Shown here in pieces: positions 1-64,000 of a DNA stretch of 64,000 nt. Every line of letters starts with the position of its first letter. The stretch's first letter is position 1. The DNA lies in contig NC_049979.1 of assembly GCF_000003815.2 (NCBI RefSeq), forward strand, positions 5,851,506 to 5,915,505. The letters run 5' to 3'. Source of the DNA: Branchiostoma floridae (taxonomy: Eukaryota > Chordata > Leptocardii > Amphioxiformes > Branchiostomatidae). The notes below the pieces were generated by a model. That model was not told the origin of the DNA, did not search any database, and worked only from the letters and a program-made list of their open reading frames with translations. Both the position numbers and the translations under genes were made by a program.

Positions 1-145
1 TTCTTTCAAGACTGAAATGTTGCATGATGACCGTACAGCAAAAATGGCTATAAATTTGGAAAGAAACTAGAATCACCAATAGATTTGGAAGTCGTCTATC
101 TTTCCGAGCAAAGGTTCAACAATACCACAGGCAGCATAACCAACC

Positions 146-353
146 TTAGGGCTTAGGTCACATTTCCAAACGGGGGCCCGGCCGGGAGGTTCAATGAAAC
201 GAAAAATTAGAATGTATACCTAAAAATATACTCAAATTATGCCCATTAATCTTATGTTAACATTTTGCATACTTTGATGTATTTTATATCATTCTTTTCC
301 CTCCCAACATCTTCACCGCAGGGCCCCAATTTGGAAATGTGACCTAAGCCTAA
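146..353. mobile_element. Palindromic MITE
   Basis: Left end GGCTTAGGTCACATTTCCAA (about 150-169) is repeated inverted at 331-351, with further matching GGGGCCC inside. About 208 bp, non-coding, in the intron left of the kinase exon at 464-730. Confidence 0.65.
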
Positions 354-463
354 CTGGAAAAATTTGGGACCAGTGTTTTCATGCTGTTCCAAGGGATGTC
401 TGGATGAGGTGAGGGATGAAAGGTCAGGTGTGAGAGGTTAAAGTGTAAGGTTAGAGTTCATAC

Positions 464-3400
464 CATGGGGGGTCTGGGTCTGTTCATGTCTCCGACCTTG
501 GGCGGGACCTCGGGCGGCGGGGGCTCGTCGTCGGGCGGCGGCTCGCTGTTCTCCTGCTCGGATACGTCCTGCTCTTCCTCCATGTCCTCACCGTTCGCCG
601 TGGGGACCACCCCGTTCGCTCTCTCCTTAGGGGGCAGCGCAGGGGGGGTGGTGTGGGCAGGGGGGGTACCGCCGTCTCTTCTCTCCTGCGTGGAGATGAT
701 TTCACTGTCTGATGCGCTCTTCTGCCCAGCCTGGGGTCAGACAGAGAACATCGTAATAGTCGCACAGCAACAAAGACATCACATGAAAGGTCGCACAGCA
801 ACAAAGACATGCAGTGAGTAACAAGTTTTAACCAGATGCTAGTATTGTGCTTAGGTGATAAAACAGAGCAGGAGGACAGACAGGGCTACCTTTGGAGCGC
901 CAGGCGGTCTGCCTGTACCGTTCGCTGGTAACGACGACCTGAAAGCAACACAAAAACCTGTCAGCCACTATTTCATTTTGTGTGCTAAAGCATCACAAGT
1001 AAGTCACAAAAACCTGTCAGCGTTTACTTTATTTTGTGTACAAAATAAATTGAAAAAAAAAAAAAATCACTGGTATGTCAGACAAACTAGACCCACAAAG
1101 ACATGGCTACTCACGACTGGTCTAACCTCTAACCTCTAACCTGCACTACCTACGCCATAATTCTGTACCTTCAACCTTTAACTTTGTGACAGAAAGGACA
1201 ATACTCACGACTGGTCTGTCCTCTAACCTCTAACCTTCACCACCTACGCCATCATTCTGTACCTTCAACCTTTAACCTTGTGACACAGAAAGGACAATAC
1301 TCACGACTGGTCTGTCCTCTAACCTATAACCTTCACCATCTCACCATAACGTTGTACCTTTAACCTTTTATCTTGTGACACACAGAGGACAATACTCACG
1401 ACTGGTCTGTCCCAGCTGCATCGGAGTACTCTAACGTTGTCGTGTGTCCTCTGGTGGAACAAACAAACAGGGGTTACAACAACATGAGCAACAGGAATGG
1501 ACAAGTTTCTTGGCCCAATGCCAGGTGAAAGAGTCGATCAGTGTGTGATTTTTCCGTGAATAGATCATCACTTTCACTTGCTCAGAGCCAGTGGACTTGC
1601 CCAACACTGATGTAACATACTATTGAGCACTTTAGAGCCTGTTAGAGTACAATCCTTCCTCCAGAAAGTACAGTTATGCTGGTATGTTACTAGAAGGTAC
1701 CAAGCCTGTCCCCACAAGACTTACACATAAAACCCTATATAATCACACAAAACCAGCCTGCTTTAGTGCTTGTTAAGTACATCCAACACAAATTTCATCT
1801 TAAGAAAGAACTGTAACAGGTTGTTTTCTTAGTTTTACCTTTCCCTTCATTCTCCGAAAAACAGCGGTGCTGTGGCATGGGTAGGTTCTTAGCATGGTTG
1901 GGTTCTGAGGGGGTCTTGGTATGGATGGTTCTGAGGGCGTCTGGGTGTAGATGGGCTCTGAGGGGGTCTTGGTATTAATGATTCTGGGGTTTTTTTGGTA
2001 TATATGGTTCTGAGGGGGTCTTGGTATTAATGATTCTGAGGGGGGTCTTGGTATATATGGTTCTGAGGGGGTCTTGGTGTGAATGGGTTCTGGAGGGGGG
2101 GTCTTGGTATTAATGATTCTGAGGGGGGTCTTGGTATATATGGTTCTGAGGGGGTCTTGGTGTGGATGGGTTCTGGAGGGAGGGTCTGGGCATGGGTGGG
2201 TTCTGGGGGGCTTGATATAGGTGGGTTCTGGGGGGGCTTGATATGGGTGGGTTCTGGGGGGCTTGATATGGGTGGGTTCTGAGGGTGGCTTGGCATGGGT
2301 GGGTTCTGAGGGGTGGTCTTGGTATGGTTGGGTTTTTAGGGGGGTCTTGGTCTGGGTTGGCTCTGGGGTGGTAATGAGTGGGAAGCTGTAATGGTGGTTT
2401 TGCGTGGCTCAGTGGAAACTTTAGAGCAGTCACATGGAATGGAGTAAACAAGGATAGCCCTCCACCATAGAATCTACACACCACAAAGAAACAAGGAGGC
2501 AGGAGTTACCGTCTATGGAGTTCTTCTTCAACGGATTTGATAAGACTCCTTCAGATGGACATAAGGAACAGAGAAAAGAGGTTGAGTTAGACAGAGTCGG
2601 GTGCTGTGATGATGTGAAGTGCAGCACTACAACAGCAGCTCAAGTCTGATGGTTCTACTGCAGCAGCATTGGTGACATGCACATTATATACAACTTCCAC
2701 CATGTCTATGTTTTACACAAGCATGATTGGACATCTCAATATCCTTCCACTGACACAAAAGGCTTGGCACAACATGATTTTGCTTTTAAGACCCACAAAA
2801 ATGCAAGCAGACAATAGAGGACTCCCAATGTAACCCAAGAGTAACCCTGTGGCCACATCAACTTAATTGATGATTCTCAGACTTGAATGAGAGAGTGAAT
2901 ACAGTAGAAGCCAGTTAATTGCACAACGGATAACTGCACACTTCTGTTAATTGCATGGAATCCCAAAGTCCTATAGTGATGTGGTCCAGCTGAATAATTT
3001 CGCTTTGTTACACTACTCGGATAATTGCAGAAAATGTGCTGGCAAGTGGGGAGTGCAATTAAACGGCTTCTACTGAATCTGCATTTAAGGTTTCCTTCCA
3101 ACCCTTTTTTTTTCAGCCCGCTTCTTGCTTGACTTTAGCTCTAAAATGCCAGACAAGCGACAAAATAAATCAGTGTGGCCAGACGACACCCCAGGAGCTG
3201 CCCAGCACCTGCCCCGAGCCCTGCGTCTGTAAACACTACTCACTTGCTACCGTCGATCTCCAGGACCGGTCTCCACGCGCCGGCAAACTCGTCGTCCTGA
3301 GGGGAGGGGAGTAACGGTTAGACATGTTCTCACTACAGCAGCTGCTGTACAAACTGTTGTACTACTGCTGTATATGCCATCAACACGTCATGTCTGTGTT

Positions 3401-6400
3401 CTAATGTCTACTGTTCAGTCAGAAATGGTCAGTGATGGATACAACCGCAGGGCTCCAAATACTTCCCGCAATGCGTGACTCTAAATTCAAGAAGCCGGCA
3501 CACCGTTCCTGGGCAGAAATGTTCAGCTACATGTGTGCCAAATATGGCGCTTTTAGACAAATCTGCACAATTTATCATTCTGGGTGAGTGAGAGTGTGGT
3601 CTGATTTTTCTGTCCATGGCACTTGGCCATTCATGATACCAAGTTTGCTGTCTTTAAATCTTAAACTTCTTTCATATTTCTTTCTGCAAGCCGAGAAACC
3701 TGGCTGCCATTGGAGGAACTTATTTGGAGCCCTGCTGGAACAGAAGTCTTCATGCTTTAACTACAGCAGGCTCCAGTCTCCCAGGATGCACCTGGAGACC
3801 CTACGGTACAGTGGGGAGCTCAGTCGGAGATGAGAAAGTTAGAAAAACCACAGGTTAGTCAGACACAGGTGTACACACACCTGACACATTTGGTACCAGG
3901 TGTACCTTACACAACACACCTGTCGAACCTTAAACTCCCTCAGGACGAATAAGTTACTTACATTCCTACGAACCCTGTTTGGGACCTCCCCAGCGCGGAC
4001 CTAGGAGGGTTATGAGGAAAAAAAGAAACGTTGGATATTATCCTGCATCCCCCCACCCCCATACAGAGCCTTGTCATGCACCCCCCATATAGACTTCATC
4101 CTAGCATTCCTCCACCTATATTCCAACAGTTCCACAGAAGTTATCCCAGCATTCCTTCACCCTTATCCCAGAGTTCCACAGTGACCACAATGATGATGAT
4201 GATGATGATGGCGGACCCTCCTTCACATCAGATGAGTCCCCCGGCAAATCACATCTTCTGACCAATCACAACTGGCCTTGCATACCGACAAATCACAACT
4301 AGTCTTACATACCAACCAACCAAAGCTAGTCTTACATACCAACCAATCTAAACTAGTCATGTACCGTCCAATCACAAATGGCCTTACATACCAACGAACA
4401 ACAGCTAGTTTTACATAGTTTATCAACCAACCACAACTGGTCTTACATATTGACCAACCACAAATGACCTTCCAGAACAAATTCTTATGTAAGGCCAATA
4501 AATCTTGCTACTACCAAAGTGGATTTATGTTTTCAAACAGGTTTGTTACAATCCTTGTTCTACATGTAGACCCTCCTGACCCGTAGCAGCAGTAGTGGTC
4601 CGTGTTGTACTGCTGCAGTAGCCTGGGTACCATCCGGAAAGTAAAAGAGTTTGAACCTTCATCTATTCATCCGGAAAGTAGTTCGCTCCGTCTGGGATCC
4701 CAGACCACATTAACATCTGGAATCATCCAAGTTTTGGATGCAGGAGCTGATTGGTCCCTAGCAAATTATGGAATGGGTTTAAGCGCTGTTCGAACCGGTG
4801 TTCCAACACCGGACAAGCCCTCTGTCTGCTTGCAAGAGGGCCTATTGTCATCGAACGAGTGCTCTAGAACCCATTCCTTAATTCACTCATTAACTGGCAT
4901 CACCACCAAATGGTTTGAATGCGCAAGTCTCCAGATGGATAGCAGAAGTGTACATAGGAGCGAACTACTGGATGGTACCCAGGCTACTGCTGCAGTGATC
5001 TGGGCACCTGAACCATTGTATAAAGGCAGTTTGTGACCCCTGCTGAACCCTGACCCGGAGTGACCCTACCCCAGAATCCCACTCACCTCGTCCTGCTGAG
5101 GTTCTGTTTCTCTTCTCAGAGGAGGTTCAAAGTTCACATTTTCCACTGGAACAACAAAGAAAACATCAGTACTGGGACTCAGAAAAACATCAGTACTGGG
5201 ACTCATCACTGCATTGACTCATCAGAAAAACATTACTGCAACGACTCATATCAGACAATACTGATATTATCCAGCTTGTCTGGCACATGGTAACTACACA
5301 GGAAACCTACAGAAGAGCTCAGTAGGGGAGACGATGACATTAGAATTTCACCCACTAATACATGCGTTCCAATGGGAGAGTTGAGGAAACAAATATGCAA
5401 TTATCTCAAGAATAAAAAGTTCAAGCCATACAAACTTACCTTCAAATGATAGCCTACTACATCCAGTCTCGGCAAATTCCTTGGCAAGAATTTCTATACG
5501 GCTAATCTTTTGATACACCCCCCTGATTAGAGCCCTTGGATTGGCCCATTTGGCTGAAAACACCATTCTGGCGACGATACCACTATTTCAGGGGGGTGCG
5601 GAAACCCCCTCGATGGAGAAAGGTCATTTTTTACAACTAATTCTACCAGTGTAGGGTCTTTCCTACTGCAGCCACCCCCAAAATGCCCAGATTTCACATA
5701 AAATCCCACCAAGAAAGGCTTTTCAATGGTTTAAAGCCTTGTTTTTATTTGAGATCTCTCACCGTGGGCTCTAGGCGCCTGCGCTAATGCTTACGTCACC
5801 CCTTCTAGTAAATTCAAGTTCACAATTGACAGATGTCAATCATATCACCCACTGCGGGGTAGGGGTGTGAAGTAAAAACCATCAATATCAAAGACCTCTG
5901 ATAAGAAACACTCCCCTGGGGATTGATGACCTACCTGTGCCAGGCCTGCACTGTGGACCTGGGCTAGGGATGCTGGCTACAGGTGGAATTTGACAGAAAC
6001 AAGTGAATAAAGCCAAAAGTTGGTCACCTAAGCTAATGGAGACATTGTTCCCTTCACTTAGACTCCTACATCCCCTTTCTAGACACTTTCAAGGCAAGCC
6101 TAAAGTCTATTCAAGGGCCCTGAAAGGTATATAATGACTACTCGTGTGGATAGGGACAATCATAGAAAAGGCAAAAAGAATGAAAAAGAGTGTTGCAAGG
6201 CTAAATCACAACATTCACCTGGTCTAGGACCCCTCCCATAGGACAATCACCCCCCCCCCCCAACAATTTACCCCCAGAATACCAAAATCAAGTCCTCTGT
6301 ACACTGTCCCTGGTCTGCAGTCTGGCACTGATTGGAGGGATGGCTAAAAAACAAGGAAGAGAGCCAAAAATAACAAAAAAATGGGGAAATCTCAAGTAAA

Positions 6401-7072
6401 TGACAGTCACCTGAACCCTATACCTTGCTCAGGTAACAGATCCATGACAAAAAAGCCCTTAAAATGAACAGGAATGGCCTAATCCATGCCTACCTGAATC
6501 ACTACAGGGGAGACGATGACATTAGAATTTCACCCACTAATACATGCGTTCCAATGGGAGAGTTGAGGAAACAAATATGCAATTATCTCAAGAATAAAAA
6601 GTTCAAGCCATACAAACTTACCTTCAAATGATAGCCTACTACATCCAGTCTCGGCAAATTCCTTGGCAAGAATTTCTATACGGCTAATCTTTTGATACAC
6701 CCCCCTGATTAGAGCCCTTGGATTGGCCCATTTGGCTGAAAACACCATTCTGGCGACGATACCACTATTTCAGGGGGGTGCGGAAACCCCCTCGATGGAG
6801 AAAGGTCATTTTTTACAACTAATTCTACCAGTGTAGGGTCTTTCCTACTGCAGCCACCCCCAAAATGCCCAGATTTCACATAAAATCCCACCAAGAAAGG
6901 CTTTTCAATGGTTTAAAGCCTTGTTTTTATTTGAGATCTCTCACCGTGGGCTCTAGGCGCCTGCGCTAATGCTTACGTCACCCCAGTACTTACTGTCTAT
7001 CTCTGATTTCGTCCGTTCTTTTCTGTCTTCCTTCTTCCGTGAAGAAATCCTCTGCGGAACTTCTAATGTTGG
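464..7072 (-). CDS. MAP4K linker exons 13-19 (Pro-rich and acidic)
   Basis: Exons: 7072-6994 ([20 protein letters not shown]), 5145-5087 ([20 protein letters not shown]), 3296-3244 ([18 protein letters not shown]), 2548-2510 ([13 protein letters not shown]), 1450-1400 ([17 protein letters not shown]), 938-890 ([16 protein letters not shown]), 730-464 ([12 protein letters not shown] onward, 89 codons, Pro-rich with PPALPPK and [15 protein letters not shown], possible SH3-binding motifs). All phases agree. The [10 protein letters not shown] and [11 protein letters not shown] blocks match MAP4K3, while the exon with WRPVLEIDG resembles the MAP4K5 linker. The last exon ends at a gtatga donor, so the frame continues left of the window. 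Confidence 0.9.
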
Positions 7073-10000
7073 CTGCAATTCAACAAACAAAAACTGACAT
7101 TAGTACTCCGTTGCCATGGTTACCTCAAAGCAGGAGCTGGGGTTAGCTAAGGTTTTTTCTATGGTATCAGTTGCTATGGCAATAGTAATGGTTGCTACGG
7201 TTCTGGTACGAGCTGGAGTTAGGTAAGGCTGGATTTCTATGGTAACGGTTGTTATAGCAAAAGTAATGGTTCCTATGGCAATACTAATGGTTGCTATGGC
7301 AATAGTAATGGTTGCTATGGTTACCTCTCCTCTATCCTCCTCGTCATCATGGTTCTGGTAGGAGCTGGGGTTGGGTAAGGCTGTGTTTCTATGGTAATGG
7401 TTGCTATGGCAATAGTAATGGTTGCTATGGCAATAGTAATGGTTGCTATGGCAATAGTAATGGTTGCTATGGTTACCTCTCCTCTATCCTCCTCATCCTC
7501 GTCGTCATGGTTCTGGTAGGAGCTGGGGTTAGAGGCCATCTCCAGCAAGTCCTTGCCGAGTCTGTGGGACAGCGGCTGCTGGAAGAACGGGTGCTGAAAA
7601 CAGCACAAGAACAGCATGGTTACAGCTAGGGTGCTAAAAACAGCACAAGAACAGCATGGTTACAGCCATGAAGTTTGACACATTATATATGTGACCCCAT
7701 CGCATAAAAAGTCAAAAGCCAGTCAAACAACCTCCCCACCCCACCCCAATACACACACTTGGTAAGGACATTGTCATTCCTCACCTGGATCATCTTCTCT
7801 GCTGTCGGCCTCTTCTTGGGGTTTTTCGTCAGGGCCAGTTTGACAAAGTTGTGGAAGTTGGGAGTCCTGAAATGAAGACAACACGAACATGTCAGTTTGA
7901 ACATCTAGACACTGACCAAAGTCTAACTTCTCACCACCACACATGTATAAACATTCCTCTCTGATGGCAGCAGGTACTGGTGAGAATCTAGACACGGACC
8001 AAAGTCTAACTTCTCACCACCACACAAATATCTGAGCAGCTTGATTCTGACCCAACCAAGATATATCCAAAAAAGACTGTCCAATTTCTGATGATGATTC
8101 TTACCTTTGCAGGAATCACTTACAGGTGGAAATGCACCACAGCAAAACATCTACAAAAATGGCTTAAGTTTCTGTTCAGCCAAGTGTAATGATTCGGCCC
8201 AGGTTTCGATGTCGCTTCATTTCTCAGGGATTGTGTGTGGGTCAGGTGACAATCTGATGGAATTCCTGGCGGGGCAACGATGCGAGTCGCCCGTCAGCTG
8301 TGGCGTCGGCCTGGCCGGAATGAACACCAGCCTTCCCGCGCTGGCTGCCAAGAGCTAACACCTCACAACAACAGCTACAACAACTTCAGGCTAGGGTTGC
8401 AGCAGCCGCATCCCAGACATTCCACACAAACCTCTCCACTTCAAACAAATCACACAGTTTCCCCCGGATATCACCCTCCTTCATGTCATGATGAACGCAT
8501 CATGTAGATGGGTACTCTGCTACTCACCATTTGGTTCTTGTCTTTAAGTTTGGGGGGGACGAAGCCACTTTTCGACATGAGGAACAGCACCCTGTGGACA
8601 GAAAGCAGGCAGTGAGAGAGTGCAGGAGATGTGTTTCTGTAACGTATCTGTGGGTGTGGCTTACAGCGGCCCAGTAAGTGGTCCGCATAACACACACCCC
8701 TCACATGCCAGGGGAGGGGGCAGTCTGGGCCACACACATCCTGCCACCAAGGAAACAAATAACGGGAATAACAAGGGAAGTAATGAGCAAAACAACAACA
8801 AACACAACATCAACGTCAACACAGACCTGCACCCACAGAGAACACAAGGACATAATATCATGTAGGAACTATGCGATAAGCCATTTACTACTTGGAGGTA
8901 TCATTACAGGGTTGCAAGGGTGCAATAACTTTAGGGTTGTAGCTGAATGCTTACAATGCCCCTCACAGTAACAGTATGTTTGCATTGACATAATGCAAAA
9001 CTGTCATATAACCTCTCAATATCCATCATGTCAAAATACTGCATTGCATGGAAGCCCAATACTATACACATACAGAACAGTAAGCCAAAAAGGCCTGTCT
9101 CCTGTCATCTTACAATTTGTGTCCATATAAAATATAACAAACATATGTCTATTTTATATAAACTATACTAAACTTAATTAACTACAACACATCATATTGT
9201 ACAGAAAACTGGCCCATGCCGACAGGTCACATTACATAAGTGTTATCTGATATGGATATGTGATGTGCCAAGTTGCGTTTCACGGCGTTCCGTTTGTGAT
9301 ATCATCATACCAACGGGCAGGGAGACGTCCCCTTCGGAGTCGTTCCAAGTCCGTGACCTTCATTCTCGTGTCAAGGTCACCTGAGTTAGCGCCAAACGGT
9401 TCCTCACCACATAAACAATCTCTCACAACCAAACCCATGTACTTCTTCCATTGTAAATACCCGGGAGTTTTCATGTCTCAGGTAACTCAAACAACAACTA
9501 ATCTTATGTATAATTATAATGTATATCAAATGATGTGAATTTGTTTATTTTTAAGTTAGTAATTACTGATTGTGTGGTAATTTTGTATTTCTGCCAAGGT
9601 TTGTCATACTGTGCTTTGATATTGAAAGTTCCAATCTCCTTATTCAGGATACAGCAAAGATGTTGAAATGGCTGGTAGAGAAAACTTAGCTGTCCGTGCA
9701 CTACTGTCAGCTGTGCTAACAGATTAATAGATAAATTCAACCCCCACAGAATATAGTTCAGTAGTGTTCCATTATCCATACACACAAAACACACAATACC
9801 ATACAGTGTTGCATTTTTGCATCTGCCTTGTGACAGAAACCTGCCTGTCGGGGGCGGAGGTCGCACATGGGGGTTACCTACCTCATGGGGTGGAGGTCGA
9901 ACATGGGGGGCTGCAGCTCCGCGAACTCGATTGCCGTGATCCCCACAGCCCATACGTCGCACTAAACACAACAAACAAACAAACAAACATCAGAATAATC

Positions 10001-13000
10001 CATACTCACTGTAACAGCGGTTATCCAGAATGTTGGTAGGTTTGGGAAGTTTCTTCACGCTGGGTCTGCAGTTTCTTTAACCTCAGTACACAGTTGGGCT
10101 TCTCTCAAGCCAGGAACACAGATAAGTACAAACTGCTCTGCTGCATCCCATCCTAACCCTAGTCTGTGTAACACAAACACTGCTGTCTGGGGCTGTAACT
10201 GGCGCCTCTAGGAGGCCGGTAGATGTTGGTCGGGCTGCTATAAGCGAGATTTAATCATGCTACCCGAACCCTAGCCCTAACCTGCTCCAGTCTTTCACAC
10301 TGAATCACTGTCTCACACCATACCTGAACTGTAACACTGCTTCAATCTATCACACAATACTCAAAGCCTGCTACTGGACCCACCCTTCTATAATCTGCGC
10401 ATGTATCCCACTGTCTCACACTATACCCAAACCCTAACCCTGCTTCAATCTATCACACCGTATCACACGGCCTCACACGTACCCAAACCCTAACCTCCAA
10501 CAGTCTATCACACCATATCACACTGTCTCACACCGTACCCAAAACCTATCCCTGCTCCAGTCTATCACACCGTATCCCACTGTCTCACACCGTACCCAAA
10601 CCCTAACCCTGCTATAATCTATCACACCGTATCACACGGCCTCACACCGTACCCAAACCCTATCCTTGCTCCAGTCTATCACACTGTGTTACACTGTCTC
10701 ACACCGTACCCAAACCCTAACCATGTTACAATCTATCACACCGCTTCACACAGTCTAACACCATACCCTAACCCTAACCCTGCTACAGGACCCCTCCCTC
10801 TATAGTCTGTGCACGTATCCCACCGTGCCCTAACCCTAGTTCTGCTCCAGTTTTTCACTCCCTATCACAGTCTCACACCCAAACCCTAACTCCGCTACAG
10901 GGCCATCCCACTGTGCCCTAACCCTGCTGTCACCAGCCCTCTACAGTCTGTGCACGTATCCCTCCATCCTGTCTCAGCACAAATTGGATTACAGCGCCGC
11001 ATCAGCTAATCAGTCTGAGCCAGCCCGGCTTTACACGCGAGCCGCCAAGGCTGTAATGACATTGCTATTGATCCACAATATTGGGCAGGGACCTACAATA
11101 TTCTTAAGGGAAGACTTCTGAACCCAAACAGCCTTTACCCAAAAGGACAGTGGCTCGTGGATATTGATTCACATGTTGGGCACAGACCCACAACAATTCT
11201 TGCACCAATCCTCGACAACATAAGAGGGGACTTAAATTAAACCCGAAACTGGCGAAAGACAGTGGCACTTTACTTATGAGTTATATGTTGTTCATGGGCA
11301 ATGGGGAGGGGCACAAAGCTGTGTGTTCTTTATTCCACCACCAGCAGAATATCTGCTGCACTTCCCCCTTCAGCGTAACGTGGATATCCTGGTGCATCCA
11401 TCCATTTTCAGCATCTGACATCCACTGGGCCCATGTGCAATTCATCAATACCTGCCCATGTCTCATTTCTCTGCGCCTGACAAATCCATAGAGACCAGCA
11501 ACAATCCATACTACAGCAGGGATGCACCAACTAGACACAATACAGACTCTACACAACAGTGCTATCACACACCATCAGACATGTTAAAAATGGTTCGGTG
11601 CCAGGCACAACTTTCATACAAAAGCATCAATGTCAAGCAGAAGGAAAAATTGTCATGGGAACGGGTGAACTCTACACTACCTGCTGTAACTATGGCAACA
11701 GATGAACTCTGACCTACCTGCTGATTGTAGCCACCTTTTCTCTCCACAGCAGCGACTTCTGGGGCCATCCTGACATCAGGAACAAAATGGGAGGTTAAAC
11801 ACCATGTCAGGTCAAAGGTTAAACACCATATGTCAGGTCAAAAGTTAAATACCATGTCAGGTCAAAGGTTAAACACCATGTCAGGTCAAAGGTTAAACAC
11901 CATGTAATTCACTTTGTCTTCTCAGTACCAAACTTTCCAGTCTGAGAACATTTAACTTCTTCTCAGAACTAAACGTTCACGGTGAATGAATTATTTGTTA
12001 CTGTCACCAAGTTGAATTATTTGTTATCGGTAATGATAAGTTCACATTACAGTGAAAACCGTGAAAATAAACGTACATTGAAAAAATCAGGAATTACAGC
12101 AATTGAATGTAGGGAAGAATGATGAAGTGAAGGAAGAAGCACGTACCAGTACGGAGTGCCGATGAAGGACTTGCGTTTGGCCATGGTGGCTGTGATCTGG
12201 GCCGACACACCGAAGTCAGCTGCAAAAAGGAAAGTGCTTAAGTGAAAAAATTCTGGAGCAAAAAATCTTGATATGTTTTATTCGATCTGGCAGGTACTTA
12301 CAGTAATTTTGAGTTGATGAACAAGAACACAAAACAGCAGTTTCTGTGTGTTGATACAAAAATTCGGGACATGAAACAAGCACATAAACATACGTAATTA
12401 TAAATATTACAACTAATTGTCTAATTGTGCCAATTTGTATTCTAAGACAAGTCTGAGCTTCTAACAGAACTGACGGCATATCTACAACAGCCAGTTCTGA
12501 GTTGACATTCAAAAGCACACACAACATGTTTTCAGGAGGTGTCGAGTGTCCAAGGTCATACAGCATATGCTTTACGCTTTGATAAGGAATTATGGGTGCC
12601 GACGTGTCAGCAACATTCCGCTTACCTAATTTGACGTTCCCCTCATCAGTTAACAGGATATTTGCGCCCTGTTGGAGAGAGGAACATGTTATCAATATAA
12701 CAGCAAATATGTTATTGAAGGCACCACGAATATGGGCTGGTATGGGGTTTTAAAATCCCCAACATTTGAGGTATTTGGAATAGAGCAATGTCATTCTTTA
12801 TTTATCTAATACGTATTCATTTATTGGTTTGGCTGTTCAGCACGCACATCCAGGGCTGCCCAACTACAAAGTACAAAGAGCTAGCCCTGCTGACAGAGAC
12901 AATAGAATTTATGGACCTGATGTTTGGACATGAGCTTGTCATTTCTAACATTTCCATTTGCAACAATTTTGCATTTGAACATGTGCGGCAGCAATGAGGA

Positions 13001-16000
13001 TTCACAGGGCAAAAAAACTTCTTGACCTTGGTAAAAAAAAATGGCAGCAGTTTTCATGGTTCTCTGCTTGTGCCCGATTACTGTAAATTCAGAAACTTTC
13101 ATGGTGGTTTAATGTTCGCGGTTTTCGCGGCGGCCGCTTCACCGCGAATTCAAAACCACCGCGAATATTTTTCCATAACAGTAAAAGACAACAGTGCATG
13201 TTGCTACCGCGAAATTAAAACCACCGCGAAAAGTCCATTTTCCCGCTACCGCGAAATTAAATCTCCGCTAACTTAAATGTATTACAGTACNNNNNNNNNN
13301 NNNNNNNNNNNNNNNNNNNNNNNNNNNNNNNNNNNNNNNNNNNNNNNNNNNNNNNNNNNNNNNNNNNNNNNNNNNNNNNNNNNNNNNNNNTATTTCCACA
13401 TCCAGACAACTGATCGGAAGCTTGTTACCAAGCACTTAATTGGTGTATAGAAATAGCATTAAAAATTTTAAATTTTGTGTTGTATTTTTGTTGGGCATTG
13501 TACTTACTGTGGTAGATGTCCTGCATGGACCCTCCTCCACAAAACTCCATACAGATCCACAGCTTGTCTCTCCTGTAACATAGCAAACAACTAACTTATC
13601 ATCTTATGATCACTAACTAGACATAACCAGTCCACAAAACTTCATACAGATCCACAGCTTGTCTCTCCCGTAAAATAGCAAACAGCTTACTTATTAACTT
13701 ATTGATCAATCAATCAATCAATTAACCTACAAACTAACATTAACCCTTCCACAAAACTCCATACAAATCCACAGCTTGTCTCTCCGGCAACATAGCAAAC
13801 AGCTAACTTATCAACTTATCATCATTAACCTACAAACTAACACTAACTAGCCATAACCAGTCCACAAAACTTCATACAGATCCATGGCTTGTCTCTCCCA
13901 CAAAATAAAAAAAACAGGAAACTTATCATCAATACCCTCAACCTAAAAAAAACACTAACTATCCAGACCTCCTGGTCACTACTACTAAACTGCTGCCTTT
14001 AGATAAAGTATAAACCTCCTGTCACCTATACACCTTTCTCACGCGGCGGCCATGATAGATCGAAGAAGAGGTCAATGAGGCAAACAGACAAAACTTATTT
14101 CTAAAATCAGGTCCCATTTATTTTTTCCCCAAACCACACAAATTTTCATGATTTAAGATAGAATAATAAATATTACAAGAAATGTTATGCACCAAAAGAT
14201 GTAGCAATTTAGAGTAGTGTAGACTAACCCCATAGTCCCTTAAGAGATGCAAAATAACAACATAATAATGCAAATTTTTAACGAATTTGCAGCCATTCAC
14301 TTATTGGTCGATTTCCTAATTGGCAGGCTACCATTGGTCGAACTGCTAATTATGATGGACAGCCTTTTGTTTGCCACATTGAACTCGTTTTAGATCTATC
14401 ATGGCCGCCGCGTGAGAAAGGTGTATACTGATAATAAAGCCCAACTGTCCTGTCTGATTGTTGCAGTTCCTACAGAAACAGCAAGGTGGAGCTGAGTATG
14501 AGAAGGCAGACAGCCTGGGTGCTGACATGACCATATATGGTACATGGTGCAGTTTTGGTATGGGTGCTGACATGACCATATTTGGTACATGGTGCAGTTT
14601 TGGTATGGGTGCTGACATGACGATATTTGGTACAGGGTGCAGAGGTGCTGACAGCTGTAGCTCCTCACACCTAACAGACCTGACCTTGATACACAAGTTT
14701 CCCTCCAGTGGAACACATGACTGACAGACCATTGTTAGGGACTGGGGACAGACTGCCTGTTTATGTAACCTACATCCCCCAAGTTCAAGTGCACTGAGAA
14801 CTGACACAAGACTGGTCTCAGCTGTAGGGACCTGTCAGCTGTAAGGTCTTGCCTGTAGGGACAGGTCTCGCCTGTCACCTATCACCTGTAAGGTCTCACC
14901 TGTAGGGACAGGTCTCACCTGTAGGGACAGGTCTCGCCTGTCACCTGTAAGGTCTCACCTGTAGGGACAGGTCTCGCCTATCACCTGTAAGGTCTCACCT
15001 GTAGGGACAGGTCTCGCCTGTCACCTATAAGGTCTCACCTGTAGGGAACTGTTACCTGTAAGGTCTCACCTGTAGGGAACTGTTACCTGTAAGGTCTCAC
15101 CTGTAAGGAACTGTTACCTGTAAGTCTCACCTGTAGGGAACTGTCACCTGTAAGGTCTCACCTGTAAGGTCTCGTCTGTAGGGTCTAACCTGTAAGACTC
15201 ACTGAGATAGCTGCCGAAGTAGGCTACGATGTTCAGGTGTTTACCTGTAAGTCTCACCTGAGATAACTGCACCTTTAAGACTCACCTGAGATAGCTGCCG
15301 AAGTAGGCCACGATGTTTATGTGTTTACATTCCTTCATCATGATGATCTCCTGCTGGATGATGGCAAAGTCGTCCCCTGGGCAACACAAACAAACAAACA
15401 AACATCAGCCTCACAGTAAACATCAACAACCCAAATCAAGTAATAATAAACTGTATTTACACCACATGCTTTTCTTGTACCATTCTGATGAGGCATCATT
15501 TTGATATTGCATTGTAGTGTACCAGCTGCCATAGTTTGAGCGTAGGGACACTGTCAGTCTGTGATTTAGTCTCCCTATGCTGTGATTTAGTCCCCCTATG
15601 CTGTGATTTAGTCCCCCTATGCTATGAATTAGATCCTATGCTGAGATTTAGTCCCCCTTTCCTGTGATTCGGACTGCCTCTGCTGTGATTAAAGCCCCCT
15701 ATGCTGTGATTTTGTCACCTATGCTGTGATTTAGTCCCCCTAAGTACTGTGATTTACAGTTGCCATGTTTACTTGGTGTGACAACCACCTGACAGGTGTC
15801 AATCAAAGTCAGAACATGAGGGTACCTTTTTAAGCTGAAGAGTACAAACAGCTGAGTGACAACCACCTGACAGTAAGCTGAGGACTGAAATATATCAAAG
15901 CCAGAAGTGGGGCACCTTTCTCCCAGCAAAATGAACATTGACCACCTGTCAAAAACAGCTGTCAATCAAAGCCAGAGGGGGAAGGCGCACCTTTTTCCCA

Positions 16001-19000
16001 GCCCCCAGTTCTACAGGTCATAAACACAAACAGGTGAGTTACGATACATTGCAGTTTGCGGCTGCCCTGTTTGAACCTGGACCCGTTTCCTTTGCTGTGT
16101 CTGTGTGCTTCCTGGGCCACAGCTGCGACAGAAAATCACCATGGGTAGATTTTGCGTTTCATCATCAGAAAACTTTATAACCAGGTACACTTAGCATTAT
16201 CATATTGTAAAACATTAGAAATGATTTCCATACAAAGAACTCTTGAAATCATTTTGACAAGCAAAAGGACCAAAATGCCCCTACAGTTCCACTAATAGTC
16301 ATACCATCCCTGTTCTGCTATTTTCTCAGTCCAACTTGTATCACACAACATCTTACAATAACCTGTATCAGAGTGCACACCTTCATTATCGCAATGCTAC
16401 ATTCTGGAACTGCTGGGTTTGTCACATTTCTTCTGTGTCAAGAGTTGACGGCCCAGAGCAGGAATCTACTGCCAGTTTTTGACAGATAAACATAAACCCA
16501 GAAGTGTGCCTGACACAAGAGCACTTCTAAAGTTTCACAGAGCAGAGTTATGCTGTCAACAGCAGGTCCAAAGTCCAGCCTACATCAGTATAACAGGAAG
16601 GCCACACCATTTTTGGGATTAGGTGCACTGGTGCACCCAGCTGAAAAAATTGGGTGCACCAAAAAATTGTTGGGTGCACCACATAAAATAAAGTAGAATG
16701 TCAAAAAAAAACTTTACAAAACTAAATTACTAGCTATTAAATTCTTAAACAAGTACCATGACAGACTTTTTTTATTATCTTTCTAACACTTGGATGTCAA
16801 GGATATGGTGTATACTAGTATACTTTGATATATGTACGTACGTAAATCTAAGAAAAAAATTGGGTGCACAATTGCATATGAAACCCAGTATTTCGAGCCC
16901 TGCCACAAGTTTGTGTGGTTTCAGGCAGTTAACAAAGCACTCTTGCCCCGAATAAGTAAATCATTCCATGTTGATACTAAACATTACTTCAAGACTCATC
17001 ACAAATTCAACCTCAATGACTGGACAAGACTGGGAGATTACTACCTGACCTTGTTTTGAGTGACATCCGTCATTCTTCTTCTGCGTGAAGAAGAAAAGTG
17101 ACACTGATTGAAGAATGATGGATGTCACTCAAAAACATCTGGAGGTAGACTAATCTCCCAATCTTTCATTTGTAGAGATTGAATCATCTTTAACTAAGTT
17201 ACAACATTAACCTTCATCTCACCAAAGCTGCTGTTTGGCACCCTATTCTCAACTGGTTACAGAGTTTGGCAGCAGTAAAATGGTTAAATGGAATGGTGGA
17301 ATGAAGTCACTAAACAGAGCTCCAAATACCCACCTGCAAACTGGAAATGTGCAGAAATATTCTTATTTGGAGATTGCAGGGGAAAAGGGACTTAAGAAAC
17401 TTGTAGTTTGGCAATGCAAAAAAAAAACACATGCTCCTTTTGTCCAGAAAACAGGAATATTGACACTATTTCCATCCCTGTAATTAACAGTGTAAACAGT
17501 AACATGTAGGGGTACATAAAATAAAGGTACAGGTACGGTCCAGGTCCAAAGGATCAGGTCCAGATCCCGACTTGAACCTTGACCTAATTGTTTGTAAAAA
17601 CTTGTGAATGGGAGATACTCAAAACAATGGTCCGTTTCGCTACAAAGGAATCTGCTTGAAGGAGTATCCAACTTCCACTGGCGTTTTAAAATCCTATCTT
17701 CGTGTAAACAACACTTTGGCGCTGTGAATGTAGACCAAGTTTGACTGTAGAAACTTAGCATTTAATGACTACTAAGTCTAGACTAGCCCCAAAACACATG
17801 AATGCCTGTTGATATGTGTTCATTTTCTAATCTGTCCAATATCCGGTCCACTGATATTTTTCAGGTTCAGGATTTCCGGACCGGTCCAACAAGAAAGAAA
17901 AAAAACGGTTTTGTACGGTGTAACGTGTCATATAAACACACCACACCACCTCCCAGCCATCAGCTGTAATACGTCACATAACAGAGTCCTCCCCAGAGGA
18001 TGGAATAAGGAAGGCCCTCCACTATACTCCTAGCCAGCTCCACTATAATACTTTTGAAATTTAGTGTGTTTCTTCCCCATTTTCTTGGTTTTGCTAAAAT
18101 AAATAAAAATTCACAGATTTTTTTTTCTGTTGGCATTGTCTGCAAAAACTTGTGAATGGGCAATGATCAAAACAATAGTCGTTTTGCCACTTCACAACAA
18201 AGGAATCACTGTAGTATATCATACTTGTAGTATTTGACACCCTCTGTCATTGCAAAATGAACCCATTTTCATGATAGTGCAGCGCATTGGTTTGAGTTAA
18301 TTTTGCCAGCCCTTCCACTGTACTAAAAAATTCTGAGGAGAACCCTGCATAACCAGGCCTGGCGTAACCTTGGACATGGACAGGGGATATCCAAAGTGAA
18401 CCCCGACACTAAAAATAGCCTCTCTGGCACAGGAATAGACAACAAAGTCAGAATGTTGATGGTTTCACCGTACTTGTGACAGCCTAACCAGGGTTTATCA
18501 TACCAGTTTTCATCCTTAATATCCCTGAAATAATGAGCCAATGTTAGAGGGTTAGAGGGACTGTAACACCAAAGAAACCCTTAAATCAAGTAACATGCAA
18601 CATCACATTCAGACTGTCACATTAACCACCTCCTTACTAACTAACTCCATATCCAACATCAATTGGGAACCATGAGGTGACCACTATCATTTTATTTACT
18701 TATTTATTCATCTCCAGACATGTGGGAAGCCCCTTCAATTTTTTTTAAGTTGATTTCCAAGGGGGCCCACTACATAAATAACAAAAACGAAACGTGTACA
18801 TTCAGTAAGACAACCAGAGGACAACAAACAAATCTATGACTGTGGGTTAGACACCAGGTAAACAACATTTTAAGACTCTCCATCTCTACAACTGGACAAG
18901 ATTCAGAGATGACTACCAGTGCCTACCAGCAGTGCTGAAGCAGTGCAGGGCTCAAGCTGCTGCATTTTACTATATTATGAAATTATGATTCATTATTGGC

Positions 19001-22000
19001 GACTACCACACTAAATTATTTCAACTAGTGTAATGGTACTTCATAGTTTTATTGTTTTATAGCGTTTACTTGTGTATATTAATAATGCCAAACCAAATGT
19101 GAAATAATGTTGAAAGGACAATCCAAACTGACAAAAAAGTCTTTATAATTTTTGCTCTGAAAAGGACAAAAAAGTCCCCTCCCCCCCAATGCATGGATAC
19201 CTTAAGAATGCCAACATATCATATCATATCATTACTTTACATTTAAAAATCTCCTCACCATGGACAGGCCAAGACCCCCCTGCCCAAAATTGGTTACTCA
19301 ACTTCAGTACTAAATAAAACCCTAGCTGAGCCCTGCAGAACTCTCAGCTGAATCTGGTGTACTTGACAGTGAAGTGCACCTCTCTCCTGTTATCATGGCA
19401 TTCACACAACCATGAACTTCAACTTGGCTCTCTCCAGCAGAGAGGCTGCTCACATGTTCCAAGGACATAGTTGGTAAACAAGATGCTAAACCCTGCTTCC
19501 TGCTTAAGGTAAAAGATGTTCATCTGCATTGTAACCCTTAATGGTCTTCAGACATGTCCTCATGTAAAACACCCGCATGTCCTGAACCTCACCTCAAGGT
19601 GACCTCTGACCTCCTGTCTCCAGCTTATTCCAGCCTGTTCTGAACCCTCACCTCTCACTGACCTCTGACCTGAGGAGATCATTGTGAAACACCCCCTGCC
19701 TATCCCCAGGTTATTCCAGCCTGTCCTGAACCCTCACCTCAAGGTGACCTCTGACCTCATGTCCCCAGGTCATTCCAGCTTATCCTGAACCCTCACCTGC
19801 AAACCCGGTAAAACACCTTATGGCGTAACACTCCAGGTTTCTACTGAAGAGTGCAAGCTGCATTTATGCAATCCACACTTTTTGATAAGTGTGGTGGGTT
19901 CTTTTACTGTGCTTGAGGTGTGGCTCTCCTCAAACACGGGACCTCCCAGTACAACCTGCTCGGCTGTCAGAGTCTCAACACAAAACCTTCCTGTACAACC
20001 TGCACGGCTGTCAGACTCTACAAAACCTTCCTGTACAACCTGCTCGGCTTTCAGAGTCTTAACACAAAACCTTCCTGTACAACCTGCTCGGCTGTCAGAG
20101 TCTCAGCACAAAACCTTCCTGTACAACCTGCACGGCTGTCAGACTCTACAAAACCTTCCTGTACAACCTGCTCGGCTGTCAGAGTCTCAACACAAAACCT
20201 TCCTGTACAACCTGCTCGGCTGTCAGAGTCTCAACACAAAACCTTCCTGTACAACCTGCTCGGCTGTCAGAGTCCCAACACAAAACCTTCCTGTACAACC
20301 TGCTCGGCTGTCAGAGTCCCAACACAAAACCTTCCTGTACAACCTGCTCGGCTGTCAGACTCTCAACACAAAACCTTCCTGTACAACCTGCTCGGCTGTC
20401 AGAGTCCCAACACAAAACCTTCCTGTACAACCTGCAGTCTGTCAGCCTCAGACTCACCTGGTTCCAACTTGATGACTTTGATGGCTGCCAGCTCGTCTGT
20501 CTGCATGTTCCGAGCCTGGAGGCAAAAAAGCAAGACAGGTCAGTCTTGTCAGCATCTTAACATGGCATCTTAGATGTGTCTGTGTCTTAACATGGCATCT
20601 TAGACATGTCTGTGTCTTAACATGGCATCTCAGACATGTCTGTGTCTTAACATGGCATCTAAGATGTATCTGTGTCTTAACATAGCATCTCAGACATGTC
20701 TGTATCTTAACATGGCATCTCAGAAGTTAGAAGTATCTGTGTCTTGACGTGGCATCTTAGATATGGCATCACAGACGTTCTTTTATTACCTGGAATATGT
20801 AACTGATAACACAGAGACTACCGTAATTAAAAGGTATACAAAGTTACAAGGTGTTAATATTTTCCATTCATGACAATATTTCTACAGTTTGTAGTTTGTA
20901 GGTCGGTACTCGAGCCCAATTCTACAGCACTAGTAATATCTATCTGTAATATCATCAGACATTTATAAGGACAATTGAACATATCCAACACATCTAACAT
21001 AAAACAACATGGAAAGAAAATCAATAAAATGAACTGAGTCAGGGCTTTATTCATTGGACAAGCCTGCAGAGATGATATATGCTACACAATATTACACATC
21101 TACTTCTTCAAGTTTAAGTTCCACAGTCAACACAGTTTCATTGCTGCCATCCTCTCTCCAAAAGAAAAGGAAATTTTAAGGGCTATCAAAGCAGACTTGA
21201 CGTAAAGGTTTCTTTTCGTCTTTCATGTTAAATTTTACTTTGTTATATGTGTATAAGTCACATAAGCGTTCCTGGTACAGACAGCGGCAAGTTATCCTTT
21301 GAAAGGTAATAGAAAACTAATACCTCTATCTCCAAGTAATGCCTACAGCTACGTACCGATAGGTAGTAATCAGTAAATACCATTCATGTCATATGTGATG
21401 GCTACACAATGTTTCCTATAACTTATAAGTGATGCACACAACACAATAAATATTCAAGGATAGAACAGAATAACCCAGTAGAGCAAAAAGTCTGAAATGA
21501 GCATACATGAAATTTTTGTACAGTTTATAGAAAATAAAAGCTTTGTAATATTTTACTGCCATTGTGTTTTAGTGGTTTTCTTTTTCCATCAAGCATGTGC
21601 AAATTAGACAAAGCAAACAAACATGGTTCTCGCTAATAAAATAAATAAACATAGTTCTCAGTTGAAGAGGTGTTAAGAGAAGGAGTCAATGTCAACAGCA
21701 CTTGCCACAAAGTGAATGCACCGAGGTTATAACACCTGCTACATATGTTCATCTTAGTGTCATTCTTTTACCTCCAATAACATTTTCTGGCCATTATTGT
21801 GTGCCTGGGGTTCTACCCAGTAATAGTGTGAAGAAAGAAGTAGAATTTGCCACTTTTTTTGGTTGACAGCTGTTTAGTTGAAGCATTTAGGTCACAAGAA
21901 TAGCGGTACAATACTATAGTAATGGAGATCCTAATAAAACAACAGTGTCTTAGTCAAGCATACAGGTTCAGCGTCTTCTCCCTTCTTCATAATGCTGAAA

Positions 22001-23128
22001 ATCATGGTTATTATAGCATAACCTCTAAAATTTATGGCTTCAGCTATAGACCAAGCCATGGGTTCTAAACCCACTACAGTACCAGCCATGTGGCTGTTAT
22101 TACATGGGTTCTATTTCTAAACCCACTACAGTCCAGACCCAACCATGTGGCTGGCAGGAAATGATGTCATCCAGGTGACTGTGAAACCTGAGTGATGTCA
22201 TCACACCTTCCTGCCCTCACTGGTGCAACAGGCGGGATGGAGATGCATCAAACAAAGCCAGAACATTCCGTTTACAAAAAAAAACTGACGGCACACAAAC
22301 ACCAAATGTTGAGGATTTAACCTGTCAGAGTGTCTTCAGCATGGGGACTGACCATAAATGGCAACCGTAAACAAATAGTGCTGATCATGAACACCCCTTC
22401 TCCTCATCCCCCCAAATCACCCCCCCCCCCCCCCGCAAACATCACCGCCCGAACCCCCCCTCAGACCTCGTTATGCATCGGAAGGAAGTCAGACGCTTGT
22501 CGTTCGGACAAGTTCGGCGCTTTTTTCTGCGACTTTTTGACACTTCCGTACGAGTTTGGCGGACAAGATCGGATCATGTGATAGCGCAGAGGCACGGCTA
22601 ACCCACAGTCGGGGACACTTTCGTTTTCCCGACATGAATACGATCATGGGCCGTCTGAGCGGGTCTGAGAACGGTACAGAGGGGTCCGGTGGATTTCTGG
22701 CCGACATGCGGCGTGTCTGTGTAGGAACCAGCGGGGAGGGAGGGCCTGGGGCCGCCTGTGCGTCAGGGAAACCCGCTGGGGGGATCGGAGGGAGATCTCG
22801 CTCATGCATGCGAAGAATTCGGCAAATATTTGAACCCTCCCCACTCCGCACGGATCCCCCCTATGCCAGCCCAAAACATCGGACCATACGTAACAGCCCG
22901 GAGGCCCGCGGGGCCCGGGCCTGGCCCTCGTGCCCGTCCGAGGAGAAAAGTTTCCAGGTTCTATTTGTGGAAAATCGTCTGCAGAAAAACACAGAATCCG
23001 CCATGACAGGCGACAGGCTCACCCACCTTGTACACATCGCCGTATGTTCCGCTGCCGATCCGCTGGATCAACTCGAAATCCTCCTGGGGATTCCTCCGCA
23101 TGATCGTCGCGGTCCTGGGCGTCCCCAT
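464..23128 (-). CDS. MAP4K3/5-like: MAP4K3/MAP4K5-like germinal-centre kinase, 5' complete, runs off the left edge
   Basis: Serine/threonine MAP4K (STE20/GCK-I subfamily), a family acting upstream of JNK and in amino-acid/mTORC1 signalling in the cytosol. Exons placed on the minus strand: 23128-23027, 20515-20458, 15376-15286, 13572-13508, (one missing), 12668-12626, 12219-12147, 11769-11718, 9961-9882, 8591-8528, 7866-7785, 7593-7477, 7072-6994, 5145-5087, 3296-3244, 2548-2510, 1450-1400, 938-890, 730-464. Every junction is GT-AG. Phases agree except 8528/7866 and across the N gap. The start gives [20 protein letters not shown], close to the MAP4K3 N terminus and in a good ATG context (ACCATGG). 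The kinase domain is followed by a Pro/acidic linker. The citron-homology domain expected in this family must lie left of position 1. Family assignment is very secure; 3 versus 5 is not separable. Confidence 0.95.
1104..1400 (-). repeat. Minisatellite carrying copies of the exon 1450-1400 3' end and donor
   Basis: Units of about 97 bp. Each ends with the exonic GGACAGACCAGTC joined to gtgagt. The real donor is at 1399/1398; intact copies are near 1304, 1208 and 1110, all downstream in the transcript. Confidence 0.85.
1885..2370. repeat. G-rich minisatellite
   Basis: Units of about 26-28 bp around GGGGGTCTTGGTATATATGG and TTCTGAG, some 17 copies, G-rich on plus. Starts about 140 bp past the donor of exon 2548-2510. 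The proline-rich frames on the minus strand are by-products. Confidence 0.85.
4258..4472. repeat. Minisatellite, about 32-bp units
   Basis: Units like ACCAATCACAACTAGTCTTA then CATACCAACC, about seven diverged copies, in a kinase intron. Confidence 0.75.
4619..4986. mobile_element. Palindromic DNA transposon, TAGCCTGGGTACC termini, 9-bp target duplication
   Basis: Inverted ends TAGCCTGGGTACCATCC (4619 onward) and its complement ending at 4986. The flanks are CTGCTGCAG on both sides (4610-4618 and 4987-4995), an exact 9-bp duplication. 368 bp, no coding frame of note. A 9-bp duplication with long inverted ends suggests a Mutator-like origin. Confidence 0.8.
5325..6983. mobile_element. LTR-like element with 477-bp identical terminal direct repeats, non-coding
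   Basis: Direct repeats at 5325-5801 and 6507-6983 look identical along their length and enclose about 705 bp without a long frame. The element is flanked by a 5-bp duplication CAGTA (5320-5324 and 6984-6988). The termini are GGGGAG...TCACCC rather than TG...CA. An AATAAA lies inside each repeat on the minus strand. The best reading is a non-autonomous terminal-repeat (TRIM-like) retroelement, recently inserted. No primer-binding site was recognised. Confidence 0.7.
7113..7480 (-). repeat. Minisatellite carrying copies of the exon 7593-7477 3' end and donor
   Basis: A short GGTTGCTATGGCAATAGTAAT motif alternates with copies of the exon end. The copy at 7318-7378 repeats the last 45-50 coding bases ([14 protein letters not shown]-like) plus an intact gtaacc donor. 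Shorter remnants lie at about 7196 and 7113. Confidence 0.82.
7477..9961 (-). CDS. Kinase exons 9-12: end of C lobe and start of acidic linker
   Basis: Exon 9961-9882 codes [20 protein letters not shown] then FDLHPM, including the conserved DxW aspartate. Exon 8591-8528 codes [20 protein letters not shown] then QM. Exon 7866-7785 codes [20 protein letters not shown] then TAEKMIQ. Exon 7593-7477 codes [20 protein letters not shown] then an acidic tail ending [10 protein letters not shown]. The order and sequence match MAP4K3/5. Oddity: exon 8591-8528 ends in phase 0, but the next exon needs two bases of a split codon before its first G, so the join as read shifts frame. Confidence 0.92.
7590..7668 (-). 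repeat. Duplicated acceptor region of exon 7593-7477
   Basis: GGGTGCTGAAAACAGCACAA (7590) recurs as GGGTGCTAAAAACAGCACAA (about 7629), each followed by GAACAGCATGGTTACAGC. A two-copy repeat spans the intron/exon border. The outer copy has TTTTTAG in place of TTTTCAG. Confidence 0.7.
9856..9911 (-). repeat. Partial duplication across the exon 9961-9882 donor
   Basis: The exonic GGAGGTCGAACATGGGGG (9892, plus strand) recurs in the intron as GGAGGTCGCACATGGGGG (9856), about 36 bp apart with the gtaggt donor between. The smallest example of the exon-edge repeats in this window. Confidence 0.6.
10270..10940. repeat. Minisatellite with CCCTAA-rich units
   Basis: Diverged units of about 60 bp with CTATCACACCGTATCACAC, CTCACACCGTACC and AAACCCTAACCCTG. 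The CCCTAA motifs are telomere-like but embedded in a longer unit. Confidence 0.75.
11718..12668 (-). CDS. Kinase exons 6-8: catalytic asparagine, DFG and APE segments
   Basis: Exon 12668-12626 codes [14 protein letters not shown] (catalytic Asn in GANILL). Exon 12219-12147 codes [18 protein letters not shown] then IGTPY, the DFG magnesium motif and activation loop. Exon 11769-11718 codes [17 protein letters not shown] with the APE motif. Phases run G|CT, TG|G and phase 0. The kinase should be catalytically competent if the HRD exon exists. The intron just upstream of 11769 starts with a minisatellite at 11790-11905. Confidence 0.94.
11790..11905. repeat. Minisatellite next to the acceptor of exon 11769-11718
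   Basis: Units of 25-27 bp, ACCATGTCAGGTCAAAGGTT then AAAC, five copies, starting about 20 bp from the exon. Confidence 0.75.
13079..13289. mobile_element. Foldback element rich in CGCGGT/ACCGCG, abutting the gap
   Basis: Begins TTACTGTAAATTCAG and ends ATGTATTACAGTA, with inverted CGCGAA/TTCGCG segments inside. Self-complementary and directly next to the N gap. Confidence 0.55.
13291..13390. other. Assembly gap (100 N), probable site of the missing HRD-loop exon
   Basis: Exactly 100 N, the usual placeholder for a gap of unknown size. Exon 4 ends in phase 1 and the next recognised exon (12668) starts in phase 0 with GANILLTDE. The intervening family segment (VTGPLSELQ to MHRDIK) is nowhere on the minus strand between 13508 and 12668. 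A 104-nt exon would restore the phase. A palindromic repeat abuts the left side of the gap and may explain the failed assembly. Confidence 0.9.
13508..15376 (-). CDS. Kinase exons 3-4: alphaC helix and hinge
   Basis: Exon 3 (15376-15286) codes [19 protein letters not shown] then [11 protein letters not shown]. It includes the alphaC glutamate expected to pair with the AAIK lysine. Exon 4 (13572-13508) codes [20 protein letters not shown] then YH, the hinge and start of the C lobe, almost identical to MAP4K3/5. It ends in phase 1 (CAC A|gtaagt). Both exons have tandem copies of one of their own ends in the adjoining intron. Confidence 0.93.
13533..13915 (-). repeat. Four-copy repeat of the exon 13572-13508 5' end and acceptor
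   Basis: The exon start plus upstream intron is repeated at 13633, 13749 and 13861 (units about 100-116 bp). The true acceptor reads ttacag|GAGAGAC. The three upstream copies read acgggagag, gccggagag and gtgggagag, so none keeps AG at the junction. Confidence 0.85.
14517..14655. repeat. 46-47-bp tandem repeat, three copies
   Basis: Units GGGTGCTGACATGACCATAT then TTGGTACATGGTGCAGTTTT; the last copy is partial. Confidence 0.75.
14815..15286 (-). repeat. Minisatellite grown from the exon 15376-15286 3' end
   Basis: Units carry CTCACCTGTAAGGT-type motifs (minus: acag|gtgag). One copy at about 15197-15240 still contains 35 coding bases ([12 protein letters not shown]) with a diverged junction that has lost one G. 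Another at about 15253-15275 repeats tatctcaggtgag. Confidence 0.75.
15540..15755. repeat. About 20-bp tandem repeat
   Basis: CTGTGATTTAGTCCCCCTATG, about nine diverged copies. Confidence 0.75.
15755..19555. other. Intron 2 of the kinase gene: no coding signal
   Basis: Holds the hairpin at 17053, two copies of an interspersed repeat (17515-17760 and about 18010-18210, sharing AACTTGTGAATGGG; a third, inverted, copy at about 24440-24600), and GGGTGCACC-rich sequence at 16620-16690. Nothing else recognised. Confidence 0.6.
17053..17136. repeat. 84-bp perfect-looking hairpin
   Basis: GTTTTGAGTGACATCCGTCA at 17053 pairs with the complement ending at 17136 over about 25 bp with one mismatch, leaving a loop of about 30-35 nt. 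A related GAGTGACATCCATCA fragment is at about 59347. Probably a MITE; its size resembles a miRNA precursor. Confidence 0.5.
19560..19800. repeat. Diverged tandem repeat
   Basis: CCTGAACCCTCACCTCAAGG and TGACCTCTGACCTC recur four to five times. Confidence 0.6.
19940..20445. repeat. 44-bp minisatellite just past the exon 20515-20458 donor
   Basis: Units TGCTCGGCTGTCAGAGTCCC then AACACAAAACCTTCCTGTAC, about 12 copies. Long plus-strand frames ([13 protein letters not shown] repeats) are produced by the unit and are not genes. Confidence 0.88.
20458..23128 (-). CDS. Kinase exons 1-2: glycine loop and ATP-binding lysine
   Basis: Exon 1 (23128-23027, 34 codons) carries the glycine-rich loop [11 protein letters not shown]. 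It ends in phase 0 at AAG|gtgggt. Exon 2 (20515-20458, 58 nt) codes [19 protein letters not shown] and contains the beta-3 lysine in AAIK. It is flanked on both sides by minisatellites: one of about 44 bp just past its donor and one of about 30 bp before its acceptor. The 5' flank around 23100-23300 is CpG-rich, as expected for a housekeeping promoter, but I see no specific promoter element. Confidence 0.93.
20545..20765. repeat. About 30-bp minisatellite before the exon 20515-20458 acceptor
   Basis: Units TGTGTCTTAACATGGCATCT then TAGACATG, six to seven copies. Exon 2 is thus an island between two arrays. Confidence 0.8.
20770..23026. other. Intron 1 of the kinase gene: no coding signal
   Basis: AT-rich to about 22300, then GC-rich toward exon 1. 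A 221-codon plus-strand frame at 22556-23221 overlaps exon 1 in antisense and is attributed to GC-rich sequence. A C13-14 homopolymer lies at about 22420. Confidence 0.6.
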
Positions 23129-24837
23129 GGTGTACCTCGGCTACCGTACGCGCTCCGGAAAAGGCATGAAATCCGCGACAATTTTGACAACTTTTCACCA
23201 AGTCCGAAGTATTTGGGCTGAGTAAAAATCACGGTTTCCGGTCCTGCGCACTGCGCCGCCCCGCGGCATGACGGGTAATCTGGGGGGCGGGGCACTTGAA
23301 ATTCATAACAAATGTGTCAAAATAAATCAAAATTAAGTCATAAATGTGGCCCACGGTGTGTCAATCGGGCAATGTCAATGTAAAACAACGCCTGCAATAT
23401 GTTTAAACCTAAGAAAGACGGTCCAAACGGCGAATAAAGATATCTGATGACATCATAACGTCTCGGTCAGGGCTGTCATTGTGACGCAAATAAATCAGGT
23501 CCCTTGAAGTTGAACCACACAGAAAATTCGTCTTTTCATCGATTCTGTCCATTTTTTTTCTTTTAACGATTTACTACTTTCCGTCGATATTTCCTAAATC
23601 ACATTTCCCAATTCAAAGGCTAGTCTCGCCTGTTTCTTCTCGCTACCCTACAACCCACCGGGTAAATTTGATAGATGACATCCTATGGACTAGCCCAAAA
23701 CTAATGCGGTAGGGCGAAAAAGCGGTATCTAGATCTATAGAGTGACTATCGGACAAAGTTGGTCACTTTTTATGGACCATCAAGGCTACTTTCATAACGT
23801 TACATGGACAAATTACTGCATAATCGCGTTGGCTGGCAGTCAGTCTGATGACGTTTGTGCACACAGTCTACTAAAAAATGATCCTAAAACATCATAGTAT
23901 CGAAATTTATTTTAGTACCAACCAGTACCCGTTCCCATAGTCAAACAAGGGAGCTGTGTCCCCATTCCCTGACCATGTGACAAAGTCAGTGTGGCCTCAC
24001 TGAAAATACTGTGTGGGGTTGCATGTTTGCATTTATTGTGTGCGAGTTTTCTAACCAGTCATTAACATAACTTTTGCAACTGAATTACTGCGATAATGAA
24101 CATGGTTTGTGAAAAAAAAAAAAAAAAATTTTGGCATACAATGAAATATGCGCATTTGTTCTTGACAAAACCAGTTTCTTTTGTGCATTTTTGTGAAATA
24201 GATGTAATATGGCCGATTTTAAGGAAAGTTTTACCCACATTATTAAGTATGAGGAGATCCTGCACATTAATAGAGCTGCCGATAGGCGTTTACGCGTTTT
24301 GAGGCTTACAGGTCTAAAAAAATAACAAGAGCGAAGTAGAGGACTCTGAGTTGGTAGTCATTTCTACCAATTCTCTATATTCAAAGTTGGTCTAAAACAG
24401 AAGCAGATAGTGTTGTTAACATGAATATAGGATTTTAATACGCTAGAATCCTCACTTTGTAGCGAAATGGACCACTGTTTTGAGTGTTGCCCATTCACAA
24501 GTTTTCACAGATAATTAGGTCCACGTTCAGAACCTGGACCTGACGTGGACCGTACCTGTACCTGAATTTCCTTTACCGGTAACGTTACCCACCCTAGAAG
24601 TGATACATTTGAGTCATTACTTTAGCTTTCAGTAGCATGGGAGTGTGTGGAAGGGGCGTTTCCGGCAATATATCTCCAGAGCAAACCGATGATTTTTGGT
24701 ACATGGATTGGTTGTGGTGGCCTGATGCTCAGGTCTGATTTTGGGCTCCCTGGTGTTTGAACTTGATGACCTCCGTGAGATTTACCTATTATACGTCCAT
24801 GTGGCCCCGGTATGCCATCCAGGTTTTACATGCCATC

Positions 24838-25345
24838 AATCACATTAGAACGCATACAAAAGCGTGCGCTAAGAATTATTCTTCCCAGCGCTTATACTTG
24901 TAATGCTCTATATAGGCTAAATATTTGCACTTTAAAAGCAAGAAGAGAATTTTTATATTTTGCGAAATCCATGTTTAATTCACCCACTTTTCGAAGCTGG
25001 TTGCCAGCTACACGTAATGAAGTTCACATCAGAGGTTTTAAACGAGGGTTCGAGCTTAGCATGCCTTTTGCCAGATATGATAGGTACAAAAACTGTGCTA
25101 TCCCATACTATTCCACACGCTTAGATACTGATTTATAGTCTGTTTTAATGTCACATTATTACTACATGGTAATGTTGATTACTGCTAATGTTAGCCTGGT
25201 GTGTATCGATTTTTGAGAAGTATGTTAGGTTATATATATTTAGGTTGTTATTTTAAGACTAAAACTAACTTAATTCTGCCAGTTTTACAGCAAGGTATGT
25301 AACAGGCTGCAATGTTGCTTTGGTAGTCCATATATGTATATGTAC

Positions 25346-25442
<97 letters not shown>

Positions 25443-25445
25443 GAA
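24838..25445 (+). mobile_element. 5'-truncated non-LTR retrotransposon (CR1/L2-like) 3' end
   Basis: The plus strand reads LERIQKRALRIILPSAYTCN and continues to FRSWLPATRNEVH and IPYYSTRLDTDL, then TAG at 25136-25138. This is the usual C terminus of reverse transcriptases of CR1/L2-type LINEs. The coding part is truncated at its 5' side. The 3' flank runs to a (TATATG)n tract and an AATAAA at about 25444. Confidence 0.75.
25330..25441. repeat. (TATATG)n microsatellite
   Basis: About 18 hexamers, in the 3' part of the LINE fragment. Confidence 0.92.
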
Positions 25446-25952
25446 TAAACCATGAATAAGAAATGGCCAGCAAAAGTATATTATGAGCACAAAAATGACG
25501 AAAAAAAGTCACAGAAAGCCTGCTATGGAGGCTAGCATTTGTAACGTCCATCATAGTGGAATAATTACTTACATTAAATGGTTGCACATGCCTTTCCTAT
25601 TACTCTATATAATATGACCTGGAAGCACATACCTCTAGCACACTAGGTGGTAAACAAAAATTACTAGATATATTCTATACAAGAAAATGCAACTCTTTGC
25701 TTTAAAAAATCATGCAACTACATACAACAGACCCAATCAACTTCCACCACCGTTAAAAAAAATCAAATTACACAATAAGTCTACAAACACCCAATACATT
25801 TCAAGCTGGTCTGAGGTCTACGAACTCTTGTTTTAAAGCATGTGCCCAGAGGTATGTTACCGTTGCGTGAGATGACTATTTTGAGCAAACAGAAGAACAG
25901 TGAATTTGCAAGGTTCCCCTTCCCCCTTTGCTTGACAGAAACGAGGGGCAAT

Positions 25953-26120
25953 CTCCAAGCAGATCTTACGGTGGCATAAGATAGCATCAAAAGCTGGGGC
26001 CGAAGGGTTTAAGCCGGCCACCGATTGGCTGATAATAGCCTTTGAGCGATGATGTTCTGCCGCAGATCTTCGGTGCATGGCTGGCTAAACTATCTTATGC
26101 CACCGTAAGATCTGCTTGGA
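25953..26120. mobile_element. Palindromic element with about 31-bp nearly perfect inverted ends
   Basis: TCCAAGCAGATCTTACGGTG (25953 onward) is repeated inverted at 26090-26120. It lies 28 bp 3' of the oxidase stop codon, so transcription would place a strong hairpin in the 3' UTR. Confidence 0.7.
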
Positions 26121-26147
26121 TATTAAACGACGGGCACTATCATCCTC

Positions 26148-28913
26148 TTATGCATCGCCGACATTTGACTTCAAAGGAACAGCATCCGCAGCAACGGTAA
26201 CCGCCGGTGGAGATGCGGCCTTCTTCCTGTTGATGGCGCAGTAGATCGCCGCTGCCAGGGTGGCGGCCATGACGACAGCTCCCCCCACAGCGGATAGGGC
26301 AATGACCTGCAGGTCAGGTGCTGTACAGGTGGTCTGCACGTCTGGTGGGCCTGTGGGCACAGATCATTGGTCTGAATGATGTCTAAAGCTAAGGGCACAA
26401 CCCACCGCACGTGCAATTTATCTGTACGTTTTTTGGGGGGGACGCCATGTATTTCTCAAAACGTTCAGGCTGTACAGGGCAGGCGCGTCGCCCGTACTGA
26501 CAAGTACGGGGGCGAATCCGCAGCCCGATGGCACACAAAGTTTTGCCTGCACGTAAAGTTCTACGGCGTGTCTGCGTGCTGCAAAGTCCGTCGATCGGAG
26601 GCGGTACTTATGACTTACGGATCCCAAAAGATTGCCCACCTTCTGTCTGACAGTCACGTAGACAGCACTTATTTACACGTACGGTGGGTTGTGCCCTTAG
26701 CTTAATCTATTCAATGAAAACCGTAGAAGCATACATCTTACATTGGCAAAACCTCACAGCCGGCGCATAGCGATGTTTAGAAAATGTACGTAGGCATCTT
26801 GCTTTTTTGCGCGTACAGTTCTCTTGCATCTCTGCAGAGGATGTCATTGATATATTTCTGCAGATTTGTAAAAGGCAGCGTCAAAGTGGAAATATTCTGA
26901 ATAAGGCGATCTGCATGATATAGACATCTACTGCACTGTATTCTCACATTTACATCATAATTTGATACTTTGAGCGGTTAAAAACAGCCCAGAGACAAGC
27001 AACTTGCACGAGGATATTCCTTATTATGGTACCCCCCCCCCCCAAAAAAAATAAGGACTTGATCTGGAATCCTTGTGCAACTCATTACTGTGCTGTTTTT
27101 AACGGCTCAATTTATGAAATAATGATGTCAATGTGCTAAGATAGTGCAGTAGATGTCAATATTATACAGACTGTCTTATTCAGAATATTTCCACTTTTAA
27201 CAATGTGATATTGCTTGGGTTGCCTGTGATGGCCTCAAAGGAATGGACCCAATAAATGTGAATGAAACGTCAAGATAACTCGTCTGACTCACTACTGCGT
27301 CAACATCTGCATGGAGCTTACCTGGAGGAACCGCAGGACCGCCTCCATCCAGAGCGCTCTGGTACTGCTCGGAGCTCCACGTGAAGTCGCCGCACGTCGG
27401 GAAGCCTGCGGGCGGGGGAGGGTGTCTGTCCGCCGCCTCCCGCAGCACCAGCGCCATCCCCTCGTTCATGTGCTGGTCGTTGTGGCAGTGCAGCATCCAG
27501 TGGCCGGGGTTGTCTGATCTGACAGGTGCATACACATCAAACGGGATGAAAGTTTACCTGCGATGTTGGTAGGATCTAGCCTGGGTACAATCTGGATAGT
27601 AGTTCGCTCCTATGTTTGCTTCTGCAGAGAAGCGACTGCAGTGTATATAGTGTATAATGAACGTCAGAGCTGGAAGCGACTGTACATAGTATATAATGAA
27701 CGCCGGAGCGAACTACTTTCCGGATGGTACCCAGGCTAGGTAGGATCCATTTAGATTGAATCCGAAGTATAGGGTCTACCTGAAGTAGTATTAAAATGAC
27801 TGAAATGTCTGGTCGTTGTGGCAGTGCAGCAACCAGTGGCCAGGGTTGTCTGATCTGACAGGTGCATACACATCAAATGGAGTGAAAGTTTGAATATAGT
27901 GACGTCGTAGAAGAGGTGGATTGCAAACTTTTTAAACCAATATCTTTCATCCCTTAACCCTTAACGCACTTCTCTCCAGCATGGATAGTATTGTTGCAAT
28001 TGCCCCTCACTCTTACGTATGAAAAGCGAAGTACTTTTATTACCTGAACCTGACCACAGTATACCCATTAGCTGGTACAAGGACGGTGTCCTTTAGTGGC
28101 GGGTTGATCAGGTTTAGCAGCGGCGGTCCATCCCGCCAGGTGGCGTCCGTGCACAGCCACAGGTCGTTCTTACATTTCACATCAGTGTTAGGCTGCATGT
28201 AGCGACCTGTTGAATGCAGTGAATTGTTGTAAAACGTGAATTCTTCATGTTTAAACTTTTACTACTAGTAGTTTTTGTCCCCTCTGAACGTAAAGCTGTA
28301 AATCTTATGAACGTTTTTAAGGCTGTAGGTAAAATGTGCGTTATGTACCTGTGTCTTGTTGTAACTGATGAAACCCATGGCGACGACCTGGAAGGCGTGT
28401 GCGTGGATGTGCACGGATATAGGTAACCCCGTGGATAAAGGTAAATTAGCCTGTACCTGTAGCTGGGGAAACCCATGGCAACGACCTGGAAGGCGTGTCC
28501 GTGAATGTGGACGGATAAAGGTAACCCCGCGGATAAAGGTAAGCTAGCGTGTACCTGTGGTCTTGTTGTAGCTGGGGTAACCCATAGCGACGACCTGGAA
28601 GGCGTGTCCGTGGATGTGGACGGATATAGGTAACCTCGCGGATAAAGATAAACTAGCATGTACCTGTGGTCTTGTTGTAGCTGGGGTAACCCATAGCGAC
28701 GACCTGGAAGGCGTGTCCGTGGATGTGGACGGATATAGGTAACCTCGCGGATAAAGATAAACTAGCATGTACCTGTGGTCTTGTTGTAGCTGGGGTAACC
28801 CATAGCGACGACCTGGAAGGCGTGTCCGTGGATGTGCACGGAGTGGTGCGTCTGGCTGGTGGGAGCGAAGGTGTTGTACATCACCAGCTGGATCGTCTGG
28901 TTGTAAGGAATGT
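26148..28913 (-). CDS. Oxidase exons 6-9: cupredoxin 3, type-1 copper site and membrane anchor
   Basis: Exon 28913-28773 holds HHSVHIHGHAFQVVAMGYPS. Exon 28206-28044 codes RYMQPNTDVKCKNDLWLCTD onward. Exon 27518-27322 holds NPGHWMLHCHNDQHMNEGM. Exon 26350-26148 codes the membrane helix and a 30-residue cytoplasmic tail ending SNVGDA and TAA. A near-perfect palindromic element lies just 3' of the stop (25953-26120), so it may be in the 3' UTR. Confidence 0.92.
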
Positions 28914-31900
28914 CTGAATACAAGGGGAGAACATGACATTAAAAGGTCGATAGAGACTTTCTACTTATATTTTCATCAGGTTGGTCGATCTGTACTCTCC
29001 AAGCAGAGGTTAGGCTCCGGCTGTTTTTTAACGTTATTTTCAGTCGTCTTAAAACCGGACACAGCAAGATAAAATACAAAATAGAAACCCCGATAAAAAC
29101 GAATAAAAATAACATTAAAAAACAGCCGGAGCCTACCCTCTGCTTGGAGAGTAGTCGATCTGGGTTATATAGGAGTTTTCTTTTACACAACCAGTAATGC
29201 TGATGTTGCGATGCCTATCAGACATCTTTCTCAGAGCTTCTGACTGTCCAGAGTTTTCCCTCTCGCCGCTACATGCATGAACCGGGAGACTAGTGGGGAT
29301 ACAAGCTTATCCACATTGGGAATGTGTTCTCGCAGCAAAAGCGCCACCTACATCGACCACATTTAGCGGCGAGAAGCAGAACTCCAGTTAGAAGCTCTGA
29401 GGAAGATGTCTGACAGACATCGAAACGTCAGCAGTGAGATAAACTGGTTAGAACTTTGTTAAGAACTTATGATTACCATGCATTGTTGTCCTGTTATTTT
29501 GTAACTATGCATATGCTATGTATTTCGGAGTGAATAGTGGTGAAGTGTGATGTACCAGGGTCTCCCGAAAATCAGGGATCTCGCCCTGAGTGAGCACACC
29601 TGGCTAAATAAATAAATGAAATGGTTGTGCAAAACAAAACTCCAAAGTGCAATATCCAGACCTATCATGTGTGTACACCGACAACCGCTCCGAAGACACA
29701 GTTCCTCGTCGCACGGCACCGTCGCCGCTGTGGTGTTCTGGTGAAGCGGCGCTGTGGGACCGATGAACCGCCGGCCGTTGACCGAAGACCCGATGGCGAA
29801 GTTGAAGTTCAAGAATATCTCGATGACGTCTGCGGCTTCCGTGGTGCGGGAATGTCCAGCGTATCTGTCAGTGGCCTTGGATTGTCCAGCCCCCTCTGAC
29901 GGCAACGCCAGCGCTTCCACATCATTCATGTTGATGCAAGACGTGTGCAGGTGTTCGGGATAGCCAGCAAACGGGCAGTTGAACACATGACACGGATTAT
30001 CGTTGGTGCAGCCCCGTTTAGTTGTGGTAGGATCCCGGTCTGCTGTCACGCCTTGGTATCGCAGGATCGCCCGCACCTCTTCTGTGACGTCGTCCGGAAC
30101 CACAACGACCTCATCGTACGGGTAGCATTTGGTGCAGTGGCCGACGCGCAGGGTCTCGGCCCGTACCCAGTACAGGTCCGGCCGGGCCGTTCCGTTTATC
30201 CGGACATCGTAGCTCTCCCCTGGGTAGATGATGACGGACTGGACTCTCCGCGGTGTCATGTCGAACCCATCGCTGGCTGTCACCGTCAGCTCATGCTGGT
30301 CCACGGAGAACCGGAACGGGTAGTCCGGACCGACATGGATGATCCGGAAGTTGCCGTGCCCTCCGGAGGGGACCATGAACGTGCTGAGCGGCGCTCTGTT
30401 GTCTCCGAACCGACCGCGCCCGTTGATAAGGGCTGAGTTGAACACTCGACTGGAGACTTTGACGCCATCGTGAGAGAACGGGCGCTCGTAGGCACCTGAA
30501 AAAAGCACAATATATATATCTTAAACAATGTTCACCGTATCATACCTTGAAGATGCCATAAGAATTCAGGTCATTTACCAGTATGAAATTCTAGCATTTT
30601 CTCATTCATTATGCAAATGACGTAATTGCATAATTTTCATTATCTTTCTCGCTTGCATGTGTCAAGCTTACAGGTTCGCAAAATCCTAGTGAAGCGGGTT
30701 TGTTAAATTTCCTCATTTATTATGCAGATTAGGTTTTTAATTACATAATTATGATGTAATTATATCAAACATCATCTTGGCCTCACTTCTTTCAAAGTCT
30801 GAAACTGAACCGGCTCCGCTTACAAAAATCCGCTAGGTGGCTACACTCTACCACTCATAAAGCACGACAGTAGCATGTCCAGATCTCAAACCCCGGAAGT
30901 TCCTCTGCAGTACCATAGCAAGCCGCTAGGGGCCAAAACTCTAATCGTTTTGAGATCTCTTAAACTTGATGAAGACCTACCCACATACCACATACTGAAT
31001 ATCAAGGCACGCCTTCGAGTTTTATGTTGTCCATTTACACACACACACACACACACACACTACCGAAATTACTAGTATAACTTGATGAAGACCTACCCAC
31101 ATACTGAATATCAAGACAATCCATCCACGTCTTCGAGAGTTATGTTGTCCATTTACACACACACACACAAACACACACACACACTATCGAAATATTAGTA
31201 TAACTTTCTAGCGAAGGTAACTAGCGAAGGCAATCACCCAGCATATACTCTCCATCGCCGGCGTGTTCCAAGCCGAACATGTTTGAAATCCAATATGGCG
31301 TAGCCTCGATGTGGTACCAGTCGTGGAGGATCACGGGAATCGATGGCACGATGGGACTCCTGGTTAAAACAAGGACCGAATCGAACATAAGTATACATGG
31401 AATTGTCAGTAACACCACTTAAGGTATGCAAACCCGATGACGACGGGGACAAAAGCTTTCCGTCCCTTGTTGTGCCAATTGCAACAAGATTGGTAATAAA
31501 AACATTATTGCAATGGCAACGATTGTCATTTACAGGAGGTGAACATAAGACAAACGAAACCTGAAAAATTAATTCACAGGATGTTCCTGATAATGAAATT
31601 CTTTTGTTTTTACTGTCAACAGGATATTCCTGTCATGTAGATATTTTTTCTGCGGGTTCCGAGACAACATCTAGCTTGTCTTGGTAATTGAAGAGGGGTA
31701 TGAAGGGTATAGAGCAGTCTATATACAAGTACAAACTTGATGTAGTTATGACCCCTTCCTAAAAATAAGGACATTAAATGTTATACTTGTGACGGAACAG
31801 TATCTAACAACATTGTAACAGACACACACTGTTCTAGAAAACAGGTACACATAAAGAATTCCCTGAGGATTGTAACCACAGAGATAGCAATCTTCTTTGG

Positions 31901-34604
31901 TTACAAACCGTTAGCTAGTCTGGACTAACTAGCTCTTGAGTGATGTCTACCTCTTTCTCTTGTTACCAACTTTCTGCAGTGGTCTTTCTGTAATGTGACT
32001 GCCCCTACTTTTTTGACTGGCACAACACTATGTTTGTCTTTCTGAGTTAGAAGAAAATGTGTATTTTTCTATAAAACTCAACGGAATGTGATGAATTGTG
32101 CAACTTCTACCTATACACAACTTATCAAGTGCTCCATCTGGACAACACCTGTGGTTGACTGTCCAGTTATCTAGGACAAATGCCTGGGGGAGCTTGCATG
32201 ACCCGAGTTCCTGCCATTGAAATTCCTCCGGACTAACTTCTCACATTGCAAACATGCCTGTGGTCTGGCATTCCTGTGGAAAAATGCCTGTGTAATTCCT
32301 AGAATTTTTGCAGACTGAACACAATGATATACCATTTGACATGCCCCTGAGGCGTCGCCAAAAAAGCGCGTAAACTGCCAGACAGGGCACCGTTTAATGT
32401 CCTACGGTGGCATATGATCATAAGCTGGCAAAAGTGTGCAGCCGGAAAGAATTCCAGAAAATCACATGTAACGTTACCAGTAATCATGATAGAGTCGCTA
32501 GTAACTTTCAAGCTTGTAAGTTAAGGCCATATGCATGTTGATTTGATTTTATGGATAACATCCACTGGGAACCCCAAACCTGATGCAAGTGTGCGAATTA
32601 AAAAAAAAAAGGTGCTTTCATTATGACGTCGACGTGGTCTGGAAGGTTCAACAACGGACTGAACACACAGTATGGTATACCGAACAGTAGATTCTTAATT
32701 TTTCTTCTTTCACATCGTCTTCTTTGACATGACATTACTCTACGTTTTCCTAAATTGTCCTTGCGATATACGGCATATATCTGCCCATTTTCCAGCTGCT
32801 TTGTACCATTACTATATGTTTGAAAACTTTTTCCGTCTTACCTGGCCCTGTGCACGATGAACGCGCCGAACAGTCCGTCCTCTCGCTGCGTGCGGAGGTG
32901 CGAGTGGTAAAAATGCGTCCCGGCAGGCTCTGCGTTGAAACGATAGACGAAGCTCTCGCGGGGCATGATGGGACATTGTGTGACGTAGGGCACGCCATCC
33001 ATGTAGGGCGTGCTGCGCATGTGCAGACCGTGCCAGTGGATGCCTGTGGCCTCGGTTAGCAGTTTATTCGTTACTTTAACGACGACCTGGGTAGATATTA
33101 ATTAACATAACAGCGCAAGTCAGTAAGTGTAGTGTAGTCGAATTTATAACGTAGTAAAGCTTTAATGTCATTCTCTGATCCACATTACTGCATCTAGCCT
33201 CAAAGGAGCATGGATATGCAATAAACTTATCATTGTCCATGGCTATGATAATGACCGTCTTAAAGCTAGAAGCCAATCCACGATCCTAACGTTTGAAAAT
33301 AGTTTGAACTAAATAAAATACCAACAATAAATAAAATACCAACAATCTCCCTAACCTGTGCCCCCTCCACGACTTCAATGGTAGGTCCCGGGAACATGTC
33401 GTTGACCGTGATGACGTTCCTCTGAACCCCGTCAGTGGTAATGACCTCCTCCATGGGCACGAGAGTTCCGTTCACATTCTCCTTCCCAGGGTGGGCGGGG
33501 TTTCCCAACGGACTGAAGAGCTCAAGGCGTCCGTCATCACGGAGTTTCACCTGTAACGTATAACATGACGTCATTGAGATTTACCTGTAACGGTACGTCA
33601 CGGAGTTTCACCTGTGACATTACGTCATGGAGTTAACCAGTAAAATGACGTCATTGATATTTACCTGTAACTTGTCGTCATTGACATTCACCTGTAACAT
33701 GTCGTCATTGAGATTTACCCGTAACATGACGTCATAGAGATTTACCTGTAACATGCCGTTATTGAGATGTCGATTCACCTTTAACGTTCCGTCACTGAGA
33801 TTTACCTGTCCATGCTGATGAAAGATGTGGGGTTGTGGTGTGATTACATATTTCAAAAGAATCCTTCTTTTTTCCATGTCGATCTCCCTCTTTTTTCTCC
33901 CCACTGTCTTCCCCCTCTATTTCTCTCTCTACAGCCTCCCCCTGAATAATCTCTATCCAGTCCCTCCCTCCTCTCTCTTATCGCTATCTCAAAGTCATTC
34001 TGTCTCTTGCTCCTTTCTCCTGTCTCCCTCCTTTCTCCATCCTCTACTCTGTCTCCTCTCGTTTTCTCTCTCCCTTTCCCCTAACTTCATGCTTACCTCT
34101 CTCTCTGTTCTCTCTCTCCACTTTCTCCCCACCCTCTCCTCTCTCTCTGCACTCTCTCTCACTTTGCACTCTAATCTCTCTGTTCTCTCTCTCTCCACTC
34201 TCCCTCCACTCTCCTCTCTCTCTCCACTCTTTTGCTCCTCTCTCTTCCCTCTCTCTCTTTCTCCCTCTCCTCTTTTATAAAGATGACGACAAAGCGATTG
34301 GGTTGCAATGCTTAGATGAGGAGCTAAATGTTCTGGAGACGTTTGTATGGTGTCGGCATTTTCCGCTAAATTACTTCACCATAACTCACTTGACAGCAAA
34401 GGTTTGAAACAAAAATTCACTTACAGAGTTGGTATCCCTGCGCCCGTTGAGGTTCCGTGTGTGAGTCATGGTCTTGGTCCGCCTGATGACGAGGGAAAAG
34501 TGGCAGACGCTGTCGGTGCAGAGCTGGGAGAGAACGCTCTGGGCCGCGACAAGCGCCGACATGATGAGAATGATGATGGTTCTCGGGGCCAGGTGCCTCG
34601 TCAT
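26148..34604 (-). CDS. Laccase-like multicopper oxidase, membrane-anchored, complete (759 aa)
   Basis: Three-cupredoxin oxidase that couples one-electron substrate oxidation to reduction of O2 to water; substrate unknown (phenols, iron and ascorbate are all used in the family). Exons: 34604-34425, 33550-33356, 33086-32842, 31359-31238, 30495-29662, 28913-28773, 28206-28044, 27518-27322, 26350-26148. All are GT-AG, all phases agree, and the total is 2280 nt including TAA. Residues 1-22 form a hydrophobic signal peptide (IIILIMSALVAA). Copper ligands: HWHG 142-145, HFYHSH 183-188, HHSVHIHGH 548-556, HCHNDQHMNEGM 637-648, the last with Met as the axial type-1 ligand. A membrane helix at about 708-728 is followed by NRKK, so the catalytic part should face outside. 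This is not hephaestin/ceruloplasmin, which has six domains. Confidence 0.93.
26383..26706. mobile_element. Harbinger-like MITE, TAA target duplication
   Basis: Inverted ends AGCTAAGGGCACAACCCACC (from about 26388) and complement to about 26701. Flanked by TAA on both sides. Located in the last intron of the oxidase gene, about 35 bp from the final exon. A trinucleotide TWA target is typical of PIF/Harbinger. Confidence 0.7.
26883..27198. mobile_element. Foldback element, AAGTGGAAATATTCTGAATA ends
   Basis: The two halves are inverted copies over most of their length around a C/A homopolymer centre at about 27030. A diverged half-copy lies at about 36490-36600. Non-coding; in the intron between oxidase exons 8 and 9. 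Confidence 0.65.
27577..27738. mobile_element. Second copy of the TAGCCTGGGTAC element, 9-bp target duplication
   Basis: The ends match the element at 4619, including AGTAGTTCGCTCC inside the left end. Flanked by GGTAGGATC at 27568-27576 and 27739-27747. 162 bp, in intron 7 of the oxidase gene. Confidence 0.8.
27805..27885 (-). repeat. Duplicate of the exon 27518-27322 5' end and acceptor
   Basis: Repeats gcacctgtcag|ATCAGACAACCC and the following codons (SDNPGHWLLHCHNDQ), including two T1/T3 copper histidines. It breaks off after GACCAGAC. The acceptor AG is intact, about 330 bp upstream of the true exon in the transcript. Confidence 0.8.
28335..28850 (-). repeat. Five-copy repeat of the oxidase exon 6 3' half and donor
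   Basis: Period 109 bp (98 in one copy). Exon-like ends at 28773 (real), 28664, 28555, 28457 and 28349. Each copy keeps codons for about HIHGHAFQVVAMGYPSYNKTTG and an intact acag|gtac donor. In frame, the real donor is followed at once by a TAG. Confidence 0.9.
28993..29153. mobile_element. Palindromic element with TACTCTCCAAGCAGAGG ends, 9-bp target duplication
   Basis: Inverted ends of about 38 bp (28993-29031 and 29115-29153). Flanked by GTCGATCTG on both sides (28984-28992 and 29154-29162). 161 bp, in the intron between oxidase exons 5 and 6. Different termini from the TAGCC family but the same duplication length. Confidence 0.78.
29165..29460. mobile_element. Foldback element with AGACATC...GATGTCT arms
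   Basis: Inverted arms contain AGACATCTTTCTCAGAGCTTCT (about 29220-29241) and its complement at about 29390-29415. A related palindrome is at 38508-38660. In an oxidase intron. Confidence 0.5.
29520..29625 (+). mobile_element. Probable LINE 3' tail
   Basis: TACCAGGGTCTCCCGAAAAT and TCGCCCTGAGTGAGCACACC followed by an A-rich AATAAATAAATG tail, like CR1-type 3' ends. Similar tails at about 36412-36450 and 52065-52130 are less clear. It touches the 3' side of oxidase exon 5. Confidence 0.35.
29662..31359 (-). CDS. Oxidase exons 4-5: cupredoxin 2
   Basis: Exon 31359-31238 codes SPIVPSIPVILHDWYHIEAT and continues to GEYMLG. DWYH is a common second-domain landmark of animal laccases. The 834-nt exon 30495-29662 covers the rest of domain 2 and the lead-in to domain 3. 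It includes a Cys-rich stretch ending CDEELCLRSGCRCTHMI that joins IPYN of the next exon, as in animal laccase-like enzymes. Confidence 0.9.
31030..31190. repeat. Two (CA)n tracts in a duplicated segment of about 120 bp
   Basis: CTTGATGAAGACCTACCCAC at about 30966 and 31080, each followed by TATGTTGTCCATTTACACAC and a (CA)n run. Confidence 0.8.
32842..33550 (-). CDS. Oxidase exons 2-3: cupredoxin 1 with HWHG and HSH copper ligands
   Basis: Exon 33550-33356 codes 65 residues beginning VKLRDDGRLELFSPLG and containing FPGPTIEV, the typical start of the first cupredoxin domain in laccases. Exon 33086-32842 carries HWHGLHMRST, the DGVPYVTQCPI segment and GTHFYHSH, which supply four histidines of the type 2/3 copper cluster. 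The acceptor of exon 2 is repeated in a 27-bp minisatellite upstream. Confidence 0.92.
33541..33815 (-). repeat. 27-bp minisatellite carrying acceptor copies of oxidase exon 2
   Basis: About nine units, minus strand acag|GTRAAT.TCAATGACG, derived from the exon start acag|GTGAAACTCCGTGATG. Many copies keep AG; two have lost it. TGACGTCA (CRE-like palindrome) recurs. Because the unit is nine codons, an open frame of LQVNLNDDM-type repeats arises (33904-33620). Confidence 0.85.
33880..34275. repeat. CT-rich polypyrimidine tract
   Basis: About 400 bp of TCTCTCTCC-type sequence in oxidase intron 1. Frames in it are artefacts. Confidence 0.85.
34425..34604 (-). CDS. Oxidase exon 1: signal peptide
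   Basis: Starts MTRHLAPRTIIILIMSALVA; 60 codons in phase 0. A second, diverged copy of the start region with its own ATG (35052) lies upstream at about 35023-35146. The 34604 start is chosen because only it continues through a full signal peptide to a gtaagt donor. Confidence 0.85.
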
Positions 34605-35146
34605 CTTTCTTAATACCTAGTGATAGTATAATAGATATTTTGATGACCCGAAAATATTCAGTATTCGGCATAATCAAAATACTTCTAAATTTTAAAGTTT
34701 TCTTAATGATGATTATGATAATGACGATGGTTCCCGAATGAAAGCTTATTTGTGTTGGTAAATTCCATTGTGAAAAAGTTGAAACTTTGTTCCAACCCTC
34801 TTTGAACCGTGACGGTGGCAGGTTTCGCCTTCCCATCATTTATGATTCGCTGCTACCTGACGTCATCCGACGACTTCCGGTGTGACTAAAACTATATAAA
34901 ATTTTGTCTCACTCGACATGTGCAGCGAGTCATTCATTTGACGAAGGTCGGAGCCTTCGGCCGAATATTTATGGTGAGTTTCCTTTTGTGTTGGAACAAA
35001 GTTTAAACTTTTTCATAATGATGATCGTTCTCGTGGTCAGGTGCCTCGTCATCTTTCTCTATACCTTGTGATAGTATAACGTTAATAGATGCTTTGATCA
35101 CCCGAAAATATTTAGTATTTGGCACAATCAAGATACTAAGTTTTCT
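34571..35146 (-). repeat. Duplicated oxidase 5' end separated by a foldback
   Basis: The segment 34571-34700 (first codons plus upstream) is repeated at about 35023-35146, with a second ATG at 35052 reading MTRHLTTRTIII. The intervening 34768-35023 has inverted ends (AAAAGTTGAAACTTTGTTCC and complement). Confidence 0.65.
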
Positions 35147-35345
35147 AAATAATTACGCAAAAACAAGGTTAACTAGAGCTTGGCGACGTCATACCTCCAT
35201 GAAATATTTAGCGCTATTATAGATGTTATGCAAATGACATATACATTTACATAATTATATGCATGGTGATGTGAATCATTGATGAGCTTACACATGTCAC
35301 GGGTGAAAAAAAAGGCGATCATTTATCATTTATTATTTCCAGACC

Positions 35346-35940
35346 TTTCTATCTGAAATCCACAACGACAAAAGAGTTGCGACTGCGAAAAACAAACTAC
35401 GAACATACAGACTATTAAAACAATCTTATAAAGAAGAAGAATATCTTAAGATTGCCAATGTACGACACAGATCTACCATCACAAAACTTAGAATCAGTTG
35501 CCACAAATTACGAATCGAATCAGGCAGACATAACCACACTCCTCTAGAGCAAAGAATATGCCAATTTTGTAGTTTAGGGAAAGTAGAAGATGAAGTACAT
35601 TTTACTATGGATTGTCCTTTGTATGATAGCGATAGGAGCATTTTATTTGACTATGTGTTAAGTAAATATCCCCACTTTAGATACTTGAATAGTAAAGAGA
35701 AATTTATATTCCTGACAGCTTTTGATAAACCAACTCTAACCAACCATACAGCTAGCTACATTTATACAATTACCAAGAAGCGAGAGGAAGTCGAATGTCC
35801 TAGAATAGATTAGACGCACATCTACATATATAGATGTGTATGATTGTTTCCATTGTTACATATATGTGATTCTTACAGTGTGACCTGTACTTAGCCCAGT
35901 GGGGCAAAAATTTGCAATAAAGGTTTTCATTCATTCATTA
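35346..35940 (+). mobile_element. LINE 3' fragment with C-terminal zinc-knuckle-like region
   Basis: An open frame from about 35346 to the TAG near 35813 reads FLSEIHNDKRVATAKNKLRT onward, then TKLRISCHKLRIESGRH, CQFCSLGKVEDEVHFTMDC. The CxxC...H....C pattern is the C-terminal knuckle common in LINE-like reverse transcriptases. It ends with AATAAA and a short (ATTC)n tail at 35925-35940, typical of a LINE 3' end. 5' truncated. Confidence 0.75.
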
Positions 35941-36769
35941 ACACTAATGCTGTCGAGGACGTCTCGTTAGAGCACAGGGACTGGTTGGCCAGCTGTTGTT
36001 CTGTTGTGTGACTGCTTCCAGGCATACGGTAAATTGCTTTTGTCGCTATCTGCGAAGCCATAACCCGCTCTCACTAAAGGTCCCTTCACATGCCAGAAAT
36101 CGCAATTGTCTTTCAAGTTGTAGAGGCTTCGTACAATTCAATGTCGATTTTTTTAAACAAACCTCAAAAGTGAGGTTTGCAACTGATCTCCAACCAGATA
36201 TTAGGACATATGGTCCCAAAGAGGAGGCATTCCGTTAAAACAAATGCCATGCTATCGGAGTATAAATGTTGTAAAAACAAGTTGAAAAACAGAAGGTGAG
36301 GGCAGGCGGATCCTTAGATTCGCTTGGAAATTACCTTCCAATCCGCAATCAGCCACAAAAAGATTTGCCAACAATATTTGATCCATCCGTAAAGAGAAGG
36401 AAAATATTACTCATTGAAGGGACTACAGGATTGATAAATAAATAGATAAATTGTTTGTTAATTAAAGGCGACCTCAGCAATATTACTGTGTTAAAGGTGG
36501 AAATATTCTGGATGAGGCAATCCTTATTGAATTAATATCTACTGCACTATATTCCCATATTTACATCATTTTTTCATACTTGGAGCGGTTGAAAACGGCG
36601 TGCTAGAATGTCCTAAATAGTGTAAGCCACACACAAAAATTAGACTTCATGGCATCCTCGCGTAATACATTTATGATAATGAGCCTCTCATGACATGGCG
36701 CCACCTCTTGCACGCGGACGAGTTAAGACTGAATATTCCTCACAAAACAGAGATCACCGGTGACAGGTT

Positions 36770-36927
36770 TCGGTGCGCAGCGAGCATCGGCCGTCTTCTA
36801 AAAATCACCGACGATCACTAAAAATCACGCGCTGATCGAGAAACACCGGACGTATTACTGCCAAAAATGTCATTTAGAGCTCGCAGAGTTGTCGTCCGAT
36901 CGATTTTCGCGCAATGTGACAGGGGTA
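36770..36927. mobile_element. Fragment of TACCCC/TACCCG-type element
   Basis: Ends GATTTTCGCGCAATGTGACA then GGGGTA. The left end is not clear. Intergenic. Confidence 0.5.
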
Positions 36928-38507
36928 GAAAGGACAAGAATTACGCTTGATCTTAAAACCAGGCACCTAAAGTGTAAAACATTTGGGATGGCCTAATCGA
37001 ACACAAAGTAGTCTAGACTTACCGTAAACCGCTTGGGCTGTATGACCTAAGTCCCTCCTCTGACAGCTAACCGGCCGGTGTCACACAAAGTAAGTGCGCC
37101 CAGCAAATAATTGCCCGAACACTGTTTGGGAGTTTCCAGTATACCTGAGTGTATTCTGGAAATTCTCATTGCATTCCAGATATTTGTGTCTGTTCTTTTG
37201 GCTGGCGCGAAAGTTTTTGACATGTTCAAAACTTTCGAGGTGCATTTCAAGTGGAGAAATGATCAACAACAAGCAATGCTTACATTTCTTTTTAAAATCG
37301 TACTTTCTGGGCAACTTAGCAACCCAGGTTCAGTACAACAGAATAAACTCTATAACGTGCAACATAAATGTAACGTTATTCCCACCTGCGTGAAAGACGA
37401 ACGATGAATCTTCCGATGCTGATCCGTCTAAGCCCTTCCTGAAATTACCTCTAAAAAGTTGTGCAACACGAACAAGTTGTACAACACGAACAGGTTAGAC
37501 AACTTTTTAGGGTTTCTTGTAAATGGGCGTGTCAATAGACAACAACTAACGTAGACAACACATTTAGGGGTAAGAAATTACACGTATTGTTCCTGCACTT
37601 GGCAAAAAATATGAGAAACTAGAGTTCCACGACCCCATACCTTCGCCATACCATAAAACTTTATTTTTATTAGCTATGAATACGAGGGCATTAATCAAGA
37701 AATTGCATAATTAAATTGTTTAATAGTAATGACCAAAATTTCCAATATTCATATCCAGAGGTTTCTAACTTGTAAAACTGTTAACGGTCGAGAGAAGTAC
37801 TAAGAGCTTGTTAAAATCGAGCTTCGCTCTACAATAAGCAAAGTTAGAATTAGTGCTAGCGCTCATCCCCTGGAAGCAGAGAGAGGACAATATCAGAGAT
37901 TATCAGTGTGTGACCTACAGCGGCAGAGGACAGAGAGAGATGGGCACGGATCACTGCTACCGGACGTCGTGGAGCCCCTGCGACCACTGAGGTTACGGGC
38001 CGTGAGTGAGTGAGTGAGTGAGTGACCTACCCCATGGTCAATATTTCACGTCTATAACGATTGAAGACGAAACATAATTTTTTTCTGATTATTCATTTAA
38101 CCACAACGAAATAACCGAATTGGTAACGTTAAAAGAAGTCACCTCTACTAGTTACCACTGACAATCAACGAACCAATAAACGCCTAAGGCAAAGGAAACC
38201 CATCTGTTAGAAAAATGAAGAGGGTGTACATCTATGTTACATGGTGTGGCTCCTCTTCTGAACAGCGATGCGAGAGGTTGGCAAAGATTCCATGGGCTCA
38301 TTTTACTGTTTCACACGATGGATCTTTGCTGTAGCTCAATTCTTCCGTACAGGCATGGTTGATCATGGTTAAACCCCAGTTAGCATGTCCTGTGAAGCCA
38401 CTATAATTAGCCTATATTGGTGTACCGTATAAGCCCAAGGAAAGGATATGGGAATGATTAGAGCGATTGTCCATTGTACTTGTGGCACATTATCTTGGAT
38501 ATTGAAG

Positions 38508-38660
38508 AATTCTTCTTCACAACCAGTGATTTGTTACCCGCGAACGTTTCCACACCTGTCAGACATCTTTCTCAGACAGCTTCTGAAGCTGACAGGCATC
38601 GAAATGTAAGAAGGTAAGAATCATTACTTGTGAAGAAGAATTCCCCAAAGTACTATACTA
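38508..38660. mobile_element. Short foldback element related to the one at 29165
   Basis: GAATTCTTCTTCACAA at about 38508 pairs with TTGTGAAGAAGAATTC at about 38628-38643. The centre has CTGTCAGACATC and GACAGGCATCG. Intergenic. Confidence 0.5.
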
Positions 38661-39429
38661 TACCAACCTGATGACATTATTTTCCGAAGAACATCATCTT
38701 GTTTTGTACGGTTACAAGACCGCCTCACAGTCATAAACTATGTGTGCGCTATCACCACACATAAGCATAAAAAGTAAACTTAGTTTCATTGTCTAGTTTT
38801 TATTCATTTCTCCATGTTGTAACAAAATTATTCAATCAAGAATAAAAGAATAGAAATTGCTGAAATGGGATTCAAAATGTCCAAAGCAATATTTTCTACA
38901 CATGACAGGCACATATGCATATTCTGCAGTATTTCAAGTTAGAGGGACAAAACTACCACTGAAGATGTCCTATACTATAGCATAATACAATGGGGACAGA
39001 CTAGCGTCGTTTTGGTGCAATGACCCCGGATGACCCCGGGAAATCCAAAATGGTCGCCATAACTGGAATGGGGCATATTATCATCTAACTAAAAACCGTA
39101 AGGTATATGTTGCATGAGATTGGATATCATTTCCTTGAACCGCCTCACATCGGATACAATCTTAAATTCACTCGGTAATGCATCCTACAGCTTTACAGAT
39201 CTGTAGGTAGAAATCTTCTTTCCACTGTTCTTAGGATTCGATTGAATTGTCATGCATTGACTGCCTGGTGGAGTATCTATGAGACGTATGAGACAATTAT
39301 GAGCCACTTAATTATGAGACAAAACCTTCCATTTCTAATAAAAAAATTCCTTCACTTAACCAGTTTTCAGTATTTCCATATTCCGAATCAGACGAGTGAA
39401 GAGCTAATAAGTACACAGGCTACCTGGAA

Positions 39430-39612
39430 TCAAACCCCTGTCTCTTTCCCGATGGAATAACAAACTTCGGGTTTAGGATATTTCACGGGTTCCTCGTGGG
39501 CACTCTGAGGGGGCTGCCGCCCATCTCTGTCCGCCCCGCCCCTGCAGTAGTGCGCGATGTAGGCGGGGTGCACAAACGTCATAACGGTCAGCACCAGAAC
39601 ACAGATGTAAGC
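39430..39612 (-). CDS. Possible terminal exon coding a single membrane helix (60 aa)
   Basis: After an acceptor (ttttcctag) the frame reads AYICVLVLTVMTFVHPAYIA then HYCRGGADRDGRQPPQSAHE and ends KPEVCYSIGKETGV with TGA at 39430. One hydrophobic segment followed by a polar tail is what a small membrane protein or a type-I tail would give. No upstream exon was identified and I do not recognise the sequence. It may be chance. Confidence 0.3.
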   Translation of the reverse strand, partial: AYICVLVLTVMTFVHPAYIAHYCRGGADRDGRQPPQSAHEEPVKYPKPEVCYSIGKETGV

Positions 39613-41222
39613 CTAGGAAAACAAAAGTTTCAAAAGTTTGTCCTTTTTCTAACGCAACATTACCCAAAGATTTGCAGAATGCCAATCATTTATGATCATT
39701 GTCTGGTGCAGATTGTGGCCCCTTTCATCTTGAGCGAACCGCTATCTGTATTTTGGTTATGTAACGTCATGTTCTATATTCTAGTTCAGTCTATGACGAA
39801 AGACAGTGGATACTGTCTGAAACGTCTTACCATTTCCAAGTCTACCCAATGGCTATCTGGCGTATCTTACCAGCTGGGCAACTAACCTTAATCGACGAAT
39901 GATAAATCGTGAGACAAAAAAGACAACATGTAGCAAGTCGTTTCAGAGGATTTTAATTTACTAATCACTTGGACGACCGAAAATAGAATAGTGCTGAGCA
40001 TATAGATCTATCGCTAAATTAGAAGAGATGTTAGTCAACTCTGACCTCCAAGCAGAAGTACGGTTGGCCTGTTTTAAGCTTTTGTGTAATTTCATTTGTC
40101 CTTCTGCCGGTGTAAGTTTTTCTGTAAACCCTGCCAAAAGGTTTTGCAGCACCACCCTACATCTGCTTGGAGATGACATGAAGTCAGGAAATTCACTACT
40201 GGGGTACAAGTCATCATACCCCCTCCACAGGTTATCAACCATGTTAATAAATACTATACATAAATAACAGCACTCTACAGCTGACCGCCTTCCTGTGGCG
40301 TCGCGAAATTGTCCTCGCTATTGCACGTGTGCTTTGCTTAACCACTAACATTGCCACATCGGGAATCGTACATACTACTGAAACATCATAATAGCATAAT
40401 GTACCGTATATACATCTTTTGTTTATACAATGTTGGTAGGAACTATTCTACAGGGCAATAGTGGCCATTGCAAGGAGAGAGGAGAGTAGGTATGGTTTCT
40501 GGGGTGAATAGCTCAGTATTATGCTAGAGAGATGGTTCTTAGAGGATTTGAAACCTCGACTGAATAATTACGACAAGGAACATATATACTGGTGATTAAC
40601 ACAACGCAACACTAGACCAGCCATTTCCACCCACACTTCAGTCCAAAACATCACTACGAGACAGTCTGATTCCCCACCCGCGGTGGTAGCACGTCCTGTT
40701 ACAAAAGTAGAAATTCTCACAGTTTACTTTACAAACCATTTATTAAGCTCCATCACCAACTGCGAACACAGCCAATACTTAGCGTGACAAACACAGACTT
40801 GGGGGAATGTAGGGATGAATAAACTACCAAGCTGACAGACTAAACAATGACAAAGGTCCTTGAAACTGATGAACTTTTTACAGATGGTTATGTTTTTACT
40901 TGTTCCTTCTCGATTGTGTTCATTTACTTGGTAATGTAGATGAGGCTATCACAAGCTGAGGAAATGGAGAATATTGAATTGAATTTTTTTATAATACAAG
41001 AGGTGTAATTTGAGAGGGTGTAGGCGGGAGATGCTGCGGGTTTGGGTAGAACGTTATTCCAAGTACATCCTGTACGGCCACTGCAGATGTCTGTTCACCA
41101 GTACCGGCACCTTCCAACATTCCCAACCGTTACTGCTGAGTGTTAACATGTCTGCTGCGCCAACAGAGTTGCCGGCATGCCCTCCCCACCAGCGGCCGTG
41201 GATGTCACGTGACGTGAGTGGA

Positions 41223-44200
41223 CTACTTCCGCCGCTCCTGGCCGCGGCGCTGGGGCCCATGCGCGACGTGGTTCAGTTCGTCCTGCAGCTCCTGCTGAGC
41301 CACCAGCGCGTTCAGCTGGGCCTGGGGAGGGGGGCGGCAAAATCAGGGACGTGTTCAGTGAGGTCTGTACGTTGGCAACATTTGATATAGGGTACATCGA
41401 TGGAGGTAAGACGTACAGGTAATGACATGCTCAATACAAAAGCTATTCAAGCATTCGGATTAGTGTTGAACATGGTTAAACGTCCGGCGGAGAGAAGGAG
41501 GAGAAGGATTGGGCAAATGATAAAAGAAGAAAGGGCCGTTTCCAACACTTATCTAGTTGCTTGAGTAATTACTGATCATAATACTGTAGCCAGAGATGCA
41601 AAGTATGAATATGTAAGTCAGGAGGAGATTTGCAAACTTACCACAGTGTCGTCCTTGTTGCCACCGCTGCCGTCAGCTGGTACCTCGCCGCTTTCCTTGC
41701 TCTCGACGCTGTCACTTTTCTTTTCTTCCTCTTCTTCGTCCTCCTCTCCCCCTCTCCGCTGGACGGTGTTGGTGTCTCCGCCGCTCACTTTCTGGTCGCC
41801 GCTGGCCTCGTCGCTCTGACTGGTTCCCTCCGCTGACTCGTAGTCAGGCGCGCCGTTGCCGCGCTCCTCCTCCTCCTCCTCTGCAGACTCCTCCGCCCGC
41901 CGTTCCTCCACATCCTCCATGTCTCCTCTCCGCTCTTCATCTCCCGCTTCTTCGTCATCATCATCATCTGCCTCATCACTATCTTCTTCCTCGTCTCTCT
42001 TCTCCCCCTCATCTTCTTCTCCATCATCATCTCTCTTGTCATCATCGTCGTCGTCGTCCTCCTCCTCTTCCCTCTTCTCATCTTCATCCTCATCTTCTCC
42101 ATCATCATCTCTCTTGTCATCATCATCATCATCGTCCTCCTCCTCTTCCCTCTTCTCATCTTCATCCTCATCTTCTACATCGTCTCTTTTCTCTCCCTCA
42201 TCTTCTTCTCCATCATCATCCCTCTTATCATCATCCTCATTGTCTTCATCCCCCTCATCTTCGTCTCCATCTTCAGCTCTCTTATCATCATCATCATCAT
42301 CATCTTCTTCAACCTCCTCCCTCTTCTCCCCCTCATCTTCTTCTCCATCATCATCTCTTAGTTTCATCTCTTCTGATTCCTTCTCTTCATCTTCTTCCTG
42401 TGATTCCTCCTCGCTTCTCGTCTCCTCCTCTTCTCCATCCTCCTCGTCACCTCGTTCATCCTCTTCGTCATCATCTTCATCATCTTCATCCTCTTCGTCA
42501 TCATCGTCATCATCATCATCATCGTCGTCGTCTGCTCCATCGTCTCGACGGTCGTCTTCTTCATCACTTGCTTCCTCGTCATCCTTCTTCTCTTCTTCCT
42601 CCGAGTCATCTTCATCTTCATCTGACCTCGTCTCCTCATCTCCATTGCCACCTGTTTGAAATAACATATTGCATCAACAAGCAGAAATACGTGCAGAAAA
42701 TTAGAGGTGAGCTACATTTGCTTGTGTTGGAGTATCAAACTTCATGACGCAATGACAGAATGACCTTCTTCTGCCTCGTCGTCTTTGTCTGACTTGGCGT
42801 AGATTTGGAACCCCTGTCTGGTTTGCTCGGGGGCCTCGTCTAGATCGTCGTTCCCTGCGACAAACTCATCCTCTGCGCTGTCTGTAAAACACGTGGTTTG
42901 GAGAGGTCATGGTAAATAATTAGGGCGCCGTCCGGTTCAGGGCGGGTTAAGGCCCTGTCCGGGTTAGGGCCCTTTCCGGGTTAGGGCCCTGTCCGGTTTA
43001 GGACGGATTATTGCCCTGTCCGGGTTAGGGTCCTGTCCAGATTAGGACACTATCCGGCTAATGGCCCTGTCCGGGTTAGGGTCCTGTCCGGTTAGGGTCC
43101 TGCCCGGGTTAGAGCCCTATCCGGCTTAGGACCCTGTCCGGGTTAGGGCCCTGCCATCAAAACATCAAACTATCAATGAATCGCAATGCAGAATTCATAA
43201 GAAAATGTTTGTAGTTCTGTCATGCAATTTGAGCATGAACTAAGATTGTGCAAACTAAAGCCCGACACAACAAGACAGTTTAGACTGGAGCCTCCCACCT
43301 CTGTCCTCCACATCTTCCTCCTCCTCCGACCTGAGGTCCACCTGTCCATCATCCCTGGCACTGGCAGACAGCTCTGCAGAACGGCACCAAAACAACAACA
43401 GTAACAACAGCAGGAGGATGTAGAGCTAGTAAAGGAAAGTGATCTCAATCCAGTTTCTAGCTCACTGAAGAGCTAGTCTTCCACTGGTTGTGACTGAGAG
43501 GACAGACGCTATGTACAGTATTAACAGGTTAATTGTACGGGGAAATTCCACTAGCTCTTTTTGACAAACCTAATGAACAGTGGACCACGGCTTAACATCC
43601 CGTCCTAAGGACTGCGACGGTAGCATACATGTCGGGTGAGCGACACAGTCGGAATCGAACTCACGGCTTCTAGTTCCAGAGTCAGGGCCGCTAACCACTG
43701 GACTACGCACGCTACCGTGAGCTAGTAAAACCTGCCACGTCACAGCTGTTTCACTAGAGAAAATCTTTGTGATTGGTTCACATTGCACTGCAGCATAGGT
43801 GTCGCTGCTTACTTTGCGTTGATGCTACAGTCCGATGTGCCCAGTCAGAATTTCCCCGAGGAATGTGACAGACGGTCACAGAATAGTCGACTGAATAAAA
43901 CACTTGAATCACGTTACGCAATGTGCACGTGGTCATGTTTGTGTTCAGGGTCCATGTGTGGGGCCTTGATGGGGACATACATGACATGACCTAGTTCCAA
44001 ATGAATGTCTGATCGTAAGACCTCGGAGGCAGCGAAAACAGAAAGAGATGCCCATTTAAGGCATGGAAAAGATGTAGTGTAAGTAGTACGTTTTCATCGA
44101 AAGTTTTCACTATGCTTTTTTTTGGCCAGAGATTTGACGTTGTAATGTTGTGAGGAAGTTTTAATGAGAGGACACAACACACCCAGCCAGGCAGAGAACA

Positions 44201-47200
44201 TGTGTAGGGCTCGGTGAGTAGAGAAGGGCGGGAGTTAGCGGAGACATGCGGTTTATTGGTATTGTCGTAACTCGTTAGTGATTTTGTAAAGCGAGGTTGT
44301 ATCAACGATATAAAATGATCGTACCTTTGCAAGTACATACATCTTGACAAGTTATGGTCCTTGCATATCCACAAAAGTCTTGCAGAACAAATCAAACAAG
44401 AAAATATCATACAACACATGGTCTAGGGATGGACGAGTTTTCGTGAGCAAAACAGTAATGCCAGCCACTAAACAAAACTTCGTGCAGTACAGGGTCGACG
44501 GGAGGAGGGTGTCTCATGAGCCAAAGAGTCATGCAAGTAAGACGTCTAACCAAAATAGGATAACACTATACGTGGTTGGGGGAGGGGCCTAGGGGTGTGC
44601 TCGATAAAGGGTGTGCTTGGTAAGAGGTGTGCTTGGTTAGGGGTGTGCTTGGTTAGGAGTGTACTGCTTAAAGGGTGTGGTTAAGGTTTGCCCCAGAATG
44701 CTGGCTGCCTGTCGCGTGCGTGCCCTCACCTGGCCGGCCCATGTTCTGCAGGAGGGTCTGCAGCACCTGATGGTCCCGCTCCACCTGCCGCAGCATCGTC
44801 TGGATGGTCCCCATCACTTCCAGCTGACTCTTACCTACCAACGAACCAGCATGCACGTTACACGTAGGCAACATGCGCGTTACACGTGCGGTTAGAACTA
44901 AAGTCATGCACGTTACACATGCGGTCACAAGTAAAGCCATGCACGTTACACGTGCGGTTAGAACTTAATTAAGTCATGCACGTTACACGTGCGGTTAGAA
45001 CTAAAGTCATGCATGTTACACGCGTGGTCACAACTTAAGTACCCTTGCATAAAGGCCAATGCCGTGTTCAAAGTTAGTGGAGGTCGTTAATGAGAGGTTC
45101 CCATGTTCTAAAACGCCATTGATATTCACGACTTCTCTATTTCAGATCTGATGTTAGCAGAGTCCACTCCTGCATGTGTCTCAGCAGCTCCCTGACCTCA
45201 CCTTTCTTGGCCTGTTCCACGGCCTTGAGCACCTCGTTGGCATCTGGGATCAGGTCCTCCTCCACGGCACCTAGCGACTTCAGCTGGCTCAGCAGCTTCT
45301 CCTTCTTCATTAGGTCAAAGATGCGGCCATCTGAAACGCAAACAGAAAGAAAAACAGGAATATTAGAAAAAGATGGTGATATACGGATCACAGTTTCTCA
45401 AACAACTTGGTATTATTTTGGAAACGGTCAGGCGCTTAAGGTAGACTATCTTTCGCCAGGGACACCGAGCAAGACCTGTTGATCAGCAGGCTTTAAGCGC
45501 AAGCTTTGAATGCAAGTGAAGCGATGACAAGTTTTAGATGGTCCAATAAGAAATTAAAAAAAAGATAGATGGACCGATGGTACAAAAGAAGGCGTTCCTT
45601 AAAGCACTGGACGAAAACGGCCTGCGATGGACCCGGCAATCTCTCCGTCCTCATCAGGAATAAGGTGCTGCCGTCTGGATCGTGTGTCATTTATAAAGCA
45701 AATTTCGTTATTGTCAGGAACGTTTTCTAAATCAACATTGCCTGAAGCTTTCTGGGTCACAAATAGCAGACCTGCACAGGAAGGGTGTGTAAATGAAAGT
45801 GTAGACAAGGGACTATTCATGATGATCAACTCATTTCCATTCCATTCTTTCCGGAAACTGAAGTCTGCTGTCAATGAAGGACAGGAAATCGCATCCAACA
45901 GTGCAGCAGTGAGCTGATTCTTCTTTTTCTAATCTTAAGTACGGAGGAAGCTCTTACCTTTAGAGATGATCTTCTCACACTCCGGGTCGGCAGGTGTGGT
46001 GACCTTCCTCAGGTGAGAGGTCACCAGCTCCACGATACAGGCGGTCACCTGGAGGAACAGAACACAGCTTCGTCGGTAACTTTACTGGAGAGCCATTCTT
46101 CCGATTGTCGTGGCAGAGCAGACATACGGTATTTATATATTCATTGTGCCCAGTGGACTACGACTTAACGTCCCGTCCTAATACCCCATGTCACATTTGG
46201 CGAAAATCGATCGGACGGCGATTCTGCGGCAGTCGCCCGAGGCTCGCTTATGATAACTTTATTGCACAACAATTGTACAATGTACAAAGTATGGCTTACA
46301 TGTGGCAGGGACGGTTTTCAGGTGACAAATACGCGCAACCTTACATATGGCCGATCTTCCATCGATACGCCCGAAGATCGTGGATAATGTGACAGGGGTA
46401 TTAGGACTTCAACTCTTAACAGCAGTGTGCATGTCGGGTGAGCGACAGCCTGGATCTGAACAACCCGGTATGTTCCAGAGGCAGAGTCAGTAACCACTGG
46501 ACTACTTGTGCTATAGCTAGCAGCCAACACACACCTCTTGGCTCTCTTGGTCTGAAAATGCAGTAACCAGCGCACAGCACAGGGTACAACACACAGTACC
46601 TTTCAGTGTCCCGAGAAACATTCATCAAGTGACACTGAAACAGGCGACACATAACAGCAACAAAATCAGCACCAAAGACGGCACCACACTGGGCAGTCTA
46701 GATGTGGGCAGGCACTGGGAAATAGAAAAGCCCGTCTACATGGATGAAACCAGCCCCCCTTATGAAATTGTTGGTTAGCTAACTTCACGTTATACATGCA
46801 ATTAGACAGAAGCGCCGTCAGGGGGCGCTGCTCTACTACGACGGAGTACTGCCGGTACGTTAAGTAACGCAGGTGAGGACAGAAGGCTGAACCCCTTCTT
46901 CTGCACTGAGATGCAGAATGTGGCATGAGAGACCTTCTTATTTCCCAGCCGTTGATGTGTCCATTTTGCCTAGAATCGTTCCCGGCGACATGCCTGACAT
47001 GACTAGATCATGAGCTACAGAGCAGTCTGTGTGTTCCTTTGCAATTAGGCTTCGAGCATGTGTTTGCAAAAAAAAATAAAGATTCACGTTGACACACACA
47101 CGGGCATTTATCACTGATATGATCAGTATTAACCAAGTTGCATATCTCAGCTGATACGTACGGAACGCAAGGGTATTAGACCGGAGACATATCTGAGATA

Positions 47201-50200
47201 ATACGCATTGGCGGCTTGCCGCTTTTATATAAAAACTGATGAGTATCAGCCGGGCCATCTGAGCTGATACGTACGTACCCCAAGGTCCTTTAGTATCAAA
47301 TATTGAATATCAGCCTGGTCCCATGTCTGAGCTGATACGTTAGGACTGCCAGGTGCTTGGATATCATATATAATGAGTATCAGCCCTGGTAAATATCTGA
47401 GTTGATACGCACGGACGCCCATGAGTTTTCACCTATGATGAGTATCAGCCTGACATATAACTGAGCTGATACGCACGGACGCCCATGAGTTTTAATATCA
47501 CCTATGATGAGTACCAGTCTGATATATAGCTGAGCTGAATCGCACGGACGCCCATGAGTTTTAATATCACATACGATGAGTATCAGAGCTGGATTTACCG
47601 ACTGTCGGACTGATAAGTGTCTAATATCAGCTCAAAAAATACAATAAACAGTCATTCCTTCAAATCAACCTAGGATTGATGTGTTCAAATTCGTACTTTC
47701 CCAGAACTATCGTAGAGTGAGATTTGTTATCACTAAGTACAGTATAGTCTAGTAGGGGCATCTTCTCTGGATAGTTTTTAAGAACGCTTGCAAATAGATG
47801 TGCAAAAATTAGGTGCGACAGGGGGTTCAGTGTAATATAACCAGCTGCTGTCGCGCCGCGTGCCTACGAAGCTGGTGTGTTACGCCGAAGGGCGTTCTAC
47901 CGTCTGTATACCGTCTCTACCGTCCTTGTTCTAGATACAGGTACAGAAGTTGGTGTGTTATGCCGAAGGGCGGTTATACTGGCTATATAGATACAGATAC
48001 AGAAGCTGGTGTGTTACGCCGAAGGGCGGTTATACCGGCTATACAGATACAGATACAGAAGCTGGTGTGTTACGCCGAAGGGCGGTCATACCGGCTATAT
48101 AGATACAGATACAGAAGCTGGTGTGTTACGCCGAAGGGCGGTTATACTGGCTACACAGATACAGATACAGATACGCACGGACGCCCGTGAGCAGTAATAT
48201 CACAAACGATGATTATCAGCCTCCCGCCGCCATGATGGATGGGCTCATGTAGCGGGGCTGCCAGGCTGATGGATGGCGGGATTTCCCGCTGCATGTCGGC
48301 AACCGGATCATCTCCGGAGGAGGCACGGCAAGCTAGGCCTTTACTGACCATCCACCATGGACTCATGTGGACTGACCATCCACCATGGACTGATGTGAAC
48401 TGACCATTCACCATGGACTGATGTGGACTGACCATCCACCATTCACCATGGACTGATGTGAACTGACCATTCACCATGGACTGATGTGGGCTGACCATCC
48501 ACCATGGACTGATGTGAACTGACCATCCACCATCCACCATGGACTGATGTGGACTGACCATTCACCATGGACTGATGTGAACTGACCATCCACCATCCAC
48601 CATGGACTGATGTGGACTGACCATCCACCACGGACTGATGTGAACTGACCATCCACCATCCACCATGGACTGATGTGGACTGACCATTCACCATGGACTG
48701 ATGTGAACTGACCATCCACCATCCACCATGGACTGATGTGGACTGACCATCCACCACGGACTGATGTGAACTGACCATCCACCATCCACCATGGACTGAT
48801 GTGGACTGACCATTCACCATGGACTGATGTGAACTGACCATCCACCATCCACCATGGACTGATGTGAACTGACCATGACTAAAGTAGACTACTACTTGTA
48901 GGTTCCGCCGCCGCCCGGTCCTCTATCAGTCGCCTTTGTTGGCAATACCCCTGTCACATCATCCACGATCTTCGGGCGTATCAATGGAAGATCGGCCATA
49001 TTTAAGATCGACAGAGGGTTGCACTTATCTTTCACCTGAAAACCGTCCCTGTCACATATAAGCCATACATTATACCTTGTACAATCGTTGTGCAATAAGG
49101 TTATTATTATAAGCGAGGCTCGAGCGATTGCCGCAGAATCATCGTCCGGTCGAGTTTCGCAAAATGTGACAGGAGTATTACCCCCTCTCAACTTGGGTCA
49201 GCGTAATTTTTTTACGTTTTGTGTACGTGTTTTGATGTCTTTTAAACAATACTTTTACATGATAATTCAAGTATGAAATTACGGGCCACACAGACCAATT
49301 CTGGTAGCCCAAAGATAGCTGAGCGATTGCCGTCTAGTTTAGATATAATCTCCAGGCAGGATCTTTCCGTGTCAAACCCGTAACTGACTGCCATGACTAT
49401 AACGTTATCCACCGGGAAGATCTTAGAGATTTGAGAGTCGGAAGGAGACTTTATAAAACCAATCGCGAGACCAGCAGAAAGCTCAAACTGACCGTCATAT
49501 TATCCAGCTGTTTTCTATTGCGAATTACATCATCATAAAACGGCAGTCACATTTGGCGAAAATCGATCGGACGACGATTCTGCGGCAATCACCCGAGCCC
49601 CGCTTATGATAATAACTTTATTGCACAACAATTGTACAAGGTACAAAGTATGGCTTATATGTGACAGGGACGGTTTTCAGGTGAAAAATACGCGCAACCC
49701 TCTTTAGATCTTAGATATGGCTGATCTTCCATCGATACGCCCGAATATCGTGGACAATGTGACAGGGGTATGATAAGCGGCACGTTTTATTTAGGAGGAA
49801 CCGTGTTACAGAACCGCCAGATAGCCGACAGCCCAGGTCGATGCAGGCGGAACGATGGAAGCGGCAGGTGACGTAAATCTGTTTTGTCGTAACCGTGACC
49901 TTGGGTGCCGGGCAGAGGTCCGTATTCACGTCACGTGTGGCGTCTTACCTGGGGAGACGTCACGTGGAGCATGTTACCTGGGGAGAGAGTTCGGCCTCGA
50001 TCTCCAGAGAGTCCAACTTGAGCCTGACCGGGCTCGCAACGGGATGTTCTAAACGCTGAGAAAACTTGTCGACTTATTGCAAAAAGGAACAAGAATTTTG
50101 TTACGGTATTGCCGACAACACTCTGGAAAGCAAGTTTTAGGACTAAATGTTTTTTTCCTTCTTAATGTGGCAGGAAATAAAATTTTCAATATATACTGAG

Positions 50201-51409
50201 CCCGTAAGGAACTAAATGTAAAGAACAAAGAGGTGGCAAAAAAGTCCATCCTTCCACAAATCTATATACCCTAATTATTAGCAGATCTGCATACCAGGCC
50301 ATTTTCATTCATCGGAAGTTTTCGTTAGTTCATTGTGTCATTTTTATTTTCGTGTGAACGACGGCTTTTTGCAGGACCTCTCTAGCCCGCTGTTACTGGT
50401 AAATCTGTTCAAAATGTCGACAGTTTCGATGTCGTCAGTGTTTTTATCCAGTCTATTCATTTGTGTCGTTACTGTGTAATTGGCATAGTTGATCAGTATC
50501 ACCTCTGGGTTTGGGAAAGTCAGCGTGATTTCATTGGAAAGTAAACTATTCCTACAGTGTTGACTGGATGAAGAATAATTTGGAAGATTTGGGTTGTCCT
50601 TCCTTCAGCCGTTGACATTTGTGACGTCACATGAAAGCAAATAAAACTCACTCCCTGTCCAGGACAAGACCGATGAATACCAGATATTCCACAGATCGGC
50701 CCACGATACAATTGGATATAGAACATTTTTCTGTGTTTTGTATTTTTTCCTGTCTTTTGAATCGTACTTTTTCATCTTGCATCATACTCCAATGTGGAAA
50801 CCAAGACTCACACAAGTCCGATTCTGGTCGCTGTAAGGTCACACAGCGACTGGTGCCTAGTGGAAAGGGAGCCTAATGGGACGGTGGAATTTACACTACA
50901 GCGCAGTATAAGCTATACTTTCGTTCTGGAATTTATATTGTCCCTGAAATATTGACTTTAGACACGCACATCCAATAACTGGGGCCCAACAATTTACTGT
51001 TCGTGACACGAGAGTCGACCTTTCAATATTTCATGTAGAACCACCGGATCGTCTGATTGGCAGAACGAGGTCACGTGTGCGTCACGTGGTCCCCAGGGTG
51101 CCTGCTCCAATTTGACCTCACATCATGCTACACAGACTTTAATTTAATTTCCCAAAAAAAACTCCACAGGGAACCTGCCTGCACGCGTTTATTCACTCCT
51201 ATATGTGACAGACCGTACTACCTGGTGCCTATCACGCAACGCTTTCTTCCTCTGCTGTGGGGATCTCTGTTGGCTCCTGGTCAAAGTTTTAATTGGATTT
51301 TGGCTAATTACGAGCCGTGCCAGATTGCTAGCCTCAGGTATCTTAGAACAGGATCTGTGGTGCGTTCGTGGAAACGAGCCGCCATCAGGACAGGGGAGGG
51401 GCATTACTC

Positions 51410-51478
<69 letters not shown>

Positions 51479-54400
51479 AGCAGCATTACTCAATAACACA
51501 GAAAGGTTGTGAAACTGGGCATGACTCATTACTACACGGGAAGGGGCAGTAGTCAATAATAACGCACACAAAGGCTGAGAAATTGGCGATGGGAGGACGT
51601 TACTTAATAACACAAAGGCGATGGGAGGGCGTTGCTCAATAACACAAAGGCTGTAAAACTGCTGAGGGGAAGGGCATAACTCAATTACACACAAAGCTGT
51701 GAAACTGTGATACTCGTCTGCACTATTGCACTCTTGCACCCCTACACCCTTCAACGTGCAGAAACAGATTCGCTTTTACTATGTAATATCATAATAGCAT
51801 GAAGCAATCGACCAAGAAAAGCAAATACTGCAGTCTGTTGAGCCTTTATGGATGGATATTCGACTATATCACTTAGTTACACGTATATGATTTACTGTTC
51901 TTGACACGAAAGTTGACCTTTCAATATTTCATATCAGAACTAGTCTTTGTTTGGTGGTTGGTATATCATTGCAAATTTGAATTGAACCTTCTAGCTATGC
52001 CAACACAGCGAACAACGGGTTCTTATTTTTGAGTTTTGATTTGTTATGATTTTCTAAAGGGCTCCCCTGGGAATCAGTTGGAAAACTGAAGGGACTGCCA
52101 CAAAGATCTATGAGTAAATAGATAGATAATAGACAATGAGCGGCACAAAACGCCTTTTCAAAACTTGTCAACACTGGCGCACCAACAATGCCCTAATTTG
52201 CTCTAAAACCCTACAGATAGTGGGTCACTTCGTCTAAAGCCGACTATCCTCGGGTAAATTAATCTGCTATCAATCACTGTTAGATCCCAGGGTGAAGACG
52301 AACTCCGATGGCAAATCAAAGTCGAACACAGAGAAAGCCCCCTCCCCACGAGACGCCTGTCAAAGACTTGACTAATGAACTCGGAAGGCGCGGTGGTGGG
52401 GGGTTGGGTTGTCCTGCCGAGTGGAAAACCATTAGAGCGGCCTCCCCGGTGATGTTTAGATGGAGCCTGAGTAAAGTGAGTCAAGATGGAGGCTCTCAGG
52501 TGTACAATTAGGACGTGATAAAGTATTCAGAGTGGGTGAGTGAGAACAGGGCCTACAGTTGATACTGTTTAGGACGTGATAAACTAGTCAGAGTGGGTGA
52601 GTGAGAACAGGACCTACAGTTGATACTGTTTAGGACGTGATAAGCTAGTCAGAGTGGGTGAGTGAGAACAGGGCCTACAGTTGTACTGTTTAGGGCGTGA
52701 TAAACTAGTCAGAGTGGGTGAGAACAGGGGCTACAGTTGTACTGTTTAGGACGTGATAAACTAGTCAGAGTAGTGAGTGAGAACAGGGCCTACAGTTGTA
52801 CTGTTTAGGAAGTGATAAACTAGTCAGAGTGGGTGAGTGAGAACAGGGCCTACAGTTGTACTGTTTAGGACGTGATAAACTAGTCAGTGTGGGTGAGTGA
52901 GAACATGGCCTACTGTTTAGGACGTGATAAACAAGCCATAGTAGTGAGTGAGAACAGGGCCTACAGTTGTGCTGTTTAGGACGTGATAAACAAGCCAGAG
53001 TAGTGAGTGATGTTATATCGTATGCAGCTGACTAAAATTCTGATGTAACGTTTACCAGAACCACTTACAACAGAGAAAAAACTTGCTGTAGCTACAAGAC
53101 AACAACTCTTGTGGCTGCATGATCTAGCACATTGCAACTGAGGTACCGTGCTAGTCAAAGGTTGAAATATGTCTTGTCGTCAGTTGACTTTATCACAGAT
53201 TATTGACAAATACAGACAATTCACCAGACAGGCTTATCGGCCAGAGTCCCGTCTATGCACGTAACGTTCTGGGCCAGTGCTGATACAGACACGGGAGGCA
53301 TTTCGGTGTCGTCAAACCAACAAACACGTCAGTGTACATCACCGTCTGTCGCGTCAAATCATTTGTTGGCTGATCTTATTACGCGGATAACACAATCATG
53401 TCCCGTCCCGAGACACACGTTACCCTCTCCCGGCTCTGCCGTGACCCAGATTCACTAATGGCCAGAGTTATGAACCGTACAAAATGGATTATAATTGAGC
53501 CATGTCTCGTATGGAGCTATTATTTAGATTTGATCCAGTTTGGCAGTTTCATCGCTGTAGAGCTCTAACTGTCAAAGACGCGGGACAAATGTTACCATCC
53601 CCAATCCTAAATTTGGCCATTTACCTCCAAACTCAGTCAGAAAATCGTGGAAGAAAATCCAGGCTTTGTTGTCACAATATGATTACGTTTCAATATCACG
53701 AGCCACACGTGCTCCATTAGCTGCAATCAGCGCCACACAATCAGAACCAAGGACGAGACCACACAAGCAGCACCACACAGATCAGCACAAAGACGGGACC
53801 ACACAATCAGCGGCCCGGATTGCACCACACAATTAGCACCAAGGACGGCACCACAAAATCAGCACAACATAATCAGCAGCAAGAACGGCACCACACAATC
53901 AGCACAAAGGGCAGCACCACACAATCAGCAGAAAAGACGGGACCACGTAATCAGTACAACAAAATCAGCACCAAGGACGGGACCACACAATCAGCACAAC
54001 ACAATCAGCAGAAAGGACGGGACCACACAATCAGTACAACACAATCAACACCAATGGCGGCACCACACAACCAGCTAAAAGGACGGCACCACGCAATCAG
54101 CACCAAGGACGGCACCACGCAATCAGCACAACAAAATCAGCACCAAAGACGGGACCACACAATCAGCACAACACAATCAGCACCAAGGACAGGACCGCAC
54201 AATTAGTACAAAGGACGAGACCACACAATCAGGATAGACGGAACCCTACCTGCCCTTTGATTTAATGCACAATAACCCAAGCGCTGGCATGATACCATCT
54301 CCGGCTGTGCGTGCAGGCTCGGCACTGAACACAATTAGCGCGAGTGCTGCGGCTGATTTACGGCGTAGGCCATAACCCCCAGAATGGCATAAACTTAGCA

Positions 54401-54543
54401 AACGGCGGAGGCAGCAAGTAACAACTGCTATGTTTTAACATAAGGGAAGAAAACGGACAGTGTTTCCCAATCTAAGTCGATACTTCTTTGAGGATGGATT
54501 TTAATTTAGATATTCAAATAAACGTGTGTGTTTGTGTGTACGT

Positions 54544-54597
<54 letters not shown>

Positions 54598-57287
54598 ACA
54601 CATCGGAAACATATAAATGTTGGTTTCGTTCTACGATACTACTTAAATGCTCTGTACTTCAGCATATTGAATGCCACAAGCGGACAACTCACATCTCTGA
54701 TCAAATATACATGTACAGTCTGAGATGACGATGGTTTTTAAGAAGACATGTGCGCATGCGCTGATGAGCCGAAACGATGACGCACGTGCTGATGTCTGCC
54801 CCGCCGAGGATCGACGCGAGGTGGTCCCGCAGGTCAGCCCCGACACGATTCCGGCATTAGCCGATTACTTCCACTCCCGCAAATTAGATACAGGAGCTTA
54901 AGTGTGCCGGAGACCCACGCAGGTAGAAACTGGGAACCCATGCCGGTGATACGTCATGCGTCGGGGAGGGGGGGGGGGGTGCCATCTGTTTTCCCTGATC
55001 AGCTACAGCTCCGCACAGCTGGGAAAACGGAATGGATGTAGCCCAGAGTTGTATCCGCCGGAGGCTGATATAGGAATGTGCTTGAGGCCCAACTGATGGC
55101 AGTCTCGGGGTTGAGCTCATGGTTCCGATTTGTTGATAACTGCAGTTGGGAGACCCGATTCAATCCTGGGTTGGGCATTTCGTTTGGGGCTGCACCAGTC
55201 TTTCAGAGGGGACATAAAATGGGGGCCCCATGTTCTAGGAGGTGCCTTAAGGTCGGGGATGAATCTAGCTAGTTACTTAATGTGAATCACACAGCGGTGA
55301 CGATACGTCGAGTAAGGGAAGAGAGAATGGCTGCGGGCTCAGAATCGCTAGTCAACGGAAGAATTATTTTACTAGTTTTTTTGCTAAATCTTATACATTG
55401 TGCAAACTTGATTATGTCTTCCGAACTCCCCTCCGTGAAGTTGTCACGCTCTCCGTTCCTCGTCAGGCCGTGACTTCCGGTGGCACTACAGCTAAGCTGA
55501 GACGAGCGGCGATCCGTCACCTCCGATGAGCCGTGACCAATACGGCAAATGTCACGCACGTTAGGGGCATGCTGTTAGGGGCTTATTTATGGAGTCTGTT
55601 AGGGACTTATTTATGGGGTCTGTTAGGGGCTTATTTATGGGGTACTGGCCATCTCAACGGGGACTGACGAATGGGGAGGTAGAGTGTTTACTGGGATCGT
55701 GGAGGACGTGAGAAACAAGCCTAAACTTTCTACAGCTGTGACTTGCTGCTTTCAAAGATATTGAAAGGTAAATTGTTATCAGCGTGTACCAGAATCTTTG
55801 TTAGCGTGTACCAGAATGCTTCAGATGACGCTATAAAAATGCACATCTCTGTGCTGTTGCAGGCTCGGTGTATATGATGTGTGTAAGAAAACATACATGT
55901 ATGAGTGTATGACGTGTGTATTAGGCGACACATGTACTTGTATAAGATGTGTGTACCAGTCGGTACGTGTGTATGATGTGTGTACGAGGCGATACGTGTG
56001 TACTAGAGAGTACGTGTACGTTACCTGTTTGGTGTTGTGTGCAAGATCTGTGTACCAGACGGTATGTGTGTAAGAGACGCTAAATGTACGTGTGAAAGAT
56101 GTGTGTACGAGACCGTTCATATATCATGTGTGTAAGAGGCGGTACGTGCATCATGTGTGTAAGAGGCGGTACGTGTATTATGCGTCTATCTCACCTGGTT
56201 GGTGTTGTCGTCCGACCCTGTCCCGTCCGGCAGTGAGAGGTCCAGAGGCGACGGTCTGCTCAGCGCTGGGGAGACAAAAGGCGACACGTCAGTGAATAGT
56301 TTCATCAGGTCGGTACGTCACTAATCAAAGATACTCTTTTTACACAACCAATGGCAATGCTTTATTCTTACAGATTGACCGTTTCGGTGACCATCTGTCA
56401 CCTTCTTCAGGGCAATTCTGATTGCTTCACACTGTACTGCAGGACAGGTGAAGAGCTGCTCACAGTTCAGATGCGGTCACAAATATGAATGCATATATAA
56501 CTACTTTACGTTTTGTGACCGTATCTGAACTGTGAGCAGCAACACCTATCCTGCAGTACAATGTGAACCAGTCAGATTTGCCATGGGGAATGTGACAGAC
56601 GGTCAGCGAAACATCGATGAGAATAAAGTAATGGTTGGGTAAAAAGAGTATCTTTATTCGGAAGGGCGACTCGTCAGCTCTATGGTGCTATCATAATCAC
56701 TCATTATCATACAATGTAATCTATAATGTGATTCATGAAACAGATAATTTTACTACATGAATAGAGATGAGCCGTGGTATTGTATGTATTAGTTTTCTTT
56801 GTCATGAAGATTGGTTAAATGAAATCCATATCCATAGCAGCTACAAAGCTAATCTTGTCAGTAAGGCAATGGGTAGTAGGGGATACAAATTTTTAGCAAA
56901 GCGGGGAAGTTTTTTTTTGGGAGGATAACTTGTAAAGGTGTTGATACACCTGTTTTGTCCTCCCTTCCACTTGTTTTTGCATGTGGTAAATTCAAATAAA
57001 GAAATAAAGAAATAAAGAAGTGTGTAGTCTGTAATTCATATGTGATATATTGTACAAGGGAAAAAGTTGGCTGTGATTCACCCATGGGACTGATCTCAAG
57101 CTTTTAGTAATAGTAGAGTATTGAAGCATGGAACAATGCAAAATGTACAAGCTTGTCATTTTCTGTTTAGCATGTTTAAATAATTCTACAGCAGTTTCGG
57201 TGCCTGGCCAGTCCTACGCACACAATGTTATCTATCCCCTGACTCTCTACCTTCTCCCGGAGGCGCGGTGAAGGCCGTTAGAAACCC
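41223..57287 (-). CDS. Unrecognised gene with helical region and giant acidic exon, 5' end not found
   Basis: Exons: 57287-57251 (GFLTAFTAPPGE, weakest), 56265-56195, 46048-45958, 45330-45202, 44834-44730, 43373-43299, 42881-42765, 42651-41642, 41321-41223. All are GT-AG, every phase agrees, and the total is 1734 nt (577 aa plus TAG). The order is a Pro/Ser-rich stretch, helical segments VTACIVELVTSHLRKV, IFDLMKKEKLLSQLKSLGAV and QLEVMGTIQTMLRQVERDHQ, acidic exons, then a C-terminal helix AQLNALVAQQELQDELNHVA. It looks like a soluble scaffold or nuclear/cytoskeletal protein, but I do not recognise the family. No initiator exon was found upstream. The 10.1-kb intron between 56195 and 46048 is mostly minisatellites. 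Confidence 0.82.
41642..42651 (-). CDS. Acidic exon, 336 codons of mostly Asp/Glu with Lys/Arg
   Basis: One exon codes a run that is overwhelmingly D and E with dispersed K and R. It contains repeated blocks of the form KRDDDGEEDEGEKREE and EEDDDDDDDKR in its middle third (about 41990-42370). The end is less repetitive (KVSGGDTNTVQRRGG, SVESKESGEVPADGSGG). It joins in frame to both neighbours (phases 2 and 0). Such tracts occur in histone chaperones, the RPGR ORF15 region and calcium buffers; nothing here decides between them. The plus strand of the same DNA reads as poly-Ser, a shadow. Confidence 0.85.
42765..43373 (-). CDS. Exons with moderately acidic linker of the same gene
   Basis: Exon 43373-43299 codes ELSASARDDGQVDLRSEEEE then DVEDR. 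Exon 42881-42765 codes DSAEDEFVAGNDDLDEAPEQ then TRQGFQIYAKSDKDDEAEEG. They bridge the coiled region and the acidic exon with matched split codons (G|AG, G|AC, G|GT). Confidence 0.82.
42920..43150. repeat. About 18-20-bp minisatellite
   Basis: CCCTGTCCGGGTTAGGG units, about 12 diverged copies, between exons 43299 and 42881. Confidence 0.82.
43566..43715 (-). mobile_element. tRNA-derived SINE
   Basis: Read on the minus strand it has a tRNA-like A box (TAGTCCAGTGGTTAGCGG) and B box (GAGTTCGATTCC), followed by a body ending near GTGGTCCACTGTTCATT. Lies just upstream of the exon at 43373. Not a tRNA gene: the rest does not fold as a cloverleaf. Confidence 0.65.
44590..44690. repeat. Short tandem repeat
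   Basis: GGGTGTGCTTGGTTAGG units, five copies, just 3' of exon 44834-44730. Confidence 0.7.
44730..46048 (-). CDS. Helical, probably coiled-coil exons of the same gene
   Basis: Exon 46048-45958 codes VTACIVELVTSHLRKVTTPA onward. Exon 45330-45202 codes DGRIFDLMKKEKLLSQLKSL then GAVEEDLIPDANEVLKAVEQ. Exon 44834-44730 codes KSQLEVMGTIQTMLRQVERD then HQVLQTLLQNMGRP. Hydrophobic spacing suggests amphipathic helices. The start of the 44834 exon was chosen at tag|GTAAGAG because this acceptor alone keeps the frame with the preceding split Gly codon. Confidence 0.82.
44853..45030. repeat. About 33-bp tandem repeat
   Basis: CATGCACGTTACACGTGCGG then TTAGAACTAAAGT, five copies, starting about 20 bp before the acceptor of exon 44834. 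Confidence 0.8.
46146..46510 (-). mobile_element. tRNA-derived SINE interrupted by a MITE
   Basis: Same body as the SINE at 43566 (GTGGACTACGACTTAACGTC, then GTGCATGTCGGGTGAGCGAC), split at 46182-46400 by the nested element. Confidence 0.6.
46182..46400. mobile_element. TACCCC-family Harbinger-like MITE nested in a SINE
   Basis: Ends TACCCC...TGTCACATT and ATGTGACAGGGGTA; flanked by TAA (left) and TTA (right). 219 bp. It splits a tRNA-derived SINE between CCGTCCTAA and GGACT, which are contiguous in the intact SINE at 43566. Confidence 0.75.
47105..47620. repeat. About 65-70-bp minisatellite
   Basis: GAGCTGATACGCACGGACGC then CCATGAGTTTTAATATCAC and GATGAGTATCAGCC, about eight copies, in the 10-kb intron. 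Confidence 0.82.
47868..48185. repeat. 58-bp minisatellite
   Basis: GAAGCTGGTGTGTTACGCCG then AAGGGCGGTTATACCGGCTA, five copies. Confidence 0.85.
48345..48870. repeat. Minisatellite of 27-bp units in a higher-order period of about 60 bp
   Basis: CCATCCACCATGGACTGATG then TGGACTGA, about 18 units; alternating variants give a longer period. Open minus-strand frames (SVHGGWWMV repeats) are by-products. Confidence 0.88.
48946..49177. mobile_element. TACCCC-family MITE, inverted copy
   Basis: TACCCCTGTCACATCATCC at the left and AAATGTGACAGGAGTA at the right. The interior is the reverse complement of the copy at 46182. Confidence 0.75.
49546..49770. mobile_element. TACCCC-family MITE, left end eroded
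   Basis: Contains GTCACATTTGGCGAAAATCG and ends AATGTGACAGGGGTA. Same orientation as the 46182 copy and lacks the terminal TACCCC. Confidence 0.72.
51415..51476. repeat. (CA)n microsatellite
   Basis: About 29 CA dinucleotides; the flanking AATAACACACACAAAGGCTG motifs repeat loosely to 51700. Confidence 0.92.
52505..53010. repeat. About 60-bp minisatellite
   Basis: TTTAGGACGTGATAAACTAG then TCAGAGTGGGTGAGTGAGAA, about eight copies. Confidence 0.87.
53735..54235. repeat. About 24-28-bp minisatellite
   Basis: GGACGGCACCACACAATCAG then CACCAA, about 20 units. The coded QHNQ-rich frame is a by-product. Confidence 0.87.
54525..54600. repeat. (TG)n microsatellite
   Basis: About 30 TG dinucleotides. 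Confidence 0.92.
55088..55275 (+). mobile_element. tRNA-derived SINE
   Basis: Contains the B-box-like GATTCAATCCTGGG and the common tail segment TTTCAGAGGGGACATAAAAT then GGGGGCCCCATGTTCTAGG. Confidence 0.5.
55558..55645. repeat. Short tandem repeat
   Basis: CTGTTAGGGGCTTATTTATG units, three to four copies. Confidence 0.7.
55875..56190. repeat. Minisatellite ending at the donor of exon 56265-56195
   Basis: GTGTGTAAGAGGCGGTACGT and variants, about ten diverged copies of 25-35 bp; the last is within 15 bp of the donor. Confidence 0.75.
56195..57287 (-). CDS. Upstream Pro/Ser-rich exons of the acidic-exon gene
   Basis: Exon 56265-56195 codes LSRPSPLDLSLPDGTGSDDN then TNQ. Its first two bases complete a codon with the G that ends exon 57287-57251 (GFLTAFTAPPGE). 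The small 37-nt upstream exon is supported only by splice sites and phase, so it is tentative. A minisatellite begins immediately beyond the 56195 donor. Confidence 0.6.
56326..56655. mobile_element. Foldback MITE of about 330 bp
   Basis: Left end AAAGATACTCTTTTTACACA (about 56327) is inverted at the right (AAAAAGAGTATCTTT, about 56641-56655). The interior arms GTTTCGGTGACCATCTGTCA and complement, and GCTGCTCACAGTTCAGA and complement, make almost the whole element self-complementary. Just upstream of exon 56265. Confidence 0.65.
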
Positions 57288-59654
57288 CTGATTTATCCCG
57301 AGTTACGCGAGTTTGCTGCGGGTCTGTTTAGGAGGAGGTCTGTGCCGCTGCCGGATCGTTACAGGCTGCATTAGCCAAATTGCAGCAGCCACCCCGAACA
57401 TGCAGCAAATTGGATAAACGTCCCGCGCAAATAGGGTCAACTCAACTTTCGCAACCTCGCCAGAGCTGGAACTTACAGCTGGTCCACGCTGGGAGCATAA
57501 GAGCGGACGTCAGAGATGTGTTGCGCACTAGTGTGGGGCTCACAACGATTACTAGTATATTATAATAAATTCATAATAATAACTTTATTGCAAGTTCATG
57601 CCCGATGGCTAATTGCAAACAAAGTAAAGCAGTGGTATACATAACAGATACTGAACAAAGAAAGAAAATGAGATTCATAGATGAATTAAAAGAAAAATAA
57701 CATCTATTCTATTTGATGGGTTTGACTTTCGTATGCAGTGGGATATGAACTATGATGCCTTTAACGGGCTCTAGGTCTTTGAAAATCCTTTCTTTCCTCT
57801 GGAATTTTTAGTCTGGTTACCATCCTTCGTACTAACCAATATTGTTCTTTCCACTTGACACCCAACAAGTTTGATGGACAAAGAACGTATCAGGCGTAAA
57901 TCCGAAATTGGGCCCAACATCGCACAAGCTCGGGTTGGCCCATCCCATAGGCAGCAGAGCGCCTGTTAACACCACCTGCAGCGGACTCTATTTTACGGGT
58001 GCTTCCGCGTTAGGAAAATCCCGGGAGTTAGTGGAAGTACACTTCAGTAACGGTTCAATAGAAGCGGGTTCAGAAGGGCAGGAGGAGAATTTTACATGAG
58101 ATGCTCTGATGTCATCATCTGAGACTAGACTCTCCTTTTTTAAGGTCGCAGTGAGAGCGCAGTTCGATCTCCGTTTAGTTGAAAGGGGCCTAAGGAAATA
58201 AAGATGATATACACAAATGAATGATTTTTTAAATGACGAAGTTTGAACAGTAAAATTACTGATAATCTGGACTGATGACGCATTTTTGTATCTATTTGTT
58301 TACCCAACTAGCCATTGGCTGTTTTTCGGGATCAGCGGTCGCGAACCGCGAAGCTAACAGCAAACTTGCTGGACGTGCGACTTTTCCCGCGGGAAATATC
58401 TTGCATGAAGCCGAAGGCACGTCATCAGAAGTTCTTTTTTCAATGCCCGCGTAATAAAACGCTGACACATCAAAAGTATACTCCTCCTAAAACGACCCTG
58501 CGCAAGTGGCCAGGCTGTGTTTTCGAGCTAACATCCGTCTAGTGGAGTCGATAGCTACGACTTAAGTATTGATTCTCCTCTCCCCAAACGGATACTTTAA
58601 GTCAATTGGTCCGAACTCTCGGCTTGGGGCGTCCGCCGTGAGGTCAGGGGTCAGTTACAGCGCGAGACAACTTACCTATCGCGCCGCAGCGTGGAGCGAA
58701 AGGTGTTCCAAATATTGATGAATTTGAAAAACAAATATCGCGTGTAGATGTGTGTTACGTTTCACTCCAGTTTGAACATGGATGCCTTTATATCTAACAT
58801 AGATATGTATGATTCACTATTGATTTTTTTCAGCTCACTCGCGCTACCTGTGCATTTATACCCTTTTTGCAGAATGGCAGGCTTGGTGTCCCTGTGGCCT
58901 AACTGGTACCAGCCGCACAGTCGAGCTTCTGGTTCCGATTAGCTGGCACCTGATGAGCGGATCTAACCACACATCAGAATTAAGGACCAGAGCGGTATAC
59001 GGTAATGAGCTACAAAACACGGAACATTCTAAATTTAGTTTTCCCAGCGCCCCTCGAGGCGAAGCGCGCAGCTCGGCAGGTTTGAAGCAACACTCCGCCC
59101 GCCTGCTTTAATATTTCGGAATCAACCCCCGCAGGATGAACCTGTCTGATCGTGACTGTATGTCATGAGGCTGTGATGTCGGGCTGCTGCGGGCCAGGGT
59201 TTAATTGGAGCGGGTTAACTTTTACAATAAGTTCGCTGCGGCTCGGTACAGTGTCGCAGTTTGCTGAGAGAATTGCCTGTTCGGGAAATCTCATTGACAT
59301 AACTTTTCTTTCATGGCTTAATTCGGAGATGTACTTCCAGATGTTAGGAGTGACATCCATCACTCTTCTTCGGCGTTACTAGACTGGACTGGCAGAACAA
59401 ATATATACATGATTTACATTTCCTATCGCTGTTGTTTTACAGTATTTGGTGTACGTCTCCCTGCTGTATTCATGTTGTTGGCTTTCCCGCCTTTCTCTCA
59501 GACACAGGTCCCTGAGTGTCCACTAAACAACCAAAACCGGATTTGTGTAAATCTAGGTTTTAGAACTGGAATATGGTGCAGGATGTAAAAGGGTAATTCG
59601 TTAAGGGACCTTTTCGTCGCTCAGCTGTCCCAGCCACTATTACTATCATAAGAG

Positions 59655-59795
59655 TTCAATTGTTACTATATGTTGTTACTGTGCTGTTACTGTGTTATTA
59701 CTGTGTTGTTACTGTGCTGTTACTGTGCTGTTACTGTCTTGTTACTGTGCTGTTACTGTGTTTGTCACTGTGCTATTACTGTGTTTGCTGCTGCG
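59655..59795. repeat. About 11-bp tandem repeat
   Basis: GTTACTGTGCT units, about 12 copies. Confidence 0.82.
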
Positions 59796-60034
59796 TTTAA
59801 CGCGGGTAATTTCAGGCCGTCACACGGGACGTCTAACTACAGGCTATAACGTTATAGCGCTACTTCGTGTACCCGGAAATGCGGCAATTCGTTTTACACA
59901 GGCGAGGCCGTTAGGTCGCCGTGAGAACAACCCGAGGCCGTAAAAGCCCGGAAGTTGTACCGGCGCCGTGACCTGGTTTCAACACAAGTGGGGCTGTCGT
60001 AGGCTGTCGTCATCGGTCGGTGCTATAGGAAAAG

Positions 60035-61035
60035 GCCAATGAAACCATCCCAACACCCCCGCCCCAGGAAAAGGCACATGAAACCATCCCCACAACTCCG
60101 CTCCAGGATTGCAGGAAAAGGCCAATGGAACCATTTCCACGACTCCGCTCCAGGAAAAGCCAATGAAACCATCCCCACATCTCCGCTCCCGGAAAAGGCA
60201 CATGAAACCATCCCCACATCTCCGTTCCAGGAAAAGGCCAATGAAACCATCCCCACATGTCCGCTCCAGGAAAAGCCAATGAAACCATCCCCACATCTCC
60301 GCTACAGGAAAAGGCCCATGAAACCATCCCCACATCTCCGCTCCAGGAAAAGGCCCATGAAACCATCCCCACATCTTCGCTCCAGGAAAAAGCCCATGAA
60401 ACCATCCCCACATCTATCACTCCAGGAAAAGGCCCATGAAACCATACCCACATCTTCGCTCCAGGAAAAGGCCTATGAAACCATACCCACATCTCCGCTC
60501 CAGGAAAAGGCGCCATGAAATCATCCCCACATCTTCACTCCGGGAAAAGGCCCATGAAACCATCCCCACATCTACGCTCCGGGAAAAGGCACATGAAACC
60601 ATCCCCACATGTCCGCTCCAGGAAAAGGCCAATGAAACCATCCCCTCATCTCCGCTCCAGGAAAAGGCCCATGAAACCATCCCCACATCTCCACTCCAGG
60701 AAAAGGCCTATGAAACCATCCCCACATCTACGCTCCGGGAAAAGGCACATGAAACCATCCCCACATGTCCGCTCCAGGAAAAGGCCAATGAAACCATACC
60801 CACATCTCCGCTCCAGGAAAAGGCCCATGAAACCATCCCCACATCTCCGCTCCAGGAAAAAGCCCATGAAACCATCCCCACATCTTCACTCCAGGAAAAG
60901 GCCAATGAAACCATCCCCACATCTCCGCTCCAGGAAAAGGCCCATGAAACCATCCCCACATCTCCGCTCCAGGAAAAGGCCCATAAAAACGATCCCCACA
61001 TCTCCGCTCCAGGAAAAGGCCCATGAAACAAACAT
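60035..61035. repeat. 39-40-bp minisatellite, about 25 copies
   Basis: AATGAAACCATCCCCACATC then TCCGCTCCAGGAAAAGGCC. Most units are 39 bp, a multiple of three, which keeps several frames open on both strands (KPSPHLRSRKRP on plus, GDGFMGLFLERRC on minus). Confidence 0.92.
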
Positions 61036-62282
61036 CAGCCCATCTGGTCTCGTCCTGAACATCTGTCAGTTTTGCATTACAATCTTAGAGCAGATGTTAG
61101 AATGGAAATCGTCACGTTATTTTCCTGGCTGGACTGTTTTCCAACACGCACCAACGTGAGCTGCAGAAAACGTTTAAAGTTTTGTCCTCTACAGTCAGTG
61201 GTTAGGCTCCGCTTAACACAAAGAAAGTCCGACAAAGACGTTCTAAACAAAGCTAGCCGCGGCCGGACCTCTGCTTGCAGGGTTCAAGTTTTGAAGCGGG
61301 CAGAAAACGACCCAACTTTCCATCCCGCTTGAACGCCCCACGACCTGAGGTGACCCCTACATTACAGAAAGCAATCTCGCTATGCGCCCTGACATGTAAC
61401 TCTCTGGAGACCTGGGCTTGTTTTATGTAACGATATGAACATCAAAGGGCGTCCGGCAGGGGCGAGAGGAAAAAAAACGCTGACTCTGAGAGGTTCTCCT
61501 CTGTGTGACATAAATCGGGAACCCGTGCTGTGGAGGAACAAACTCTCCACAGATCACAGGCAACATTATACAATAACAGCTTTTATAATGGACGGTGCCA
61601 GAGCCGGTATTCATAGTATTATATAGACCAATAGTTTTAATGTAGTAATTTAAATAATTACATGAAATCCGTTACATTTCTTGAGTCTGCTTTGTAATGT
61701 CTCTTTGTCATCCTGTCCATCTCAACTTCCATTTGTATTGCCCTTGTCTCTGTCAGCAGGGCCAAGCGTTTGAACAAGCCACAGTCCTGGCTGTACTGAA
61801 CTGCCAAACCAATAGATAGATAATTAATATTTATATGTATCTAGGGACACCTGAGAAACAGGTCACCTGAGTGTTCTCTGATGATTAGTAGATAAATAAA
61901 TGAAAATCCTTAATGAATGGAGCTGAGATCAGATCGTGTAAAACGGGGATGACGAGATGACCGCAAGGTCGGCATAGATTACTTTTTCATGGAGGCAGCC
62001 ATTCGTTGCCGCGTAGACCCTCAACAATCTGGTAAATAGTCGTCATTGTAAAGTATGTATAGCACATCAGGCCTGACGTTACTAATACTAATAACGCGGG
62101 TTTATGAATATATGAGTGTCTTAATTTACCCGCCGTTTCCATCGAGGGTACGTCACAAAGAGGCTCCTTACAACGCCGGTCCAATAGCGCTGTTGACAAA
62201 TCTACTCATGCAAGGACAATAACGAACAGAGTCTGTGCTCAGGACTCAGCGGGGCGCTACATAAACTGCTAACACACTTCTG

Positions 62283-62515
62283 TCAACCTTTTACCTATGG
62301 ACGGGGCGGAATATATACGGCACGATTCTGTCAACCCCTCACCTATATACGGGGCAGAAGATACACGACACACTTTACAAAACATCTGCCAACCCCTCAC
62401 CTATATACGGGGCGGAGTATACACGGCACGCCTCTGTCTACCCCTCACATATATACGGGGCGGAATATACACGGCAAGCTTCAAAAAACATCTGCCAACC
62501 CCTAACCTATAGCAC
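62283..62515. repeat. Tandem repeat of about 45-60 bp
   Basis: CACCTATATACGGGGCGGAA then TATACACGGCACG and TCTGTCAACCCCT, five copies. Confidence 0.8.
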
Positions 62516-62569
62516 AACTTTACCATAAACAACGCAATGTGACGTTATACTTTTTTTAACTAGCATACG

Positions 62570-62710
62570 TAGTCCAGTGTTTAATGTCACATTGCGCCTG
62601 GTCCAAGAGGTCGTGAGTTTGAATCCTGGTTGTGCTTCATACCCGAGAAACGCGCTACTGGAAAGGGTTGCAGTCCATAGCCTTGGTCCACTGTGCCACT
62701 GCTCATTGTA
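62570..62710 (+). mobile_element. tRNA-derived SINE
   Basis: A box-like GCCTGGTCCAAGAGG and B box GAGTTTGAATCCTGG, then a body including CGCGCTACTGGAAAGGG. Confidence 0.45.
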
Positions 62711-63067
62711 CATTGTCGAAAATAGACAGGGGAGTGCAATGAACTTGCAAACACTGTACATGACATCTGTCTTCTCTGCTCATCTGTTCATTGAATGAGT
62801 CCATTTGAGCTACACCGGGTCGAGTTCACTTTCGCATTTCCTTCGATAATTTCACAATATCGTCCTCCCTGAGTGACGTGGTTATGATAAAGCCGGGGCG
62901 ATGAGTGGACAGTAATCCGCCCGATCCGCTCCCAGCCCGGCAGCGCTGTTATGAGGAGATTATGACACACAAAACCAATTTCAGTCGGGGTGACCTTCAG
63001 GCTGAAGGTCGTGTCTCCCATAGATGAATGCCGAAAAGATTCTTTCCTGTCTGTCAGTTTCACTTTA

Positions 63068-63882
63068 TACCCGCCTCACATTAGGCGCGATTCGATCGGA
63101 AGACTAGTTTACGAGCTCTAAATGACATTTTCGTGAGTAAGACGTCCCGTGTTCTCACGATCATCTTGCGATTTTTAGGGATCGCCGGCAATTTTCAGGA
63201 GTCTTACGACGGTCGCGGTGCAGCGAAACATGTTCTTAACATAAGCGACAAGTCGCAGGAGATCCCCGAGATCGCAGAGCTCGTTACCGAGTCGCAGATC
63301 GTGCGTGCAAATCGTGCGTACCTCGCAAGGGTATCGGTCAATAGTCTTGCGTCAATCCAACGATTGAAGACCGATAGGCGAGCACAGACATAGTTATTAA
63401 TCATCGAACGCAAATCGGATGGCGAACGCCCGTCAGTCGGGCGACGTTCGGGCGACGTTCACCCGACTTCCGATTGTTTACAAATATTGAATTTCTGGGA
63501 ATGTGAGGGTAATTCTAACATTGTGGCCCCTGTGGCAGTATGTAGGCTGGCTTTGTGACACACTTTCCTTTCTTGTGTCATTTCTATTATGCCCGCGCAT
63601 TCCATTCCTTGGTTAAAAAGATTCCGACAACAAAATAAGCAACCGTATTGATCTCTTGCCTTTTTTGAGGAACGTTTTGTATTCCCTTGTCCGCGTGCAA
63701 GAGGTCTTGGGAGGTTCATTATCATAGATTTATTCACCGTCGATCGCACGAGGCTCGCATATATGTGAGGGGGACAGATTTTGGGCGAAAAATACGCAAG
63801 ACCATCTTAAGATCTTAAAATCAGCCGACCTTCCTGCGACTGCGAAGTACGTCCGAAGATCGTATATAATGTGAGGCGGGTA
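63068..63882. mobile_element. Larger TACCCG-ended Harbinger-like element, TTA target duplication
   Basis: Begins TACCCGCCTCACATTAG and ends TAATGTGAGGCGGGTA with TTA on both sides. 815 bp. Its right part resembles the interior of the TACCCC family (ACGCAAGACC, GTCCGAAGATCGTA). No transposase frame. Confidence 0.72.
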
Positions 63883-63911
63883 TTACCACCCCACCCGCAC
63901 CGATTTCTTTA

Positions 63912-64000
63912 TACCCCTGTCACACTGCGCGAAAATCAATCGGACGACGAGTCTGCGGCAATCGCCCGAGCCTCGCTTTATAATAATAACGTTACTCCAC
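63912..64000. mobile_element. TACCCC-family MITE running off the right edge
   Basis: TTA then TACCCCTGTCACACTGCGCG. Matches the left half of the 46182 copy. Confidence 0.7.

Follow-up and report, generated by a model that had tools for sequence, protein, structure and literature searches.

Why do minisatellites in two genes of Branchiostoma floridae take in the ends of exons together with their splice sites, and do the splice sites themselves provoke them? The window considered here, a stretch of 64,000 nucleotides (G000:C1:5851506-5915505) on a 35.3 Mb contig of a genome searched as 513.4 Mb in 431 contigs, had been described in an initial annotation as carrying such arrays at nine exons, with chance placement judged unlikely and a general process triggered at splice sites put forward as their source. 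The precedent named there, border-spanning minisatellites named mirages at the amphioxus Adh locus, is correct, since mirages have been reported in Adh3 and later in globin genes, TnC and PGBD5 (PMC3087553, PMC3902484). As argued below, the arrays of the window are amphioxus mirages that probably result from ordinary tandem duplication in a repeat-rich stretch, combined with selection against copies that damage the exon.

Mirages have been described in two globin genes, BflGb6 and BflGb9, in a paper that cites Adh3 and two further papers (PMC3087553), and a PGBD5 mirage was added in another that cites TnC (PMC3902484). According to the former, mirages leave regular splicing undisturbed, are unstable in length, as other minisatellites are, and have been proposed as a source of introns. 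The arrays of the window resemble them in that an exon-intron border, at one end of the exon or the other, is duplicated in tandem; published units measure 10-72 bp, 60, 108 or ~150-160 bp, and keep the AG or GT in many copies (PMC3087553, PMC3902484). They differ from the published cases in that several occur in one gene, that they are weighed here against the intronic background, and that one unit carries a MITE-like terminal repeat. Intron gain by internal tandem duplication (Rogers model; Gao and Lynch), discussed or referenced in PMC3087553, likewise involves segments carrying splice signals, whereas the borders duplicated here belong to existing introns. In the literature searched, no genome-wide test of mirage enrichment at borders was found, and passages of the huntingtin paper PMC2206037 mention tandem repeats but not border duplication.

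Host genes and their surroundings

Both mirage-bearing genes lie on the minus strand. The first, a MAP4K3-like kinase gene (464..23101), has 17 exons placed by tblastn, splice borders and frames read between exons, and continues past the low end of the window. It matches human MAP4K3 exon by exon (tblastn, with a human sequence as the probe), except that human residues ~103-138, in a region containing a 100-N gap (13291-13390), and likewise residues ~352-392, are without a placed exon. The second is a laccase-type multicopper oxidase gene (27322..34604) of 8 exons, hand-placed from open frames and splice sites, with Pfam matches above the cut-off to Cu-oxidase, Cu-oxidase_3 and, at 27200-27553, Cu-oxidase_2; its matches in PDB are laccases, and no relative of the oxidase exon was found on viral contigs. 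Together the two genes offer 48 predicted splice borders with GT and AG, some of the oxidase donors being weak, or one border per ~620 bp. TRF coverage is 16.2% in the kinase gene, 14.0% in the oxidase gene and 15% for the window. With the kinase and the oxidase, two more amphioxus genes are known to carry duplicated splice borders.

A third gene was looked for at 36-64 kb, where nine ORFs gave no Pfam match above the family's cut-off; the same holds for a tenth ORF, at 22.5-23.2 kb. Two strong predicted exons on the minus strand, 45330-45202 and 56265-56195, may belong to such a gene; an ORF covering the first likewise gives no Pfam match over the cut-off, and the second comes from a splice scan and lacks homology support. 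A long open frame rich in aspartate and glutamate, at 41618-42673 on the minus strand, lies on TCATCC-type repeats and has no Pfam match, and a 39-bp array of ~25 copies at 60027-61029 has long open frames on either strand.

Border copies and a mobile-element end

A border was counted as copied by BLAST if a probe across it found, within 1200 bp on either side, a second copy that itself spans the border. By this criterion 7/48 borders are copied, namely kinase donors 15286, 7477 and 1400, kinase acceptor 13573, oxidase donor 28773 and oxidase acceptors 33551 and 27519, with the extra copies on the intron side in all seven. TRF gives 6/48, adding kinase acceptor 7594 and missing oxidase acceptors 33551 and 27519, so that the union holds eight. 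Seven of the nine exons originally listed thus have a copied splice border by BLAST. Two do not. Kinase exon 9961-9882 has a 23-bp segment repeated in the intron at 91%, but the repeated part leaves out the splice site. In oxidase exon 34604-34425 it is the end with the ATG that has a copy, 454 bp off, and donor 34425 is uncopied.

In the kinase gene, the donor mirage of exon 1450-1400 (1108..1412, minus strand, as for all arrays that follow) has a 94-bp unit with 13 exon bases and three decoy donors, all with GT, and that of exon 7593-7477 (7199..7532) has a 152-bp unit with ~55 exon bases, its nearest decoy being identical to the real donor across 24 bp. The acceptor of the latter exon adjoins two 40-bp copies (7589..7666) that include 5 exon bases and an intact decoy AG, and are called by TRF only. 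Exon 13572-13508 carries an acceptor mirage (13536..13965) with three upstream copies, the acceptor AG missing in each, and exon 15376-15286 a donor mirage with a degenerate extension (14891..15298); within these last coordinates fall 11 of the 14 CAGGTGAG motifs found on the gene strand over the whole kinase gene span. In the oxidase gene, exon 28913-28773 (exon 6) has a donor mirage with a 109-bp unit (28341..28842). Exon 33550-33356 has a degenerate 27-bp array (33540..33768) that ends 10 bp from the acceptor, and a single copy of the exon start at 33611, 61 bp upstream. At exon 27518-27322 (exon 8), acceptor and exon start recur as one 88-bp copy, 336 bp upstream (27468..27891), which TRF does not call, and a dispersed repeat (27577-27744) separates the two border copies.

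Arrays that merely abut exons, also pointed out in the initial annotation, are real. Next to kinase exon 20515-20458, a 44-bp array (19941..20435) starts in the intron 22 bp from the donor, with BLAST similarity from 20449, and kinase exon 11769-11718 has a 24-bp array (11792..11905) whose near edge is 22 bp upstream of its acceptor; neither array spans the border. A further TRF edge lies 12 bp from 56195.

What are these units made of? The intron part of the oxidase exon-6 unit, 44 bases long, contains a dispersed MITE-like terminal repeat. A genome search with this part returned at least 43 matches, two being the array itself and at least 41 lying elsewhere, with 40 of 88 candidates scored. 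The family has a terminal repeat of ~40 bp (28341-28774 in the window). At six loci (L001, L019, L020, L030, L031 and L035) it is found as inverted pairs, their outer ends separated by 194-225 bp, and TAA precedes it in 17/22 copies outside the window, as at MITE ends. The exon-6 unit is bounded by one TCCGT in the exon (28842) and another that closes the repeat (28733), 109 bp and hence exactly one unit apart, and the similarity of the copies to the exon starts at TCCGT; the same 5-bp direct repeat at both ends, with the onset of similarity there, indicates that the segment was duplicated between a pair of short direct repeats.

Such a fusion of an exon end to a terminal repeat, joined at a motif common to both, would also be expected if pieces of transposable elements beside a border, whether MITE terminal repeats or small elements, seeded arrays whose unit then took in the exon end. 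The dispersed repeat that separates the border copies of oxidase exon 8 fits this as well, yet as an account of the arrays it is unlikely: the array 13536-13965 at kinase exon 13572-13508 has itself as its sole match in the genome search, and kinase arrays 1108-1412, 7199-7532, 14891-15298 and 7589-7666, as well as oxidase 33540-33810, have no match among the sampled loci. A general transposon origin, considered as a candidate, thus holds for parts of two oxidase cases and fails for the array at kinase exon 13572-13508.

Introners, which are transposon-derived introns, offer a partial likeness, a mobile-element end lying 5 bp inside the intron from the oxidase exon 6 donor. In an introner the whole intron is a dispersed element with splice sites at its ends; here the element was not seen at the far end of the oxidase intron when this was read by eye, and the one terminal repeat seen lies near the donor.

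Borders against their intronic background

Are borders copied more often than the introns around them? Near copies within 1200 bp exist for roughly one in four intronic positions of the two window genes. Spanning copies were found by BLAST at 7/48 borders, as against 125/497 intronic control positions (odds ratio 0.51, CI 0.22-1.16, P 0.11, the interval being too narrow because control points are correlated), and a stricter probe gave 4/48 borders and 124/600 intronic positions. Coverage by distance from the border falls beside the exon, from 0.28 (TRF) or 0.37 (BLAST) at 201-300 bp to 0.13 at 1-10 bp. When 22 arrays are placed at random, a mean of 7.3 borders is spanned if exon overlap is unlimited (P(>=6) = 0.74, P(>=9) = 0.31) and of 5.1 if at most 75 exon bases are allowed (P(>=6) = 0.40, P(>=9) = 0.09); a null allowing no exon overlap yields 0 spanned borders by construction and tests nothing. 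Dense arrays and dense borders therefore give border spanning at the observed level, and the initial claim that chance placement is unlikely does not survive comparison with the intron background or with random placement.

The position of the arrays relative to exons tells a different story, on a sample of 21-22 arrays and with distance thresholds picked post hoc. Overlapping an exon or lying within 25 bp of one are 11/21 arrays, against 5.3-6.1 expected when arrays are placed within their own introns with 50-75 bp of overlap allowed (P 0.001-0.007), and 2.9 when exon overlap is forbidden; within 50 bp of an exon lie 13/22, against 5.6-6.9 expected (P 0.001-0.004). Arrays that actually overlap an exon number 6/21, against 3.6-4.6 expected (P 0.11-0.29). 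Uniform placement does not explain this pile-up beside exons. In the window, then, comparison with intron controls gives a divided answer, with no enrichment of borders in spanning copies and a clustering of array edges near exons.

This clustering, together with the occurrence of mirages in several amphioxus genes, is what favours the trigger suggested initially, in which splice borders would provoke tandem duplication, for example via R-loops or spliceosome-coupled transcription. The border counts and the near-exon coverage give such a trigger no support, and the coding-strand G-skew of seven border arrays is mixed, from -0.26 to +0.53, which speaks against an R-loop signature. If splice borders provoked duplication, moreover, copied borders would be expected in other genes of the same genome, and the gene sets sampled there hold none among their predicted borders. 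Triggering by splice sites, which we consider quite improbable, is left open by the near-exon clustering and is not supported by the border counts.

The comparison loci comprised 27 of 10 kb fetched by place (one all N) and six of the loci with matches to the MITE-like repeat; the 19 contigs sampled measure 17-35 Mb each. Exons were predicted there with a finder trained on the window's own exons, whose raw predictions are expected to be about half false (68 on real against 33 on reversed sequence). Counting borders on raw ab initio exons was rejected: at score 24, arrays span 22/134 real and 18/66 reversed borders, mostly at false exons inside arrays. Given raw predictions of this kind, gene sets chosen by eye as protein-like were used instead, 17 in 14 loci (L008, L023 and L027 hold two each). 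The first batch comprises ten sets in nine loci, 7/10 with a Pfam match, one of these (Spt20_SEP) below the cut-off, and the second seven sets in five loci, selected without Pfam.

Copied borders in these 17 sets number 0/159 predicted (66 + 93), a count from which the choice by eye and a filter removing predicted exons more than half inside arrays could hide mirages. The breadth ascribed to the phenomenon in the initial annotation does not extend to them. Intronic copying in the same sets is rarer than in the window, at 28/640 positions (14/360 + 14/280), and the border-to-intron ratio of the window, scaled to these loci, predicts ~4 copied borders where none was seen. The window genes sit in a repeat-rich neighbourhood, and some of the sampled loci are not repeat-poor either, TRF coverage ranging from 0.3% to 16% across the 14 loci, against 15% in the window. 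At score 18, 7/211 predicted exons in 33 loci are spanned by an array at one end only, and by eye none of these is like an ordinary non-repetitive coding exon. A long array at 4766-8015 of L021 yields false exon predictions every 351 bp, with no gene recognised there.

That the arrays are assembly artefacts is highly improbable, since point changes and small indels distinguish their copies and other mirages are backed by trace data, RT-PCR or re-sequencing (PMC3087553, PMC3902484), even with a 100-N gap inside the kinase gene and one mirage aberrantly assembled in a genome draft (PMC3087553).

How, then, would ordinary tandem duplication produce mirages? Short direct repeats would give rise to tandem duplications by slippage or unequal exchange, and some of these duplications would straddle borders by chance, as is to be expected where intronic copying is frequent and a border occurs every ~620 bp. 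A straddling duplication would be close to neutral, because the exon-adjacent copy retains the real splice site and the frame while the extra copies become intronic decoys, presumably unused. Selection would purge duplications that extend further into the coding part of the exon or divert splicing to a decoy.

Decoy splice sites and direction of choice

The fate of the decoys differs between the two kinds of border. Among decoys aligned by BLAST, GT is kept in 12/12 donors, one of them only with a one-base shift, and AG in 2/5 acceptors (Fisher P 0.015); counting the decoy at 7633 that TRF alone calls, with its AG intact, brings the acceptor tally to 3/6. The three lost AGs, now CG, GG and GG, all come from one array (13536-13965), and the asymmetry is accordingly offered as a lead, not claimed as established. 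In three donor mirages a frame continued beyond the real donor runs into a stop, at +2, +2 and +9; the decoy of the fourth, at +152, changes the reading frame.

A possible and more specific account, put forward tentatively, is that mirages arise in bursts in minisatellite-rich neighbourhoods and are then filtered by the direction of splice-site choice. Donor decoys downstream of the exon would be harmless, as the exon-nearest donor wins, and would stay intact, whereas acceptor decoys upstream would be met first and be disarmed by loss of the AG; the arrays beside exons would be the trace of this filter.

Taken together, border copying has here been measured against the intronic background, and found to be common in the repeat-rich introns of these two genes and absent from the gene sets sampled elsewhere. 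If the directional filter is true, amphioxus mirages would be a natural experiment on splice-site competition, and if the decoy asymmetry holds genome-wide, they would offer a test of how the spliceosome chooses among near-identical sites, as well as of one proposed route of intron gain.
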